Assembly: GCF_000348685.1 (NCBI RefSeq)
Contig: NZ_ANLA01000004.1
Coordinates: 744,001-808,000, forward strand
Source: Xanthomarina gelatinilytica
GTDB lineage: Bacteria; Bacteroidota; Bacteroidia; Flavobacteriales; Flavobacteriaceae
Direction of reading: 5' to 3'
Length of the DNA stretch: 64,000 nucleotides
Positions 1 to 64,000 of this stretch are shown here, piece by piece. The notes under the pieces are model-generated. The model had not been told where the DNA came from. It ran no database searches and saw only the letters and a program-made list of their open reading frames with translations. The stretch's first letter is position 1, and every line of letters starts with the position of its first letter. Made by a program: the position numbers and the translations under genes.

Positions 1-48
1 CAATATAGTCAATAAAGTAATTCCAATGATTTTGAATACTTTTTTCAT
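1..48 (-). CDS. N-terminus of a membrane or exported protein (partial)
   Basis: An ATG at 48 on the minus strand opens a frame that runs off the window edge. Only 16 residues are visible. They begin with Met-Lys-Lys and continue as a hydrophobic run, as in a signal peptide or membrane anchor. The family cannot be told from this. It is divergent from the folK fusion gene. Confidence 0.5.
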   Translation of the reverse strand, partial: MKKVFKIIGITLLTIL

Positions 49-352
49 GTATAGTGATTTTATGGTTATTGTAAGTATATACGTATAAAGTAGTACGAAA
101 GTTGCTTAAAAACAAAAGTTTAATAAAACTTTAATAGTGTAACAAATCTAATAATTGGTTTGCTTTTAAGTTGACGGTTTTAAAATAGAGATTGTCTCGA
201 AAAAGAAAAGATGTAACCAGCATGGTATTGAGACAGTTGAAAACGACTGGAATTTTTAATATGTAATTTTTTCAGGTTCCTTTTAAATTGTGAATAAATA
301 GGTTTGGTAAATATAAACTATTAAAATTTCTTTTAGTTAATTTGTTTTTTCA
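49..352. other. Divergent intergenic region, no gene seen
   Basis: This 304-base AT-rich gap separates the minus-strand partial gene from folK. It must hold two divergent promoters. The best -7-like match for folK is TTAATTTG at 337-344, but no well-spaced -33 TTTG accompanies it. I see no tRNA, repeat or hairpin terminator here. Confidence 0.5.
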
Positions 353-1495
353 ATGGATACACGACGTAAAATTTACATTTCTTTAGGCAGTAACAAAGGC
401 GACAGGTTAAAAAACCTGCAAGATGCCATTAATCTTATTTTTGAAAGAATTGGAAAAATAAACATCATTTCCAAGGTTTATAATTCGCCCGCTTTTGGTT
501 TTGAAGGAAGCGATTTTTTGAATTGCTGTGTGATTTTGGAAACAGACATAGCTCCAGATGAGATCATGCTGGCCTTGCTAGAGATAGAAACGTCCATGGG
601 AAGGGTAAGGGAGGCAAATGCAGGATACGAGTCCAGAACCATAGATTTGGACATCTTGTTTGTGGACGAAGACGTACTGGAAACCAAACTCCTGAAAGTG
701 CCACACCCAGAATTGCACAAGCGTAAATTTGTTTTAAAACCCTTATTGGAAATTGCTCCCAAACTAACGCATCCAACCTTGCACAAAAATGTGGCCGATT
801 TACTGGAGACATGCGAAGATACAAGTGTTTTGGAACCCATTAATATTTGGTTAAAAAACCCAAGCAAGCAATTTCAGTTTTCAAACTATAATTACATAGC
901 TATTGAAGGAAATATTGGCGCAGGAAAAACCAGTTTGGCAACCATGATCTCCAAGGATTTTAATGCCAAATTAATATTGGAACGTTTTGCTGAAAATCCG
1001 TTTTTGCCAAAATTCTACGAAGATGCCAAACGCTATGCCTTTACTCTGGAAATGTCTTTTTTAGCAGACAGATATCAACAAATCAGTGACGATTTATCGC
1101 AATTGGATTTGTTTAAGGATTTTATCATTAGCGATTACGATATTTTTAAATCCTTGATTTTCTCTAAAATCACCTTGCCGGAAGATGAATTTAAACTTTA
1201 CAGAAAACTCTTCTACTTAATGTACAAGGATATTGCCAAACCAGAACTGTATGTGTATCTATATCAAAATACGGCTCGTTTGCAAGAAAACATTAAAAAG
1301 CGTGGTAGGGAATACGAACTGAATATTGAAAACGAATATTTAGATAAGATTAACTCTGGCTATTTGGAATTTTTAAAGAACCAATCGGAATTACACGTGA
1401 AAATCATTGATATTTCCGAAAGGGATTTTGTTGATAACCGAAAAGATTATCTTTGGATTTTGAATGAAATATGCAAAACCGATGATGCCAGATAG
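353..1495 (+). CDS. folK: FolK (HPPK) fused to a deoxynucleoside kinase
   Basis: This 380-residue bifunctional protein has an N-terminal 6-hydroxymethyl-7,8-dihydropterin pyrophosphokinase (about residues 6-150). That domain starts with SLGSNKGDR and keeps the metal-binding RTIDLDILF stretch near residues 96-104; it acts in folate synthesis. The C-terminal half (about 180-375) is a deoxynucleoside kinase with the P-loop GNIGAGKTS near 186-194 and a LID-like KKRGREYE near 316-322. Where this kinase family usually has a DR(S/T) motif, I read DYD at about 261-263, so activity or specificity may differ. The fusion is, from memory, common in flavobacteria. A separate deoxynucleoside kinase lies at 55260-55874. 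The start is the first ATG. The 3' end overlaps the next gene by about 32 bases. Confidence 0.93.
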   Translation: MDTRRKIYISLGSNKGDRLKNLQDAINLIFERIGKINIISKVYNSPAFGFEGSDFLNCCVILETDIAPDEIMLALLEIETSMGRVREANAGYESRTIDLDILFVDEDVLETKLLKVPHPELHKRKFVLKPLLEIAPKLTHPTLHKNVADLLETCEDTSVLEPINIWLKNPSKQFQFSNYNYIAIEGNIGAGKTSLATMISKDFNAKLILERFAENPFLPKFYEDAKRYAFTLEMSFLADRYQQISDDLSQLDLFKDFIISDYDIFKSLIFSKITLPEDEFKLYRKLFYLMYKDIAKPELYVYLYQNTARLQENIKKRGREYELNIENEYLDKINSGYLEFLKNQSELHVKIIDISERDFVDNRKDYLWILNEICKTDDAR

Positions 1496-1964
1496 CATAA
1501 AGACTGTCAACGACAGATTGGTTGTTGGAATGAAGGCCAACATGAGTTTTAAAACCATGCAACAGGAAACAGGGAACTTGGCCAGACAGTTTATGCCCAG
1601 ACGCAATGAAATTTCGTCCCGAATTGGTACACATGTGTTTTCCATACAGGATTTTGGCGATTTTTTATTGAAAAACATCACAGCACTAACTGAATTTGAA
1701 AAATGGGTTGGTGTGGAAGTTTCAAATTTCGATCATGTTCCTGAAGGAATGGAAACTCTTGTTTTAAAGGCAGGAACCTACGCTGTGTTTACTTATAAAG
1801 GAGCTATGCAGGATGTTTCAAAGTTTAAACAGTCTATTTTTAAGGACTGGTTGCCAAATTCAAATTACCAATTGGATGCAAGAGCCCATTTTGAAATATT
1901 ACCCGAAAATTATAGTAAGGATTTGCATGCAACTGAAGAAGATTTTTGGATTCCAATAAAATAA
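1464..1964 (+). CDS. GyrI/AraC effector-binding domain protein
   Basis: This 166-residue protein resembles the SOUL/GyrI-like small-molecule-binding fold (the YdeE/AraC effector-binding family). It has the typical pattern of a basic MPRRNEI stretch near residue 46 and a late TYAVFTYKG strand. There is no DNA-binding domain, so it is a stand-alone effector or toxin-binding domain. Its frame starts inside the end of the folK fusion, which suggests translational coupling. Two in-frame Met codons at residues 7-8 (1482 and 1485) are alternative starts and would reduce or keep the overlap only slightly. The exact ligand cannot be inferred. Confidence 0.72.
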   Translation: MKYAKPMMPDSIKTVNDRLVVGMKANMSFKTMQQETGNLARQFMPRRNEISSRIGTHVFSIQDFGDFLLKNITALTEFEKWVGVEVSNFDHVPEGMETLVLKAGTYAVFTYKGAMQDVSKFKQSIFKDWLPNSNYQLDARAHFEILPENYSKDLHATEEDFWIPIK

Positions 1965-1969
1965 TAAAG

Positions 1970-2629
1970 TTAATGTAAACAGAACAAGGTTGTTACAATT
2001 CGTCCTTTATTAGCTTCCAATACATGTTCATCCATTATTTTTTCATCTTTAATTTTTAAATGAAAAGGAGGTGCTGTTAAAACAACACCACTGTTTTTTT
2101 TAAGCCTGATACCTTGACCGGAAATAATATCTTTGTTTGGTGTAAATGTGCCCAAAGGGAGGTGTTCGGTTAAGATAATGTATTTATAACGGTTTAGTTG
2201 TTTAACTATTTCTTTAATTTCAGCATTGGAAACATGTTGAAGCACTTGTCTTAAAATAAGGCAATCGGCTTGTGGCAAAGCGTCTTTAGAGATGTCCAAA
2301 CATTGAAACTCCAGATTGTTATGTTTGTACCTTTTTTTGTTTCGTTCAATAAGCGCATCCACAATATCTATGGCAATGTATTTTTTGGTTAGTGAAACCA
2401 ACTGGTTTCCTATGTTAAAATCGCCACAGCCTAAATCACAAACAACTAAATTGTGGTTGTGTGATGTTAAAAAAGACCTGACAGCTTGTAAATAAGGGTT
2501 TGTAATTTTTGGGTCGTGCGACCCTGTTCCAGAGTAAAAATCAAATGTGCTTCCTCCCCAAAGTTTCATGTCGTAGATTTGAGTCATGACAGCTTTTGTA
2601 GGCCAAGGTTTTTTTAATTTTTTTGTCAC
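1970..2629 (-). CDS. Class I SAM-dependent methyltransferase
   Basis: This 219-residue protein has a Rossmann methyltransferase core. Motif I is VVCDLGCGDFNIG (about residues 62-74), followed by YIAIDIVDALIE, which binds the ribose, and the post-core strand ADCLILRQVLQHV. It is a cytoplasmic enzyme and the substrate cannot be named from sequence. It lies 5 bases downstream of the SpoU-type methyltransferase and is probably cotranscribed with it. It converges with the GyrI-like gene. Confidence 0.8.
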   Translation of the reverse strand: MTKKLKKPWPTKAVMTQIYDMKLWGGSTFDFYSGTGSHDPKITNPYLQAVRSFLTSHNHNLVVCDLGCGDFNIGNQLVSLTKKYIAIDIVDALIERNKKRYKHNNLEFQCLDISKDALPQADCLILRQVLQHVSNAEIKEIVKQLNRYKYIILTEHLPLGTFTPNKDIISGQGIRLKKNSGVVLTAPPFHLKIKDEKIMDEHVLEANKGRIVTTLFCLH

Positions 2630-2634
2630 TTGTT

Positions 2635-3168
2635 TTAGATTGCCTGAAGTTTAGAAAATAAATCCCATACTACCACGCCACAGCTCACAGAAATATTTAA
2701 TGAATGTTTGGTTCCAAATTGCGGGATTTCTAAAACCACATCGCTGGCAGAGACCACATCTTGGGCCACGCCTTTTACTTCATTCCCAAAAACCAAGGCG
2801 TAACGTGTGTTTTTTTTAGGGGTAAATTGATCAAGCATCATGGCGTTTTCGGCTTGTTCCACAGCTATTACATTTATGTTTTCAGCTTTTAGTTTATGGA
2901 TAAGTGTTAATGTGTCTTCTACATATTCCCATGCAACGGTTTCGGTGCTTCCCAAAGCTGTTTTGTGGATGTCTTTATGTGGAGGTGTTGCAGTAATGCC
3001 ACAGAGGTAAATTTTTTCTATTAAAAAAGCATCACTAGTTCTAAAAACAGAACCAATATTATTCAAGCTTCTTATATTATCCAGTATAATGATTAATGGT
3101 GTTTTTTTTACCTCCTTAAAATCTTCCACACTCAATCTGTCTAACTCGCTGTTTTTTAGTTTTCGCAT
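2635..3168 (-). CDS. SpoU/TrmH-family RNA 2'-O-methyltransferase
   Basis: This 177-residue protein has the SPOUT fold with the three family motifs. Motif 1 is NIRSLNNIGSVFRTSDAF near residues 32-49, motif 2 is ALVFGNEVKGV near 124-134, and motif 3 is LNISVSCGVVVWDL near 157-170. The family transfers a methyl group from SAM to a ribose 2'-OH in tRNA or rRNA. The length matches a minimal TrmH/TrmL-like enzyme without an extra RNA-binding domain. The start is an ATG at 3168. It is divergent from mutS. Confidence 0.85.
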   Translation of the reverse strand: MRKLKNSELDRLSVEDFKEVKKTPLIIILDNIRSLNNIGSVFRTSDAFLIEKIYLCGITATPPHKDIHKTALGSTETVAWEYVEDTLTLIHKLKAENINVIAVEQAENAMMLDQFTPKKNTRYALVFGNEVKGVAQDVVSASDVVLEIPQFGTKHSLNISVSCGVVVWDLFSKLQAI

Positions 3169-3212
3169 TTTAAAAATTGTGAATAATTGTAAATAACTTC
3201 TATGGTTTGGCC

Positions 3213-3243
3213 TTTACAAAACATGAAATTATGGTTACATTAG
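3213..3243 (+). promoter_or_regulatory. Candidate mutS promoter
   Basis: A TTTA element at 3213-3216 is followed after 19 bases by TACATTAG at 3236-3243. This matches five of the six fixed positions of the Bacteroidota -7 box TAnnTTTG. It lies about 85 bases before the mutS ATG. Confidence 0.4.
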
Positions 3244-3328
3244 CAACCTTACATAAAAAGCAAAAGTAACACATATAAATCATTTATCCATTGGTGGATT
3301 TCCGGCTTTATGGAAATGAAAAAACAAG

Positions 3329-5941
3329 ATGACAAAAAAGACTAAAAAAATAACCCCTTTAATGAAACAATACAATGCCATTAAGGTAAAGTATCCAGAT
3401 GCCTTGTTGTTGTTTCGTGTTGGAGATTTTTACGAAACTTTTGGTGAGGATGCCATAAAAACGGCTAAAATTTTAGATATTATTTTAACCAAAAGAGGTG
3501 CCGGAAGCGAGAGCGAAACCGAATTGGCTGGCTTTCCCCATCATTCTTTAAACACCTATTTACCCAAACTTGTAAAAGCCGGAGAGCGTGTTGCTATTTG
3601 TGATCAGTTGGAAGACCCAAAACAAACCAAAACCATTGTAAAACGAGGTGTAACCGAATTGGTGACTCCAGGAGTGGCTTTTAATGATGAGGTTTTAACA
3701 TCGAAATCCAATAATTTTTTATGTTCTGTTTACTTCGGAAAAACCCATATTGGAATTTCATTTTTGGATATCACCACTGGAGAGTTTTTAACCTCTCAAG
3801 GGAACGAAGAATACATCGATAAGCTCCTTCAAAACTTTAAACCCAGTGAAGTGCTTGTGCCCAAACAAAAACGAAGTGAGTTTAAATCGGTCTTTGGTGA
3901 TGATTTTCATACGTTTTATTTAGAAGATTGGGTATATCAAATAGATTATGCAAACGAAACCCTTGTCAAGCATTTCAATACAAAAACCTTAAAAGGCTTT
4001 GGAATTGAAGATTTGTATGAAGGCATCATTGCTTCTGGGTCTATCTTGCATTATTTGGCAGAAACACAGCATAACAAACTACAGCATATCACATCAATTG
4101 GCAGAATTGCCGAAGACGATTATGTGTGGATGGACAAGTTTACCATAAGAAACCTGGAACTTTATTATTCCACCAACAACAATGCTGTAACCTTATTGCA
4201 TGTTATAGATAGAACCATTTCTCCCATGGGAGGACGTTTGCTAAAACGTTGGCTGGCCTTGCCTTTAAAGGATGTGAAGAAAATAAAACAGCGACATGAA
4301 GTGGTTGATTATTTAAGTAAAAACAAACAAATACTTCAAAAAATCCAAAACCACATCAAGCATATTGGCGATTTGGAACGCTTAATTTCTAAAGTAGCGA
4401 CTGGTAAAGTAAATCCCAGAGAGGTCATTCAACTTAAAAACTCCTTAGAGGCTATTGTACCAATAAAGGCCATAGCTTCCAATTGTGACAATACTTCCTT
4501 AAAAGCGATAGGAGACACCTTGCAAAGTTGTGATGTTTTACGTGAAAAAATAAAAGAAACATTAAACGAAGATGCGCCTGTAAATGTATTGAAAGGCTTT
4601 ACCATTGCTGAAGGATTTTCTAAAGAACTGGATGAATTACGAGGGTTGTCGCATTCTGGAAAAACCTATTTGGATACCATGTTGCAACGTGAAACGGAAC
4701 GCACTGGAATTACCTCTTTAAAAATCGCATCAAACAATGTCTTTGGTTATTATATTGAAGTAAGAAACACCCATAAAGATAAAGTTCCAGCCGAGTGGAT
4801 TAGAAAGCAAACCCTAGTAAATGCCGAACGTTACATTACAGAAGAACTCAAAGAATACGAAGCTAAGATTCTTGGAGCCGAAGAACGTATTCTTGCTATA
4901 GAGCAGCAGTTGTTTTCAGAACTTACTGTTTGGATGATGCAATATATAAAGGCCGTTCAGCAAAATGCAAACCTTATTGGGCAAATGGATTGTTTGTGTG
5001 GTTTTGCCCAATTGGCAATAGACAACAAGTATGTATATCCTACCATGGATAACTCAACAGATTTAGATATTAAAGACGGTAGACATCCAGTAATTGAAAA
5101 ACAACTACCACCTAGTGAAGCGTATATAGCAAACGATGTGTTTTTAAATAGGGACACGCAGCAAATTATCATGATTACAGGTCCAAATATGTCTGGTAAA
5201 TCGGCTATTTTACGTCAAACAGCATTAATAGTGCTATTGGCTCAAACGGGAAGTTTTGTTCCAGCCAAAGAAGCCAGAATTGGTGTGGTTGATAAAATTT
5301 TTACCAGAGTAGGAGCCAGTGATAATATTTCCATGGGAGAATCGACTTTTATGGTTGAAATGAATGAAACAGCCTCTATTTTAAATAACCTATCGGAACG
5401 AAGTCTTGTTTTGCTTGACGAAATAGGTAGGGGAACCAGTACCTACGATGGAATTTCTATCGCTTGGGCCATTAGCGAGTATTTACATGAGCATCCTGCA
5501 AAAGCCAAAACCTTGTTTGCAACCCATTATCACGAACTTAATGAAATGACCGAAACGTTTGAACGCATAAAAAACTATAATGTTTCAGTAAAAGAGTTGA
5601 AAGATAACGTTCTTTTTTTAAGAAAGTTGGTGGCTGGTGGCTCTGCACATAGTTTTGGGATACATGTAGCCAAGATGGCTGGCATGCCACAACAGGTGTT
5701 GCATCGAGCCAATAAAATATTAAAGAAATTGGAACAATCCCATTCCAGCGAAGAGCTAACAGAAAAAGTTAAAACATTGGATAACGAAATGCAGTTAAGC
5801 TTTTTCAACCTGGACGATCCTTTGCTGGAGAACATAAAAGAAGAGATTTTGCATATTGATATTGATACCCTAACGCCAGTGGGAGCACTTATGAAATTGA
5901 ACGAAATAAAACGCATGTTGGTTAAGAAAAAGATGGCTTAA
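3329..5941 (+). CDS. mutS: DNA mismatch repair ATPase MutS
   Basis: This 870-residue protein is the mismatch-recognition ATPase of DNA repair. The N-terminal mismatch-binding domain has GDFYETFG (Phe34 and Glu36 correspond to the Phe-x-Glu wedge). Connector, lever and clamp regions follow. The ATPase domain has Walker [10 protein letters not shown] near 618-626, the [12 protein letters not shown] Walker B/signature region, and THYHEL. The C-terminus keeps the helix-turn-helix dimerisation segment. The length is typical for bacterial MutS1. The ATG at 3329 precedes a Lys-rich stretch and fits the family N-terminus. Confidence 0.98.
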
Positions 5942-5971
5942 AAATAAATTGCATTATTTTTTAAAAAAGGC

Positions 5972-6001
5972 TTTGCAGTTCCTAGAAATATTTTAAATTT
6001 G
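5972..6001 (+). promoter_or_regulatory. tRNA operon promoter
   Basis: TTTG at 5972-5975 and TAAATTTG at 5994-6001 are separated by 18 bases. This is a full match to the Bacteroidota -33/-7 promoter pattern, about 58 bases before tRNA-Gly. Confidence 0.7.
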
Positions 6002-6058
6002 CATCCGCAATCGAGAGATTGTAGGCCTGCCAAAAAACAGGCAAGTTCATAAAAAACT

Positions 6059-6130
6059 GCGAAAGTAGCTCAGGGGTAGAGCATCACCTTGCCAAGGTGA
6101 GGGTCGCGGGTTCAAATCCCGTCTTTCGCT
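6059..6130 (+). tRNA. tRNA-Gly (anticodon GCC)
   Basis: The acceptor stem GCGAAAG pairs with CTTTCGC, with discriminator T. The anticodon arm holds CTTGCCAAG, giving anticodon GCC, and the T arm has the GGTTCAAATCC pattern. CCA is not encoded. It is followed 24 bases later by tRNA-Leu. Confidence 0.96.
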
Positions 6131-6154
6131 CTAGACACTGTTAGAAAATATAAT

Positions 6155-6238
6155 GCTGAAGTGGTGGAATTGGTAGACACGTTGGACTTAAAATCCAATG
6201 AACATTAGTTCGTGCGGGTTCAAGTCCCGCCTTCAGTA
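6155..6238 (+). tRNA. tRNA-Leu (anticodon TAA)
   Basis: The anticodon stem TTGGA/TCCAA encloses CTTAAAA, giving anticodon TAA. A long variable arm and a standard T arm are present, as in class II tRNAs. The acceptor GCTGAAG pairs with CTTCAGT, the first pair being G-U. CCA is not encoded. It shares a transcript with tRNA-Gly. Confidence 0.95.
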
Positions 6239-6244
6239 CAGATG

Positions 6245-6271
6245 AAAGCCGAAACGCAAGTTTCGGCTTTT
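6245..6271 (+). terminator. Intrinsic terminator after the tRNAs
   Basis: An 11-bp perfect stem (AAAGCCGAAAC and its complement) with a GCAA tetraloop is followed by T residues. It closes the tRNA transcript and may also act on the convergent ChaN-like gene. Confidence 0.85.
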
Positions 6272-6283
6272 CTGTTTTTAAGT

Positions 6284-7168
6284 TTATCCTTTTGTTTGTG
6301 TCATATTATCTGCCACTACAATAATATAATTTGCTATCTCTGCTTTTTCTTGCTTTGTTAGTTCTTCCCATTCAGATTGCATAACAGTTGTAACAGATTT
6401 TATATTTAAGCCAGGTTGTATTTTGTTGATCCACCATATAATGCCTTGATTGTAATTGGAGTGATAAGAGCCTTCAAAATGAAACAAAAAATCTCCAGGT
6501 TTAAAATTTTTAAGGGAAAAATGCGCCATGGTAGCATCTTTAGAGGCTTGGGCTATTTGGATATTCAGCATATTGGGAGGCACGTGTCCACCCATATTAT
6601 CAGCCATTTCTGCATAGGCTTTTACGTTTGGGTCAAAATAGGTTTCTAAATCTGGACTTATCATGGCAAGTGCTTCAGGGCTTAATTCTTGTAAAGCGTC
6701 CATGCCTTTTTTACTTAACATGGAAGCATAGCGTCTTGGGATGTTTGTTGCAATAAACCTAAGTTTTTTGTCTTTGGCAAATTCAAGTAAAGGTTTGTAA
6801 TCTGTTTTGTAATTGCTCCATAATTGCGTGATTTCAGGAAGCATTTTGTCTTCGGCATAAAATCCATTTAAATATTCGTTTAATACCAATTGGTTTCCAT
6901 TCTCAAACATTTCGGCACCAAAATAGAGTTTGTCTCCTTTTATTTCAAAGAAACTTTTGCTCATCTCCAATTGCATCCAATGTGAAATAGGGTTGTTATG
7001 GTATTCTCCAAAAAAAACCATGTCACTCTCTGCCAGGTCTTTAATCATTTTATCATAATCTGCTGGTTTGCCATTGTTTTTAAACAATAAATAAGCCGGT
7101 TTGCTTTGGGCAGACATTAAAGTTATAAAAATTAAGCATGTGAATATTGTTAATACAGGTTGTTTCAT
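6284..7168 (-). CDS. ChaN-like (Tiki superfamily) exported protein
   Basis: This 294-residue protein has a Sec signal peptide (about 1-20, ending at MSAQ) and the ChaN/DUF399 fold. It has the two characteristic histidine-containing blocks MVFFGEYHNNPISH (about 50-63) and FLFHFEGSYHSNYNQG (late). The family includes haem-binding ChaN lipoproteins and is related to Tiki/TraB metalloproteases. There is no lipobox cysteine, so it is probably periplasmic and soluble. A role in haem or iron binding is family knowledge and not shown here. It lies 6 bases after the NYN gene and probably shares its transcript. Confidence 0.82.
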   Translation of the reverse strand: MKQPVLTIFTCLIFITLMSAQSKPAYLLFKNNGKPADYDKMIKDLAESDMVFFGEYHNNPISHWMQLEMSKSFFEIKGDKLYFGAEMFENGNQLVLNEYLNGFYAEDKMLPEITQLWSNYKTDYKPLLEFAKDKKLRFIATNIPRRYASMLSKKGMDALQELSPEALAMISPDLETYFDPNVKAYAEMADNMGGHVPPNMLNIQIAQASKDATMAHFSLKNFKPGDFLFHFEGSYHSNYNQGIIWWINKIQPGLNIKSVTTVMQSEWEELTKQEKAEIANYIIVVADNMTQTKG

Positions 7169-7174
7169 GTAGGG

Positions 7175-7933
7175 TTATTTTCTTTTGGATCTTTTTTTAG
7201 GTTTTTCAATATTTTTCACAAAAATCAATTTGTGTTTGCTTTTTGGGGTTTCCCTTCTTTCAATTTCAAAATTATCAGTGGAGTTGATCAAGGGAGTTAA
7301 TTTTTCAAAGCCATAGTTTCTGGAATCGAAATTTGGCTGTTTTTTCTGTAGTAAACTACCAACATCTCCAAGAAATGCCCAGCCTTCCTCATCAGACAAA
7401 TCATCTATGGTTGTAGAGATCAATTTTATGACTTGTGGTGTAATTTTGTCGATGCTGTCCTTGTCTTTTTCTTTGGTAGTGGTATCGTCTTTCTTTTCAG
7501 ATTGTTTTCTTAATATTTCAACATAAATAAATTTGTCGCAAGCCACAATAAAAGGGGTTGGGGTCTTTTTTTCACCAATGCCAATCACCTGCATGCCTGC
7601 TTCCCTTAATCTGGTGGCCAATCTTGTAAAATCGCTATCGCTGGAAACCAAACAAAAACCATTTACTTTATTGGAGTAAAGTATGTCCATAGCGTCAATG
7701 ATCATGGCAGAATCTGTGGCATTTTTGCCTGAAGTATACGCGTATTGCTGTATGGGTGTAATGGCATTTTGTAATAAAAGATCTTTCCATTTAGAAAGAT
7801 GAGGTTTGGTCCAATCACCATAAATTCGTTTAATGGTTGGATTGCCGTATTTTGCAATCTCTTCCATCATTTCTTTTACATGATCCGAAGGAATATTGTC
7901 TCCATCTATAAGGACAGCTAAATTTAAATTCAT
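7175..7933 (-). CDS. NYN-domain protein with LOTUS/OST-HTH-like C-terminus
   Basis: The N-terminal half (about 1-140) is a NYN/PIN-like nuclease domain. It has LAVLIDGDNIP at the start, NATDSAMIIDAMD, and the acidic LVSSDSDFTRLA motif, which together make the expected metal-binding aspartates. After a charged linker (about 143-165) the C-terminal part (about 165-240) resembles an OST-HTH/LOTUS RNA-binding fold, with GWAFLGDVGSLLQKKQPNFDSRNYGF. The end is Lys/Arg-rich. It is a likely cytoplasmic ribonuclease or RNA-binding protein. The target is unknown. Confidence 0.82.
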   Translation of the reverse strand: MNLNLAVLIDGDNIPSDHVKEMMEEIAKYGNPTIKRIYGDWTKPHLSKWKDLLLQNAITPIQQYAYTSGKNATDSAMIIDAMDILYSNKVNGFCLVSSDSDFTRLATRLREAGMQVIGIGEKKTPTPFIVACDKFIYVEILRKQSEKKDDTTTKEKDKDSIDKITPQVIKLISTTIDDLSDEEGWAFLGDVGSLLQKKQPNFDSRNYGFEKLTPLINSTDNFEIERRETPKSKHKLIFVKNIEKPKKRSKRK

Positions 7934-8050
7934 GATGTATGTTTTGTTGTTTTCAAAGTTTTACAAGATATTGAATTATCCAGAAGAAAAGGTTTTTTTT
8001 TGAATATAAAAATGATGGAAGACATGTCTTGTTAACACCTGTTAAACCAA

Positions 8051-8824
8051 TTAAGTATTTGTGTTTTTGGTTATTTCAAATGTTTTTAAGGCTTCTATGG
8101 TAGCGTTATAACCAATATCGAAAATGTGTTTTAAATTCTTTTTGTCGAAGGTCCCAAACTTGTCTAAACCTTTAGGGCAAACAACTAAATCGCATGTCTT
8201 GAATTTCATGTAATCTTCCCTAACAGATTTTAATTTGAATGCTCTCTCTGCAACATGATGGGAATGTTTCAGTTCTTTGATATCTATGGTTTCAAAACCA
8301 TTCACGTAAATACCAATGATGATGTCACACTGTTTTTTTAAGAGCTCTACGGGAAAATTATTTAAGGTGCCTCCATCCACATAATAGGAATCATTGATTT
8401 TAACGGGTGAAAACACACCTGGAAATGCAGCAGAAGCTAATATGGGTTTAATAAGTTCCCCTTCTTTAAAAACCATCAAATCGCCATTTAAAATATTAGT
8501 AGCAGTTATTTGAAGGTCTTTTTTTAAAATGCTAAAATCATCTTCAGAAAAATAGGTTTTGAAATTGTTGTAAAATTTATCAGCATCTAAAATCCCAGGT
8601 TTACGAATGGCATATTTTGTAATGTCCAAAATGGAAATAGACTTAAAAAACCTTAAAATATCGTCCCAATTATATCCAGAAGCATACAAAGCGCCTACTA
8701 TGGCTCCTGCACTGGTTCCAGCGATATGGGTTGGGTAAATGCCATGTTCTTCAAGGGCTTTAATAGCTCCAATATGTGCAGCACCTCTCATGCCTCCACC
8801 AGATAAAACCAATCCTATTTTCAT
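8051..8824 (-). CDS. Patatin-like phospholipase
   Basis: This 257-residue cytoplasmic acyl hydrolase of the RssA type has the oxyanion hole GGGMRG at residues 9-14, the nucleophile elbow GTSAG with Ser38, and the catalytic DGG with Asp150. The family hydrolyses phospholipid or acyl ester bonds. The ATG at 8824 is 18 bases after the transcription start predicted from the operator-promoter at 8846-8889. It is divergent from mlaE and shares that operator, so both sides may remodel membrane phospholipids under one signal. That link is inferred. Confidence 0.9.
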   Translation of the reverse strand: MKIGLVLSGGGMRGAAHIGAIKALEEHGIYPTHIAGTSAGAIVGALYASGYNWDDILRFFKSISILDITKYAIRKPGILDADKFYNNFKTYFSEDDFSILKKDLQITATNILNGDLMVFKEGELIKPILASAAFPGVFSPVKINDSYYVDGGTLNNFPVELLKKQCDIIIGIYVNGFETIDIKELKHSHHVAERAFKLKSVREDYMKFKTCDLVVCPKGLDKFGTFDKKNLKHIFDIGYNATIEALKTFEITKNTNT

Positions 8825-8845
8825 GTTTCATAATTTAATTTGATT

Positions 8846-8919
8846 CAAAAATACATTTATTCCGAAACTCTTAAAATGACAGCAATCATTTTAATTTAAA
8901 GGAACTTAAGCTATCTTTG
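8846..8919. promoter_or_regulatory. Bidirectional FNR-type operator with two -7 boxes
   Basis: The operator ATGAC-AGCA-ATCAT is at 8876-8889. On the plus strand TATCTTTG lies at 8912-8919, and on the minus strand TATTTTTG is at 8846-8853. Both boxes match all six fixed positions of TAnnTTTG, and both are centred exactly 33 bp from the operator centre. One bound activator could serve patatin and mla in a class II arrangement. Confidence 0.75.
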
Positions 8920-8939
8920 AAAGGCTTATAAAACAATCT

Positions 8940-9713
8940 ATGCAAAAAACAACGCACCTTTTTAAATCTTTTTTTATTGAAGTTGGCGAGCTCTCGTATT
9001 TTGCTGGTCGGTTTTTTAGGGAAGTATTTTCCAGGCCATTTGAGTTTAAAGAACTTTTAAGGCAATGTTACAGTGTTGGCAATAGGTCTATTTTATTGGT
9101 TGGAGTTACCGGCTTTATCATTGGGTTGGTTTTAACGCTTCAAACCAGGCCAACTTTAGAGGAATTTGGCGCTGTTTCTTGGATGCCTTCCATGGTTAGC
9201 ATCTCTATTATTAGAGAGATTGGGCCTGTAATTATTGCTTTGACTTTTGCAGGAAGGATTGCCTCTGGAATTGGGGCAGAATTGGGCTCCATGAAAGTGA
9301 CTGAACAAATAGATGCCATGGAGGTTTCTGGAACCAATCCGTTTAAATTTTTAGTGGTAACCAGAATCCTTGCAACCACTTTAATGTTGCCAATTTTGGT
9401 TGTTTTTGGCGATGCCATTGCACTTTACGGATCTTATATTATAGAGAACTTAAAAGGGGACGTTTCTTTTGTTTTGTACTTTAACAAGGTGTTCAATGCC
9501 TTGGAATTTAGCGATATCATTCCTGCTACCATTAAAACGTTTTTCTTTGGTTTTGCCATAGGACTTGTAGGTTGTTTTAAGGGCTATAATTGTGAAAAAG
9601 GTACTGTTGGAGTAGGTTTGGCAGCAAATTCGGCTGTGGTGTTTTCTTCCATGTTGCTGTTTGTGCTGGATTTTATTGCAGTTTTTGTAACCGATATATT
9701 TTTTGAGATTTAA
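8940..9713 (+). CDS. mlaE: MlaE-family ABC transporter permease
   Basis: This 257-residue inner-membrane permease belongs to the MCE-linked phospholipid transport systems. It has the YrbE/MlaE pattern: an N-terminal amphipathic region, about five membrane segments, and the conserved AGRIASGIGAELGSMKVTEQIDAMEVSG block around residues 100-127. In the Mla system it pairs with MlaF (ATPase) and MlaD (MCE protein), both encoded next. The ATG at 8940 is 17 bases after the predicted transcription start. MlaB and MlaC homologues are not seen nearby. Confidence 0.93.
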   Translation: MQKTTHLFKSFFIEVGELSYFAGRFFREVFSRPFEFKELLRQCYSVGNRSILLVGVTGFIIGLVLTLQTRPTLEEFGAVSWMPSMVSISIIREIGPVIIALTFAGRIASGIGAELGSMKVTEQIDAMEVSGTNPFKFLVVTRILATTLMLPILVVFGDAIALYGSYIIENLKGDVSFVLYFNKVFNALEFSDIIPATIKTFFFGFAIGLVGCFKGYNCEKGTVGVGLAANSAVVFSSMLLFVLDFIAVFVTDIFFEI

Positions 9714-9716
9714 AAG

Positions 9717-10493
9717 ATGAACCAAAAGCAACATATACATGAAGTTGAAGGATTAAGCACTAAAACTCGAATGCTTGAAATTAAGGATTTGAGAAAGTCT
9801 TTTGGAAACAATCATGTATTGAACGGATTTAATCTGGAACTTTTTGAAGGTGAGAATCTTGTGATTATGGGGAAATCTGGTTCAGGGAAATCGGTTATGA
9901 TAAAATGTCTTGTAGGCTTAATGCAACCCGATTCGGGAAGTATTAGGGTTATGGGTAAGGATATAACCAAACTAAACAGAGTGGAATTGGACGATATTCG
10001 TACAGAAATCGGTTTTCTGTTCCAAGGAAATGCCCTTTACGATTCTATGACTGTTAGAGAGAACCTGGAATTCCCATTAAGAAGGCACAAGCAAAAATTT
10101 GGGGACATAAAAGACACCACACCATTGGTTACAGAAGCCTTGGAGAGTGTGGGATTGGCACATACCATGGATTTAATGCCTTCTGAGCTTTCTGGAGGGA
10201 TGCAAAAACGGATCGCCTTGGCAAGAGCTCTCATTTTAAAACCCAGAATCATTTTGTACGACGAACCAACCAGTGGTTTGGATCCAATAACGTCTAAAGA
10301 AATTATTGAGCTTATGAGGCGTGTGCAAAAGCAATATAAAACCTCTTCTTTAATAATCACGCACGATGTGGATTGTGCCAGGGTTGTTAGCGAACGCATG
10401 ATTTTACTGGTAGATGGCACAAATTATGCCGAAGGCACTTTTGCCGAATTGGCTTCGTCTAAAGACGAACAAGTAAAAGCGTTTTTTAAATGA
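9717..10493 (+). CDS. mlaF: MlaF-family ABC transporter ATPase
   Basis: This 258-residue ATPase has Walker A GKSGSGKS near 52-59, a Q-loop FLFQG, the signature LSGGMQKR near 158, Walker B IILYDEPTSGLD and the H-loop ITHDV. It energises the MlaE permease. The listed start is 3 bases after mlaE. An in-frame ATG at 9771 (MLEIKDL) fits the usual family N-terminus as well or better, so the first 18 residues are uncertain. Confidence 0.93.
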   Translation: MNQKQHIHEVEGLSTKTRMLEIKDLRKSFGNNHVLNGFNLELFEGENLVIMGKSGSGKSVMIKCLVGLMQPDSGSIRVMGKDITKLNRVELDDIRTEIGFLFQGNALYDSMTVRENLEFPLRRHKQKFGDIKDTTPLVTEALESVGLAHTMDLMPSELSGGMQKRIALARALILKPRIILYDEPTSGLDPITSKEIIELMRRVQKQYKTSSLIITHDVDCARVVSERMILLVDGTNYAEGTFAELASSKDEQVKAFFK

Positions 10494-10558
10494 TTTAAAA
10501 AGAGCTCTTTCCCTGTCTGCAAATAGGTAGGTTTTAGGGAGTGAATAAAAATATAGAC

Positions 10559-11539
10559 ATGAAAAAAACAAGTAAAGAAACATTTAACCTAGGCCTTTTT
10601 GTCATTATAGGCATGGCTATTTTTATTGCTGCCATTTATTTTATTGGGGAACAAAAAAACATGTTCGATAAAACGTTTACCATTAGCGCCAATTTTAACA
10701 ATGTGAATGGTTTAATGCAAGGAAACAACGTGCGTTATTCTGGAATTAATGTAGGAACGGTTAAAAATATTAATATGATAAACGATTCTACCATTAATGT
10801 GGAGCTGGTTATTAATGAAAAGATGGTCAAGCACATAAAAAAAGATGCCATAGCCACTATTGGTTCTGATGGTTTGGTGGGAAACATGATTGTGAACATA
10901 ATTCCAGGAGAAGGTTCGGCTCAACCCATTTCACAAGGCGATATTATTGAATCCTATACTAAAATAGGTACTGGAGAAATGCTGAACACCTTAAATACCA
11001 CCAATGAAAATGCTGCTTTATTAACCTCTAAATTATTGGATATTGTTAACAGCATCAACAAAGGTAAGGGAACTTTGGGCATGTTGATTAAAGATACCCT
11101 TGTAGCTGGAGATGTTAAATTAACCTTGGAAAATTTAAAACACGCCAGTTTGGAAGCCAACAACACCATGTTGGGTTTAAATGCGTTAATACATAAAATT
11201 GATATGGATAATAGTGTAGCTGGTGTTTTACTGAACGACACAACCGAAGCCAATAAGGTAAGGCATATTATTTCCAATTTGGAGACATCAAGTTTGGAAA
11301 TTAAAAAGGTTATTACCAATTTAAATGAAACCATCACCAATATTAAAGAAGGGGAAGGTGCCATAAATTATTTGTCCAACGATCCTGAATTTGCAAAACA
11401 AATAGAAGAGTCGCTAAAAAACATTAATGAAGGCACCAAAAAGTTTGATGAAAACATGGAGGCTTTAAAGCATAATTTCTTGTTTCGTGGGTATTTTAAA
11501 AAGTTAGAGAAGGAAGAGAAAAGGGCTGAAAAAAAATAG
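10559..11539 (+). CDS. mlaD: MCE-domain (MlaD-like) protein
   Basis: An N-terminal membrane anchor (about residues 9-28) is followed by an MCE/MlaD domain (about 35-112, with NVRYSGINVGTV). A long helical C-terminal region then contains repeated segments such as NINKGKGTLGMLIKD and SVAGVLLND. MCE proteins form the lipid-binding hexamer or tunnel between the membranes. I prefer the ATG at 10559 (MKKTSKETFNLG), which is typical of the family, over an in-frame GTG at 10541. It is the last gene of the mla operon. Confidence 0.9.
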   Translation: MKKTSKETFNLGLFVIIGMAIFIAAIYFIGEQKNMFDKTFTISANFNNVNGLMQGNNVRYSGINVGTVKNINMINDSTINVELVINEKMVKHIKKDAIATIGSDGLVGNMIVNIIPGEGSAQPISQGDIIESYTKIGTGEMLNTLNTTNENAALLTSKLLDIVNSINKGKGTLGMLIKDTLVAGDVKLTLENLKHASLEANNTMLGLNALIHKIDMDNSVAGVLLNDTTEANKVRHIISNLETSSLEIKKVITNLNETITNIKEGEGAINYLSNDPEFAKQIEESLKNINEGTKKFDENMEALKHNFLFRGYFKKLEKEEKRAEKK

Positions 11540-11587
11540 AATCAGGGTTATGGTCTATTAAAAAACCAGTTCTCAAATGCAAAAGAA

Positions 11588-12691
11588 TTATTCAGTTTTT
11601 TTGTTGACAACACCATTTACATCTATTATCTCCAGATTTAACCAATTAAAATCACCTTCTTCTAATTTCCAGCTTACATTGCTTTTGTTTGGGATTTTAA
11701 CACCATCAAAGGTTTTATGGGAAGTCATGTTTATACGCCAAGTTTCCAATTTGGAGTTGGTTTTGCCTCCATAGTAACGTTTTGCTTCAAAAGAGGTAAT
11801 ATCGCCTTCTGTGGAGAATTTAAAAATACCTGATACACTTATATCCTTAATTGTTAATGTTGCTTTTGCTGAATTTTCACTTATGCTTTCCCAAACAATA
11901 TAGTTGTTTATAGCTGCTGAAGGAAACCAGCATATTTCAGCCAAAAAACGTATCATGGCTCCAGAATTTATTTGCTTGTTGTTGCTTTCATTTACAACTG
12001 GAATTAAGTTGGCCAATTTAATAAGCATGTTACCTTGTCCTTGGTACAGTTTATCTCTACCACGCATCCAAATAAAAGGCATGGCTTCCACTTTGGTCTC
12101 CCAAACAAAACCAGGTATTTGTACATTAAATGTTTGTGTAGCTGTAAATGGCATCCATTTGCTATTGGGTTTTGTTCGCATTTCCCCTATTTGTTTAAGT
12201 TGAATGGTTTGTCTTTTTTCTTGCCCAATAACCCTTGAGTTTATCAGCCATTTTTTAACTGCTTCTGGTAAATGTAAGATGTCTTTTTCAGAAATAAATG
12301 AAGGATTTTTAGTTTGAGCATCTTTCAAGATTTCTTTGGTTTCTCTTTCAACCATCTTGTCAAATTGAAATTGGCCATAAGCAGACAAGCTAACGATTAG
12401 AATAAGAATATTGGCTAGAGTGCCAAATTTGGCATCTTTCCAAAACATTAAAATAAGTATCTGAGATAATATTAACGCTATAAAAGCAAACACAAACCAA
12501 AACCTATAGTTCTTTATATAAGTGGCTGTAGTTATAGAAAACAATAGGAATGTAAGGAACCACAATGTTCCAATAGGTTTTGAAATGTTTTGTGATAGTG
12601 TGTTTATTTCTGCTAAATGAAAGGCTTTTGCAAAGCCTAAAAGATGTAAGGCTGCATGAACAAGTAGGATGAAGCTAAATAGATACTTCAT
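11588..12691 (-). CDS. Membrane protein with DUF6544/DUF6920-like domain
   Basis: This 367-residue protein has about four N-terminal membrane segments (residues 1-110) and a soluble C-terminal domain (about 125-365) rich in beta strands. The soluble domain contains LPEAVKKWL, FVWETKVEAMPFIWMRGRDKLYQGQGNM-like and AKRYYGGKTNSKLE-like patterns, which recall DUF6544/DUF6920 proteins (family name from memory). Function is unknown. It is the last gene of a five-gene operon under the operator at 14804-14817, 12 bases after cbpM. Confidence 0.65.
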   Translation of the reverse strand: MKYLFSFILLVHAALHLLGFAKAFHLAEINTLSQNISKPIGTLWFLTFLLFSITTATYIKNYRFWFVFAFIALILSQILILMFWKDAKFGTLANILILIVSLSAYGQFQFDKMVERETKEILKDAQTKNPSFISEKDILHLPEAVKKWLINSRVIGQEKRQTIQLKQIGEMRTKPNSKWMPFTATQTFNVQIPGFVWETKVEAMPFIWMRGRDKLYQGQGNMLIKLANLIPVVNESNNKQINSGAMIRFLAEICWFPSAAINNYIVWESISENSAKATLTIKDISVSGIFKFSTEGDITSFEAKRYYGGKTNSKLETWRINMTSHKTFDGVKIPNKSNVSWKLEEGDFNWLNLEIIDVNGVVNKKTE

Positions 12692-12703
12692 CTTAAAAAC
12701 ATG

Positions 12704-13006
12704 TTATTGGTCCTCATAAAAATCAATCTTGTTGTGAAGCCTTTTAATTTCGTTTTGTAAGGATTCTACTTTACCCAATAAATTTGAAATAGCGTGAATG
12801 CCTTCCAGATTAATATCCATTTCAAAATGAAACCTAATTAGTTTTTCAATATTTCTTATTTGTGTAACACTAATGCACTGAGTGTTTTCTGTAGTGATAA
12901 TTTCAATCAACTCATAATCATATAACGAACTGATAAAGGTTTCAGGAACTTGATAATGCGCACAAAACTCTTGTATTGGTATTAAATTGTCTCTGTCCAT
13001 AATCAT
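12704..13006 (-). CDS. cbpM: CbpM-like chaperone modulator
   Basis: This 100-residue MerR-like helical protein has [29 protein letters not shown] at its N-terminus and a C-terminal coiled coil ([16 protein letters not shown]-like). This matches CbpM, the modulator that binds the J-domain of CbpA and inhibits it. Its start overlaps the end of cbpA by 4 bases, so translation is probably coupled. The conserved pairing with CbpA supports the call. Confidence 0.85.
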
Positions 13007-13887
13007 CTTAATTTTGATAATTCGATAAATAATTCTTTCTCTTTTTCGGTGAGGTTGGTAGGGGTTTTTATGTTGTAGGTAATGTATAAGTCGCCAAACT
13101 GTCCTTCTTTTTTGTAAACAGGAAAACCTTTACCTTTAAGCTTTACCTGTGTACCGTTTTGGGTTTCTGGTTTTACCTTTAGTTTTACTTTCCCATCAAA
13201 AGTATCAACCATCACGTCTCCTCCTAAAAGGGCTTTGTAGAGATCCAAAGAAACGGTTGTGTACAGGTTTTCCTTATCGCGTTTAAAGTTGGTGTTGTTT
13301 ACAATATTGAATTTAATGTACAAATCGCCATTGGGACCATTGTTGACACCTTTGCCACCATGACCTTTTATTTTTATTACTTGCCCATTTTCAACTCCAG
13401 CAGGAATAGTAATCCTGATGTTTTTATTGTTTACTGTGAGAGTGCGTTTATGCGTAGTAAAAACATCTTTTAAATCCAGTTGCAATTCGGCATTGAAATC
13501 TTGACCTCGGAACATGGTTCTACTATGTTGTCTGGAACCACCACCAAACATGGATTCGAAAAAATCTGAAAAATCACTTTCTTCAAAATTGCCATGGTAT
13601 TGTTGTTGCCTACTGCCTTGGTATTGTTGCTGTTGTTGTTTGGCTTTTTCAAATTCTTCGGCATGTTTCCAGTCTTTTCCGTATTCGTCGTATTTTTTTC
13701 GGTTTTCTGGATGGCTTAAAACTTCATGAGCTTCATTAACTTCCTTAAACTTTCTTTCAGCTTCCTTATCATTTGGGTTTAAATCCGGATGATATAGTCT
13801 GGCTAATTTTCTATAGGCTTTTTTGATGTCTTTTTCTGAAGCATTTTTTGGAACGCCTAATATTTTGTAATAATCTATATACGACAT
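13003..13887 (-). CDS. cbpA: CbpA-like DnaJ-family co-chaperone
   Basis: This 294-residue J-domain protein has the J-domain at residues 3-70 with HPD at 33-35. A Gln-rich and Gly/Phe linker (about 84-125) follows, then two DnaJ C-terminal substrate-binding domains (about 125-290). There is no Cys-rich zinc finger, which identifies the CbpA/DjlA-like class rather than DnaJ. It stimulates DnaK and in E. coli also binds DNA. It lies 13 bases after the ArsC-like gene in a stress operon. Confidence 0.92.
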
Positions 13888-13900
13888 TCTAATTGAATTT

Positions 13901-14266
13901 TTAAATTTTAATAATATCTGTTGGTGTTTCCACTAAAATGGACAGGTTGCCACGCAAAGCAATGGGTTGTTTCATGATGTCTGGGTTTTGCTGGATCATT
14001 TTTATCCAATCGGTTTCAGATAACTCATGAGGCTCAAACTTTTGTGAATATGAAGGATGCTCTTGGTTTACAAGGTCCTTTATTTCCATGTTGAGTTTGG
14101 CTGCCAATTCCAATAATTGTGTTCCTGTAAGCTTGTTTTTTAAGATGTCTATTTCTAATATAGGCAAGCCTTCAGCTTTGGCATAGGCCAAGGTTTGTTT
14201 GGCCCTGGAGGACTTGGAGCTGTAATACAAGGTTATTTGTCTGTTTGAAGTGGCTATTTCTCCCAT
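13901..14266 (-). CDS. ArsC/Spx-fold protein lacking the catalytic cysteine
   Basis: This 121-residue protein has the thioredoxin-like ArsC/Spx fold: the strand [24 protein letters not shown] at the start and a late PIALRGN motif, like the PIvv/PivvdG-type cis-Pro region of the family. The position that holds the active Cys in arsenate reductases (Cys-x-x-Ser region) is occupied here by Ser-Ser-Lys-Ser-Ser, so reductase activity is unlikely. It may be a regulatory or binding protein, as in Spx. It is the second gene of the operon, 12 bases after the flavin-binding protein gene. Confidence 0.75.
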
Positions 14267-14278
14267 TGAAATTAATGT

Positions 14279-14734
14279 TTAATGAATTCGTTTCTTTCCT
14301 GTAATGTCTTCAATTTTTATTATAAATACAAATGGTGTTTCATCTTTATAGATTTTACTGGAAAAATCGCTGATAAAATTGACTGTTTGATGCTCTTTTT
14401 CCGTAATCACATGCTTGACACCTAAAGAAAATTCGTGTAGGTAGGCTTTGGCTTCGTTGCCAAAAAACAACTGGAAGGTGCCATGTGCCAAAACAGATTT
14501 CCAGTTGTTCACTGAAGCTATTTCTGCAACTTGTAGCGAAACCTGATTGTTCTTTCTCATGGATTGGATTTTATGGCCTTCTCCAGAATAGCAAATAATC
14601 TGGTTTTCCTTGGCATCAAAATAATAGGTTATAGGAACCACAAAAGGTTTGTTCTGGAATATATAACCTAAGTGGCCTATGTAATTGTTTTCAAGAATGA
14701 AATGACATTCTTTGGTTTCTAGGGTTGTTATCAT
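14279..14734 (-). CDS. Pyridoxamine 5'-phosphate oxidase-like flavin-nucleotide-binding protein
   Basis: This 151-residue split-barrel protein starts MITTLETKECHFILENNYIGHLG. It resembles the Pyridox_ox_2 family of small FMN-binding proteins, with a strand-rich core and the GEGHKIQSMRKNNQVSLQV segment. Redox chemistry or flavin or haem binding is typical of the family; the substrate is unknown. A longer frame begins at 14773, but that ATG lies upstream of the transcription start predicted from the -7 box at 14774-14781. I therefore chose the internal ATG at 14734. It is the first gene of the CbpA operon. Confidence 0.78.
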   Translation of the reverse strand: MITTLETKECHFILENNYIGHLGYIFQNKPFVVPITYYFDAKENQIICYSGEGHKIQSMRKNNQVSLQVAEIASVNNWKSVLAHGTFQLFFGNEAKAYLHEFSLGVKHVITEKEHQTVNFISDFSSKIYKDETPFVFIIKIEDITGKKRIH

Positions 14735-14773
14735 ATTTACGTAGTTATTGTGGTTTTTAGCTAAAACATACAA

Positions 14774-14817
14774 CTAACTTACAGATTTTTGTTGTAAATG
14801 GCTATGACATAAATCAG
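14774..14817 (-). promoter_or_regulatory. FNR-type operator and -7 box of the CbpA/CbpM operon
   Basis: The operator ATGAC-ATAA-ATCAG is at 14804-14817. On the minus strand the -7 box TAAGTTAG (five of six fixed positions) is at 14774-14781, centred 33 bp away. The 14-base operator and the -7 box are identical to those at 16782-16825. Confidence 0.7.
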
Positions 14818-14880
14818 TTTGAAATTTTTAACTGAAAGGTTTGTTTGGTTTAATGCTGTGTTTATAAGAGTAACAAGCAG

Positions 14881-16176
14881 TTAAAAACTGTTTAAAATGA
14901 TAAAACCAACTATTCCTGCAATGAAGATCAAGCCATAACCTATCAAAATATATTTTTTTAGTTGTTTGCTTCCAAACCATAAAGTAAGGCCAATTTTTAC
15001 AATGGTGTTTGTAAGGGTTGCCAATAGAATAGCGTTTTGCGCTGTAAGAAACTCTACGGTATTTCCTCCCAATTTAGACATGGAGATGGTTATGGCATCA
15101 ATATCCGTTAGTGCGCTAATGGCACTGGAAATATATATTCCTTTGTCGCCATAGTTATTGCTGGCATAACTTACCAATATTAAAATAGCTGTATAAATCA
15201 ATCCAAAAAACACAGCATCTCTTATATTTAAAGGCTCTCCCAAAGGGATTTCTTCAGACTCAAGTTGATTAACATTGTGTTTTTTATAAAAGTAAAAAGT
15301 GACACCAATAGCTGTTAAAATCATGATAAAGATTGGTGTTAATAAGCCATTGATCATTGTGGGATTGAAAATAAACACCCAGATTAAAACCCTTCCAATC
15401 ATTATTGTTGCAGCAGCAAAAATGGCAATGGCAAAACTGCTGGACAATTTAGGCTGTTCCTTGCTTCTTTTTGAAAAAATCCATGATACCACAGTACTGG
15501 AAACCATACCACCAAAAATTCCTGTTAAGAGCAAGCCTCTTTTGGAGTCCAGGAATTTCATTAAAATATAGCCTATAAAACCAATGCCTGAAGTTAAAAC
15601 AATAATCCAGCCTATTTCACTTGGGTTAATTACATTATAGGGGCCAAAATTAGTGTTTGGCAGAAAGGGTAAAATGAGCAAGGCAATTATTACAAAACGA
15701 ATAAACGCATATAATTCTGTTTGTGTAATTTGGCCAACAATGGACTTGAATTTTATTTTTAATGAAAGTAAAACCACTATAACTACCGTTAAAGCCAAGC
15801 TTAATTCAATGTGCCCAAGAAAAGTTAAGCCACCAAGCAAATAGGTAAAAACAGTTGTAAACTCTGTGGTACTGCCTATATCTCCTTTGTTGGAGCTTAC
15901 CCAATATGAGATTGCCACAATTACAATAACACTTAAAAAACCAATGCTAAAGAACCATGGATTAATTAAGTAGTTTAACAAAGCACTGGAAAAACCTAAA
16001 AGTGAAACAATGGAAAGCGTTCTTAAGCCTGCAAAAATTTCATCTTTATCAGCGTTGGAAAATTCTCTTTCCAAACCTAAAACCAACCCAATACCTAAAG
16101 CAACTAAAACCCTTTTTATGAAATCCAATTGTGATAATTCAAAATGATCGGTTTGAATGAGAAGTAAATCTTCCAT
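14881..16176 (-). CDS. MgtC/SapB and DUF4010 membrane protein
   Basis: This 431-residue polytopic inner-membrane protein has an N-terminal MgtC/SapB domain (about 18-150, with LGLVLGLEREF and FAGLRTLSIVSLLG) followed by a DUF4010 domain (about 180-430) with further helices. In total about 12 membrane segments can be counted. MgtC relatives modulate magnesium or ATP homeostasis under stress; the function of the fused form is not established. It follows the flavodoxin-like gene after 63 bases and is probably in its transcript. Confidence 0.85.
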   Translation of the reverse strand: MEDLLLIQTDHFELSQLDFIKRVLVALGIGLVLGLEREFSNADKDEIFAGLRTLSIVSLLGFSSALLNYLINPWFFSIGFLSVIVIVAISYWVSSNKGDIGSTTEFTTVFTYLLGGLTFLGHIELSLALTVVIVVLLSLKIKFKSIVGQITQTELYAFIRFVIIALLILPFLPNTNFGPYNVINPSEIGWIIVLTSGIGFIGYILMKFLDSKRGLLLTGIFGGMVSSTVVSWIFSKRSKEQPKLSSSFAIAIFAAATIMIGRVLIWVFIFNPTMINGLLTPIFIMILTAIGVTFYFYKKHNVNQLESEEIPLGEPLNIRDAVFFGLIYTAILILVSYASNNYGDKGIYISSAISALTDIDAITISMSKLGGNTVEFLTAQNAILLATLTNTIVKIGLTLWFGSKQLKKYILIGYGLIFIAGIVGFIILNSF

Positions 16177-16239
16177 GAATTTTTTAGTGTAAAATTTAAA
16201 GATGTCTTTTAAGTTTCAGATACACAAAATAGAACCAAT

Positions 16240-16758
16240 TTAATTAACATGAGACTGTAACAGTGGTTTGAGTCTAACTATAATTTTATTTGAAAATAAG
16301 CGTATATCATCAATTTTAGATTCTCCAGTAATAGCATCTACATTGTCCATTTTATTGGTTCCGTTACCTGAAGTTGTAAATACCACGGTTTTATTTAAGT
16401 TGGTTGTCTGATGTTGTATAAAATCTGTTATTTCAACTGGAGGGCCCCAACCTTCCCACGTATGTATTAATAAGGTCGCATTGTATGTGGAAGATTTTAT
16501 TTTAGATAATTGGGAAATATCTATCACTTGAATGAATATAGAATCTTCTTTGAAATAGTCTATCACTTGATTTGTAAGTGTATTTTTAAATTCACTGCCT
16601 TGTGTGGCAATTAAGAGTTTTGTTGGATAATTAGAATCATTTATACTAAAGGATTTGGCTTTGTCCATAGAGAAATTGTACTTATACCAAGCAAAGAAGA
16701 TGGCACATACTCCAAGAATGCTTAAAATTAAAATGACAATTGTTTTTTTTCTAGACAT
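16240..16758 (-). CDS. Membrane-anchored flavodoxin-like protein
   Basis: This 172-residue protein has a single N-terminal membrane anchor (about residues 5-25) followed by an alpha/beta domain. That domain reads like a flavodoxin fold: a first strand KLLIATQGSEF, a strand with NATLLIHTWEGWGPP, and VVFTTSGNGT near residue 135. FMN binding is plausible but not certain. The ATG at 16758 is 20 bases after the transcription start predicted from the operator-promoter at 16782-16825. Confidence 0.6.
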   Translation of the reverse strand: MSRKKTIVILILSILGVCAIFFAWYKYNFSMDKAKSFSINDSNYPTKLLIATQGSEFKNTLTNQVIDYFKEDSIFIQVIDISQLSKIKSSTYNATLLIHTWEGWGPPVEITDFIQHQTTNLNKTVVFTTSGNGTNKMDNVDAITGESKIDDIRLFSNKIIVRLKPLLQSHVN

Positions 16759-16781
16759 GATTTTCTGTGTTATATCAAGTG

Positions 16782-16825
16782 CTAACTTAGTATATTTAAG
16801 TTTTTTAGACTATGACATAAATCAG
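16782..16825 (-). promoter_or_regulatory. FNR-type operator and -7 box of the flavodoxin-like/MgtC unit
   Basis: The operator ATGAC-ATAA-ATCAG is at 16812-16825, with the minus-strand -7 box TAAGTTAG at 16782-16789 centred 33 bp away. It is the same as the CbpA operon promoter in both elements. Confidence 0.7.
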
Positions 16826-16835
16826 TTTAGCCATG

Positions 16836-18053
16836 TTATGCTTTTTTTAGTTCCATGAGTGTTATTTCTGGTCTCATACCCAATCTGCCAGGAAAACCAA
16901 GCCAGCCCAAGCCTCTATTTACATATAAAAATTGGTTGTTTTGTTCATACAAACCTGCCCAATGTTTGTACTTGTATTTTATAGGGCTCCATTCTTTATT
17001 TTTTAACTTAAAAGCTGCTTGCATGCCATGTGTATGTCCAGAAAGGGTTAAAGCTATGTTGGTGTGCTCTATCACTTCTTCTGGCCAATGGGACGGATCG
17101 TGGGAGAGGAGGATTTTAAAAGGAATCTGCTCTGTGCCTTCTAAGGCTTTTTGCAAATTGCCATATTGTTTAAAAGGTGGATTTCCCCAATTTTCCACAC
17201 CAACTATGGCTATATTTTGGTTTTCTTTTTCAATGATTTCGGTTTCATTTAATAATAATTTAAAATCATTTTCTTTGTAAAACGTTTTAATGGCATTGAA
17301 ATTTTCTTTTTTGGCTTCTTCGGAATCCCATTTGCTATAATCGCCATAATCGTGGTTTCCTAAAACAGCATATTTGTCAATTTTTGGAGAGAAATGCCTA
17401 AAAGCTTTTCGCCAGCCACGCAACTCCCAAGCATAATTGTTTACCAAATCTCCAGTAAAAAACAATAAGTCTGGTTCCAGTTGATTGATTTTTCTTATGG
17501 CTCTTTCCAAAATATGAAACTTGTGGTTGTAACTGCCTAAATGTAAATCGGAAATCTGTACCACTTTTAAGCCATGAAAAGCAGGTGGTAAATGTTTAAA
17601 CTTTAAACTAACATGATGAACCTTAAAATGATACCTGGCTTTAAAAATGCCATACACTATTACAAAAAATGGCAAGAAACCAACAAACAAACCAATAAGA
17701 GGAATAACAATATGCGACTCATTTTCTGAAAACACATAATTGGTGAAGTAGAAAACAGCCATTACGATCACAAATATTATTTTGGGAATAAAAGAAGAAA
17801 TGGTCAAACCATATAAAGAGGAAATAAGCAGTTGTTTTCTTCTAGGTTGTATGTCGTCCAGCCTTAGTTTTAAAGTGATTATGGCTGCTATAAGTCCTAG
17901 GGTAAAAAACCAAAACAGGATGTTGATGGTGTTTTTTAAAAATGTGGATGCTATAAGGGCAGTAATGGATTGTAGCCAATAAAACGCCAAAAAATCCACA
18001 ACAAAAATGGCTAAGCACAATAGTATAATAGTAAATAGGGAATAACTTTTCAT
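16836..18053 (-). CDS. Membrane-bound metallophosphoesterase
   Basis: This 405-residue protein has four N-terminal membrane segments (about 1-140) and a calcineurin-like phosphoesterase domain (about 155-400). The metal-binding blocks are all present: DLHLGSYNH, FFTGDLVNN, VLGNHDYGDY, LLSHDPSHW and LSGHTHGMQ. YaeI-type family members hydrolyse phosphodiesters, some on lipid substrates; the substrate is unknown. It is the third gene of the TerB-MscS unit, 21 bases after MscS. Confidence 0.88.
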   Translation of the reverse strand: MKSYSLFTIILLCLAIFVVDFLAFYWLQSITALIASTFLKNTINILFWFFTLGLIAAIITLKLRLDDIQPRRKQLLISSLYGLTISSFIPKIIFVIVMAVFYFTNYVFSENESHIVIPLIGLFVGFLPFFVIVYGIFKARYHFKVHHVSLKFKHLPPAFHGLKVVQISDLHLGSYNHKFHILERAIRKINQLEPDLLFFTGDLVNNYAWELRGWRKAFRHFSPKIDKYAVLGNHDYGDYSKWDSEEAKKENFNAIKTFYKENDFKLLLNETEIIEKENQNIAIVGVENWGNPPFKQYGNLQKALEGTEQIPFKILLSHDPSHWPEEVIEHTNIALTLSGHTHGMQAAFKLKNKEWSPIKYKYKHWAGLYEQNNQFLYVNRGLGWLGFPGRLGMRPEITLMELKKA

Positions 18054-18074
18054 GTCATTAAATACTTTCTTTTT

Positions 18075-18974
18075 TTATTTAGTAACATCAACTTTAATTT
18101 CAGGGATTTTAACAAGTTCAATAGTGGTAGAGGCTAAGGTTACTTTACCGTTTGTACTTTCTATAGCTTTTCTTATACTATCGTTTAATTCGTGTTTTGT
18201 AATTCTACGTTTTTTGTAATTTACAATATACCTTAAGTTAAATTGAACCCAATTGTCTGTTAGGGTAATGGCCAACGTTGGTTCAACTTGTGCATCTTCA
18301 ACATAGTATTTATTTACAATTTCTTTCCACTGTGCTTTGGAATTGGCAGTAAAATCCGATAAAGATTTTGAAGCAATCTCTATTACTATAGATTTCGCCA
18401 ATTCAATATCCGAACCATATTTTATGGGCAAATTAAATTCATCCCAAATAAAAGGGAAGTCTTGTGAGTAATTGTAAATAGGTCCTTTAAAAACAAAGGC
18501 ATTGCTTAGTTTTACTATCCTGCCACTATAATTGTCGCTCGATACCCATTGTCCAATTTCCATCATGGTGGTATAAATGCTATCTACATCTATAACATCT
18601 CCTTTAATGCCGTTTATTTCTATTCTGTCTCCAGGCTTGTAAACTTTAACAACAAAAATATAGATAGAGCCAGCTATACTTAAAATTAATTCTTGAAGTG
18701 TAAATGCAATACCTGCCGAGAACAACCCTATAGCTAAAGTAAAGTCTTTAATGTTTCCGGTGAAATAGGAAAAGGAAAGAATAACCAATAAAACGTACCC
18801 AATAAATTCAATTCCCTTTTGTGACTTATAACGAGCTGAAGAATTTGAGATGTTCTTTTTTAAAAAACGTCTTAATAACTGAATTATAAGCAACACAAAA
18901 ACCACAATCATAGCATATTTAATAATGCTATAAAGGGTAGGGTTTTCTAAAATCCAGTTGTTTATGTGGTTCAT
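18075..18974 (-). CDS. MscS-family mechanosensitive channel
   Basis: This 299-residue membrane protein has three N-terminal membrane segments. The third is the pore helix region, ALAIGLFSAGIAFTLQELILSIAGS (about 79-105). A beta domain with YKPGDRIEINGIKGDVIDVDSIYTTM and a C-terminal alpha/beta domain follow. MscS channels release solutes on membrane tension. Its start overlaps the stop of the TerB-like gene by one base, so translation is probably coupled. Confidence 0.88.
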   Translation of the reverse strand: MNHINNWILENPTLYSIIKYAMIVVFVLLIIQLLRRFLKKNISNSSARYKSQKGIEFIGYVLLVILSFSYFTGNIKDFTLAIGLFSAGIAFTLQELILSIAGSIYIFVVKVYKPGDRIEINGIKGDVIDVDSIYTTMMEIGQWVSSDNYSGRIVKLSNAFVFKGPIYNYSQDFPFIWDEFNLPIKYGSDIELAKSIVIEIASKSLSDFTANSKAQWKEIVNKYYVEDAQVEPTLAITLTDNWVQFNLRYIVNYKKRRITKHELNDSIRKAIESTNGKVTLASTTIELVKIPEIKVDVTK

Positions 18975-19390
18975 TATGAATTATGTTTCTTTAATTCCAT
19001 ATCCAGTTTGGCCAAAAGAATGAGTTCCGATTTGTTTTTGCCAGAAAAACTGTTTGCAATTTCATGACCAGTCTTTATAATTAGCTTGTTGATCTTAGGG
19101 GTGAAAAAATGGCTTTGTTCTTTTTTATAAGCCACAAAGTCGTTAAACAACTTGTTGCTGTCCAAATTGTTCTGTTCATGTAACCAATCGAAAACAATTT
19201 CTATTTGGAAAGCTGCATCTGTATGAAAATTATCTTCAGAGTCATCCACCTCCAGCCATTTGCTTTTAACCAATTCTTTTAATTTGTTAAATTCTACAGG
19301 TTCCACCACACCATCTGTTGCTGCAATGGCATAGAAAAGTTTGCCAAGGATTTCGTAAAAACGAACGTTTAAATGTTTTTTGTTATCCAT
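18974..19390 (-). CDS. TerB-like protein
   Basis: This 138-residue all-helical protein has the TerB-fold pattern FYAIAATDGVVEPVEFNKLKELV near residues 15-37. In TerB the Asp-Gly and Glu residues of this block bind metal. It is a soluble cytoplasmic protein. It is the first gene of the TerB-MscS-phosphoesterase unit, and its ATG is about 21 bases after the transcription start predicted from the -7 box at 19415-19422. Confidence 0.7.
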   Translation of the reverse strand: MDNKKHLNVRFYEILGKLFYAIAATDGVVEPVEFNKLKELVKSKWLEVDDSEDNFHTDAAFQIEIVFDWLHEQNNLDSNKLFNDFVAYKKEQSHFFTPKINKLIIKTGHEIANSFSGKNKSELILLAKLDMELKKHNS

Positions 19391-19414
19391 AATAAATATG
19401 TATTGATAATTTAA

Positions 19415-19458
19415 ACAATTTAAAGATAGATAAATAGAAATGAAATGATATTCATCAG
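19415..19458 (-). promoter_or_regulatory. FNR-type operator and weak -7 box upstream of TerB-like gene
   Basis: The operator ATGAT-ATTC-ATCAG is at 19445-19458. On the minus strand TAAATTGT lies at 19415-19422, centred 33 bp away, matching four of six fixed positions. No box is found at +33 on the kinase side, so I assign the operator to the TerB unit. Confidence 0.55.
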
Positions 19459-19526
19459 TAGTTGGTTTAACTAAAATCTAACATTTATTTAAGGGGATAA
19501 TTTTTATCAATTTTATAAAAAACACT

Positions 19527-19534
19527 TAACTTTA
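19527..19534 (+). promoter_or_regulatory. Candidate -7 box of the sensor kinase gene
   Basis: TAACTTTA matches five of six fixed positions of TAnnTTTG and lies 28 bases before the kinase ATG. It is not at the 33-bp distance from the operator at 19445-19458, so the kinase may be expressed independently. Confidence 0.4.
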
Positions 19535-19561
19535 AGGAATCTTAATTTTTTAAAATTTAGC

Positions 19562-21991
19562 ATGATTACAAGCAATCAGGATGTTTTTCAAATTCTAACT
19601 GAAGCGATATCAGAAGGTATTGTTATTGTAGACGAAAAACAGCATATAGTAGCAATAAATTCGGCAACAGAACTCATGTTTGGTTATGCAAAAGGAGAGC
19701 TTATTAACAAGACTTTGGATACTTTAATTCCCGTTCAATACCACAAAGCACACACACATCATTTTAAAGGTTTCATTAAAAATAAAGAAGCTAGGGCCAT
19801 GGGAATGGATAAAGTGCTTCATGGAGCTAAAAAGGACGGCACTGTTTTTCCCATAGAGGTGGGTTTAAACCCCATAGTAGTGGAAAACAAGTCCTTTGTA
19901 ATGGCTTTGGTTGTAGACATTACCAAACGTGTTGAAATTGAAAAAACGCTGCACATTAAAAGTAAAGCCTTGCAACACGCAAGTAATGGAATTATAATAA
20001 CCGATGCTTTACAGAAAGACCATCCAATTATCTATGCCAATACTGCTTTTGAAAAAATTACTGGATATACACAAGAAGACATACTAAATAAAAATTGCAG
20101 GTTTTTACAAGCCAATGACACAGAGCAAAAAAGCATTAAAAAAATTAGAAATGCCGTAGCCAAAGGAAAAAGTTGTCATGTGGTGTTGCGAAATTACAGA
20201 AAAGATGGTTCCATGTTTTGGAACGAGTTGCACATTACACCCATTAAAGACAATGCTGGTGTGGTCACTCATTTTATAGGGATCCAAAACGATGTGTCAC
20301 AGCGTAAAATGGCCGAAGAAAACCAAGCACACCTTGCAGCTATTTTAGATGAATCTTTAAATGAGATTTATGTGTTCGATTCCAAGAGTTTCAAGTTTTT
20401 AAATGTTAATTATGGAGCCATAAAAAATTTGGGTTATAGCCTTGAAGAGTTAAAAAACATGACTCCTGCTGATATTAAACCAGAATACACCTTAGAGAAA
20501 TTTAAAAATCAGGTAGATCCGTTATTGAAAAAACAAGTAAAAACCTTAGGATTTGAAACCATTCACGAAAGAAAAAATGGCAGCAAATACCCTGTGGAGG
20601 TCCACTTGCAATTATCCAATTTTGAAGATAAAGAAGTTTTTGTGGCCATTATTCTGGATATTTCCGATAGAAAAAAACAGGAGTTTTTTAAAATCAAGCA
20701 AAACCGTATCCTGGAATTAATAGTTTTGGATACACCCATAGAAACAACCTTAAAAGATGTTGCGTATTTAATTGAAGAGCAATTTGAAGATGTTTATGTA
20801 TCCATACTATTGCTGGATCAAGAGTCTCAAAACTTACATGGTCTCGTGGCTCCTAGCTTGCCAGAAGCCTACTCAAAGAACATAAATAGCATGTTAATAG
20901 GTGAACATGTAGATAGTACTGGCACTACAGCGTTTTTAGAGCAAGAACTGGTTGTGTCGAACATTGAGACACATCCATTATGGCAAAACTTCAAGCATTT
21001 GGTTTCACCTCATGGTCTGCAAGCTTGCTGGACAACTCCTATTGTTTCTTCCAAAAACGTTCCTCTGGGTGTTTTTGCCATTTATAGAAAAGAAAACATG
21101 GCCTTTGCAAACCTAAATAAACAGGTGGTTCAGGTGGGTAATAAATTGGCAGGCATAGCTATAGAAAAACATTTAACCAATAAGTATATTGTAAAAACCC
21201 AAAACCAATTGGAAAGGTATGCCAAAAACTTACAGGAACAAGTAGACGAGCAAACCAAAGAATTAAAAGCAGCCCTTAAAAAAGAAATAGAGCTTAATGA
21301 GTTAAAAACAAAGTTCCTGTCTTTAGTGTCTCACGAATTTAAAACCCCTTTAAGTGGTATTTTAACATCCACCATGTTGCTAAAAAAATACACCATGGTA
21401 GACCAACAGGAAAAACGCGATAAACATATAAATACCATAACGAATATTGTAAACAATTTAAACAATATTTTAAACGATTTTTTATCTGTAGAAAAAATGG
21501 AATCTGGTAAGGTTAATTACCATTTTAAGGAGTTTAAATTAAGTAAGGTCCTTAATGAAGTTATTTACAACTCCAACATGCTTTTAAAAGATGGACAGAA
21601 AATTAAATATCCAGAAAACATTGATGAGATATCGTTGCAACAAGATGAGAAAATATTAGAGCTTACTTTGTCCAATGTAATACATAATGCCATTAAATAT
21701 TCCCCAGAGAATAGCAATATAGATGTAGCAATTGCCCAAAATAAACACCAAACCGTTTTTAAAATAAAAGATCAAGGTGTAGGTATTCCAGAAAAAGATC
21801 AAAAAAATATATTCAACCGTTATTTTAGGGCCGAAAACGTATTAACAACCCAAGGTACAGGTATTGGGCTAAACATTGTAAAAAACCATATTGAAAACTT
21901 GGGAGGCTCCATTACATTTGCTAGTCAGGAGCAAGTAGGTACAACCTTTACCATTACCATACCCAATAAGCCAGCTAAAGACCTGCTGTAA
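19562..21991 (+). CDS. PAS(FixL-like)-LOV-PAS-GAF sensor histidine kinase
   Basis: This 809-residue soluble kinase has no membrane segments. PAS1 (about 8-125) aligns with the FixL haem PAS, and His64 falls at the FixL proximal haem histidine. PAS2 (about 133-250) is a LOV domain: NCRFLQ with the photoactive Cys179, plus Asn211 (NYRKDG), Asn221 (FWNEL) and Gln242 (GIQNDV), the flavin-contacting residues. A third PAS (about 257-372), a GAF (about 385-535) and a short coiled coil follow. Last come HisKA with phospho-acceptor His591 (SHEFKTP) and HATPase with N-box Asn709, DQGVGIP and GTGIGL. The next gene, 79 bases on, encodes its likely partner regulator. Blue-light and oxygen sensing are inferred from these residues. 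Confidence 0.92.
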   Translation: MITSNQDVFQILTEAISEGIVIVDEKQHIVAINSATELMFGYAKGELINKTLDTLIPVQYHKAHTHHFKGFIKNKEARAMGMDKVLHGAKKDGTVFPIEVGLNPIVVENKSFVMALVVDITKRVEIEKTLHIKSKALQHASNGIIITDALQKDHPIIYANTAFEKITGYTQEDILNKNCRFLQANDTEQKSIKKIRNAVAKGKSCHVVLRNYRKDGSMFWNELHITPIKDNAGVVTHFIGIQNDVSQRKMAEENQAHLAAILDESLNEIYVFDSKSFKFLNVNYGAIKNLGYSLEELKNMTPADIKPEYTLEKFKNQVDPLLKKQVKTLGFETIHERKNGSKYPVEVHLQLSNFEDKEVFVAIILDISDRKKQEFFKIKQNRILELIVLDTPIETTLKDVAYLIEEQFEDVYVSILLLDQESQNLHGLVAPSLPEAYSKNINSMLIGEHVDSTGTTAFLEQELVVSNIETHPLWQNFKHLVSPHGLQACWTTPIVSSKNVPLGVFAIYRKENMAFANLNKQVVQVGNKLAGIAIEKHLTNKYIVKTQNQLERYAKNLQEQVDEQTKELKAALKKEIELNELKTKFLSLVSHEFKTPLSGILTSTMLLKKYTMVDQQEKRDKHINTITNIVNNLNNILNDFLSVEKMESGKVNYHFKEFKLSKVLNEVIYNSNMLLKDGQKIKYPENIDEISLQQDEKILELTLSNVIHNAIKYSPENSNIDVAIAQNKHQTVFKIKDQGVGIPEKDQKNIFNRYFRAENVLTTQGTGIGLNIVKNHIENLGGSITFASQEQVGTTFTITIPNKPAKDLL

Positions 21992-22070
21992 TGTTATTTT
22001 TTTTAAAAAATTGAAAAATATTGTAGAGTAAGTATATTGAAAAAGACCATATTAAACACTAAAAAAACAA

Positions 22071-23126
22071 ATGAAAACCATTTTATTAATTGAAGACGAT
22101 GTTGTTTTAAGGGAGAACACTGCCGAACTGTTGGAGCTTTCAAATTATAAGGTTTTAACAGCTTCCAATGGAAAAATGGGAGTTGTTATGGCTAAAAGCA
22201 GTCTTCCAGATATTATTGTTTGCGATATCATGATGCCAGAACTTGATGGTTATGGCGTATTAAGTGAATTGTCTAAAAACCAAGAGACCAAGCACATCCC
22301 TTTTATCTTTCTATCGGCCAAAACCGAACAACAAGATGTGAGAAAAGGCATGAATTTAGGTGCAGACGATTATATCACCAAGCCTTTTAACGAAGTAGAT
22401 TTAATAAGTGCCATAGAAAGCCGATTGGCAAAAGCAGCCATTCTTAAAGAATCCAATGTTCAGACAGCTGAGCATGCGCTGCAAAACCAGGACGATGAGC
22501 TAAAAACCTTAAACGACCTTAAAAACTTTTTAGACGATAATGGTGAAACCATACACTATTCCGAAGGAGACATTATTTACAAACAAGGAGACCATTCCAA
22601 TACCATATACCTTATCAGTAAGGGAATTGTGAAATGTCATATTCTTGATGAGAAAGGCAAAGAGCTTATAACGGCACTCTATAAAGAAGATGATTTGTTT
22701 GGCTACACATCCTTTATGCAAAACATACCTTATCATGAATCTGCAACAGCCATTAAAGACACAACCTTGGTTAGTGTCTCTAAAAATGTCTTAAAGGAAG
22801 TGTTGGAAAAAAACCATTTGGTAACCTTGGAATTAATACAGTTACTTACAGACAATTTATTTCATGTTAAAGAGCAGTTGTTGCAAATGGCTTACGGATC
22901 TGTAAATCAAAAAACAGCGCAAACAATCATTCAATTCTCTGAAAAGTTAAACCGAAAACCAAACGAACCTATTAGGATTTCCAGAAACGACTTAGCAAGT
23001 GTGGCAGGAATTGCAACAGAAACCTTAATAAGGACCATGACCTATTTTAAAAAACAAGGTCTTATTGAAGTGGAAGGTAGAAATATAAAAATTTTGGACC
23101 TGGAAAAACTTAAAGAAATCTATTAA
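22071..23126 (+). CDS. Response regulator with receiver and CRP/FNR output
   Basis: This 351-residue protein has a receiver domain (1-120; acidic Asp9/Asp10, phospho-acceptor Asp52, Ser82, Lys104). A short linker and a cyclic-nucleotide-binding-type beta barrel (about 155-250) follow, then a dimer helix and a CRP-type helix-turn-helix (about 300-345). The recognition helix carries Glu317 and Arg321, spaced i and i+4 like Glu181/Arg185 of CRP and Glu209/Arg213 of FNR, which contact the TGA core. No FNR-type Fe-S cysteine cluster is seen, so the signal is probably phosphorylation by the upstream kinase. It is a good candidate to bind the TGA(T/C)-N4-(A/G)TCA operators of this region, which is inference. 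Confidence 0.92.
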   Translation: MKTILLIEDDVVLRENTAELLELSNYKVLTASNGKMGVVMAKSSLPDIIVCDIMMPELDGYGVLSELSKNQETKHIPFIFLSAKTEQQDVRKGMNLGADDYITKPFNEVDLISAIESRLAKAAILKESNVQTAEHALQNQDDELKTLNDLKNFLDDNGETIHYSEGDIIYKQGDHSNTIYLISKGIVKCHILDEKGKELITALYKEDDLFGYTSFMQNIPYHESATAIKDTTLVSVSKNVLKEVLEKNHLVTLELIQLLTDNLFHVKEQLLQMAYGSVNQKTAQTIIQFSEKLNRKPNEPIRISRNDLASVAGIATETLIRTMTYFKKQGLIEVEGRNIKILDLEKLKEIY

Positions 23127-23147
23127 TTGCCCTAAGGTAAGTGCAAT

Positions 23148-23191
23148 ATGATGAATATCATTTTATAAGTTACTTGGTGGGCTTATTTTTG
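23148..23191 (+). promoter_or_regulatory. FNR-type operator and -7 box of the first universal stress protein
   Basis: The operator ATGAT-GAAT-ATCAT is at 23148-23161. The -7 box TATTTTTG, a full match, is at 23184-23191, centred 33 bp downstream. The predicted transcript starts about 16 bases before the ATG. Confidence 0.75.
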
Positions 23192-23210
23192 AGCTTTAAG
23201 TTATTAAGTA

Positions 23211-24053
23211 ATGAAAAATGTCCTATTGCCCACAGATTTTTCAGAAAACTCATGGAATGCCATAAAATACGCTATAGATTTTCATGAGGGAATAGACTGT
23301 AATTTTTTTCTGTTACATGTTAACAGATTGAGCCATGTGGTTTTAAACGATGCGCCATATTTGCCTACACAGGATGTTATTGAAGATGTTTACACCAAAC
23401 CTGCCAAGGCTCAGTTACGAGCTATGTTAAAACGTGTCACTGCATATAAGTCCCAAAATAAAAAGCATAAGTTCTATACCATTTCAGATTATAATTTTTT
23501 TGTGGAATCCATACGTGAGCATGTTGAAGAAAATAACATAGACTTAATAGTTATGGGTACCAAAGGGGCTTCTGGACTTAAAAAAGTTATTATTGGCAGC
23601 AATACAGGAGACATTATTACCAAGGTGCCTTGCACTACTTTAGTGGTACCTGAAAATGCAACCTACAAAAGCATCAAGGAAGTGGCTTTCCCTACAGATT
23701 TCTCTTTACATTACAACATAAATACCTTGGAGCCTATTTTAAAAATAGTTCAGAAAAACCAAGCAGCATTAAGGGTTGTTCATATTAGCAAAAAGCAAAC
23801 CGAATTAAACAGGGACCAAATAAAAAACAAAGAGTTGCTTGAAGATTATTTTCATGCAAACACACATAGTTTTCATTTTCTAACCAACAAAAAAGTTGAA
23901 GCAGCAGTTCAATGTTTTGTTGAAAGCAGAGATATAGATATGATAACTATGGTTGCTAAAAACCTTAATTATTTTCAACAAATTTTGTTTCATTCAAAAG
24001 TGGAAGAAATAAGTTACCATATAAATATTCCGTTTTTGGTGTTACATAATTAA
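23211..24053 (+). CDS. Tandem universal stress protein
   Basis: This 280-residue cytoplasmic protein contains two Usp domains. The first (1-146) starts MKNVLLPTDFSENSWNAIKYA and keeps the ATP-binding G-x2-G-x9-G-S pattern (GTKGASGLKKVIIGSNTG). The second (about 155-280) is divergent and lacks that motif. Usp proteins are linked to survival under growth arrest, hypoxia and stress. It is the first of four Usp genes in 8.5 kb, with its own FNR-type promoter. Confidence 0.93.
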   Translation: MKNVLLPTDFSENSWNAIKYAIDFHEGIDCNFFLLHVNRLSHVVLNDAPYLPTQDVIEDVYTKPAKAQLRAMLKRVTAYKSQNKKHKFYTISDYNFFVESIREHVEENNIDLIVMGTKGASGLKKVIIGSNTGDIITKVPCTTLVVPENATYKSIKEVAFPTDFSLHYNINTLEPILKIVQKNQAALRVVHISKKQTELNRDQIKNKELLEDYFHANTHSFHFLTNKKVEAAVQCFVESRDIDMITMVAKNLNYFQQILFHSKVEEISYHINIPFLVLHN

Positions 24054-24064
24054 AAACAAAAATT

Positions 24065-24451
24065 ATGGACATGTCTATTTTACTAGCCAAATTCTGGGGT
24101 TGGTACCTCATCGTGTTTTTTGTGATTTTAAGTTTCAATCCCAAACGCATAAAACAAATTTTCAATGACTTAAGAGACGAGAAATTTTTAATTATTGCTT
24201 CGTTTGTGGCCATTATTATTGGGTTGATAAACATTCTATTGCACAATGTCTGGGAAGCCAATTGGAAGCTTATTATAACCTTAATAGGTTGGATAGCCTT
24301 GTTTAAGGGCTTGGCCTTATTTACATTTCCCCGGCAAACTGTAAAAAGACTAAACTATATAAACGTAAAATTTGTACAGGTAATTTATATGTTGCTTTTT
24401 CTGTTGGGAGTGTTACTTTTAAATATTGCCTATAATATTGTGCCTTATTGA
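24065..24451 (+). CDS. Small four-helix membrane protein
   Basis: This 128-residue hydrophobic protein has about four membrane segments (near 7-22, 42-62, 70-88 and 102-124) and few charged residues apart from short loops such as NPKRIKQIFNDLRDEK. I do not recognise a specific family with certainty. It lies 11 bases after the Usp gene and shares its transcript. Confidence 0.7.
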   Translation: MDMSILLAKFWGWYLIVFFVILSFNPKRIKQIFNDLRDEKFLIIASFVAIIIGLINILLHNVWEANWKLIITLIGWIALFKGLALFTFPRQTVKRLNYINVKFVQVIYMLLFLLGVLLLNIAYNIVPY

Positions 24452-24474
24452 TTTTTTAAAAAAAATGTCAAAAC

Positions 24475-24518
24475 ATGACAGATGTCATTTTATTTTTTTT
24501 AAATAGTCGCTATATTTA
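24475..24518 (+). promoter_or_regulatory. FNR-type operator and -7 box of short transcript A
   Basis: The operator ATGAC-AGAT-GTCAT, a perfect palindrome outside the central bases, is at 24475-24488. TATATTTA at 24511-24518 (five of six fixed positions) is centred 33 bp downstream. Confidence 0.68.
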
Positions 24519-24608
24519 TTACATAAATAAAACATAGATTACTTCGTGATGTACTAGTTTATTTGAAAACCATTTCTTTAGATGGGTTTTTAAAAAAAAA
24601 TTCTAACA

Positions 24609-24644
24609 ATGACAGAGGAATCATTATTAGATTTAAGCTATTAA
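24609..24644 (+). CDS. Possible 11-residue microprotein in transcript A
   Basis: ATG to TAA encodes MTEESLLDLSY. It sits immediately before the terminator hairpin in a unit with a strong predicted promoter. The equivalent position in transcript B also carries a tiny frame. It could be chance; coding cannot be judged from eleven codons. Confidence 0.25.
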   Translation: MTEESLLDLSY

Positions 24645-24650
24645 TCTGAG

Positions 24651-24680
24651 AAAGCCAGAAATTTAATTTCTGGCTTTTTT
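24651..24680 (+). terminator. Terminator of short transcript A
   Basis: A 12-bp perfect stem (AAAGCCAGAAAT and complement), a 3-base loop and a run of six T. Confidence 0.85.
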
Positions 24681-24697
24681 GATTTTATTTTTGAAAA

Positions 24698-24741
24698 CTG
24701 ATAAATGTCATATTTTTTATCTTAAACATAGTTTACTTTTA
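24698..24741 (+). promoter_or_regulatory. FNR-type operator and -7 box of short transcript B
   Basis: The operator CTGAT-AAAT-GTCAT is at 24698-24711. TACTTTTA at 24734-24741 (five of six fixed positions) is centred 33 bp downstream. It begins 18 bases after the terminator of transcript A. Confidence 0.68.
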
Positions 24742-24883
24742 TCCTATAAATATAGTGTTTATATGGTTAAAGGTTATTGTGTTAAAGTACATAACCAAAA
24801 TTAAGATTCTTGAGTAGTTGTTTAACTTTGTTTAATAAGTCTTTATTAGATTTTTAAGATGGGTTAATATTTTAAAAAAGTTA

Positions 24884-24922
24884 ATGAATACTATAGAACT
24901 CTTAACAAAGCGAGAAAGGTAA
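24884..24922 (+). CDS. Possible 12-residue microprotein in transcript B
   Basis: ATG to TAA encodes MNTIELLTKRER, ending inside the left arm and loop of the terminator hairpin. It has the same relative position as the tiny frame of transcript A. Translation through the hairpin could modulate termination. Coding is unproven. Confidence 0.25.
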   Translation: MNTIELLTKRER

Positions 24923-24945
24923 AAACTTTCTCGCTTTTGTTTTTT
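24907..24945 (+). terminator. Terminator of short transcript B
   Basis: A 12-bp perfect stem (AAAGCGAGAAAG and complement), a 7-base loop, then a T-rich run broken by one G. Confidence 0.8.
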
Positions 24946-24962
24946 ACATGGTTTGCCACCTT

Positions 24963-25006
24963 CTGATATTTATCATAGTTTTTCTTTCTAGTATTGACTA
25001 AATTTA
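24963..25006 (+). promoter_or_regulatory. FNR-type operator and -7 box of the second universal stress protein operon
   Basis: The operator CTGAT-ATTT-ATCAT is at 24963-24976. TAAATTTA at 24999-25006 (five of six fixed positions) is centred 33 bp downstream. The predicted start of transcription is about 20 bases before the ATG at 25030. Confidence 0.72.
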
Positions 25007-25029
25007 AAGTTAATATTAATACCACTTTC

Positions 25030-25878
25030 ATGAGAAAAATATTGATACCTACAGATTTTTCAGACAATGCAATGAATGCCATAAAATATGCTTTGGAACT
25101 TTTTAAGTACCACAAAAGCAAATTTTATATCATGCATGCCTATCAAGATGAAATTTATGCAGACGAAACTGTGCTTAATAGGAATAAACTGGCAACAGTT
25201 ACCAAACAAGTGCATAACGCGTCAACCAAAAAGTTGGATAATGTCTTGAAACAGATTAAAGAAATTTCGCCAAACCCTAGGCATGAGTATTTTGCTTTGC
25301 CAGCAAATAGTGTTTTGGTGGATGAGGCAGATAGAATTGTGGATAAAGAAAACATAGACATTATTGTTATGGGAACCAGAGGCGAAACAAACGATAGACG
25401 CATGACTTTTGGTTCTAACACCTTGCAGGTTTTAAAATATGTGGCCTGTCCTGTTCTGGCCATTCCAGAAAATTATAAATATACACAGCCAAAACACATC
25501 ATGTTCCCAACCAATTACATGATTCCTTATAAAAGAAGGGAACTTAAATTGTTTTGTGATATGGCATCACCTTTTAGGGCTACCATAGATATGGTTTATA
25601 TTTCAATGTCTGATAAACTGTCCATGAGACAAGAAGACAATAGGGAGTTTGTTAAAAACGAACTGTGTAAAAACCCAATCAACTTTATTACCATTAAGCA
25701 AAAAGACATCACAAAATCCATATTAAAATACATTGAAACCAATAACATAGATATGCTTGTCATGGTAAACACCAGGCAATCTTTTTTAGAGGATATCTTA
25801 TTTCAAAATAGGGTTTCCAGGCTTACCTTAGAACTGGAAATTCCGTTTTTGGCAATGCAAAACATCAAACGTATTTAA
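25030..25878 (+). CDS. Tandem universal stress protein
   Basis: This 282-residue protein has two Usp domains. The first keeps MRKILIPTDFSDNAMNAIKYAL and the ATP-binding GTRGETNDRRMTFGSN; the second is divergent. The open frame extends upstream to a TTG at 24994, but that codon overlaps the predicted -7 box, and the ATG at 25030 gives the standard Usp start. It is the first gene of a probable operon with the third Usp, the ATP-cone protein, the beta-CASP ribonuclease and the gene at 29056. Confidence 0.92.
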   Translation: MRKILIPTDFSDNAMNAIKYALELFKYHKSKFYIMHAYQDEIYADETVLNRNKLATVTKQVHNASTKKLDNVLKQIKEISPNPRHEYFALPANSVLVDEADRIVDKENIDIIVMGTRGETNDRRMTFGSNTLQVLKYVACPVLAIPENYKYTQPKHIMFPTNYMIPYKRRELKLFCDMASPFRATIDMVYISMSDKLSMRQEDNREFVKNELCKNPINFITIKQKDITKSILKYIETNNIDMLVMVNTRQSFLEDILFQNRVSRLTLELEIPFLAMQNIKRI

Positions 25879-25901
25879 TTCATTTATTAAAACTCCGTAT
25901 C

Positions 25902-26753
25902 ATGAAAAACATATTGTTACCAACAGATTTTTCAGAAAATTCATGGAATGCCATTTCCTATGCACTGCACTTATTTAAAGACGAAATATGTACATTTCAT
26001 CTATTACATACTTACACACCAATTGTGTATCATGTAGAGTATGTTATGGTAAGTACGTCTCAGTTTGATTTGGCAGATGTTATAAGGGAGCAGGCCTTAA
26101 AAAGCTTAAGGGATTTTGAAACCAGGATCCAGGAAACCTTTAACAACCCAAAGCATCACTTCGAGTCTAAAGCAGTTTTTAACACCTTAACGCTTGAAAT
26201 TTCAGAACAGGTTAAAGAAAACAAAATAGACTATGTAGTTATGGGAACCAAAGGTGCCACAGGCGCAAAGGAAATTTTATTTGGCTCCAATACGGTTCAT
26301 GTGTTCAAGCAGGTAAAATGTCCTGTATTGGCAGTGCCTGATGGTTTTAAATTTGAGCCATCCCTAGACATTTTATTTCCTACTGATTACGAAATTGATT
26401 ATCAAAACAAACAAATTCAGCCTATAGTCGAGTTGTCCAAAAGCTATCAATCCACAGTACATGTGCTGAATGTGTCCTATGGTAAAGATTTAACCGAAGA
26501 GCAAAAGAGAAACATGGCCAAATTGGGAAGCTTGTTTAAAAATATTACGTCTAGATTTCACAGTGTTAAAAACCAAGAAATAACCAAAGCAATTTCCGAT
26601 TTTCAAAACAAAACCAGAATTGATCTTTTGGTTATGATTAACAACAAACATTCGTTTTTTGAAAACTTGTTTTTTAAATCCACCATCAACCAAATAGGCT
26701 TTCATTTAAACATTCCATTTCTTGTAATCCCATCCAAGATGGCCAATAATTGA
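25902..26753 (+). CDS. Tandem universal stress protein
   Basis: This 283-residue protein has two Usp domains. The first starts MKNILLPTDFSENSWNAISYAL, nearly identical to the Usp at 23211, and keeps GTKGATGAKEILFGSN for ATP. The C-terminal half is divergent. The gap to the previous gene is 23 bases, so it is in the same operon. No separate operator is seen. Confidence 0.93.
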   Translation: MKNILLPTDFSENSWNAISYALHLFKDEICTFHLLHTYTPIVYHVEYVMVSTSQFDLADVIREQALKSLRDFETRIQETFNNPKHHFESKAVFNTLTLEISEQVKENKIDYVVMGTKGATGAKEILFGSNTVHVFKQVKCPVLAVPDGFKFEPSLDILFPTDYEIDYQNKQIQPIVELSKSYQSTVHVLNVSYGKDLTEEQKRNMAKLGSLFKNITSRFHSVKNQEITKAISDFQNKTRIDLLVMINNKHSFFENLFFKSTINQIGFHLNIPFLVIPSKMANN

Positions 26754-26802
26754 ATGGATTAACCCATTCGTTTTAATAATACCATAAATTAAAGATGCAG
26801 CC

Positions 26803-27639
26803 ATGAACCCTAACATAGAAATCACGAAATCCTCAGGTGAAAAAGTGAAATTTTCCCTAGAAAAACTCAGGGCTTCCTTAAAACGATCTGGAGCAGATGC
26901 AGACCTTATTAACCAAATATTGGATAAGGTTAGGGACGAGCTGTACCAAGGTATTTCAACCAAAGAAATTTACAATAGGGCTTTTGCCTTGCTTAAGAAG
27001 AAAAAAAGCTACTTTGCATCCAAATACAAATTGAAAAAAGCCATATACGAACTTGGTCCAACAGGCTTCCCTTTCGAGAATTTCATAGCTGCCATATTTA
27101 CTTATTCCGGTTATAAAACCGATGTTGGTAAAATCTTGCAAGGAACATGTGTTTCACATGAAATAGATGTAGTGGCAAATAAAAATGGGGAAACAACCAT
27201 AGTGGAATGTAAATTCCATAGTGAAGAAGGACGAAACTGTAACGTAAAAGTACCACTATACATTGCTGCCAGATTTAAAGATGTAAAACAGCATTGGGAT
27301 TCCAAACCACATAAAACCCAATTAGTTGCAGGTTATGTGGTTACCAATACACGTTTTACCCAAGATGCCTTACATTATGGAAATTGTGTGGGTTTAAAAT
27401 TATTGAGTTGGGACCACCCAAAAGAAGATGGCCTAAAAGATAAAATTGATAGATTGGGCCTATATCCAATAACGGTTTCAACTTTATTGACCAATAGGGA
27501 AAAACAATTTTTGTTAAGCAGAGACGTGGTCTTGTGTAGGGATTTAATAGGAGACGCTTTTTATTTGGATCATTTGGGAGTTTCAGAAACCAGAAAAGAA
27601 AGAATACTAAATGAGATTAAACAACTTTGTAACAGTTAA
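26803..27639 (+). CDS. ATP-cone and Mrr-like restriction endonuclease-fold protein
   Basis: This 278-residue protein has an N-terminal ATP-cone (about 5-85: EITKSSGEKVKFSLEKLRASLKRSGA). Next comes a PD-(D/E)xK nuclease core (about 88-210) with Asp122 in HEIDVVANK and Glu135-x-Lys137 in IVECKF. The C-terminal helical region (about 225-275) looks like a helix-hairpin-helix. An ATP-cone on a nuclease suggests nucleotide-gated cleavage of nucleic acid, which is inference. It ends 3 bases before the ribonuclease gene. Confidence 0.82.
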   Translation: MNPNIEITKSSGEKVKFSLEKLRASLKRSGADADLINQILDKVRDELYQGISTKEIYNRAFALLKKKKSYFASKYKLKKAIYELGPTGFPFENFIAAIFTYSGYKTDVGKILQGTCVSHEIDVVANKNGETTIVECKFHSEEGRNCNVKVPLYIAARFKDVKQHWDSKPHKTQLVAGYVVTNTRFTQDALHYGNCVGLKLLSWDHPKEDGLKDKIDRLGLYPITVSTLLTNREKQFLLSRDVVLCRDLIGDAFYLDHLGVSETRKERILNEIKQLCNS

Positions 27640-27642
27640 ATT

Positions 27643-29016
27643 ATGGAACAAAAAGTAAAAATACATTTTTTGGGAGCTTCTGGCGTGGTAACTGGATCTA
27701 AGTTTTTAATAGAAACCACCCAAAAAAATATGTTAGTGGATTGTGGCATGTTTCAAGGTCTTAAAGAATTAAGGGAATTAAATTGGGACGACCTCTCTGT
27801 GGATGTAGAGGAAATAGATGTGGTTTTGTTAACCCATGGCCATTTGGACCATGTTGGCTATTTGCCAAGACTTGTAAAACAAGGTTTTCAGGGCAAGATT
27901 GTGGGAACAGCGCCAACCCTTGCCATTGCTGAAATAATTTTAAGGGATAGTGCCAAAATTCATGAGGAAGAAGCTGAAAAAGCCAACAAGGAACAGTATA
28001 CCAAACATGAGCCAGCATTGCCTTTTTACACTACTGACGAAGCAGAAAAAACCATACGAAAGTTTCAAGCTGAGAAAGAAAATAAATGGATAAAACTTAC
28101 TGAAAACATATCTTACAGATTTCAATACAATGGCCATATTATTGGTGCTACCTTTATAGAGTTGGACATGTTTGAGAAGCGGTTTGTGTTTTCTGGAGAT
28201 ATTGGCAGAACCAACGACTACTTATTGGACAATCCTAAAAGACCAGAGTGGGCAGATTATTTATTTATTGAAAGCACCTACGGGAATAAATGTCATCCAG
28301 AAGAAGATGTGGAAGGTTTGCTTACAGGGCTGATAATAAACACCATACACGCAAAAGGAAATTTAATTATCCCTAGTTTTGCAGTGGAAAGGTTGCAAAC
28401 CCTAATGTATATTTTATGGAAACTGTATCAAAAAAACCGAATTCCCAACATTCCAATATTTATAGATAGTCCCATGGGAAATAACGTGTTGGAGGTTTTT
28501 AAACAATTTCCAAACTGGCACAAACTTTCAGACGAAGAATATAGAGCCATGTGTCATCATGTAAACATTGTGGAATCTTATAAAGAAACTTGGGAAACCG
28601 TAGACGATAAACGCTCCAAAATAGTTATTGCAGGAAGTGGTATGGTAACCGGAGGAAGGGTTTTAACCTACCTGCAACAATTAATAGATGTAAGCTCCAC
28701 TACTGTTTTACTGGTAGGATACCAAGCAGAAGGAACAAGGGGAAGACAACTTTTGGAAGGCGCGCAAGAAATTAAGTTCTTTGGGAAATATTATCCAGTT
28801 AAAGCTTCGGTAAAGCACATTGAGAGTTTGTCGGCTCATGCAGATCAAAAAGATTTATTAAATTGGATGAGCGAAATAAAAAACATTCCAGAAAAAGTAT
28901 ATTTAATTCATGGGGAACCAACAGCATTGGATGCGTTTAGGGTTAAGATTAAAGACACTTACAACTGGAATGCTACCATACCAAAATTAAAAAGTGTAGA
29001 CACTTTGGTGCTTTAA
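27643..29016 (+). CDS. MBL-fold beta-CASP ribonuclease-like protein
   Basis: This 457-residue protein has a metallo-beta-lactamase domain with HGHLDH at residues 65-70 for zinc and FSGDIGR, an inserted beta-CASP domain (about 195-330) and a C-terminal RMMBL region with SAHADQ and LIHGEP. This architecture is that of the YSH1/CPSF73-like and bacterial MBL exoribonucleases, which process RNA. Its position directly after the ATP-cone nuclease in a stress operon suggests a joint role in nucleic acid turnover, which is inference. Confidence 0.9.
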   Translation: MEQKVKIHFLGASGVVTGSKFLIETTQKNMLVDCGMFQGLKELRELNWDDLSVDVEEIDVVLLTHGHLDHVGYLPRLVKQGFQGKIVGTAPTLAIAEIILRDSAKIHEEEAEKANKEQYTKHEPALPFYTTDEAEKTIRKFQAEKENKWIKLTENISYRFQYNGHIIGATFIELDMFEKRFVFSGDIGRTNDYLLDNPKRPEWADYLFIESTYGNKCHPEEDVEGLLTGLIINTIHAKGNLIIPSFAVERLQTLMYILWKLYQKNRIPNIPIFIDSPMGNNVLEVFKQFPNWHKLSDEEYRAMCHHVNIVESYKETWETVDDKRSKIVIAGSGMVTGGRVLTYLQQLIDVSSTTVLLVGYQAEGTRGRQLLEGAQEIKFFGKYYPVKASVKHIESLSAHADQKDLLNWMSEIKNIPEKVYLIHGEPTALDAFRVKIKDTYNWNATIPKLKSVDTLVL

Positions 29017-29055
29017 ATGTTTATATTTAAACAATACTTTGTAATATTTTAAACC

Positions 29056-29475
29056 ATGAATACACTGCAAGATTATAAGGGTTTTAATAGGGAAAAATCT
29101 ATTGAAGAGCTACAATATACCATGCTCAATCACATAGAAAGTCTTCAAATTGTAAAAGAAGAACTTCAGTTTTTGCAATTTTTAACTCAGGCTCAAATTT
29201 TTAACCCAAATACCATGGATCTTTTTGAAAGGTTGGAACACTTTAAAAAAGAATTGGACAAACGCATTCACAAATCTGGGAAGTTAATAATTGATGCCAA
29301 TTTTCACGCCAATCAAATTGCAAATAAAATAGAATGCGATGAGCTTGCATGCGACAATTATTTTATAAATGCCCATAATGAATTGGAGCAGTATATCCAT
29401 CAGTTTAGCAATCAAACTTCAAAATTTAAGCAGGATCTGTTTCAGTATTTTAAAAGCGTGATTAAAACAGCATAA
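29056..29475 (+). CDS. Helical protein of unknown function (paralogue of the frameshifted gene at 30209)
   Basis: This 139-residue protein is predicted to be all helical with heptad-like stretches (SIEELQYTMLNHIESLQIVKEEL and later). It has no signal peptide or membrane segment. No known family is recognised. Its region around residues 15-60 aligns with the product of 30209-30647 once a one-base frameshift is corrected there. It is the last gene of the Usp operon, 39 bases after the ribonuclease gene. Confidence 0.7.
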   Translation: MNTLQDYKGFNREKSIEELQYTMLNHIESLQIVKEELQFLQFLTQAQIFNPNTMDLFERLEHFKKELDKRIHKSGKLIIDANFHANQIANKIECDELACDNYFINAHNELEQYIHQFSNQTSKFKQDLFQYFKSVIKTA

Positions 29476-29511
29476 CAGGTTTGCAATTTTAAGAATTTTT
29501 AACATAACCAA

Positions 29512-29555
29512 CTGATAATTATCATTTTAAAAAAGGTTTTTGCTGGTTAAATTAG
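29512..29555 (+). promoter_or_regulatory. FNR-type operator and -7 box of hsp20
   Basis: The operator CTGAT-AATT-ATCAT is at 29512-29525. TAAATTAG at 29548-29555 (five of six fixed positions) is centred 33 bp downstream. The predicted leader before the hsp20 ATG is about 32 bases. Confidence 0.72.
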
Positions 29556-29590
29556 TAACAAATAAAAAGTTTAACTTAAAACTTAATATC

Positions 29591-30040
29591 ATGTCACTTA
29601 TTAAATTTAACAATCGAAACAGGTTATTCCCTTGGAGTAATACAGACTTAAAATCCTTTTTAGGATCTGATGATTTTTTTAACGACGACTTTTTTTCTGA
29701 AGATAGCCTAATGCCAGCTATGAACGTAAAAGAGAACCCAACGGATTTTCAAATAGAATTTGCTGCACCTGGTTTTTCCAAAGAAGATTTTGAAGTTTCA
29801 ATTGACAACGACATCCTTCATGTAAGTGGAGAGAAAAGCAAGGAAAAAGAACAGGAAGATGACAACTATTCCCGAAAAGAATTTAGTTACAACACCTTTA
29901 AACGTTCTTTGAAATTGCCTGCCAGTATCAATACAGAAAAAGAGGCTCAAGCAACTTATAAAGATGGCATATTAAAACTTCAGTTATCTAAAAAAGAAGC
30001 AGAAAAGCCATCCAATAGAAAACGAATAGAAGTTAAATAG
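29591..30040 (+). CDS. Small heat shock protein Hsp20
   Basis: This 149-residue alpha-crystallin-type chaperone has the crystallin domain at about 45-135 (NVKENPTDFQIEFAAPGFSKEDFEVSI, ILHVSGEK, and the late YKDGILKLQLSKKE strand) and the basic C-terminal tail NRKRIEVK. It holds unfolding proteins in an ATP-independent way. The open frame reaches a TTG at 29540 inside the promoter. The ATG at 29591 (MSLIKFNNRN) is the sensible start. Confidence 0.94.
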   Translation: MSLIKFNNRNRLFPWSNTDLKSFLGSDDFFNDDFFSEDSLMPAMNVKENPTDFQIEFAAPGFSKEDFEVSIDNDILHVSGEKSKEKEQEDDNYSRKEFSYNTFKRSLKLPASINTEKEAQATYKDGILKLQLSKKEAEKPSNRKRIEVK

Positions 30041-30060
30041 CATTCCCCTAAGTTAATAGT

Positions 30061-30195
30061 AGGCTGCCTGAAACAATAAGTATAATTTGTCTGGTTTAGA
30101 CAGGCTTTGGTCAAATTCCATATGGTTGGTTAGTTAGTAATTGAATATATTGATCAAGCCTTAAAAGTTATATTAACCAATCAGGCAGCTTTTTT
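30061..30195 (+). ncRNA. Structured RNA element downstream of hsp20
   Basis: About 135 nt fold by eye into a multi-branch structure. The outer stem is 30061-30071 with 30081+100 positions (30181-30191), 11 pairs including one G-U, and it runs directly into T6. A 7-bp stem pairs 30079-30085 with 30168-30174. A perfect 5-bp hairpin is at 30088-30102. An 11-bp stem with one bulged T pairs 30103-30114 with 30150-30160. It could be the hsp20 3' end, a processed sRNA, or a leader of the next gene. Confidence 0.5.
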
Positions 30196-30208
30196 AAATA
30201 CAAACAGC

Positions 30209-30647
30209 ATGTTTACATTTGAAACAAAATATCTAGAATGGCTAAGTGCTTCAGAAATGCACCAAGCTACTTTGAATTGGTATTCCGAGTTGAATTTTGT
30301 AAAAGATGAACAACTTTTTTTTTGACGACCTTATCAAATCTTACACATTACAATTGATAAATCCCAATTATTTTGAGGACAGCAAGCAATTGGTTGAAAG
30401 GTTAAATAAGTTTCAAGAAGACACAAACCAGTTGATAGAGGTTGTTAAAGCACACAGAAATTCATTGCAAATATTAATAGATGGCATTAACCAGTTAGAA
30501 GAAGAAACAGCATACAAAAAAGAACACAAAGAACTAGCCCTTAAACTATCAGAATTTAAACAGACTTACCATACGTTTAAAACAAGTTTTTTTGAGCATA
30601 TCAAGACCATCATGAAAGAAGAAAAGCAACAGCGTTTATTGGATTAG
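30209..30647 (+). pseudogene. Helical protein gene broken by a T9 frameshift
   Basis: A frame starting at 30209 (MFTFETKYLEWL) runs 38 codons and stops at 30323-30325, just after a run of nine T (30315-30323). The frame then continues from 30306 for 113 codons in the next phase. With eight T the two join into about 145 residues ending at 30647. The joined protein aligns with the gene at 29056 across the junction (SASEMHQATLNWYSELNFVKDEQLFF against SIEELQ...). It may be an inactivating mutation, a sequencing error, or a gene using slippage on the T9 run. An independent 113-residue product from 30306 is also possible. Confidence 0.6.
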
Positions 30648-30650
30648 TTT

Positions 30651-31484
30651 TCAATGACTGTGAAAAATAAATAAAGGCACTTTTAAGTCATCGCTTATTT
30701 TTTTGGTATCCGAAGCTGTTAAAAAACGTTCAAATGCAGTTTCCTTTTGTACAAGCAATGCCATAAGGTCTGCTTTGTTTTTGTTTAAATATTGAGCCAC
30801 AACTTCATGAATGTTTTTGTTTTTAACCAATTGGTATTCAAATGTTGTATCCTTCAGGTTGGTTTTAAGATGTTCCTGGTCTTGTGCTTCAGGAGTTCCT
30901 TCATCTTGCGGAATCACTCGTACCACATCCAATGAGGTTTTAAATGTTTTAACATAGGACAAAAGCTTTAAAAAAGCCTTGCTGTTTAAAGAATCTGTTT
31001 GATCTAATGGAAGAAACAATGTATGGGGTTTTTTATATTGAAATCCTTTTGGGATCACTAAAGTTGCACAATCTACTTTTCTAATTACATTAATGGTATT
31101 GCTGCCAAAAACCACTTCTTTGGCTCCAGTGACACCATTGGTTCCCATAACAATTAAATCTATTTTTTTAGAGCTTATTATTTGGTTTACAGAATCTGTT
31201 AACACATCATAATCCACAATGGTTTCAAAGCTTATCTTTTTATTGCTTGAGTTGGATTCAAGGGTTTTAACATATTTGTCTAGTTTGGTTTTGGCTTTTT
31301 TTACCAAAGAATTGTAAATGCTACTGGTGCCAGCTGCCATTAAATCGCTTGTGGTATAAACCGATTTTTGAGGAATATGTAACATGTAAAAACAACTTGC
31401 TTGGTCTTGAAACAATTGCAAGGCATAGTTAGTGGCATTTTTTGCACTTTCAGAAAAATCTGTTAGTAATAAAATGTGTTTCAT
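30651..31484 (-). CDS. Tandem universal stress protein
   Basis: This 277-residue protein starts MKHILLLTDFSESAKNATNYAL. The first Usp domain keeps GTNGVTGAKEVVFGSN for ATP; the second is divergent. The open frame extends to a TTG at 31526, but the ATG at 31484 gives the family start. It is convergent with the frameshifted gene, with a 3-base gap. An FNR-type operator-promoter at 31602-31645 would give a leader of about 114 nt, longer than in the other units. Confidence 0.92.
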   Translation of the reverse strand: MKHILLLTDFSESAKNATNYALQLFQDQASCFYMLHIPQKSVYTTSDLMAAGTSSIYNSLVKKAKTKLDKYVKTLESNSSNKKISFETIVDYDVLTDSVNQIISSKKIDLIVMGTNGVTGAKEVVFGSNTINVIRKVDCATLVIPKGFQYKKPHTLFLPLDQTDSLNSKAFLKLLSYVKTFKTSLDVVRVIPQDEGTPEAQDQEHLKTNLKDTTFEYQLVKNKNIHEVVAQYLNKNKADLMALLVQKETAFERFLTASDTKKISDDLKVPLFIFHSH

Positions 31485-31601
31485 GTGTTTTTGGTATAAC
31501 TTGTTTTTAGCTTTCTGAAATTCCAATCTTTATTAGAAAAGGTATCATTAAAAACTTAATTGATTTTAAGTTCCAACTACAACTTCAATAAAAAGGAAAC
31601 C

Positions 31602-31645
31602 TAAAATTATCAAAAAAATAGTGCAACAGCTATGATTTTGGTCAA
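31602..31645 (-). promoter_or_regulatory. FNR-type operator and -7 box upstream of the fourth universal stress protein
   Basis: The operator ATGAT-TTTG-GTCAA is at 31632-31645. On the minus strand TAATTTTA at 31602-31609 (five of six fixed positions) is centred 33 bp away. The site lies right after the terminator of the Ala-rich lipoprotein gene. Confidence 0.62.
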
Positions 31646-31651
31646 TTTAGG

Positions 31652-31684
31652 CAAAAAAAAAGACCCTCAAGTATTTGAGGGTCT
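31652..31684 (-). terminator. Terminator of the Ala-rich lipoprotein gene
   Basis: A 10-bp perfect stem (AGACCCTCAA and complement) with a 4-base loop is followed on the minus strand by a T9 run. Confidence 0.85.
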
Positions 31685-31710
31685 TATAATTTTCTTGAAG
31701 TAAACTGTTA

Positions 31711-32061
31711 TTAGTTTCCTTTAACTGCATTAGCAGCGTCGTTTGCAGCTTTTTTAGTTGCATCGGCAGCATCATTGGCAGCTTTTTCTGTAGCAGCAGC
31801 AGCGTCGTCAATTGCTTCGCCAGCAGCATCAGCAGCATTGTCGATAGCTTCACCAGCTTCGTCCATTGCTTCTTCAGTTGCATCCATTGCATCTTCTGCA
31901 GCTTCTTCAGCATCGTCAGCAACTTCTTCAGCAGCATCCATTGCGTCTTCAGCAGCATTTTCTACAGCGTCTTGAGCATTTTCATTTTTTGTATCTCTAC
32001 AAGAAGTGAAAGTTAAACTTAGGCATAATAACAATACAGTACTTAATAATAATTTTTTCAT
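31711..32061 (-). CDS. Ala/Asp/Glu-rich small lipoprotein
   Basis: This 116-residue protein has a lipoprotein signal peptide with lipobox TFTSC (Cys at residue 21). The mature part is made almost wholly of degenerate repeats of Ala-Ala with Asp, Glu, Asn and Lys (such as AAEDAMDAAEEVADDAEEA), so it is very probably a long amphipathic helix. The N-terminal repeats are acidic and the C-terminal ones more basic (ATKKAANDAANAVKGN). It is likely anchored in a membrane facing the periplasm. Function is unknown. The low complexity explains the long open frames on the other strand. Confidence 0.8.
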   Translation of the reverse strand: MKKLLLSTVLLLCLSLTFTSCRDTKNENAQDAVENAAEDAMDAAEEVADDAEEAAEDAMDATEEAMDEAGEAIDNAADAAGEAIDDAAAATEKAANDAADATKKAANDAANAVKGN

Positions 32062-32179
32062 TAGTTAAAGTTTTAGTGTTAAAAATTAATACCACGAATT
32101 TAATAACTAATTGTGTAACTTTTGCAAGTTTTGTTAACATTTTTTAACATAATAGTTACAAGTCCGTAAATTAATCTCT

Positions 32180-33445
32180 TTATGTACGTAAAAAAGACAT
32201 GATTTGGATGACAGCTCCTCGATTATTTTTTATGTAGCTTAGGTTTTTTTCTCCAGAAGTTTTTCGTAATGTGCTGTTGTTTATAAGGTTGTCCAATATT
32301 TGATGTAGCTCTTTGGCGTTTTTTACGGAGAACATCCCTTGATTTTTTAGCATCTCTATGGCCTCTGGAAAATGGTTGTAGTGCTCTCCAATAATAATAG
32401 GAATACCAAAAACAGCTGGTTCCAGGGTGTTGTGCAAGCCGGTTTTTCCTGCTGCACCACCAACATAAGCTATATTGGCATAGCTGTAAACCTTGGAAAG
32501 TAATCCAATGGTGTCTAAAATAAGAACTTGATAGGTAGCAATTGTGTGGTTGTTTTTTTCAGAGTAGAGAACCGTTTTTTTGTTAAAAGCTTGCTTTAAT
32601 TTAAGGATCTGAGTTTTTTTAATATTGTGTGGAGCGATAATAAATTTCACTTTAGCGCTATTTTCCAATGAATTGATGTAATCTATTAAAAAAACCTCGT
32701 CCTCAGGCCACGTGCTTCCAGCAACAACACAAAGGTTATCCCCTTTAAAATGCGCAATAAAATCCAAGGAATTATGCTGTTCAAGCTGGTTGTAAACCCT
32801 ATCAAACCTGGTGTCTCCAGAAACAGAAACATCGTTGTAGCCTATGCGTTGCAAGAGTTTTTTTGAAGTCTCATCTTGTGTAAAGATATGCTGAAAAGCA
32901 AATAAAGCCTTTTTCATAAAGCCACCATAAAACTTAAAATATATTTGATTGTCCCGAAACAAAGCAGAAATCAAAATGGCTTTTAAGCCTCTGTAATTTA
33001 ATTCGTTTAACAGGTTTGGCCATATATCATATTTCACAAAAATGGTCAACTCTGGATGTACCAAATCCAGAAATCTTTTTGCATTGGATTTGGTGTCAAA
33101 AGGAAGATAGATCACCACATCGGCAATGTTGGTGTTTTTTCTTATTTCGTAACCAGAAGGGGAAAAGAAACTTAAAACTATTTTATGTTTGGGATAGTCT
33201 TTGCGTAATTCCCTAAAGACAGGAAGTCCTTGTTCGTATTCGCCTAAAGAGGCACAATGAAACCAAAGGGTCTTGTCTGTTTGGGAAATCTTGTTTTCTA
33301 AGATCTTGAATGTGTGTGTTCTACCTGTTATTCCAAGTTTTATTTTGTGGTTAAAAATTGAAATACCTTTCAACACCAGTTGCGTAACATAAATACCAAA
33401 ATTATAAATAAGCTGCAATTTTAAATCTTTAATGCTAAAATACAC
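32180..33445 (-). CDS. waaA: 3-deoxy-D-manno-octulosonic acid (Kdo) transferase
   Basis: This 421-residue GT-B glycosyltransferase adds Kdo to lipid A precursor at the inner membrane. The N-terminal Glycos_transf_N domain has LWFHCASLGEYEQGLPVFREL and the SPSGYEIRK block. The C-terminal domain keeps VAGSTWPEDE, IIAPHNI and VGGAAGKTGLHNTLEPAVFGIPIIIGEHYNHFPEA. It has an N-terminal hydrophobic segment. The first ATG is at 33445. A few N-terminal residues are uncertain. It is divergent from the aminotransferase gene. Confidence 0.93.
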   Translation of the reverse strand: MYFSIKDLKLQLIYNFGIYVTQLVLKGISIFNHKIKLGITGRTHTFKILENKISQTDKTLWFHCASLGEYEQGLPVFRELRKDYPKHKIVLSFFSPSGYEIRKNTNIADVVIYLPFDTKSNAKRFLDLVHPELTIFVKYDIWPNLLNELNYRGLKAILISALFRDNQIYFKFYGGFMKKALFAFQHIFTQDETSKKLLQRIGYNDVSVSGDTRFDRVYNQLEQHNSLDFIAHFKGDNLCVVAGSTWPEDEVFLIDYINSLENSAKVKFIIAPHNIKKTQILKLKQAFNKKTVLYSEKNNHTIATYQVLILDTIGLLSKVYSYANIAYVGGAAGKTGLHNTLEPAVFGIPIIIGEHYNHFPEAIEMLKNQGMFSVKNAKELHQILDNLINNSTLRKTSGEKNLSYIKNNRGAVIQIMSFLRT

Positions 33446-33478
33446 TTCTTTGACAAAATTTCATTGGTTAACGTTTAC

Positions 33479-33486
33479 TAATTTTG
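33479..33486 (+). promoter_or_regulatory. -7 box upstream of the DegT aminotransferase gene
   Basis: TAATTTTG is a full match to TAnnTTTG, 14 bases before the ATG at 33501. No clear -33 TTTG sits at the usual distance. Confidence 0.5.
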
Positions 33487-33500
33487 TAATTTCGTACAGT

Positions 33501-34634
33501 ATGAAAAAAATTCAAATGGTTGACCTTAAAGGTCAGTATATAGGTATCAAAGATGCTGTTAATCCTGCCATTCAGGAAATTCTGGAAAACACATCTTTTA
33601 TTAATGGACCTAAGGTTCATGAGTTTCAAAAAAATCTTGAAAATTATTTAGGGGTCAAGCATGTTATTCCTTGTGCCAATGGCACAGATGCCTTGCAGAT
33701 TGCCATGATGGGCTTGGGATTGAAACCTGGTGATGAGGTTATAACAGCCGATTTCACCTTTGCAGCAACCGTAGAAGTTATAGCTTTGCTCCAATTAACA
33801 CCAGTTTTGGTAGATGTCAACCCAGACGATTTCAATATTGATGTGGATGCCATTAAAAAAGCCATAACCCCAAAAACAAAGGCTATTGTTCCTGTACATT
33901 TATTTGGGCAATGTGCCAATATGGAGGCCATTATGGATATTGCTAAAGAGCACAATTTATACGTTATTGAAGACAATGCACAAGCCATTGGAGCCACTTA
34001 TACATTTAGCAACGGTAAAAAAGCTAAAGCAGGAACTATAGGCCATGTTGCTTCCACTTCTTTTTTCCCTTCTAAAAACTTAGGATGTTATGGAGATGGA
34101 GGAGCCATTTTTACTAATAATGATGACTTGGCACACACCATTCGTGGCATTGTTAACCATGGTATGTACGAACGTTACCATCATGATGTGGTTGGCGTAA
34201 ACTCCAGATTGGATTCTATACAAGCTGCTGTTTTGGATATTAAATTGAGAAAGTTGGATAGCTACAATAACGCTAGAAGGGAAGCAGCTAAAAAATACAA
34301 TGAAGCCTTTAAACATATAGATAAAATAACAACACCATATGAATATGGTTCATCAGACAATCATGTGTTTCATCAATATACACTTAAATTGAAAGATGTT
34401 GATAGGGATGGACTTGTTGCTTTTTTAAATGAAAACAATATTCCTTGTGGAGTTTATTATCCCATTCCACTTCACAAACAAAAAGCATACAAAGATGACC
34501 GTTATAATGAAGCCGATTTTGAGGTTACCAACCAATTGGTAAAAGACGTTATTTCATTACCTATGCACACAGAATTGGATGATGAGCAAATAACATACAT
34601 TTCAGAAAAAATTATTGAATTTATAAATGGCTAA
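33501..34634 (+). CDS. DegT/DnrJ/EryC1/StrS-family sugar aminotransferase
   Basis: This 377-residue PLP enzyme has VKHVIPCANGTDALQIAMMGLGLKPGDEVI near the N-terminus, VIEDNAQAIGA, and the PLP lysine in STSFFPSKNLGCYGDGGAI. It transfers an amino group to a nucleotide-linked keto-sugar, with relatives such as WbpE/FdtB in surface polysaccharide synthesis. The frame extends upstream, but the ATG at 33501 (MKKIQMVDLKGQY) gives the family start. It overlaps galE by 8 bases, consistent with a sugar-nucleotide operon. Confidence 0.92.
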   Translation: MKKIQMVDLKGQYIGIKDAVNPAIQEILENTSFINGPKVHEFQKNLENYLGVKHVIPCANGTDALQIAMMGLGLKPGDEVITADFTFAATVEVIALLQLTPVLVDVNPDDFNIDVDAIKKAITPKTKAIVPVHLFGQCANMEAIMDIAKEHNLYVIEDNAQAIGATYTFSNGKKAKAGTIGHVASTSFFPSKNLGCYGDGGAIFTNNDDLAHTIRGIVNHGMYERYHHDVVGVNSRLDSIQAAVLDIKLRKLDSYNNARREAAKKYNEAFKHIDKITTPYEYGSSDNHVFHQYTLKLKDVDRDGLVAFLNENNIPCGVYYPIPLHKQKAYKDDRYNEADFEVTNQLVKDVISLPMHTELDDEQITYISEKIIEFING

Positions 34635-35652
34635 AATTTTAGTTACAGGAGGTCTAGGTTTTATAGGCTCCCATACAGTTGTTGAACTTCAAAAAAAAGG
34701 GTTCGAGGTGGTGATTATTGATAATTTATCAAACTCATCATTAGCTGTATTGGACGGTATTAAAGCCATTACAGGTATCAAGCCTGATTTTGAGAATATT
34801 GATTTAAAAGACAAAAGCCTGGTACAAAGCTTCTTTAACAAACATAAAAACATTCAGGGTATAATACACTTTGCAGCTAGTAAAGCTGTAGGAGAAAGTG
34901 TGCAAGAACCTTTAATGTATTATGAAAATAACATTAATTCGCTTATTTATTTACTTCAAGGATATGCACCTTTAGAGTCGCAAAATTTTATTTTTAGTTC
35001 TTCCTGCACGGTTTATGGAGAACCGGATCAATTGCCCATTAACGAAGACGCATTAATAAAGCCCGCAATTTCCCCTTACGGAAACACCAAACAAATTGGT
35101 GAGGAGATTATTCAAGATGTTTGTAAAGTATCAACTAATTTCAATGCCATTTCTTTAAGATATTTCAATCCTATTGGAGCTCATGAATCTGCACTAATTG
35201 GCGAACTCCCTTTAGGTGTGCCACAAAATTTAGTGCCATTTATTACCCAAACGGCTATAGGAAAAAGAAACCAATTGGCAGTCTTTGGAGACGATTATCC
35301 AACTCCAGATGGCACCTGTATTCGCGATTACATTCATGTGGTTGATTTGGCCCAAGCTCATGTAATTGCATTATCCAGATTATTGGATAAAAACCATAAA
35401 AACAATTTTGAGGTGTTTAATTTAGGTACTGGAACAGGAAGTTCCGTATTGGAAGTCATCCATTCCTTTGAACGTGTTTCTGGTAAAAAATTAAATTATA
35501 GAATTGCTGAAAGAAGGGCAGGAGACGTGGTTTCGGTTTTTGCAGATACTAAAAAAGCCAATCTGGAATTAGGCTGGAAAGCCAAGTTAACCTTGGACGA
35601 TGCCATGCGTTCGGCATGGAAATGGGAACAAAAAATCTCTAAACCATCCTAA
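34627..35652 (+). CDS. galE: UDP-glucose 4-epimerase
   Basis: This 341-residue extended SDR enzyme interconverts UDP-glucose and UDP-galactose. It has the NAD-binding GGLGFIGSHT at the start, the SSSCTVYG strand, the catalytic Tyr-x3-Lys in SPYGNTK, and LRYFNPIGAHESALIGE typical of GalE. The length is usual. It overlaps the upstream aminotransferase. Confidence 0.95.
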   Translation: MAKILVTGGLGFIGSHTVVELQKKGFEVVIIDNLSNSSLAVLDGIKAITGIKPDFENIDLKDKSLVQSFFNKHKNIQGIIHFAASKAVGESVQEPLMYYENNINSLIYLLQGYAPLESQNFIFSSSCTVYGEPDQLPINEDALIKPAISPYGNTKQIGEEIIQDVCKVSTNFNAISLRYFNPIGAHESALIGELPLGVPQNLVPFITQTAIGKRNQLAVFGDDYPTPDGTCIRDYIHVVDLAQAHVIALSRLLDKNHKNNFEVFNLGTGTGSSVLEVIHSFERVSGKKLNYRIAERRAGDVVSVFADTKKANLELGWKAKLTLDDAMRSAWKWEQKISKPS

Positions 35653-35764
35653 TTCAAGAATCTTCACCTATAGACATGATATCTTGTCAATATGTCAACG
35701 ATATGCGCTATCTGTTAAAGGATTCAAAATAATATATTGATTAACAATGATTTAGTATTTGTTT

Positions 35765-35796
35765 TTTGGAATTCTGTAATCAAATTCGTTCCTTTG
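35765..35796 (+). promoter_or_regulatory. Promoter of the small 63-residue gene
   Basis: TTTG at 35765-35768 is followed after 20 bases by TTCCTTTG at 35789-35796 (five of six fixed positions). The predicted start leaves about 20 bases before the ATG at 35820. Confidence 0.5.
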
Positions 35797-35819
35797 TAAC
35801 TTAAATGATAAAGGAAAAC

Positions 35820-36011
35820 ATGAAACTGATTACAATTAAAAGACAAACAAAAGAAGAAAAAAGGTACACACCTAAAATGGGAGAACTGCTAACAAAAGTA
35901 ACGTATGTTAAAAAAGCTTTTTTAAGCATCCCAATTAAAACCATTCACAAATATCGCGAAACCTATTATGGTGAAGTTAAAGATTGCGAAGCATGTAATC
36001 TGGCAAGATAA
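35820..36011 (+). CDS. Small basic protein with C-terminal CxxC
   Basis: This is a 63-residue protein of unknown function. It is basic (many Lys and Arg), has no signal peptide, and ends with DCEACNLAR, which holds a Cys-x2-Cys pair. An upstream ATG at 35805 is only about 5 bases from the predicted transcription start, so I prefer 35820. A promoter and terminator flank it as a single-gene unit, which supports its being real. Confidence 0.6.
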   Translation: MKLITIKRQTKEEKRYTPKMGELLTKVTYVKKAFLSIPIKTIHKYRETYYGEVKDCEACNLAR

Positions 36012-36016
36012 CAAAC

Positions 36017-36044
36017 AAAAAAGCCTCTATTAAGAGGCTTTTTT
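36017..36044. terminator. Bidirectional terminator between the small gene and lspA
   Basis: An 8-bp stem AAGCCTCT/AGAGGCTT extended by A/T pairs, with a 4-base loop and T8 on the plus side and T6 on the minus side. Confidence 0.85.
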
Positions 36045-36542
36045 TTATGCATTTTCTGTTTCTTTCTTATTTTTGAAACCAGCATATAGCAAGAGCCCAA
36101 GCCCCAACATAACAGACATGTCTGCCAAATTAAAAATACCGGTTCTAAAAACACCTCCTAAATCGATGTGGAAAAAATCGGTAACAGACCCATAGACAAT
36201 TCTGTCGTAAACATTGGCAATACCTCCACCAACAATACAGCAAAACCCTATTAGGGACAATCGGTCCAAAGTTTTGTTTTTAATAATATGAATGGTTACA
36301 TAACCTAAAACAAGAATAGGCAATATTAAGAGAAAAATAAGTCTTAATGTTGGGTTTAAATCACTTCCCATACCTAAAAAAGCACCTGTGTTTTCTACAT
36401 TGTGTAAGGTAAAGAGATTGCCAATAATTGGTGTTTCACTTCCAGGTGTTACATACAGTCTTACCAAAATTTTAGTTATTTGGTCTAAAGCAATGTTGAT
36501 AACAATAAGAAGTATGATAAAGGTGTTTCGGGATAGTTTCAT
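36045..36542 (-). CDS. lspA: Lipoprotein signal peptidase II
   Basis: This 165-residue inner-membrane aspartic protease cleaves prolipoprotein signal peptides. It has four membrane helices, VENTGAFLGMG, and the two catalytic aspartates in NVYDRIVYGSVTDFF and FNLADMSVMLG. It abuts fabD, the two coding regions sharing one base, and is probably cotranscribed with it. Confidence 0.96.
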   Translation of the reverse strand: MKLSRNTFIILLIVINIALDQITKILVRLYVTPGSETPIIGNLFTLHNVENTGAFLGMGSDLNPTLRLIFLLILPILVLGYVTIHIIKNKTLDRLSLIGFCCIVGGGIANVYDRIVYGSVTDFFHIDLGGVFRTGIFNLADMSVMLGLGLLLYAGFKNKKETENA

Positions 36543-37435
36543 TAAGCTTCTTTTGTAAAGGTAGCCGAAGCTGTTTGTGCATCTCTATTTATTTTCTTTA
36601 CCAAACCTTGCAATACATTTCCAGGGCCAACTTCAGTAAACAAGGTGGCACCATCTGCAATCATTTGCTGTACAGACTGTGTCCATTTTACAGGAGCTGT
36701 CAATTGGGAAATTAAATTGCTTTTTATGGCTGCAGCGTCCAATACAGCCGAAGCAGTTACATTTTGGTAAATTGGACAAAGCGGTTTGTTGAAAAACGTG
36801 TTTTCTATGGCATCTGCCAACTCTTCCCGAGCAGGTTCCATTAAAGGTGAATGGAATGCACCTCCAACAGGAAGCACCAAAGCACGTCTGGCTCCTTCTG
36901 CCTTTAAACTTTCACAAGCTTTGTTAATGGCCATAACTTCCCCTGAAATTACCAATTGCCCTGGACAATTATAATTTGCAGCCACTACAATACCTTCGGT
37001 TGTGGCACAAACTTTTTCAACAATATCATCATCTAGACCTAATACAGCTGCCATGGTACTAGGTTTTAATTCGCAAGCTTTTTGCATGGCCATGGCACGT
37101 TTGGAAACTAATTTCAAACCGTCTTCAAAGGTTAGGGTTCCATTGGCAACCAACGCCGAAAATTCCCCAAGTGAGTGTCCTGCTACCATATCCGGTTTAA
37201 AATCCTCACCTAGAATTTTAGCCAAAATAACAGAATGTAAAAAAATGGCAGGTTGCGTAACCTTGGTTTCTTTTAAATCTTCGGCAGATCCTTGAAACAT
37301 AATATCTGTGATTGAAAAGCCCAAAATATGGTTGGCTTGTTCAAATAAGTCTTGTGCTAAAGAAGAGCCTTCGTATAGGTCCAAGCCCATTCCAGAAAAT
37401 TGTGCTCCTTGACCAGGAAATATGTATGCGTTCAT
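36542..37435 (-). CDS. fabD: Malonyl-CoA:ACP transacylase
   Basis: This 297-residue cytoplasmic enzyme of fatty acid synthesis has IFPGQGAQFSGMG at the start, the nucleophile in GHSLGEFSAL (about residues 88-97), and the catalytic His in GAFHSPLM. It transfers malonyl groups from CoA to ACP. A full-match -7 box TATTTTTG lies at 37456-37463 on the minus strand, just upstream of the ATG at 37435. Confidence 0.97.
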   Translation of the reverse strand: MNAYIFPGQGAQFSGMGLDLYEGSSLAQDLFEQANHILGFSITDIMFQGSAEDLKETKVTQPAIFLHSVILAKILGEDFKPDMVAGHSLGEFSALVANGTLTFEDGLKLVSKRAMAMQKACELKPSTMAAVLGLDDDIVEKVCATTEGIVVAANYNCPGQLVISGEVMAINKACESLKAEGARRALVLPVGGAFHSPLMEPAREELADAIENTFFNKPLCPIYQNVTASAVLDAAAIKSNLISQLTAPVKWTQSVQQMIADGATLFTEVGPGNVLQGLVKKINRDAQTASATFTKEA

Positions 37436-37843
37436 GTATTTTTATTTTTAATGTTGCAAAAATAGGAAATTTTAAATTAGTTTTCGGTTGATAGCATTTA
37501 ATGCATACTTTAAATGGATATGGATGTTTGTTGGGATCTTTCCGTTTTAGCAAAAGTCAATCTCTGGCTAGTGTTGACAACTTATGATATCCTTATTTAA
37601 TTGTTTCACAACTTCGGAAAATAGGAACTGTTTTTATTTGAAATCAGATGTATCCTCACCGAAACTTTATGTAATAAAAAAATCAACTATAAGATTCGTG
37701 TTTTATTTCTCCTAATTATAGGAAGTATCAATCTAGATCAGATATTTGAAGTGAAATTTATTAGTTGAAAAGTCTCAAAGTTAAACCAGCTAAAAAAGTC
37801 TTCATTTTTAATTCCAAAAGCGAAGCGACCTATGTTCTAATTT
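37436..37843. other. Intergenic region, fabD promoter and no gene
   Basis: This 408-base AT-rich gap lies between fabD and the FAD-dependent dehydrogenase. Apart from the fabD -7 box (37456-37463) I see no convincing frame, tRNA, operator or terminator. Short frames here have no family features. Confidence 0.5.
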
Positions 37844-39400
37844 TTACAATCCTACAGCAGCTGCTTCTGCACAACGTTCCCCATCCATGGCAGCAGACAC
37901 AATGCCTCCAGCATAGCCTCCACCTTCACCACAAGGAAACAAGCCTTTTATCTGTGGGTGTTCTAGGTTCTCGTTTCTTGGAATACTCACAGGGGATGAA
38001 GTCCTACTTTCAACACCAACTACATTTGCTTCAGCTGTGTAATATCCTTTCATTTTTTCGCCAAAGGCTTTAAAACCTTGACGCAAGTTGCCACCAATAA
38101 GTTTTGGTAAAAGAGCATGTAAAGGAGCCGATTTTAAACCAGGTTGATAAGATGTAGGATTTAAATCTACAGATAACCTACCCTCTACAAAATCTGTTAA
38201 TCTTTGAGCTGGAGCAGTTTGTGTTCTGCCTCCAGCTGTAAAAGCCAATCGCTCAAGGTCTTTTTGGTATTGCAAAGCTTTCAAGACTCCAAAATGTTCA
38301 TATTTAGGAAAATCCTTTGCTGCATTTAATTCCACCACGATACCAGAATTTGCGAATTGGTTGTTGCGTCTTGAAGGAGACATCCCGTTTACAACCACTT
38401 CACCATTGGCAGTTGCAGCAGGTACAATAAACCCTCCAGGGCACATACAAAACGAATATACACCTCTGTTATTTACTTGTTGCACCAGGCTGTATGATGC
38501 TGCTGGAAGTAATTCATTTCTTTTTCCTGAGCAATGATATTGAATGGAATCGATAATGTGTTGTGGATGTTCCACACGAACTCCCATGGCAAAGGATTTT
38601 GCTTCTATGGCTATTTTTTTATTATGCAACAGATAAAAAATATCTCTTGCCGAATGTCCTGTTGCTAGAATAACTCTTGTTGCTGGTAATTCAGCATTAT
38701 TCCATAATTGAATGGCATGTATTTTGTTGTTTTTGATTTTGAAATCGATAACACGGGTTTCAAAATGCACTTCACCTCCATATTTTATGATGGTTTCCCT
38801 AATATTTTGTACCACTTTTGGAAGTTTATTGGTGCCAATATGTGGATGCGCATCTACCAAAATTTGGTCTGTGGCTCCATGAAATACCAAGTTTTCAAAA
38901 ATGCGTCTCACATCGCCACGTTTTAGACTGCGTGTGTATAACTTGCCATCGCTATAAGTGCCAGCACCACCTTCGCCAAAGCAATAATTGGAGTCTTCGT
39001 TTACAAAATGGTCTTGGTTTATGGCTCTTAAATCCCTTCGTCTATCTTGTACGTTTTTACCACGTTCCAAGACAATAGGTTTAAATCCTAGTTCTATACA
39101 ACGTAAAGCAGCATACATTCCAGCAGGACCAAAACCAACAATGTGGATGGGTTTGGCTTTGGAAACATCTTTATAATCGAAAGTGTATTCTGAAGTTTTT
39201 GGAACGGGTTCGTCAATATAAACAGCTACTTTATAGTTTAAAATAATTTTAGGTTTTCTGGCATCAATAGATTTACGAAGCACTTTAATACCTGAGATTT
39301 TGTCTCTGGACATCCCTAAGTTTTCGGCAGATTTTATTAAAAGAATGTTTGGTGTTTCTTCTTCTTTTAAATTAACGCGTAGCTGAAGCTCTTTTATCAT
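37844..39400 (-). CDS. FAD-dependent dehydrogenase-like oxidoreductase
   Basis: This 518-residue flavoprotein has a short N-terminal domain (1-85), the dinucleotide-binding HIVGFGPAGMYAAL (about 91-104), a GEGGAGTYSDGKLYTR block and the C-terminal GLFPCGEGGGYAGGIVSAAMDG. It belongs to the COG2509-type uncharacterised FAD dehydrogenases. The substrate is unknown. Cytoplasmic, no signal peptide. It stands alone. Confidence 0.85.
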   Translation of the reverse strand: MIKELQLRVNLKEEETPNILLIKSAENLGMSRDKISGIKVLRKSIDARKPKIILNYKVAVYIDEPVPKTSEYTFDYKDVSKAKPIHIVGFGPAGMYAALRCIELGFKPIVLERGKNVQDRRRDLRAINQDHFVNEDSNYCFGEGGAGTYSDGKLYTRSLKRGDVRRIFENLVFHGATDQILVDAHPHIGTNKLPKVVQNIRETIIKYGGEVHFETRVIDFKIKNNKIHAIQLWNNAELPATRVILATGHSARDIFYLLHNKKIAIEAKSFAMGVRVEHPQHIIDSIQYHCSGKRNELLPAASYSLVQQVNNRGVYSFCMCPGGFIVPAATANGEVVVNGMSPSRRNNQFANSGIVVELNAAKDFPKYEHFGVLKALQYQKDLERLAFTAGGRTQTAPAQRLTDFVEGRLSVDLNPTSYQPGLKSAPLHALLPKLIGGNLRQGFKAFGEKMKGYYTAEANVVGVESRTSSPVSIPRNENLEHPQIKGLFPCGEGGGYAGGIVSAAMDGERCAEAAAVGL

Positions 39401-39514
39401 GTGGTAAAATTAGGTAAAAATAAAAGATGTGTGTAAGTTGTTTTTGTTAAGTTTCAAAGTTGTTAAGCTGAAACCATCAATAGATTATTAATAAATGAAA
39501 CAGAAGTCTAAAAT

Positions 39515-40798
39515 TTACTTCAATTCTTTTTTTTCAATTTTCATTTGTGATGTAATAAAGGGAATTTTAGGAGCAAAAAAATACCCTGTTAAACTGGCAA
39601 ATAAAATAGGTATAAAATACGAAAATCCAGTTAAGGTTGCCAATAAAATAGTGGTGCTCATAGGTGTTCGGGTCACACAAGCATTTATAGCTGCCATACA
39701 ACTTACAACAGTTAAAGATAGGCTTATGGATGGAATAAAATGGTGAATGATGAGCCCTAAGGTAGCTCCACAGAAAAACAAAGGAATAATAAATCCACCT
39801 CTCCAGCCTGAGGTTACAGTAATGGCTATGGCCAGAATTTTAAAGATTAAAATGGTTATTAAAAATGAAAGCGAAAAGTCGCTTATAAGAAGCTGACTAA
39901 TTTCATGATGGCCAAAATAGCGTGTTATTGGAAAATAAAAAACTATAAAGCCCAAAGCAATGCCTCCAAGGCAAGTTTTAATGTAAATAGGTGTTTGTAG
40001 TTTTTTAAATAGAACTTTAAAGGTTTTTGTGCAATATATAAAACCCCAACCTACAATGGTAGCTGCAATAGCAAAGAGTACAGCATATAAAAAATCGAAT
40101 TTGGTTAGCATTTCATAAGATGGTAAATCCCAAATGGGTCCAATGCCTATATGAATGATAAAAGCAAAAACCACATAGCTAAAACAACTGGCAACAAAGG
40201 CAGGAATAATGGCCTTATAGTATTCTACGGCATGCTCATGATGAAGTATTTCCAAAGAAAACAAGCTTCCACCTAATGGAGCGCCAAATAAGGCTGTAAA
40301 ACCAGAGGCCATTCCAGCAATACTCATGGAGCGTAAATCTTCGCCTTTAAACCTAAAGAGTTTTCCAAGCCAAGTCCCAGTAGAACCTGTTACCTGAACC
40401 AAAGGGGCTTCTGGACCCAAACTTCCACCAGAAGCGATACAAAGTAAAGAAGACAGCACCATGGAAGGGTTGTTTTTGGGGTCTAATTTGCCTTTGTTAA
40501 AACGAATGTTATTAACAATTAATTGAATTTCTCCAGGATCTCCAATAAAATGGATAATTAAACCGGCCAACAAACCACATACTGCCATGGTTGGAATAAC
40601 TTGCCAACCCTGGAAAAAAGCTAATTTATGGGTTAAAAACTCTAAAACAATCCAATAGATGCTGGCTATCACTCCACCAAATAAACCAAGTAAAGCCCAT
40701 AGTATAAACTTTCTGCTAAAAACAAAAGGATTAAATTGTATGGGTTGGTCTAAGATATTTAGAAAAGTGACTAATTTCCTTTTACGTTTTAGTTTCAC
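39515..40798 (-). CDS. ClC-family chloride channel or antiporter
   Basis: This 427-residue polytopic membrane protein has the ClC ion-path motifs GGSLGPEAPLVQ (a variant of G(K/R)EGP at about residues 118-129) and GWRGGFIIPLFF. It lacks the C-terminal CBS pair found in some family members. The family moves chloride or fluoride, often in exchange for protons. It lies 25 bases after the DHFR fusion gene. Confidence 0.9.
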   Translation of the reverse strand: MKLKRKRKLVTFLNILDQPIQFNPFVFSRKFILWALLGLFGGVIASIYWIVLEFLTHKLAFFQGWQVIPTMAVCGLLAGLIIHFIGDPGEIQLIVNNIRFNKGKLDPKNNPSMVLSSLLCIASGGSLGPEAPLVQVTGSTGTWLGKLFRFKGEDLRSMSIAGMASGFTALFGAPLGGSLFSLEILHHEHAVEYYKAIIPAFVASCFSYVVFAFIIHIGIGPIWDLPSYEMLTKFDFLYAVLFAIAATIVGWGFIYCTKTFKVLFKKLQTPIYIKTCLGGIALGFIVFYFPITRYFGHHEISQLLISDFSLSFLITILIFKILAIAITVTSGWRGGFIIPLFFCGATLGLIIHHFIPSISLSLTVVSCMAAINACVTRTPMSTTILLATLTGFSYFIPILFASLTGYFFAPKIPFITSQMKIEKKELK

Positions 40799-40823
40799 TT
40801 TTTAAGTATTAAAAAAATAAAAA

Positions 40824-41726
40824 TTATTGTCTAATATAGGTTATAAACGAAAAAGCATGTTGGTGTTTTTCATCCTTGGCATGATACCTGTTTTGGGATT
40901 CTTTCCAAATAGTGGTATCAATTTTAGGAAAAAATGTATCTGCTTCAAAATCTTCATGAACTCTGGTAAGCTCAATTTTATCTGCATAGGGCATGGCTTG
41001 CTTATAGATTTCGCCTCCACCAATAACAAAAGGTTGTTTGTCTGCTTTGGCAGCATCAAAGGCATCCTCCAGATTGTTAACAAGTATCACACCAGAAGGG
41101 ACTTGATAATTGTCCTGTCTTGAAATAACAATGTGGGTTCTGTTGGGTAAGGGCTTTGGGAAACTTTCAAAAGTCTTTCTTCCCATGATAATATGATGTC
41201 CGTTTGTAAGTTCCTTAAAGCGTTTTAAGTCGTCGCTTAAATGCCAAATAAGCTGATTGTCTTTCCCAATGGCATCATTTTCACCAGCAGCAACAATAAG
41301 TGTAATTTCAGAGTTCTTGGAGCTGGTTATCGTCTTTTTTTTTTCAGTGGAAAGTGGATAGTCTTTCTCGACCTGTTGTTGTAATTGTGCGATACGCTCT
41401 TTTTGTTTTTCAACCAGCTTGTTAAGTTGCTTTTCTTCCCATTTTTTACTTAGCATTTTAGAGGTTACAAACACATTGAAAAGATGATAAACAAATAAAA
41501 ACAACCACGCTAAAATGGCAAAAACAAACCAATCTATTCCTAAGAAAGTAACATCTTTGCCAATGTTGAGAACCAGATTGGCAACAATTAAAAACACAGC
41601 ACCAATTAAAAACACAACAAAGTGTGCATACAAACGTTTTTTTTGCTTGATGCGTTTTTGAGCTGTTTCAATTAATTCCAATTGCTCTTTGTCTATTTGT
41701 GGCGTTTCTTTTTTCTTTCCGAACAT
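40824..41726 (-). CDS. folA: 2TM-domain protein fused to dihydrofolate reductase
   Basis: This 300-residue fusion has an N-terminal 2TM domain (about 1-115), with two membrane helices between basic coiled segments (QKRIKQKKRLYAHFVVFL and LFVYHLFNVFVTSKML). It then has a full dihydrofolate reductase (about 140-298). The reductase starts ITLIVAAGENDAIGKDNQLIWHLSDDLKRFK, with Asp in the active site replaced as in Trp-His-Leu-x-x-Asp, and has GHHIIMGRKTFES and FVIGGGEIY. The reductase makes tetrahydrofolate, needed after the thymidylate synthase encoded upstream in the same direction. The fusion would tether it to the inner membrane. A frameshift joining two neighbouring genes was considered, but the frame is continuous with no stop. 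Confidence 0.85.
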   Translation of the reverse strand: MFGKKKETPQIDKEQLELIETAQKRIKQKKRLYAHFVVFLIGAVFLIVANLVLNIGKDVTFLGIDWFVFAILAWLFLFVYHLFNVFVTSKMLSKKWEEKQLNKLVEKQKERIAQLQQQVEKDYPLSTEKKKTITSSKNSEITLIVAAGENDAIGKDNQLIWHLSDDLKRFKELTNGHHIIMGRKTFESFPKPLPNRTHIVISRQDNYQVPSGVILVNNLEDAFDAAKADKQPFVIGGGEIYKQAMPYADKIELTRVHEDFEADTFFPKIDTTIWKESQNRYHAKDEKHQHAFSFITYIRQ

Positions 41727-41769
41727 CTTGCTTAAGTTTAAAGTAAAGTTAGTGCTTTTCTAATGATTT

Positions 41770-42582
41770 TTAGAAGAAGATGGTCATTAAAATTTGCATT
41801 TTGGTGTCAACTGGTTTTCCGTTTTTATAACCTGGGGATTTAAATTTTGGCATGCGTTTTAAAACATTTATGGCTTCGGCTGCCATTTCTTTTTTATGTG
41901 CTTTTGCAGTAATTTGTTCAGCTTTTCCTTTTTTGTTTATGGTAAAACTCACTAAAAATTGTGTTGATTTATCTAAAGGAAAAAGCTTGTCTGCCAACTC
42001 ATAATTGATACTTACCTTTATGTAATCTTTAATTTTATTTGTGGTACATTCTTTTAAAGCCTCGTAGCTTAGTGTTTCATCACAGCTTCTAAACACAGGA
42101 AATTTATCGTTTTTAGATGGTTTGGGGTTGTCTACTTTAAATGTAATTGGCAGATAATATGGTACCTTAACAGGTTTTCCGTCTATAAATCCAGGTTTTA
42201 ATTCAGGTACTAAATTTATGGTGCGAATCGCTTCAGCCTCAAGTTCAGGGTATGGAGCTCTAGCTTTAATGTCTACTATTTTTCCTGTGGTTGATATTTT
42301 AAAAAAAACAGAAATTTTCACCATGGTTTCATCTGGTAAATTTAACTTCTCTGCCACTTTTATATTGAAGTTTTCTGCAATATGAGAGTTAATCTTATCA
42401 TTAAAACATTCTTTTAACCCTTTGTTGTCCATATCTTCATTACAGCCTTTGTAAATGGGAACCCGTTCTACCAAAGCAAAGGATACTTCTTCTGAATTAA
42501 TGATGTCTTCCGATGGTTTTGTTTCTTGGGAAAACGTAATTAGGCTGATTGCAAAGAGCAATAAAGACAGGTTGAATTTCAT
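41770..42582 (-). CDS. Exported protein with two TonB-C-like domains
   Basis: This 270-residue protein has a signal peptide (about 1-18) and two similar halves. Each carries a CxEx(L/K)KEC-type segment followed by a TonB C-terminal-like fold (VKISVFFKISTTGKIVDIKARAPYPELEAEAIRTINLVPELKPG and LVSFTINKKGKAEQITAKAHKKEMAAEAINVLKRMPKFKSPG). The paired cysteines in each half may form disulfides. It has no proline-rich TonB linker or membrane anchor, so it is probably a periplasmic adaptor rather than TonB itself. Confidence 0.8.
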   Translation of the reverse strand: MKFNLSLLLFAISLITFSQETKPSEDIINSEEVSFALVERVPIYKGCNEDMDNKGLKECFNDKINSHIAENFNIKVAEKLNLPDETMVKISVFFKISTTGKIVDIKARAPYPELEAEAIRTINLVPELKPGFIDGKPVKVPYYLPITFKVDNPKPSKNDKFPVFRSCDETLSYEALKECTTNKIKDYIKVSINYELADKLFPLDKSTQFLVSFTINKKGKAEQITAKAHKKEMAAEAINVLKRMPKFKSPGYKNGKPVDTKMQILMTIFF

Positions 42583-42597
42583 TAAATGGGTTTTAAA

Positions 42598-43422
42598 TTA
42601 AATAGCAACAACTCCTTTAATATGTGGATGATGTTGATAATTTTCCAAAGTGAAATCTTCAAATTTAAAATCGAAAATATCTTTTACCTCTGGGTTGATT
42701 TTCATTTTAGGCAGAGGTTTAGGGTCCCTCGATAATTGCAATTCCAATTGCTCCAAATGATTGTTGTAAATATGGGCATCTCCAAAGGTGTGAATAAACT
42801 CGCCAGCTTGGTAACCACAAACCTGAGCCATCATCATGGTTAATAAGGCGTAAGATGCAATGTTGAATGGCACTCCCAAAAAAATGTCTGCACTGCGTTG
42901 ATATAGTTGGCAAGATAATTTGCCATCTGCTACATAATACTGAAAAAACGCATGGCAAGGAGGAAGCGCTGCTTTTCCATTGGCAACATTTTCACTAAAG
43001 GTTTTGGAGGTGTCTGGTAAAACCGATGGGTTCCAAGCAGAAACCAGCATGCGTCTGCTATTTGGATTTGTTTTTAAAGTATTTACTATGTCCTTAATTT
43101 GATCGATCTCATCGTTGTTCCAGTTTCTCCATTGATGGCCATAAACAGGGCCTAAATCGCCATGCTCGTCTGCCCATTCGTTCCAAATACGCACGCCATT
43201 TTCTGTAAGATATTGAATGTTTGTGTCTCCTTTTAAAAACCAAAGCAATTCATGAACAATGGATTTTAAATGAAGTTTTTTGGTGGTAACCATTGGGAAG
43301 CCTTCGCTTAAATCGAAGCGCATTTGGTAACCAAACACACTTTTTGTTCCAGTTCCTGTTCGGTCTCCCTTTTCATTTCCGTTTTCCAAAACGTGTTTTA
43401 CTAGGTCTAAATATTGTTTCAT
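42598..43422 (-). CDS. thyA: Thymidylate synthase
   Basis: This 274-residue enzyme methylates dUMP to dTMP using methylene-tetrahydrofolate. It has [20 protein letters not shown] near the start, the catalytic cysteine in [13 protein letters not shown], the [10 protein letters not shown](I/M)FLG-type block and GDAHIY. I prefer the ATG at 43422 (MKQYLDLV) over the one at 43428. Its neighbours are DHFR and a nucleoside transporter, a coherent pyrimidine/folate group. Confidence 0.97.
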
Positions 43423-43590
43423 GTTCACTTCCTTTGAAAGCAGGAATCTTTTTTAATTATACTGAAATTTTCAAAAAATAAAAATAGAAAAAAGCCTCTA
43501 ATCAAAAGAATTGAAGCTCGATTATATATTAAAAGTTATTAACTAATGTTTTACGTGCAATAGGATTGATTTATCTGCGGCCATTTGATA

Positions 43591-45303
43591 CTAACCAATG
43601 ATCATTCCAGCTATTGTTGCAGAAATTAATGAGGCTATGGTTCCACCTATAAGTGCTTTCATACCAAACTCTGACAAGACTTTTCGTTGTCCAGGTGCCA
43701 AGGAGCCTATGCCACCAATTTGGATGCCTATAGAGGCAAAATTGGCAAAACCACACAACATGTAAGTTGCCATAATAATGGATTTGTTATAGTTTAAATG
43801 CACTGCATTGGCAACATTTTTTAAATCGGCCAATTGGATATAACCAACAAATTCACTGGCAGCCAATTTAATGCCCAATAATTGTCCCATCATCATAATA
43901 TCTTCGCTTGCCACTCCAATCAACCACATTAAAGGAGCAAATATGGTTCCTAAAATAGCCTCTAACGAAAGAGCTGGATAAGGTGTGTTTGCTGCCATCC
44001 AGGTGTTGATGGTAGAAAAATCCCCTATCCACCCTAAAATACCATTTATCATGGCAATAAATGCTACAAACACCAATAACATGGCTCCAACATTTACAGC
44101 CAACCTTAAGCCTTCTGTAGTTCCATTTGCTATGGCATCTAAGATGTTTGAGCCTATTTTTTCTGAAGATACTTCAACTTCGGTATTAATTTCTTCGGTT
44201 TGAGGATATAGAATTTTAGAAATCACGATAGCTCCAGGAGCAGCCATCACAGATGCCGCTAACAAATGTTTTGCATATACCAATCTTAAAGCAGGATCGT
44301 CTCCACCTAGAAACCCAATGTATGCAGCAAGTACAGCTCCCGCAACGGTTGCCATGCCTCCAATCATCACCAAGAGCATTTCACTTTTGGTCATTTTTTC
44401 CAAATAGGCTTTTATTAAAAGTGGTGCTTCTGTTTGGCCTAAAAAGATGTTTCCAGCCACACTTAAACTTTCAGCTCCAGAAATTTTTAAGAGCTTGGTT
44501 AACAACATGGCCATTAACTTCACTACTTTTTGAATAATGCCTAGATAGAATAAAACCGAGGTCAGTGCCGAAAAGAAAATAATGGTTGGCAACACTTGGA
44601 ATGCAAATATAAATCCAAAGGTGTCCATATCCACTACCAAACCTTCAAACAGGAATTTACTGCCAGCCCTTGTAAAATCCAAAATGCTGATAAAAACCCC
44701 ATCAATGGACTCAAACGCACTTTGTATAAACGGAACTTTTAGTACACCAATGGCAATTAAAAGTTGAAAAGCCAAACCAATACCTACTGTTTTCCAGTTA
44801 ATGGCTTTTCGGTTGGAACTGAACAAAAAGGCAATGAATATCAAAGAAATCATTCCTAAAAGGCCTCTCCAGAGACTGTTAAAGGAAAAACCTTCACTTG
44901 GTTTAATGCTGTCTTCTGTGTTTACTGCAACAGCTTCGTTAAAGGATGTTTTGGCACTGGAGAAATAAAAGGTCTTATGGTTTTCCTTAAACACCAAAGT
45001 GGAGTCTGTAAGTTCGTTAATCCTGTACCTTTTTACGGAATCGAAGGGTTTGTTGTAATAAAAAACCAATAGGTTGTTTTGGTAGATATAATCTCCAGAA
45101 GCTTTAAGGGAGTCTGCACTTACCGAGAATCTAAAGAAACCTTGTTGCAGTTCTAAGCCATCAGTGTTTTTTTTAACTTCCAATTGATTACCAGCTTGAT
45201 CTTGAATGTTTTCAAGTTGCCATTTTTTTTCAATTTCCTGAGCGAATAAGGTTGATGTAATTCCGAAAAAAATAGCTGTAATTGCTAGTAATATTTGTTT
45301 CAT
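43591..45303 (-). CDS. Concentrative nucleoside transporter with an N-terminal periplasmic domain
   Basis: This 570-residue protein begins with a signal-peptide-like segment and about 110 residues of beta-rich domain (WQLENIQDQAGNQLEVKKN and onward, lipocalin-like in pattern). The NupC/CNT permease follows (about 140-570) with its N-, core and C-terminal domains; the GQTEAPLLIKAYL and LLGIKLAASEFVGYI blocks contain the substrate and sodium or proton site. It imports nucleosides by symport. The extra N-terminal domain is not part of classical NupC. Confidence 0.88.
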   Translation of the reverse strand: MKQILLAITAIFFGITSTLFAQEIEKKWQLENIQDQAGNQLEVKKNTDGLELQQGFFRFSVSADSLKASGDYIYQNNLLVFYYNKPFDSVKRYRINELTDSTLVFKENHKTFYFSSAKTSFNEAVAVNTEDSIKPSEGFSFNSLWRGLLGMISLIFIAFLFSSNRKAINWKTVGIGLAFQLLIAIGVLKVPFIQSAFESIDGVFISILDFTRAGSKFLFEGLVVDMDTFGFIFAFQVLPTIIFFSALTSVLFYLGIIQKVVKLMAMLLTKLLKISGAESLSVAGNIFLGQTEAPLLIKAYLEKMTKSEMLLVMIGGMATVAGAVLAAYIGFLGGDDPALRLVYAKHLLAASVMAAPGAIVISKILYPQTEEINTEVEVSSEKIGSNILDAIANGTTEGLRLAVNVGAMLLVFVAFIAMINGILGWIGDFSTINTWMAANTPYPALSLEAILGTIFAPLMWLIGVASEDIMMMGQLLGIKLAASEFVGYIQLADLKNVANAVHLNYNKSIIMATYMLCGFANFASIGIQIGGIGSLAPGQRKVLSEFGMKALIGGTIASLISATIAGMIIG

Positions 45304-45320
45304 TTGTTGGGAAGAATTAG

Positions 45321-45935
45321 TTATCGCTTTGAAATTTCATCACGAATTTTAGCAGCTTTTTCGTAGTCTTCGTTTGCTACAGCTTCATCTAAAAGGGTGT
45401 GCAGTTCGTCCAGGGTTTTGTTTTTGTAAACATCTTTAGCAGAACTGGACTCCAGCTCTTCAGCAATAAAATCGTCAACCAAAACACTGTCGTCTTGAGA
45501 TTCATCGTCGTTTTTTGGGTTCACCTTTAAATAAATCCCAGCTTTGTCCAAAATGTTTTTGTAGGTAAAAATAGGTGCATTAAAACGAAGAGCCAAGGCA
45601 ATGGCATCACTGGTTCTGGCATCTATAATTTCTTCTATTTTATCCCTTTCGCAAATAAGACTGGAATAAAATACACCATCTACCAATTTATGGATAATAA
45701 CCTGCTTGACGACAATATCAAAACGGTCTGCAAAATTTTTAAATAGGTCGTGCGTTAAGGGTCTAGGAGGTCTTATTTCTTTTTCTAGAGCAATAGCAAT
45801 GGATTGCGCTTCGAAGGCTCCAATAACTATAGGTAATTTACGGTCGCCATCTACTTCGTTTAGAATGAGCGCATAAGCGCCATTTTGGGTTTGACTGTAA
45901 GATATTCCTTTGATATTAAGACGTACTAAACTCAT
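45321..45935 (-). CDS. Bifunctional nuclease (DUF151) with UVR domain
   Basis: This 204-residue protein has an N-terminal BFN/DUF151 domain (about 1-130: YALILNEVDGDRKLPIVIGAFEAQSIAIALE, and ARTSDAIALALRFNAPIF) and a C-terminal UVR motif (about 168-203: LHTLLDEAVANEDYEKAAKIRDEI). The family name reflects nuclease activity in one plant member; the bacterial role is not settled. It lies 17 bases upstream of the nucleoside transporter. Confidence 0.9.
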   Translation of the reverse strand: MSLVRLNIKGISYSQTQNGAYALILNEVDGDRKLPIVIGAFEAQSIAIALEKEIRPPRPLTHDLFKNFADRFDIVVKQVIIHKLVDGVFYSSLICERDKIEEIIDARTSDAIALALRFNAPIFTYKNILDKAGIYLKVNPKNDDESQDDSVLVDDFIAEELESSSAKDVYKNKTLDELHTLLDEAVANEDYEKAAKIRDEISKR

Positions 45936-46098
45936 ATATTTTTAAAACACAAAGAACTGTTTAAATTAGGACTTTACCAACTGCTTAAAAGCATATTTGA
46001 TGATTTTGTTAAACTACATTCCCAAAATCTGAGCTGTTATGGATAGTAAATACATTATTTAAACAGTTCTTTTTAACAATACAAGTTAAAAAAAATAT

Positions 46099-47058
46099 TT
46101 ATTGCTGTGCTTTAAAAGCTTTTAATTTTTCGATTAATTTTGGCACCACTTCAAAAGCATCACCAACAATTCCGTAATCTGCAGCTTTAAAGAAAGGTGC
46201 TTCAGGATCTGTATTGATAACCACTTTTACTTTACTGGCATTAATACCGGCAAGATGTTGAATGGCTCCAGAAATACCAATGGCAATATACAAGTTGGCA
46301 GCTACAGGTTTCCCGGTTTGCCCAACGTGTTCGCTATGAGGTCTCCAGCCTAAATCACTTACGGGTTTTGAGCAAGCAGTTGCGGCTCCTAATACGTCTG
46401 CTAGTTCTTCAACCATTCCCCAGTTTTCAGGTCCTTTAAGACCACGACCACCAGACACAACAATTTCTGCATCTGCTATGGTTACTTGTCCTGTAACTTT
46501 ATCAACAGATTCTACTTTAATTCCTAAATCTGGAACGGATGGTGAAAAATCTTCTGCAGAGGCACTTCCTGAATTTTCTTTTACCCCAAAGGCATTCTTG
46601 GATACGCCAACTATTTTTACATCTGTGTTTATAGCTGTCATATTAAATGCTTTGTTGGTAAATGCTGTGCGTTTTACTGTGAATGGCGACGTACTTGAAG
46701 GCGCCTCAACCACGTTGGAAGCGTAACCAGCATCTAAATCAATGGCTAAAAGAGGTGCTAAATACTTACTATCTGCACTGGAACTTACTATAATGACCTT
46801 GGTGCCTTCTTTTTTTGCTGCTTGAGCAATGGCACTGGCATAAGCCTTGGCATTGAAAGTCTCTAATTGCGAATTGTTAACTTTTAAAACCTTGTCTACT
46901 CCATAGTTTCCTAAAACAGAAGTGTCTTCGGCATTAAAAGTAATGGCGGTAACGGTTGTTCCCATTTGGTCTGCAACGGTTTTTGCATAAGAAGCAACTT
47001 CTAAAGCTGTTTTTTTAAAGGTTCCTTTATCGGATTCTGTATATACTAAAACTGACAT
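46099..47058 (-). CDS. etfA: Electron transfer flavoprotein alpha subunit
   Basis: This 319-residue protein forms a heterodimer with EtfB and passes electrons from acyl-CoA dehydrogenases to the quinone pool. The C-terminal FAD domain has VVSGGRGLKGPENW, the GWRPHSEHVGQTGKPVAANLYIAIGISGAIQHLAG signature and INTDPEAPFFKAADYGIVGD. I chose the ATG at 47058 (MSVLVYTES); the upstream extension has no family similarity. Confidence 0.96.
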   Translation of the reverse strand: MSVLVYTESDKGTFKKTALEVASYAKTVADQMGTTVTAITFNAEDTSVLGNYGVDKVLKVNNSQLETFNAKAYASAIAQAAKKEGTKVIIVSSSADSKYLAPLLAIDLDAGYASNVVEAPSSTSPFTVKRTAFTNKAFNMTAINTDVKIVGVSKNAFGVKENSGSASAEDFSPSVPDLGIKVESVDKVTGQVTIADAEIVVSGGRGLKGPENWGMVEELADVLGAATACSKPVSDLGWRPHSEHVGQTGKPVAANLYIAIGISGAIQHLAGINASKVKVVINTDPEAPFFKAADYGIVGDAFEVVPKLIEKLKAFKAQQ

Positions 47059-47134
47059 AATTTTTTTAAATTTTGAATTCCAAAAACTATACTCCAAAAA
47101 GACTTGTTGGAATTGGGATTTTGAAAATTGAGAT

Positions 47135-47881
47135 TTATATTACCTTAGCTTCGTTATGAAGTAAGTTCACTAATTCTTCCACATTATCTGGGTCTATTAA
47201 TTTGATAGCGCCTTTTGGAGCAGGCTTTTCAAATTTTACAGATGCCGTTTCTGTATTGGCATCAACAGGTTCAACCACTTTTAAAGGTTTTTGTCTGGCC
47301 ATCATGATCCCTCTCATATTTGGAATACGCAAGTCGCTTTCTTCTACCAAGCCTTTTTGGCCACCTATAACTAAAGGTAAAGAGGTAGAGACAGTTTCTT
47401 TTCCACCATCAATTTCCCTAACAGCTTTGACATTTGTTCCTTCTACCTCCAGACTAATGCAGTTTGTTACAAAATTTGCTTTTATTAAACCAGCCAGCAT
47501 GCCTGGAACCATACCTCCATTATAATCAATGGATTCACGTCCTGCAATCACTAAATCGTAACCACCATCTTGAACCACCTTAGCTAGTTGTTGTGCCACG
47601 GCAAAACCATCAGTTGCAGCAGTATTCACTCTAATGGCTGCATCTGCTCCTATGGCCAAAGCTTTACGTAAGGTTGGTTCTGTTTCTGGACCACCAACAT
47701 TCACAACATCTACACTGGCTCCTTGTTTTTCCTTGAACCACATGGCACGAGTTAAACCAAATTCATCATTGGGATTGATTACAAACTGTACGCCTGTGGT
47801 ATCAAATTTTGTGTCTCCTTCTGTAAAATTAATTTTTGAAGTCGTATCAGGTACATGACTAATACATACTAATATTTTCAT
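47135..47881 (-). CDS. etfB: Electron transfer flavoprotein beta subunit
   Basis: This 248-residue AMP-binding partner of EtfA starts MKILVCISHVPDTTSKI. It has the INPNDEFGLTRAMWFKE and VIAGRESIDYNGGMVPGMLA blocks and the family signature VREIDGGKETVSTSLPLVIGGQKGLVEESDLRIPNMRGIMMARQKPL region. It lies upstream of etfA with a 76-base gap. It is divergent from pdhB across a 273-base region. Confidence 0.96.
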   Translation of the reverse strand: MKILVCISHVPDTTSKINFTEGDTKFDTTGVQFVINPNDEFGLTRAMWFKEKQGASVDVVNVGGPETEPTLRKALAIGADAAIRVNTAATDGFAVAQQLAKVVQDGGYDLVIAGRESIDYNGGMVPGMLAGLIKANFVTNCISLEVEGTNVKAVREIDGGKETVSTSLPLVIGGQKGLVEESDLRIPNMRGIMMARQKPLKVVEPVDANTETASVKFEKPAPKGAIKLIDPDNVEELVNLLHNEAKVI

Positions 47882-48123
47882 ATTGTTTTTATTTAAATAT
47901 GTGTAATTCTTTTGAGGTTACGAAGTTAATTATTTTATTCAGAATATTTACTATGCATGCATAGTAAATTTATTGAAAATTTCAGATTAATAGAGCAATT
48001 TATTCTTGAGCCAAAAGTTTAGTGTTCTTTTTATTAAGTTAAACTTTCGTGTAATTTCTTAAAGATTTATAATTTCATAAATTATACCTTTTAAAAATAT
48101 ATTATTTTCTTATCAATAATTCT

Positions 48124-48131
48124 TACTTTTG
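48124..48131 (+). promoter_or_regulatory. -7 box upstream of pdhB
   Basis: TACTTTTG is a full match to TAnnTTTG, 23 bases before the ATG at 48155. Confidence 0.55.
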
Positions 48132-48154
48132 CCTTTCGTAATAAAGTAATAGAA

Positions 48155-49132
48155 ATGAAAACAATTCAATTTAGGGAAGCCATTGCCGAAGCCATGAGCG
48201 AAGAAATGCGTAGAGATGAAAGCATTTACTTAATGGGTGAGGAAGTAGCGGAATATAATGGAGCCTACAAAGCTAGTAAAGGCATGCTTGATGAATTTGG
48301 TCCAAAACGTGTTATAGATACGCCAATTGCTGAGCTTGGTTTTGCTGGTATAGCCATTGGTTCTACCATGACAGGTTGCAGACCCATTGTAGAATATATG
48401 ACTTTTAACTTCTCGTTGGTTGGGATTGATCAAATTATAAACAATGCAGCAAAAATTAGACAAATGTCTGGTGGGCAATTTAAATGTCCTATCGTGTTTC
48501 GTGGACCAACAGCTTCTGCTGGACAATTAGCTGCAACGCATTCTCAAGCTTTTGAAAGTTGGTTTGCTAATACGCCAGGTTTAAAAGTGGTCGTGCCATC
48601 CAATCCATATGATGCCAAAGGGCTTTTAAAATCGGCCATACGCGATGACGATCCTGTTATTTTTATGGAAAGTGAACAAATGTATGGAGATAAAGGCGAA
48701 GTACCTGAAGGTGAGTATACCATTCCATTGGGAGTTGCCGATGTAAAACGCGAAGGTACAGATGTTACCATTGTCTCCTTTGGAAAAATTATCAAGGAAG
48801 CCTATAAAGCAGCAGATGAATTGGAAAAAGAAGGCATTTCCTGTGAGATAATCGATTTAAGAACGGTTCGTCCATTGGACAAAGAAGTAATAATTGCATC
48901 AGTTAAAAAAACAAACCGTTTGGTGGTTTTGGAAGAAGCTTGGCCATTTGGAAACGTGTCTACCGAGATTACCTATATCATTCAATCGGAAGCCTTCGAT
49001 TATCTGGATGCACCAATCATTAAAATAAATACGGCAGACACACCTGCACCTTATTCTCCAGTGTTATTGGAAGAATGGTTGCCTAATAGCAACGATGTGG
49101 TAAAAGCTGTTAAAAAAGTACTATATAAATAA
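48155..49132 (+). CDS. pdhB: Pyruvate dehydrogenase E1 component, beta subunit
   Basis: This 325-residue transketolase-type protein starts MKTIQFREAIAEAMSEEM. It has MGEEVAEYNGAYKASKGMLDEFGPKRVIDTPIAELGF-like blocks, the GPTASAGQLAATHSQ segment and VLEEAWPFGNVSTEI in the C-terminal domain. With the alpha subunit it decarboxylates pyruvate using thiamine diphosphate; a branched-chain or acetoin homologue is a less likely alternative. The alpha and E2 genes are not in this window. Confidence 0.92.
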   Translation: MKTIQFREAIAEAMSEEMRRDESIYLMGEEVAEYNGAYKASKGMLDEFGPKRVIDTPIAELGFAGIAIGSTMTGCRPIVEYMTFNFSLVGIDQIINNAAKIRQMSGGQFKCPIVFRGPTASAGQLAATHSQAFESWFANTPGLKVVVPSNPYDAKGLLKSAIRDDDPVIFMESEQMYGDKGEVPEGEYTIPLGVADVKREGTDVTIVSFGKIIKEAYKAADELEKEGISCEIIDLRTVRPLDKEVIIASVKKTNRLVVLEEAWPFGNVSTEITYIIQSEAFDYLDAPIIKINTADTPAPYSPVLLEEWLPNSNDVVKAVKKVLYK

Positions 49133-49197
49133 AATTTTACTATTTTAGTTTAGATTGACTTCATTGGCAATATTGTTGATGAAGTTTTTTTGTTAAT

Positions 49198-51699
49198 ATG
49201 AAATTTAAGTTACTCGCTATATTTTTATTCTCTAGCATCAACTTTTTGTTTGCCCAAACAAAAGTGAGTGGTCATGTTTTTGACGAAAACAATGAGCCAG
49301 TAGCTTATGCCAATATTATTTTTAAAAACTCTTCCGAAGGCACCATTACAGACGAAAACGGTACTTTTTATTTGGAATCTTCAGAAACCTGGAACACTTT
49401 AATTGTGTCTTTTGTAGGTTACGAAACCATAGAGTATCCTCTTGATAAAAAAGTAAATTACAATTTAAAATTTGTCATTTTGGAAGCAGCTTCAGCTTTA
49501 AACGAAGTGGTTATTGTAGCAGGAAAACAGTCTAAAAAAGCAGAAGAAAATCCAGCTATTGCCATTATGCAAAAAATTTGGGAACATAAACGAAAGAATG
49601 GTCTCAGACAATTTAACCAATACGCTTACGATAGATACGAAAAAGTAGAGTTTGACCTCAATACCATTGACAGTGCCTTAATACAAAGCAACCTGTTTAA
49701 AGGAATGGAATTTATATTTAAACATGTGGACACTTCAAACGTTACAGGAAAAACCTATTTGCCCATTTTTGTTAATGAAGAAGTGGCTAAAGTCTATGGA
49801 GATAATATTCTTAAAAAAGAAAAGGTAGAACTAAAAGGGAATAAAAATTCCGGTTTTAGCAACAACCAATCCATTATAGACTTTATTAAAGACCTGTATT
49901 CAGAATATGATGTGTATGATAATTACCTAAAGTTTTTCGATAAAAGCTTTGTAAGTCCAATTTCTACTACAGGAATCAACACTTACAATTATGTGTTGGC
50001 AGATAGTGCTTATATAGATAACAAGTGGTGTTATAATATAATTTATTATCCAAGACGTAAAAACGAGTTGACTTTTAAAGGCGATTTTTGGGTGGCAGAT
50101 ACAACTTTTGCCATTAAAAACATTAACATGCAAGCCTCAAAAAGTGCTAACATAAACTGGGTAAAGGAAATTTATATCGAGCAGGAGTTTGAAGTTTTAA
50201 ACGATTCGGTGTTTTTGGTGAAACGCGATTACTTTATGTCCGATTTTACATTTAATAAAAAAGAAAAGTCAAGGGGTATTTACGGAAAACGCACAACACT
50301 TTACGATAATTATGTGTTTAATGAAGTAAAAGACGAAAAATTCTATAAAGATGAGGTTTTTGACTATAATAAAGACGCCTATAATCGAGAAGATGCTTTT
50401 TGGGACCAAAACCGAATGGAACCTTTAAGCAAGGATGAAAAAGGGGTCTACAAGATGTTGGATACCTTGAAAACCGTTGGAAAATTTAAACGACTCTATA
50501 ATTTGGGTAGTATTTTGGCTTCGGGTTATATAGAAATAGATAGGTGGAATATGGATTATGGCCCTATTTTTTCCAGTTTTGGTTATAATGATGTGGAAGG
50601 CTTGCGTTTAAGGGCTGGAGGAAGAACCTATTTTGGGCCAAACGATTTATGGCGTTTACAGGGTTTTGTGGCTTATGGACTTAAAGATGATAAATTTAAA
50701 TATGGTTTCTCGGCAAAATGGTTGCTCAATCAAAAAAACCGACTCATAATTTCTGCAGGACATAGACGTGACATTGAACAAATAGGAGCTAGCTTAACCA
50801 CCTCAACAGATGTATTGGGTAGGAGTTTGGCATCAAATGCCTTGTTTACAACAGCTCCAAACGATAAACTTTCCAACATTAAATTAACGGCTTTGGCCAT
50901 TGAAATGGAGCCCATAAAAAATGTGCTATTTAGATTGGGTGGAGACTATAGAATCCTGTCTTCGGCCTCAGATGCCTTTAGTCTGGATTATGTGGACCCA
51001 GAGTCACCAACAGGTATTTCATCCGATTTGAAACAATTTGAAAGCACGTTTGCTGTGTCTTATTTTCCTGGGAGAAAAATGACAGGTCATGGTGTTGAAC
51101 GTTTAAACGCAAACGACACCTATGCTTCTATTTTTGCGCAATTTAGCTTAGGGGATAAGCATATTTTCAAAAGCGATTTTAACTATACCAAAATACAGTT
51201 GTCTTATATTCAACCTTGGCAATTGGGAGGCATTGGAAGGTTAAGGTCTACTTTGGAAGCAGGTAAAACCTTTGGAACCGTTCCTTTGGGCTTATTAAGT
51301 GTGGTGCCCGGAAACCAATCGTACTTTTCCATTTACAAATCGTTTTCTCAATTAAACTACTACGAGTTTGTTACAGATACTTATGCAGCCATGCATTTAG
51401 AACACAACTTCAATGGACGATTGTTTTCCAGGATTCCGTTGTTGAGAAAGCTAAATTGGCGAGAGATTATTGGGTTTCGTGCCGTTTGGGGAGATTTAGA
51501 CCAGAAAAATATAGATATAAGTGCGCCATCAAATATTCCTTTAATTGCTCCTACAGACGAAATTTATTACGAATACAGTGTTGGTATTGGTAATATCTTT
51601 AGGATTTTTAGAATAGATTTTAACTTTAGGGGCAATTATTTCAACAACCCTGGAGCTAGAGATTTTGGAATTACCGGAAGCTTCGGGTTTCAGTTTTAA
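49198..51699 (+). CDS. DUF5686 outer-membrane protein with carboxypeptidase-like domain
   Basis: This 833-residue protein has a signal peptide (1-19) and a CarboxypepD_reg-like beta sandwich (about 22-100: VSGHVFDENNEPVAYANIIFKNSSEGTITDENG). A DUF5686 region (about 110-833) follows, whose second half reads as alternating strands of a beta barrel and ends in Phe (GSFGFQF), as outer-membrane proteins do. The function is unknown; a role in the outer membrane or surface is likely. It lies 65 bases after pdhB. Confidence 0.88.
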   Translation: MKFKLLAIFLFSSINFLFAQTKVSGHVFDENNEPVAYANIIFKNSSEGTITDENGTFYLESSETWNTLIVSFVGYETIEYPLDKKVNYNLKFVILEAASALNEVVIVAGKQSKKAEENPAIAIMQKIWEHKRKNGLRQFNQYAYDRYEKVEFDLNTIDSALIQSNLFKGMEFIFKHVDTSNVTGKTYLPIFVNEEVAKVYGDNILKKEKVELKGNKNSGFSNNQSIIDFIKDLYSEYDVYDNYLKFFDKSFVSPISTTGINTYNYVLADSAYIDNKWCYNIIYYPRRKNELTFKGDFWVADTTFAIKNINMQASKSANINWVKEIYIEQEFEVLNDSVFLVKRDYFMSDFTFNKKEKSRGIYGKRTTLYDNYVFNEVKDEKFYKDEVFDYNKDAYNREDAFWDQNRMEPLSKDEKGVYKMLDTLKTVGKFKRLYNLGSILASGYIEIDRWNMDYGPIFSSFGYNDVEGLRLRAGGRTYFGPNDLWRLQGFVAYGLKDDKFKYGFSAKWLLNQKNRLIISAGHRRDIEQIGASLTTSTDVLGRSLASNALFTTAPNDKLSNIKLTALAIEMEPIKNVLFRLGGDYRILSSASDAFSLDYVDPESPTGISSDLKQFESTFAVSYFPGRKMTGHGVERLNANDTYASIFAQFSLGDKHIFKSDFNYTKIQLSYIQPWQLGGIGRLRSTLEAGKTFGTVPLGLLSVVPGNQSYFSIYKSFSQLNYYEFVTDTYAAMHLEHNFNGRLFSRIPLLRKLNWREIIGFRAVWGDLDQKNIDISAPSNIPLIAPTDEIYYEYSVGIGNIFRIFRIDFNFRGNYFNNPGARDFGITGSFGFQF

Positions 51700-51923
51700 T
51701 ACAAGGTTTGTTTTTTCAATTTTATAATTACAGGAACTATATGTTCGTTTAACAATTTGGTGGTTTGTTTATGCGATTCCATGCCACCATGGTAAAAAGT
51801 GCTTGTTAAAACAACCATTAGATTCAATTTATGAAAAACGACTATTTTGTTTCTACCAGTTACACTCATAAAACAGGCCTCTACATGAGTGTCATTTCCA
51901 AACAAAAACGATAAATTGAACAC
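51696..51923 (-). pseudogene. C-terminal remnant of a serine hydrolase (beta-lactamase family)
   Basis: A 75-codon minus-strand frame ends with about 55 residues that match the last part of flavobacterial class C beta-lactamase-like serine hydrolases: GRNKIVVFHKLNLMVVLTST, then a Tyr/His segment and LLNEHIVPVI. Nothing upstream supplies the Ser-x-x-Lys catalytic domain, so only the tail survives. The frame overlaps the end of the DUF5686 gene by 4 bases. The family call is by eye. Confidence 0.5.
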
Positions 51924-52080
51924 ACAAAAAAGTCAAATCTATTTTAGTTGCCCAAAACCAAAGACTTACCTATCTTTGCAGCCCTCTAAATTTGAGGTGA
52001 CGATTTATAAAAAACAATCTTTAATTAAAGAATAAAAGAATATAAAAAATCCCAGTACCAGGGAACTAAAACAAGTTTTT
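51924..52080. other. Intergenic region with ppa promoter
   Basis: It holds the full-match -7 box TATCTTTG at 51971-51978, about 103 bases before the ppa ATG. I see nothing else beyond AT-rich leader. Confidence 0.5.
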
Positions 52081-52608
52081 ATGACAAGCAAAGGAAAATT
52101 AACGTTTGATGTTTTAATTGAAATACCAAAAGGAAGTAGAAACAAATATGAATATGATTTCGATTTAAAGAAAATCCGTTTCGACAGAATGTTGTTTTCA
52201 TCCATGATGTATCCAGCCGATTACGGGTTTGTTCCGGAAACATTGGCTTTAGACGGAGACCCTTTGGATGTTTTGGTGTTAGGAGGTGAGCCAACTTTTC
52301 CAATGTGTGTGGTTGAGGTAAAACCCATAGGTGTATTTCACATGGCAGATGAAAAAGGACCGGATGAAAAGGTGATTTGTGTGCCAGTTTCCGATCCAAT
52401 TTGGAACAACTTAAACGATTTGTCTGATATGAACCCACATCAAATAAAAGAAATTGAACATTTCTTCCAAGTATATAAAGACCTTGAAAAAAAGAAAGTG
52501 GACGTTGGTGGATGGGGAAATGCCGAAGAAGCTTACGATATCCTGAACAAATGCGTGAAACGCTACGAAACGAGCGAGCATAAAACCAATGGCGATTTTA
52601 CCATTTAA
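52081..52608 (+). CDS. ppa: Soluble inorganic pyrophosphatase
   Basis: This 175-residue family I pyrophosphatase hydrolyses PPi to two phosphates. It has EIPKGSRNKYEYD near the start, the metal-binding signature DGDPLDVLVLGG (about 59-70), and KVICVPVSDP. The length is typical of bacterial type I enzymes. It is followed by a terminator and then the membrane pyrophosphatase gene. Confidence 0.96.
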   Translation: MTSKGKLTFDVLIEIPKGSRNKYEYDFDLKKIRFDRMLFSSMMYPADYGFVPETLALDGDPLDVLVLGGEPTFPMCVVEVKPIGVFHMADEKGPDEKVICVPVSDPIWNNLNDLSDMNPHQIKEIEHFFQVYKDLEKKKVDVGGWGNAEEAYDILNKCVKRYETSEHKTNGDFTI

Positions 52609-52630
52609 TAACAACAATTTTTAAAAATGC

Positions 52631-52665
52631 AAACCCTTATCACTTTAGCTGTATAAGGGTTTTTT
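52631..52665 (+). terminator. Terminator of ppa
   Basis: A 10-bp stem AAACCCTTAT/ATAAGGGTTT with a 12-base loop followed by a T run. Confidence 0.75.
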
Positions 52666-52683
52666 AATGTTAGGGTATTTTGT

Positions 52684-52691
52684 TACATTTG
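52684..52691 (+). promoter_or_regulatory. -7 box upstream of hppA
   Basis: TACATTTG is a full match to TAnnTTTG, 34 bases before the ATG at 52726. Confidence 0.5.
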
Positions 52692-52725
52692 CTGCTGCTA
52701 AAAACTAATCAAATAATAAAATAAT

Positions 52726-55185
52726 ATGGGATCAATGATGATTTATATGCCAATTGCAATGGCACTTTTAGGATTAATCTATATGATTGTAAAGAAATCT
52801 TGGGTGATGAAACAAGATGCTGGAGACGGCAAAATGAAAGAAATTTCAGATCATATATATGAAGGTGCTTTGGCATTCTTAAATGCCGAATATAGACTTC
52901 TGGCGATTTTTGTAGTTATAGTAAGTGTGGCTTTGGCAGCTGTTTCTTTTATTGTGCCAACAACGCACTGGCTTATAGTAATCGCTTTTATTTTCGGAGC
53001 TTTCTTCTCGGCTTTTGCAGGGAACATTGGTATGAAAATAGCAACTAAAACCAACGTAAGAACGACCCAAGCTGCCAGAACCAGTTTGCCAAACGCACTA
53101 AAAATATCGTTTGGTGGTGGAACGGTTATGGGACTAGGGGTTGCTGGCTTGGCAGTTCTAGGATTAACCTTATTCTTTATCATCTTTTTCTGGGTGTTTA
53201 TGGATAGTGCTTGGACAAATACCATGGATATGACCATTGTTCTTGAAACATTGGCAGGTTTCTCTTTAGGAGCTGAATCCATTGCTTTATTTGCTCGAGT
53301 TGGTGGTGGTATATATACCAAAGCTGCCGATGTTGGTGCCGATTTGGTAGGGAAAGTTGAAGCTGGAATTCCTGAAGACGACCCTAGAAATCCTGCAACC
53401 ATTGCAGATAACGTTGGAGATAATGTTGGGGATGTTGCCGGAATGGGAGCCGATTTATTTGGATCTTACGTTGCAACAGTGCTAGCTGCCATGGTTCTTG
53501 GAAACTATGTGATAAAGGATATGGGAGGAATGATAGACGATGCCTTTGGTGGTATTGGTCCTATTTTATTGCCTATGGCAATAGCAGGAGCAGGAATTAT
53601 TATTTCTGTAATTGGTACTATGTTGGTAAAAATTAAATCTAACGACGCCAAAGAAGCTCAAGTTATGGGAGCCTTGAATGTTGGTAACTGGACATCTATA
53701 GGATTGGTCGCTATTTCATGTTTTGCTTTAGTTACTTGGATGTTGCCAGAAACTATGAAAATGAATTTCTTTGGAGAAGGACTTCAAGAAATTTCATCCA
53801 TGAGAGTGTTTTACGCCACTTTAGTTGGATTGGTTGTAGGGGCTTTAATTTCTTCCATTACTGAATATTATACAGGTTTGGGTAAAAAACCTATCTTAAA
53901 AATTGTACAACAATCCAGTACTGGAGCAGGAACCAATATTATTGCAGGTTTGGCAACAGGTATGATTTCTACATTTTCTTCTGTATTATTGTTTGCTCTT
54001 GCAATTTGGGCCTCTTATGCTTTTGCTGGATTTTATGGTGTGGCTTTGGCTGCTTCTGCCATGATGGCAACAACTGCCATGCAATTGGCCATTGATGCTT
54101 TCGGACCTATTTCCGATAATGCAGGTGGAATTGCCGAAATGAGTGAGCAAGACCCAATTGTAAGAGAACGTACAGATATTTTAGACTCTGTTGGTAATAC
54201 AACTGCAGCTACAGGAAAAGGGTTTGCTATTGCTTCAGCAGCTTTAACCTCCTTAGCTTTATTTGCTGCTTATGTAACCTTTACAGGTATTGATGGTATT
54301 AACATCTTTAAAGCACCTGTTTTAGCCATGTTGTTTGTTGGAGGTATGGTTCCTGTGGTTTTTTCAGCTTTGGCTATGAATGCCGTTGGAAAAGCAGCCA
54401 TGCAAATGGTACATGAGGTAAGACGTCAGTTTAGAGATATACCAGGTATTATGGAAGGTACAGGAAAGCCACAATACGATAAATGTGTGGAAATATCTAC
54501 TCAAGCATCATTAAAAGAAATGATGTTACCTGGATTATTGACCATTGGATTTCCTATAATTATAGCTTTTGTACCAATGATTTTTGGAATGAACAATATG
54601 GCTATTGCCGAAATGCTAGGTGGTTATATGGCTGGTGTAACTGTTTCTGGAGTGCTTTGGGCTATTTTCCAAAACAATGCTGGTGGTGCCTGGGACAACG
54701 CTAAAAAATCGTTTGAAGCCGGTGTCATGATCAATGGTGAAATGACCTATAAGGGCTCTGAAGCTCATAAAGCTGCAGTAACTGGAGATACGGTTGGAGA
54801 TCCTTTTAAAGATACTTCTGGACCATCTATGAACATTCTAATTAAATTAACGTGTTTAATAGGATTGGTAATTGCGCCTATTTTAGGAGGTCACGCCATT
54901 ACTGAAGAGGTGTCTATGACTGAGATAGAAAGTAGTATTATGAAAGAAGATACTAAAAAAGTATATGTGGAATTTGAAGTTGAAAGTGACGATCTTGCAA
55001 CAGCTGTGGTAAGTGTAACAGAATTCCAAAATGGAGAGAACAAAGTTGAAGAATATGTTATATCTGGTACTTTTAATGAAGTTAACGCTAAAGTTGAAAG
55101 ATTGAAAAAGGGAGCATCCTCCATAAAAGTAAAATCTAATAGGGCAGAACTTGAGGAAGAGTTTTCTGTAGAGGTTAGAAAATAA
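52726..55185 (+). CDS. hppA: Membrane-bound ion-pumping pyrophosphatase
   Basis: This 819-residue integral membrane protein has about 16 helices and couples PPi hydrolysis to Na+ or H+ export. The catalytic signature [35 protein letters not shown]-like block is near 200-230, and the second acidic block is near 690. [10 protein letters not shown] carries Ala where K+-independent enzymes have Lys, indicating the K+-dependent class; many of those pump Na+. The C-terminal 75 residues extend past the usual core as a soluble tail. It stands next to ppa. Confidence 0.95.
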
Positions 55186-55205
55186 AAATTTACTTATTAG
55201 ATAAT

Positions 55206-55236
55206 AAAAAAACCACGCATCTTGCGTGGTTTTTTT
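55206..55236. terminator. Bidirectional terminator between hppA and the deoxynucleoside kinase
   Basis: A 9-bp stem AACCACGCA/TGCGTGGTT with a 3-base loop, flanked by A and T runs on both sides. Confidence 0.88.
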
Positions 55237-55259
55237 ATAGTAGTAAATAAAGCTTCAGA

Positions 55260-55874
55260 TTAAAACAAGCCATTTATTTCTGCATCAATTTTATTGATAA
55301 TGCTTCCTAAATCTTCAGGATTGGCAACAAAATCCAGGTTGTCCACATCTATAATCAGTAAATTCCCTTTGTCATAGCCATGTATCCAAGCTTCGTAGCG
55401 TTCGTTAAGCCTGCTTAAATAATCAATGCTTATGGAATTTTCGTAATCACGACCTCTTTTATGTATTTGTGAGACTAAATTCGAAATTGAACTACGTAAG
55501 TAAATCAATAAATCTGGACCTTGGACAAAAGACTCCATTAAATCAAACAAGGAACGGTAATTTTCAAAATCACGATTGGTCATCAAACCCATAGCGTGTA
55601 AGTTTGGGGCAAAAATATGGGCATCTTCATAAATGGTCCTATCCTGTATAATATCCTTGCCACTTTCACGAATCTGTGCCACTTGACGAAACCTGCTGTT
55701 CAAGAAATAGACTTGTAGGTTAAAACTCCAACGTTCCATCTGGTTGTAAAAATCATCCAGATAGGGATTGTCTACCACATCTTCTAGTTGAGATTCCCAT
55801 TTGTAATGTTTAGCAAGTAATTTAGTAAGTGTGGTTTTACCAGCACCAATGTTTCCGGCTATTGCAACATGCAT
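55260..55874 (-). CDS. Deoxynucleoside kinase
   Basis: This 204-residue kinase phosphorylates deoxynucleosides with ATP. It has the P-loop AGNIGAGKTT (6-15), the Glu in the base-binding region, the DRT motif QDRTIYEDAHIFA (about 77-89), and a LID region HKRGRDYENSISIDYLSRL. It is related to the C-terminal half of the FolK fusion at 353-1495, where DRT is replaced by DYD. It lies 2 bases after the upstream exported-protein gene. Confidence 0.92.
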   Translation of the reverse strand: MHVAIAGNIGAGKTTLTKLLAKHYKWESQLEDVVDNPYLDDFYNQMERWSFNLQVYFLNSRFRQVAQIRESGKDIIQDRTIYEDAHIFAPNLHAMGLMTNRDFENYRSLFDLMESFVQGPDLLIYLRSSISNLVSQIHKRGRDYENSISIDYLSRLNERYEAWIHGYDKGNLLIIDVDNLDFVANPEDLGSIINKIDAEINGLF

Positions 55875-55876
55875 AA

Positions 55877-56656
55877 TTATTTATTGTTTAGTTGGAATTT
55901 GTGTAAATTTTTAGAGTCGTAAATATACACCGTTTCGTTGGTTACTAAAAACTGTTTTGTTAACAATTCCGGTGTTTTGATTAATTGGAAACTTGTTTCT
56001 TTTTCATTGAAATAATAAAGCTGCAGTTCTTTCACTAAAAAAATGGCATCATTACTTTCAACCAAAGCCGTAAAACCATCATTTTTTACCTTATAAACCA
56101 AGCTCCCAAAATAATTGTATTTGTAAAGATATTTCTCGGTTAAAAGCCAAGCATAATTGTAATTGCTTTTTAGGTCTAAAGCTTTAGACTCTATGGGTAA
56201 GGTCGTGGCCCTGGTTTTGTTTGTTTTGTAATCAAATAATTCCAATTGTTGGATGTCTTCATTAAAAACCCAAAGCGCATTATCGTTTGCAGTAGAAAGT
56301 AGTGAAACGTTCTTGTAATACTCCATTGTGTTGAAATCTATTTTTAAAATTTCGGCAAACCTATTGTCCAATATATAAGCAGCATTAAAATCTTCGTAAA
56401 AAACAGGAATTTTTAATGGATTGAAACTATTTGCTGAAGTAATTTTGCCAAACTGTACATTGCTGTAGGAGTAATGGTTCTTGTCTTCTATTTTGTAAAG
56501 TGTGTTCTTTTTTGTAAAATAAATCGTTCCAAAGTTATCAATACCAATTAATGTATCTGCTTCAAAAGGGATCTTGGAAACGAACGTGGTTTCAATTGAC
56601 TCTTGTCCGAAAATGGGAAAAGAAATAAAAAGTAAAATATAAAAGACTGTTTTCAT
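55877..56656 (-). CDS. Exported beta-propeller-like protein
   Basis: This 259-residue protein has a signal peptide (MKTVFYILLFISFPIFGQ) and repeated short strands resembling a propeller (DTLIGIDNFGTIYFTKKNTLYKI, ALWVFNEDIQQLELFDYKTN, YAWLLTEKYLYKYNYFGSLVYKV). I do not recognise a named family. The ATG at 56656 is preferred over one at 56683, since it gives a proper signal peptide. Location is probably periplasmic. Confidence 0.72.
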   Translation of the reverse strand: MKTVFYILLFISFPIFGQESIETTFVSKIPFEADTLIGIDNFGTIYFTKKNTLYKIEDKNHYSYSNVQFGKITSANSFNPLKIPVFYEDFNAAYILDNRFAEILKIDFNTMEYYKNVSLLSTANDNALWVFNEDIQQLELFDYKTNKTRATTLPIESKALDLKSNYNYAWLLTEKYLYKYNYFGSLVYKVKNDGFTALVESNDAIFLVKELQLYYFNEKETSFQLIKTPELLTKQFLVTNETVYIYDSKNLHKFQLNNK

Positions 56657-56821
56657 TGCGAACTGAAATGTACAAAATTCCATTTAGTTTAATGCTAAAA
56701 ATTTATTCAGGGTGTTATTTGAACAACATGATCCTCATTTTATAAATTCTTTTTGGAATGAAAAGACAAAGTGTGGAAAAAATTGTAATTTGTATTGTCA
56801 AAACAATCAACCTTAATAGAT

Positions 56822-58378
56822 ATGATAAAGACTATAAAACTATTTTTTGCAATTGCATTTTTTGCAATTGGTATTAATCTTCAAGCACAAGAACAAGATC
56901 CTGTTGTAAAAAACATTCTTGATGAAGCTACAAACAATTCGCAATTAGAAATTTTAGCGCACGAGTTACTGGATGTCATTGGTCCAAGATTGGTAGGGAC
57001 ACCACAAATGCAGCAAGCTCATGATTGGGCTGTGGATACCTATTCCAGATGGGGTATTTCTGCTAGAAATGAACAATGGGGAGAATGGAAAGCATGGGAA
57101 AGAGGCATCACACATATAGATATGTTGCAGCCAAGGGTACAGACCCTAGATGGTATGCAATTGGCTTGGAACCCAAGTACGGGACCAAAAGGTGTTACAG
57201 CTGAGGTGGTTACCATTCCCACTGTAAAAGATTCATTGGATTTTCAGCGATGGATGAAAACCATTAAAGGAAAATTTGTATTGGCATCCATGTATCAAAT
57301 TACAGGTAGGCCAGATTACAATTGGGAAGAGTTTGCTACCCAAGCGTCTTTTGAAAAGATGAAGCAAGAAAGGGATTCTTTAGAAAATGCTTGGAGAGCC
57401 AATATGGAACGTACTGGCTATGGCAGAAGGGAAATTCATCAGGCACTGGAAGAAGCAGGAGCAGCAGGCATCATTACTTCTTATTGGTCCAAAGGATTTG
57501 GATCCAATAAGATATTTAGTGCCAGAACCAAAACAATTCCAACGATTGACATAGAGTTGGAAGATTATACCATGCTTTATAGACTTGCAGAATATGGTAA
57601 TAAACCTATTGTTAAAATAGTGGCAGAATCTAAAGACTTGGGTGTTGCTCCAACTTATAATACGCTTGCAGAAATTAAAGGGACTGAGAAACCAGATGAG
57701 TATGTGGTACTTTCTGCACATTTTGATTCTTGGGATGGAGGCACTGGAGCCACAGATAATGGAACAGGCACTTTAGTCATGATGGAGGCCATGCGTATCC
57801 TTAAAAAAGTATATCCAAATCCAAAACGAACTATTTTGGTTGGACATTGGGGAAGCGAAGAACAAGGTTTAAATGGTTCCAGGGCTTTTGTGGAAGACCA
57901 TCCAGAGATAGTAAAGAACACACAAGCCATGTTTAATCAGGATAATGGAACTGGTCGTGTTGTGAACCTTTCTGGGGCTGGGTTTTTACATTCCTATGAA
58001 TATTTGTCCAGATGGTTAGAAGCAGTGCCAAAAGATATTACAAAACATATTGAAACTCATTTCCCGGGTTCTCCAAGTGGAGGAGGCTCTGATAATGCTT
58101 CGTTTTTAGCAGCAGGAGCACCAGCTTTTAATTTAAGTTCTTTAAGTTGGTCTTATTGGAATTATACCTGGCATACCAATAGGGATACGTATGATAAAAT
58201 TGTTTTCGACGATGTAAGGAGCAATGCCATTTTAACTGCCATTTTGGTGTATATGGCTTGCGAAGATCCAAACAGAACTTCAACAGAAAAAATTGTTTTA
58301 CCAGTAGATTCTAGAACAGGAGAGCAACGTACTTGGCCAGAACCACGTTCGCCAGAACGTAGAGGAGGTTTGGATTAA
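56822..58378 (+). CDS. Exported M28-family zinc peptidase
   Basis: This 518-residue protein has a signal peptide (MIKTIKLFFAIAFFAIGINLQAQ), a PA-domain region in the middle (about 130-290) and a C-terminal M28 domain. Zinc ligands and catalytic residues appear in SAHFDSWDGGTGATDNGTG, GSEEQGLNGSRAF, MFNQDNGTGR and the final TWHTNRDTYDK. The family comprises aminopeptidases or carboxypeptidases acting outside the cytoplasm. The ATG at 56822 gives a standard signal peptide; the frame extends to 56795. Confidence 0.92.
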   Translation: MIKTIKLFFAIAFFAIGINLQAQEQDPVVKNILDEATNNSQLEILAHELLDVIGPRLVGTPQMQQAHDWAVDTYSRWGISARNEQWGEWKAWERGITHIDMLQPRVQTLDGMQLAWNPSTGPKGVTAEVVTIPTVKDSLDFQRWMKTIKGKFVLASMYQITGRPDYNWEEFATQASFEKMKQERDSLENAWRANMERTGYGRREIHQALEEAGAAGIITSYWSKGFGSNKIFSARTKTIPTIDIELEDYTMLYRLAEYGNKPIVKIVAESKDLGVAPTYNTLAEIKGTEKPDEYVVLSAHFDSWDGGTGATDNGTGTLVMMEAMRILKKVYPNPKRTILVGHWGSEEQGLNGSRAFVEDHPEIVKNTQAMFNQDNGTGRVVNLSGAGFLHSYEYLSRWLEAVPKDITKHIETHFPGSPSGGGSDNASFLAAGAPAFNLSSLSWSYWNYTWHTNRDTYDKIVFDDVRSNAILTAILVYMACEDPNRTSTEKIVLPVDSRTGEQRTWPEPRSPERRGGLD

Positions 58379-58398
58379 TAATTAACGGATTGTTTTTT

Positions 58399-58420
58399 GT
58401 GACAAGTCGCGACTTGTCAC
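58399..58420. repeat. 22-bp perfect palindrome
   Basis: GTGACAAGTCG followed by its exact complement, with no loop. It lies 20 bases after the M28 peptidase stop, preceded by a T6 run. It may act as a terminator or as a copy of a dispersed palindromic repeat. Confidence 0.8.
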
Positions 58421-58470
58421 TACTTGTGTTATTGTATTTTATTTTTTTATTATAATTATAAAAATTATAA

Positions 58471-58478
58471 TATATTTG
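58471..58478 (+). promoter_or_regulatory. -7 box of tRNA-Tyr
   Basis: TATATTTG is a full match to TAnnTTTG, 11 bases before tRNA-Tyr. Confidence 0.6.
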
Positions 58479-58489
58479 CCGACGGTTTT

Positions 58490-58571
<82 letters not shown>

Positions 58572-58583
58572 CGAATAAATACT

Positions 58584-58615
58584 AAAAGCAAGCAAAACAT
58601 AAAGCTTGCTTTTTT
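58584..58615 (+). terminator. Terminator of tRNA-Tyr
   Basis: A 10-bp stem AAAAGCAAGC/GCTTGCTTTT with a 10-base loop followed by T residues. Confidence 0.8.
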
Positions 58616-58756
58616 GTTTTGTGTTTTTTTGTATTTTCAAAGCGTCGCTTTGCAGGATCAACGGAGTTAATCCTTCTTTTACTCACAAGCATATTTATAA
58701 AATGGCATTAAGTAAAACAGGATTTCTCAATATGTATGTTTTTTTAAGTTTTCTAA

Positions 58757-58816
58757 TTTGTAGAAAAAACGCTGCCTTCCATACACTATCCATGGAGTAT
58801 CTATGGAGTATCCATA
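58757..58816. repeat. Conserved 27-base block followed by 11-nt tandem units, copy 1
   Basis: The block at 58757-58783 (TTTGTAG, an A run, CGCTG, CTTCCATA) is followed by two and a half 11-base units of the type TCYATGGAGTA at 58789-58816. The same block recurs at 58911-58938. Confidence 0.7.
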
Positions 58817-58910
58817 CTTGAAGCATATATAATGACAGAACCTAAAATGCCCAACTGATTTACCATGAATGTTACACTCAATTATAAAAGTTTAATAAAG
58901 ACACTGAGTT

Positions 58911-58992
58911 TTTGTAGGAAAAAACGCTGACTTCCATAGGAAAGGTATAGGAAAGGTATGGGAAAGCTATTGGGAAGCTATTGGAAAAGCAT
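58911..58992. repeat. Conserved 28-base block followed by five 11-nt tandem units, copy 2
   Basis: The block at 58911-58938 repeats that at 58757-58783 with one added G and one C-to-A change. Five 11-base units follow at 58938-58992: AGGAAAGGTAT twice, then GGGAAAGCTAT, TGGGAAGCTAT and TGGAAAAGCAT. The unit length is close to one turn of DNA. The rest of the 58616-59113 gap has no gene that I can support. Confidence 0.75.
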
Positions 58993-59113
58993 AATTAATT
59001 GTCCTTGACCTGTACTAAAACAACTATACAGGTTATTGCATACATTTTATAAAGGATATAAAGGGTGTTAAGTAAGATTAAAGAGGTTCATTTTTTTTAT
59101 AAAATATCAAATC

Positions 59114-59147
59114 AAAAAAAGCTCCATAATCATGTTATGGAGCTTTT
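59114..59147 (-). terminator. Terminator of metK
   Basis: A 13-bp stem (AAAAGCTCCATAA and complement) with a 5-base loop and T-rich flank on the minus strand, 25 bases after the metK stop. Confidence 0.85.
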
Positions 59148-59172
59148 AATGTTTTAGAATCTGGAAAAGGTT

Positions 59173-60462
59173 TTATAACCCAAAAGCAGCTTTTACCTGA
59201 TCTACATAATCCAGTTTTTCCCAAGTAAATAATTCTACTTCTACTTTTTTCTTTCTTCCGTTTATCTGCTCAAAAGTTTTAGTAATAGTTTCATTTTTTC
59301 TTCCCATATGGCCATATGCTGCCGTTTCGCTATACATTGGCTGACGTAATTTTAAACGCTCTTCAATGGCCGCTGGGCGCATGTCAAAAATTTCAGTTAC
59401 TTTTTCTGCAATCTCGCTATCTGTTAAATTAAACTCACAAGTTCCAAAAGTGTTTATATAAATAGAAGTAGGTTCAGCAACACCAATGGCGTAACTTACC
59501 TGTACCAATACTTCTTCGCAAACACCTGCTGCTACTAAGTTTTTAGCAATATGTCTGGTAGCGTAAGCAGCACTTCTATCTACTTTACTTGGATCTTTTC
59601 CTGAGAAAGCTCCTCCACCATGAGCCCCTTTGCCTCCATAGGTGTCTACAATAATCTTGCGTCCTGTTAAGCCTGTATCACCATGAGGTCCACCAATAAC
59701 GAATTTCCCTGTTGGATTAATATGGTATTTTATATTATCTGTAAATAGAGCCTGTATGTTTTCAGGTAACTTGGCAACCACCCGAGGTATAAGAATGTCT
59801 ACTATGTCTTTTCTAATTTTTGCCAGCATGGCTTCATCGGCAGCAAGATTGTCTTTTTTAGAATTGGATTTTGGTTTAACAAAATCGTCGTGCTGTGTTG
59901 AAATTACTATGGCATCAATTCGTTGAGGCACATTATCGTCGCTGTACTCAATAGTTACCTGACTTTTAGAATCTGGACGTAAGTAGGTAATGTCTTTGTT
60001 TTCCCTTCGTAAATCAGCCAGTTCAATAAGGATTCTGTGTGCTAAATCCAATGCTAGAGGCATGTAATTTTCGGTTTCACTTGTGGCATAGCCAAACATC
60101 ATACCTTGGTCTCCTGCACCTTGCTCTTCTTTGCTGGCTCTATCTACACCACGATTAATGTCTTCGGATTGCTCGTGTATGGCAGAAAACACACCACAGG
60201 AATTGCCATCAAACATGTAAGCACTTTTGGTATAACCAATTTTGTTTATGGTATCCCTGGCAATTTTTTGCACATCCAAATAGGTGTTGGATTTTACTTC
60301 TCCAGCTAGCACTACCTGACCTGTAGTAACAAGGGTTTCGCAAGCAACCTTCGAGTCTTTGTCGAAAGCTAAAAAGTTATCGATTAAAGCATCGCTAATT
60401 TGGTCTGCTACTTTATCTGGATGTCCTTCAGAAACACTTTCAGAAGTAAATAAATAAGACAT
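59173..60462 (-). CDS. metK: S-adenosylmethionine synthetase
   Basis: This 429-residue enzyme makes SAM from methionine and ATP. It has [21 protein letters not shown] at the start, [12 protein letters not shown], and [28 protein letters not shown] chose the ATG at 60462 (MSYLFTSES), since the 16-codon extension to 60510 has no family match. It is divergent from the SAM-I-controlled operon. Its own leader (60497-60600) has an unusual structured segment. Confidence 0.97.
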
Positions 60463-60496
60463 ATAAATAGGTTTTTTATAATTTATAATTACGAAA

Positions 60497-60600
60497 AAAT
60501 GTGATTGCAATAGTTGCTAGAGGAGTAGAATGTTACTGCTTTAGCATTTTTTTAATGAGGTTGCAATCAGACAAATTTTTCCTCTTGATATATGAAATGC
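60497..60600 (-). promoter_or_regulatory. Possible reduced S-box-like leader of metK
   Basis: Read on the minus strand, the leader contains ATCAAGAGG, then GCAACC about 20 bases on, then TGCTAA, in the order of the SAM-I core but with a much shorter spacing. Two pairings compete. GATTGCAA (complement at 60561-60568) can pair with TTGCAATC (60503-60510), and the AGAGGA/TCCTCT arms at 60580-60585 and 60519-60524 compete with a nearer CCTC. It could be a variant SAM riboswitch or a coincidence. Confidence 0.4.
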
Positions 60601-60656
60601 AAATGTAGAAAAATTAAATGGATAGCAAATTATTTTCAAATTTTTATAACAAATAA

Positions 60657-60689
60657 TTTGGAATTTCAATTTTTCTAATGCAATATTTG
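60657..60689 (+). promoter_or_regulatory. Promoter of the methionine operon
   Basis: TTTG at 60657-60660 and AATATTTG at 60682-60689 (five of six fixed positions) are 21 bases apart, about 31 bases before the riboswitch. Confidence 0.5.
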
Positions 60690-60719
60690 TACTCACAAAG
60701 TTCAAATACTTACTGAAAT

Positions 60720-60839
60720 GTTATCAAGAAAGGTGGAGGGATTAGACCCTATGAAGCCTTAGCAACCCTTTGTTTTGCAAAGAAGGTGCTACATTCTACT
60801 TAATGTACGATTCATGTATCGACACATTGGATAGATAAC
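60720..60839 (+). promoter_or_regulatory. SAM-I (S-box) riboswitch
   Basis: The P1 stem is GTTATC (60720-60725) with GATAAC (60834-60839). Between them lie the S-box core segments ATCAAGAAAGGTGGAGGG, ACCCTATGAAGCC, AGCAACC and AAGGTGCTA in order. SAM binding stabilises P1 and turns off downstream expression. The region between the riboswitch and the first gene holds two further hairpins, around 60903-60916 and 60923-60940. No U-rich terminator is seen, so control may be translational. Confidence 0.93.
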
Positions 60840-60981
60840 TAAAACGAAATTTCACATCTGAAATCTCGTCAATTTCTTTTTAACATTTTTCTATTAGGTA
60901 CGCTTCTTAAGAAGCTTATTTGTCCCGATGGTTATCGGGATTGGTTTAATCATTTATTATTAACTCAAAAAAATTAGAAAA

Positions 60982-62157
60982 ATGAGTGCAACAAACATTA
61001 TCCATTCCATTCCTAGCGATCCGTTAACAGGCGCTATTTCAGTACCAGTGTACCAAACATCCACATTTGTTCAGGAAGCTCCCGGACTAAACAAAGGTTT
61101 CGATTACGCCCGAAGCAACAACCCAACCCGTAAAGTTTTGGAAGACGTTGTGGCGCAATTGGAAGGAGGTCATTCTGCCTTTGCTTTTGCAACGGGTTTG
61201 GCAGCCATAGATGCTGTTTTAAAATTGTTGTCTGCTGGCGATGAGATTATTGCAGTAGATAATATTTACGGTGGCGCATACCGTTTATTTACCCATGTGT
61301 ACGAAAAATTAGGTATTAAAGTGCATTATGTAGATACTACAGATGCCGAAAATGTTGCCAATGTTATCAGCAGTAAGACCAAATTGGTTTGGATTGAATC
61401 TCCAACCAATCCAACCCTTAAAGTGTCGGATATTCAGGAAATAACCAAAATCGCAAAAAGTGTCAATGCGCTTTTGGTTGTTGATAACACTTTTGCCAGT
61501 CCTATTGCCCAAAAACCTATTGTCTTAGGGGCAGATATTATTATCCATAGTGCCACGAAATATATTGGTGGTCATTCCGATTTGGTTGCAGGTTTAGTTG
61601 TAACAAAGACAAAGGAATTATCAGAAAAATTAAAATTTATTCAAAATGCTTCTGGGGGTATTTTAGGGCCTTGGGATTGTTTTTTAACCATTCGTGGAAT
61701 AGAAACCTTGGAGCTTCGTTATAGAAAACAATGCGACAATGCCTTTGCTGTGGCAGTATTTTTGGCAAATCATGAAGCTGTAGAAAACGTTTATTTCCCT
61801 GGTTTGGTATCACATAAAAACCATGATGTGGCTAAGCGTCAACAAAATGGTTTGTTTGGAGGTATTGTATCCTTTACTTTAAAAGAAGACACCCAAGAGG
61901 CAGCCAACAAATTTGTAACAAATACTACATATTTTAAATTGGCAGAAAGCCTTGGAGGTGTTAAAAGTTTGCTTTGTCATCCTCCACAAATGACCCACGC
62001 ATCCATACCACGTGAAAAGCGGTTACAGTCTGGAATTAAAGACTCATTGATCCGTTTGTCTTGTGGAATTGAGGATTCAGAAGATTTAATAAATGATTTG
62101 AGTCAAGCTTTTACGACTGTTAACAAAACAAAAAAAACAGGTTATGTCAAACACTAA
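60982..62157 (+). CDS. Transsulfuration-family PLP enzyme (cystathionine gamma-synthase or O-acylhomoserine sulfhydrylase)
   Basis: This 391-residue Cys/Met-metabolism PLP enzyme has the PLP lysine Lys193 in SATKYIGGHSDLVAGL, GFDYARSNNPTRKVLE near the start, and the C-terminal SLGGVKSLLCHPPQMTHASIP. It makes cystathionine or homocysteine from an activated homoserine; sequence by eye cannot separate MetB from MetZ. It is the first gene under the SAM-I riboswitch and overlaps the next gene by 14 bases. Confidence 0.9.
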   Translation: MSATNIIHSIPSDPLTGAISVPVYQTSTFVQEAPGLNKGFDYARSNNPTRKVLEDVVAQLEGGHSAFAFATGLAAIDAVLKLLSAGDEIIAVDNIYGGAYRLFTHVYEKLGIKVHYVDTTDAENVANVISSKTKLVWIESPTNPTLKVSDIQEITKIAKSVNALLVVDNTFASPIAQKPIVLGADIIIHSATKYIGGHSDLVAGLVVTKTKELSEKLKFIQNASGGILGPWDCFLTIRGIETLELRYRKQCDNAFAVAVFLANHEAVENVYFPGLVSHKNHDVAKRQQNGLFGGIVSFTLKEDTQEAANKFVTNTTYFKLAESLGGVKSLLCHPPQMTHASIPREKRLQSGIKDSLIRLSCGIEDSEDLINDLSQAFTTVNKTKKTGYVKH

Positions 62158-63226
62158 AACCCTAAATGTGGTTATTTTCGGTATAGGTAATGTTGGCAGC
62201 ACCTTAATCAACCAAATACAAGCAGCCAAAGCCCAATTGTTATCACAACAGCAATTAAATATCCAGATTCCTATTGTAACAAACTCTACTTTGGCATTCT
62301 ATAATGAATTTGGTATTGAAAATGCTTGGCATTCCAATTTTGAAAAGGCTTCAATTCCTTATAAGATTAAAGATATCGTTGACTTTGTCAAATCACACCA
62401 TTTTCAAAATTTAATAGCTATAGATGCCACAGCCAGTAAAGATTTTGTTCAGAATTATGTGTCTTTAATTGAAAACGGATTTCATATCATTTCAGCAAAT
62501 AAGGTAGCCAATACCTTAAGTTTTGAATTTTATGAACAATTAAGACTTACTTTAAAAAAGCACAACAAGTCTTTTTTGTACGAAACCAATGTAGGTGCAG
62601 GATTGCCTGTGATTGAAACCATAAAACGCTTGTACGATTCTGGTGAACAGATTAAAAAAATTAGAGGTGTTTTTTCTGGATCTTTAAGTTTTATATTCAA
62701 TCGGTTTTCTTCTGAAAACGTCCTTTTTTCTGATATCCTAATACAGGCTAAACAATTAGGCTTAACAGAACCGGATGCAAGGGAAGATTTGTCAGGAACC
62801 GATGTGGCCAGAAAACTATTGATTTTAGCTAGGGAACTCCATATTAAAACCGAGTTGCACGATGTTCAAATAGAATCTTTGGTGCCCAAAAATCTGAATG
62901 GGAAAACTACGCTACATCAGTTTTATAGCAGACAAAAAGAATTGGATGTCCCTTTTCAGGAGCGAAAGCAAAACCTCATGGAAAATCAGGTGTTGCGTTA
63001 TGTTGGGGAATTGGATGTTACTAAAAAATCACTGGAAGTCAAGTTGGTTTCAGAAGAAAAGCATTCAGCTATCGGACAATTAAAAGGAGCCGATTCGGTA
63101 TTTGAAATATATTCAGAATCTTATCAAGATTTTCCCTTAGTGATACAAGGAGCAGGAGCAGGAAAACATGTGACAGCTAGAGGCCTGTTTTCAGACATTG
63201 TAAAATTATCCTCAAGTTTAAATTAA
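62144..63226 (+). CDS. hom: Homoserine dehydrogenase
   Basis: This 360-residue NAD(P)-dependent enzyme reduces aspartate semialdehyde to homoserine. It has VVIFGIGNVGSTLINQI at the start, the SANKVANTLSFEFY region and the catalytic YETNVGAGLPVIETIKRLYDSGEQIKKIRGVFSGSLSFIFN-type block, with LTEPDAREDLSGTDVARK. It has no aspartokinase fusion and no ACT domain of the usual form. It overlaps the upstream gene, so translation is coupled. It supplies homoserine to the same pathway. Confidence 0.93.
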   Translation: MSNTKTLNVVIFGIGNVGSTLINQIQAAKAQLLSQQQLNIQIPIVTNSTLAFYNEFGIENAWHSNFEKASIPYKIKDIVDFVKSHHFQNLIAIDATASKDFVQNYVSLIENGFHIISANKVANTLSFEFYEQLRLTLKKHNKSFLYETNVGAGLPVIETIKRLYDSGEQIKKIRGVFSGSLSFIFNRFSSENVLFSDILIQAKQLGLTEPDAREDLSGTDVARKLLILARELHIKTELHDVQIESLVPKNLNGKTTLHQFYSRQKELDVPFQERKQNLMENQVLRYVGELDVTKKSLEVKLVSEEKHSAIGQLKGADSVFEIYSESYQDFPLVIQGAGAGKHVTARGLFSDIVKLSSSLN

Positions 63227-63283
63227 CAAATAGGTGAATTCGATCGATTTTATGATTAAACATAAAATTGTTTCAATAACAAC

Positions 63284-64000
63284 ATGAGCATTATGAGTGA
63301 TATAAAACAAGAAATTCAAAAACGTATTTTGGTTTTGGATGGAGCCATGGGAACCATGCTGCAACGTTATAAATTTACAGAAGAAGATTTTAGAGGCGAG
63401 CGTTTTAAAGATTACCCAACATCGCTTAAAGGCAATAACGACTTACTCTCCCTTACGCAACCTGAAGCCATTGCGGAAGTTCATAGATTGTACTTTGAAG
63501 CAGGTGCAGATATTGTGGAAACCAATACCTTTTCTGGGACTTCCATTGCCATGGCAGATTACAGCATGGAAGATTTGGTGTATGAACTCAATTTTGAATC
63601 GGCTAAAATTGCAAGAAAAGTAGCAGACCAATTTACCAAAGAAAATCCAGAAAAGCCAAGATTTGTAGCAGGAAGCATTGGTCCAACAAACAAAACCGCA
63701 AGTTTATCGCCAGATGTAAATAGACCAGAATTTCGAGCTATTACGTTTGATGAATTAAGAATTGCCTACAAACAACAAGTAGAAGCTTTAATTGATGGAG
63801 GCGTAGATGTGCTTTTAGTTGAAACTATTTTCGATACACTCAATGCCAAAGCAGCTTTGTTCGCTATTGAAGAAGTGAAAGAGGAACGTAACATCGATAT
63901 TCCCATTATGGTTTCTGGAACCATAACAGATGCTTCTGGAAGAACGCTTTCTGGTCAAACCGTAGAAGCTTTTTTAACCTCTATTTCGCATGTTCCGTTG
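63284..64000 (+). CDS. metH: Methionine synthase MetH, homocysteine-binding part (partial)
   Basis: The frame runs off the window with no stop over 239 codons. It begins near [23 protein letters not shown] and continues through the homocysteine S-methyltransferase domain ([79 protein letters not shown]). This is the N-terminal module of cobalamin-dependent methionine synthase; in some Bacteroidota it is encoded separately from the cobalamin part. ATG codons at 63284 and 63293 are both possible starts. Confidence 0.93.

Follow-up and report, generated by a model that had tools for sequence, protein, structure and literature searches.

The 64-kb window of the Xanthomarina gelatinilytica genome analysed here, i.e., the whole stretch of 64,000 nucleotides, carries an island in which palindromic operators alternate with stress, chaperone, lipid and membrane genes and with genes for a sensor histidine kinase and a response regulator (REC-CRP). 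Its features, with genes assigned by Pfam and -7 boxes scored by matches to six fixed bases, are as follows:

8051-8824, minus strand: patatin-like phospholipase, putative target
8877-8888: bidirectional operator TGACAGCAATCA; -7 boxes 8846-8853 (minus strand, patatin) and 8912-8919 (plus strand, mla genes), both 6/6; predicted starts 17 nt (patatin) and 16 nt (mla) before the ATGs
8940-11539, plus strand: MlaE, ABC ATPase and MlaD genes, putative target operon
11588-14734, minus strand: PNPOx-like, ArsC-like (below cut-off), DnaJ/CbpA-like, MerR_2/CbpM-like and DUF6544 genes, putative target operon
14805-14816: operator; -7 box 14774-14781 (minus strand, 5/6); predicted leader 35 nt to ATG 14734
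14881-16758, minus strand: genes for a 172-aa protein without Pfam match and an MgtC/DUF4010 protein, putative target operon
16813-16824: operator; -7 box 16782-16789 (minus strand, 5/6); predicted leader 19 nt
16836-19390, minus strand: hyp138, MscS-like channel and metallophosphoesterase genes, putative target operon
19446-19457: operator; weak -7 box 19415-19422 (minus strand, 4/6); predicted leader 20 nt
19562-21991, plus strand: sensor histidine kinase with PAS1 (FixL/DosP-like), PAS2 (LOV), PAS3, GAF, HisKA and HATPase domains
22071-23126, plus strand: REC-CRP response regulator (receiver, cNMP_binding and HTH_Crp), proposed island regulator
23149-23160: operator between the REC-CRP gene and usp1; -7 box 23184-23191 (plus strand, 6/6)
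23211-24451, plus strand: usp1 and a gene for a 128-aa protein without Pfam match, putative target
24476-24487: operator; -7 box 24511-24518 (plus strand, 5/6)
24523-24685, plus strand: ORF-less short unit 1, candidate small RNA; terminator 24647-24681
24699-24710: operator; -7 box 24734-24741 (plus strand, 5/6)
24746-24945, plus strand: ORF-less short unit 2, candidate small RNA; terminator 24907-24937
24964-24975: operator; -7 box 24999-25006 (plus strand, 5/6); predicted leader 19 nt to ATG 25030
25030-29475, plus strand: usp2, usp3, ATP-cone/Mrr, MBL-fold RNase-like and hyp139 genes, putative target operon
29513-29524: operator; -7 box 29548-29555 (plus strand, 5/6); predicted leader 31 nt to ATG 29591
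29591-30040, plus strand: Hsp20 small heat-shock protein, putative target
30651-31484, minus strand: usp4, putative target
31633-31644: operator; -7 box 31602-31609 (minus strand, 5/6); predicted start 113 nt before ATG 31484

The original prediction had placed ten TGAY-N4-RTCA operators in this island, and all ten are present, with 1-based starts (8877, 14805, 16813, 19446, 23149, 24476, 24699, 24964, 29513 and 31633) one higher than the positions given there; an eleventh operator of the window, at 62094, is without a -7 box. At a centre-to-centre distance of 33 bp, a -7 box with at least five of the six fixed bases accompanies 11 of the 22 oriented sites of the window (three with 6/6, eight with 5/6), whereas each of the other distances from 15 to 59 holds zero to two boxes, none of them 6/6. 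For the gene-facing promoters the predicted tally of three full boxes, seven with five of six bases and one with four of six was reproduced. The eighth 5/6 box, on the plus strand of the 14805 operator (TTTGTTTG), has no gene in front of it and could be a chance match. The proposed fixed 33-bp geometry was borne out by one-mismatch matches to TGAYNNNNRTCA-N23-TANNTTTR, which number 11 in the window vs. 0.63 expected, with a maximum of three in 100 dinucleotide shuffles. By itself, the operator is just about twofold commoner in the window than base composition would predict (11 vs. 5.45); the standout signal is the spacing. This modest enrichment is what could be said for reading the pairs as products of chance or of an AT-rich base composition. 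Yet 22 of the 44 operator-box pairs found over 31 spacings in the whole genome fall on the 33-bp spacing, with at most three at any other, and the strict pair has 2215 matches in 299 genomes of the family vs. 48 for the reversed pattern; the shuffle, spacing and reversed-pattern controls refute that reading, the probability of which is negligible. The scan of the genome, related flavobacteria and shuffled sequence proposed along with the original prediction gave the strong enrichment it had anticipated.

The start-site map of F. psychrophilum places the TAnnTTTG box at -12 to -5 (PMC9723704); judged by box position, this would put the operator centre at -41.5, as in class II promoters. The transcription start sites inferred in this way for X. 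gelatinilytica give predicted leaders of 15-35 nt in 8 of the 9 coding promoters of the island. Since the predicted 19-nt leader of usp2 ends at ATG 25030, the TTG at 24994, assigned mechanically, is probably not the true start. The weak 19446 box is supported by its predicted start 20 nt before the gene and by hyp138 homologues in 80 related loci, where 44 of 48 cases show a 5/6 or better box at the 33-bp spacing. In the 80 named REC-CRP loci as a whole, 134 strict boxes occur at 33 bp and at most five at any other spacing. Counted among homologues that cover at least half of the query and are labelled by best match, the site lies upstream of usp2 in 32/40, Hsp20 in 10/19 and usp4 in 5/15; conservation as a target is weak for cbpA (9/26), the PNPOx-like gene (8/25) and patatin (1/7), which speaks against the island-wide reading proposed below. 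The two short units contain no ATG-started ORF of 50 aa, and an Rfam search of positions 8000-32500, both units included, returned no family. Short unit 1 has counterparts in relatives. Among the 18 short units listed in relatives, two (L108 and the minus-strand unit of L124) look false.

The original prediction made no link between the sites and the PAS/LOV kinase and REC-CRP encoded at 19562-23126. PAS1 of the kinase has its best PDB matches in DosP (2e-15) and FixL (7e-13), both heme O2 sensors, with the heme His aligned; of 79 neighbouring kinases, 77 retain this His and two have Leu instead. The kinase is called FixL-like only, because it has Lys84 in place of the distal Arg of the FixL heme pocket, a residue that 51 of the 66 PAS1 domains aligned do possess. 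PAS2 is a LOV domain (best match 3e-38) with the photo-active Cys motif NCRFLQ, which is carried by 21 of the 79 neighbouring kinases. In REC-CRP, residues D9, D10, D52 and K104 as well as E317, I320 and R321 are invariant in 81 of 81 sequences, and the CRP part has no fully conserved Cys.

The regulon had been described as regional, a view overturned by the spread of the pair: 15 of the 22 exact pairs of the genome lie outside the window, and 262 of the 299 family genomes contain a strict pair. Exact pairs outside the window precede, among others, ccoS-ccoNO, nirK and hemN, with FixS, CcoNO, HemN and Cu nitrite reductase over their Pfam/NCBIfam cut-offs; norCB, assigned by reading rather than by profile cut-off, also appears to lie downstream of a site. 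In a flavobacterial transcriptome map, the cbb3 oxidase is induced under oxygen limitation, and FNR is unmentioned in the sections of its main text used here (PMC9723704). An FNR-type protein, whose best match is NCBIfam Fnr below its cut-off, is encoded on contig C14; its C6, C9, C55 and C108, candidate Fe-S cysteines, are invariant in 20 of 20 homologues, in a spacing which we take to be unlike that of E. coli FNR. It shares with REC-CRP the recognition helix E--IR. The same helix occurs in a third CRP paralogue (P0005, contig C21), which was rejected as a user of the sites for lack of any regression effect (see below). A Flavobacteriales metagenome-assembled genome in which MalR-like CRP homologues were predicted with E. 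coli and Bacteroides matrices was, in the parts consulted, of no help here (PMC8510549).

Site number is associated with the presence of each regulator. With presence defined by thresholds of our choosing (1e-75 and 1e-45), under which 11 genomes with a best FNR E-value between 1e-45 and 1e-30 count as FNR-negative and G002 (best REC-CRP E-value 8e-35) as REC-CRP-negative, the mean number of strict sites in the 299 genomes is 1.05 with neither regulator (n = 61), 6.2 with FNR only (n = 101), 8.4 with REC-CRP only (n = 56) and 13.0 with both (n = 81). Genomes without any site are 0 of the 238 with a regulator vs. 37 of the 61 with neither. In a regression of site number, which like the other regulator statistics treats genomes as independent, t is 11.2 for REC-CRP, 6.25 for FNR and -0.89 for the third paralogue. 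Among nine genera discordant for REC-CRP, the REC-CRP-positive member is richer in sites in eight, two of the nine (g73 and g88) having members that differ in FNR too; g18 goes in the opposite direction (12 vs. 13). These counts also bear on another reading, in which the palindrome serves repression or extends the sigma-A promoter instead of being a class II activator site. The site does adjoin the -33 region. However, genomes with neither regulator would not be expected under that reading to have so few pairs, and -41.5 is the canonical activator position. Four bases past the operator, G occurs in only 3/100 and 8/100 sites of two genome groups, unlike in the -33 element TTTG, as would be expected of an activator-dependent promoter. 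We regard a repressor site or promoter element as highly unlikely.

That FNR alone controls the island, REC-CRP being located there and acting elsewhere, is a more serious rival. In its favour, FNR-type genes beyond the window have this core operator at the same spacing, and the geometry is present in FNR-only genomes. Nor did the core letters separate REC-CRP sites from FNR sites: in the 100 sites listed per group, a subset of all sites, they are alike in REC-CRP-only and FNR-only genomes. Single sites are thus not assignable to one regulator, and only the flanks differ. Against control by FNR alone, REC-CRP-only genomes are the richer in sites, and a pair lies within 300 bp downstream of the REC-CRP gene in 76 of 80 related loci. 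Moreover, in the 14 REC-CRP-only genomes counted out of a set of 18, 44 of 147 sites among the matches listed are at most 25 kb from the REC-CRP gene, where about 1.5% would be expected, although few sites are near the regulator in G042 (0/10), G143 (1/9), G244 (1/9) and G069 (1/16). Other CRP-type proteins were surveyed as HTH_Crp_2 matches at 20 loci from ten REC-CRP-only genomes, i.e., matches with a locus, those below cut-off being covered in part. G101, G233 and G090 contain 9, 9 and 15 strict sites, even though the recognition helices of their remaining HTH_Crp_2 proteins above the Pfam cut-off are of another kind. On the opposite side, G130, G054 and G027 encode one more protein whose helix reads E--(I/V)R, and G056, G254 and G054 a second receiver-CRP protein. 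The island's RNase-like gene is kept in 5 of 20 FNR-only genomes and is missing from the same-genus genome G261, which has FNR and no REC-CRP. In a comparison chosen after the core-letter result was seen, the flank RTCA-TT marks 12 of 22 island sites from two same-genus genomes vs. 1 of 42 other sites and 0 of 13 in G261. One-mismatch sites were admitted to the island set of G000, whereas all other sets are limited to exact sites; of the 11 island sites of G038, four are close to its RNase-like gene, some 300 kb away from REC-CRP. Control by FNR alone is therefore judged improbable.

A joint regulon, in which REC-CRP and FNR hold all sites in common with no division of labour, agrees with the identical E--IR helix residues and core letters. 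It is possible, albeit doubtful: RTCA-TT is biased to the island, the second flank position is G only in sites elsewhere (0/22 vs. 16/42), and site counts are additive, not saturating. Overall, the FNR-type class II regulon of the original prediction stands in its palindrome, its geometry and its position before stress, chaperone and Usp genes; it does not stand as the work of a single FNR, since the comparison across the family suggests that one operator serves two regulators.

The explanation that best accounts for the whole, and in which we have good confidence, is that the two-component system in the island centre controls the island as a stress module, the switch probably being thrown by this pair of proteins in response to oxygen and, in the present case, perhaps to light as well. 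The kinase would sense oxygen through its FixL/DosP-type heme PAS domain, putatively by binding heme and signalling at low oxygen, with blue light as a possible extra input in this lineage through the LOV domain, and would phosphorylate the receiver of REC-CRP. REC-CRP would then bind TGAY-N4-RTCA centred at -41.5, adjoining the -33 region, and activate, rather than repress, sigma-A promoters by class II contact, thereby merging the roles of FixJ and FixK in one protein. In other parts of the genome (cbb3 oxidase, nirK, hemN), the FNR-type protein of contig C14 would use this operator at the same spacing; therefore, two inputs could converge on one promoter class. More tentatively, and with somewhat less than even confidence, a Bacteroidia-wide oxygen phosphorelay, in some lineages also responsive to blue light, may be proposed, with FixJ and FixK fused, an exact class II operator shared with FNR and a DosR-like dormancy/stress island that includes two FnrS-like small RNAs. 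The gain is a precise grammar of operator and promoter, together with two candidate regulators and site counts in 299 genomes; the system would offer a simple example of how a cascade can be condensed into a single protein and how a single promoter class can receive two inputs.

Several known systems resemble parts of this arrangement. In alphaproteobacteria, FixJ (a receiver with a NarL-type HTH) and FixK are separate proteins; the FixL-FixJ-FixK cascade likewise has a PAS kinase, here FixL-like, a receiver protein and a CRP/FNR-type output, but here receiver and CRP/FNR module are joined in one REC-cNMP-HTH_Crp protein, which would work like FixJ-FixK without being it, and the putative targets are mainly Usp, Hsp20, lipid and membrane stress genes behind a Bacteroidetes sigma-A promoter. 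The FNR regulon of E. coli shares the TGA-N6-TCA core, the class II distance and, in the FNR targets of this genome, the cbb3 oxidase, hemN and nirK. It differs in that the operator pattern used here does not demand the outer T of the TTGAT half-site and that a second regulator, whose CRP part lacks a fully conserved Cys, appears to use the same sites. FnrS, an enteric small RNA under an FNR-type operator, finds a parallel in the predicted short non-coding units of the island, although these have no Rfam match. Finally, the mycobacterial DosS/DosT-DosR system combines a heme-type sensor kinase with Usp, Hsp20, CBS and PNPOx-like targets in a comparable hypoxia-type stress set; however, DosS and DosT are GAF-heme kinases as opposed to the PAS-heme type proposed here, and DosR is a NarL-type regulator with its own motif, whereas the output domain of the island regulator is HTH_Crp and its motif is another.

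The operator TGAY-N4-RTCA is present at the ten places first proposed for it, with start coordinates shifted by one, and the claim that its centre lies 33 bp from that of a TAnnTTTG-like -7 box (a 23-base gap, here the strict pair) held when each distance from 15 to 59 bp was scanned on both sides of all 11 window operators: of the 22 oriented sites, 11 have a box with at least five of the six fixed bases at 33 bp, and no other distance gives more than 0-2. By itself, the operator is only twofold enriched in the window (11 vs. 5.45); the 43-base pattern with one mismatch allowed gives 11 matches vs. 0.63 in shuffled sequence (maximum 3). No box was found at 15-59 bp on either side of the eleventh operator, at 62094. 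Within 14840-14881 on the + strand, a box with five of six bases, 33 bp from operator 14805, is directed into the antisense of the MgtC/DUF4010 gene.

The class II position is -41.5. In the Flavobacterium psychrophilum transcriptome map (PMC9723704), the sigma-A box TAnnTTTG is placed at -12 to -5, a box centre of -8.5 that, with 33 bp added, would set the operator centre at -41.5. Of the nine coding promoters, eight have their predicted start 15-35 nt 5' of a start codon, and that of usp4 lies 113 nt upstream; for four genes, the TTG start called mechanically was replaced by an ATG further downstream.

Over the 3.05-Mb source genome (47 contigs; window, C4:744001-808000), operator-box pairs with a free gap of 8 to 38 number 44 vs. 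14 for the reversed pattern; 22 have the exact 23-base gap and any other gap at most three. The suggestion of a regional regulon was not borne out, since 15 of these 22 pairs lie outside the window and 7 inside.

Genes after ten of the 15 outside pairs (family search, some labels weak)
FixS-CcoNO
Copper nitrite reductase
HemN
COX1-type subunit with cytochrome c
NadA
CBS protein
Pyridine-nucleotide oxidoreductase
Dicarboxylate symporter
OmpW-like protein
Cytochrome-c-like protein

Among the remaining five, one overlaps an opposite-strand ORF and may be due to chance. Given the outside pairs and the genes after them, the geometry is therefore that of a genome-wide FNR-type regulon. Directly 5' of the fnr-like gene itself (L038, G000:C14:9191-9219), an operator with a box at another spacing (gap 9) suggests autoregulation with a different geometry.

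Two putative regulatory genes lie at the centre of the window's stress-gene island:
19562-21991, histidine kinase, PAS-PAS-PAS-GAF
22071-23126, REC-CRP, receiver with cNMP_binding and HTH_Crp

Among the matches listed, the closest named relatives of REC-CRP are from Xanthomarina strains (86 and 84% identity). Its receiver residues D9, D10, D52, and K104 and recognition-helix residues E317, I320, and R321 are invariant in 81 proteins, as are C6, C9, C55, and C108 and E193, I196, and R197 of the FNR-like protein of contig C14 (FNR) in 20/20 homologues. Judged from sequence, the E--IR helix common to both regulators would fit the common TGA/TCA core. A third CRP-type gene, P0005 (L001, G000:C21:34714-37977), codes for the same helix residues, and its neighbour reads by eye like a truncated haemoglobin.

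The proposed scan of relatives bore out the pair, with 2215 occurrences vs. 48 for the reversed pattern in 299 family genomes. Mean sites per genome are 1.05 with neither regulator (n = 61; 37 without a site), 6.2 with FNR only (n = 101), 8.4 with REC-CRP only (n = 56), and 13.0 with both (n = 81); all 238 genomes that encode either regulator have at least one site. Linear regression including genome size, on genomes that are not independent, gives t = 11.2 for REC-CRP and 6.25 for FNR; the third paralogue has t = -0.89. Among nine genera whose sampled members are discordant for REC-CRP, the member carrying it is richer in sites in eight (exception, g18), the pairs of g73 and g88 differing in FNR too. 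Six "neither" genomes, some incompletely assembled, hold 4 to 11 strict pairs (G048, G138, G147, G205, G238, G251), possibly owing to missing contigs or another regulator. The REC-CRP-only genomes G101, G233, and G090 have 9, 9, and 15 sites, and their remaining HTH_Crp_2 proteins over the cut-off carry different helices; of seven further such genomes examined, five encode additional receiver-CRP proteins or proteins with an E--(I/V)R helix. Directly 3' of the operator, where the -33 element is expected, the four bases are mostly T-(A/G/T)-T-T; a final G occurs in 3 of 100 sites from REC-CRP-only genomes and in 8 of 100 from FNR-only genomes.

Sites also cluster physically with REC-CRP: of 147 sites in 14 genomes with REC-CRP only, 44 are found no more than 25 kb from its gene (expected, ~1.5%), and 12 of the 14 have one within 1.5 kb. 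The 80 named REC-CRP loci hold 134 strict boxes at 33 bp and at most five at any other spacing; a pair lies within 300 bp 3' of the gene in 76. Of 426 pairs, 252 could be linked to a homologue of a window gene.

Homologues preceded by a site in the 80 REC-CRP loci
usp1, 102/118
hyp138, 44/48
usp2, 32/40
hsp20, 10/19
cbpA, 9/26
PNPOx-like, 8/25
patatin, 1/7
mlaE, 3/4
REC-CRP gene itself, 0/89
Operon-internal RNase-like gene, 0/29

An RTCA-TT flank, a contrast chosen after inspecting the REC-CRP-only vs. FNR-only site comparison, marks 12/22 island sites from two same-genus genomes vs. 1/42 other sites, and 0/13 sites in a same-genus genome without REC-CRP. The RNase-like gene of the island is likewise missing from that genome but is present in 5/20 FNR-only genomes.

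Operators 24476 and 24699 each precede a tandem unit of ~160 and ~200 nt (24523-24945), with its own operator promoter, a strong terminator at its end, and no ORF of 50 aa from ATG. Sixteen similar units, two probably false, occur in 12/80 REC-CRP loci, mostly at the same place; six align with the window's first unit over a short conserved GC-N2-TTAA stretch before the terminator. An Rfam search of the units returned no match, and we regard them as candidate low-oxygen small RNAs.

These observations support a class of FNR-type promoters with class II geometry on which two regulators act. The most far-reaching step, based on homology and co-occurrence, is that the kinase would sense oxygen and phosphorylated REC-CRP would activate. 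Of 149 class-level genomes, 74 encode a REC-CRP homologue (E <= 1e-60); among 20 of these distant loci, a kinase lies directly upstream in 18, 13 of these with a loosely defined FixL-type His pattern, Usp homologues occur in 12, and the spacing peak is retained (16 vs. at most 3 elsewhere). The window kinase (19562-21991) combines a heme-type PAS with a LOV domain (PAS2, NCRFLQ), and one kinase may therefore read both oxygen and blue light; light input, if real, would be lineage-specific, because NCRFLQ is found in only 21/79 kinases. The heme His position is occupied by His in 77 of 79 kinases adjoining REC-CRP (a pattern match identified 65, and visual inspection of the remaining 14 added 12), and the window kinase has Lys at the distal Arg position. 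Among solved structures, the best matches to its PAS1 are DosP (2e-15) and FixL (7e-13), both heme-based sensors of oxygen, with His64 aligned to their heme His.
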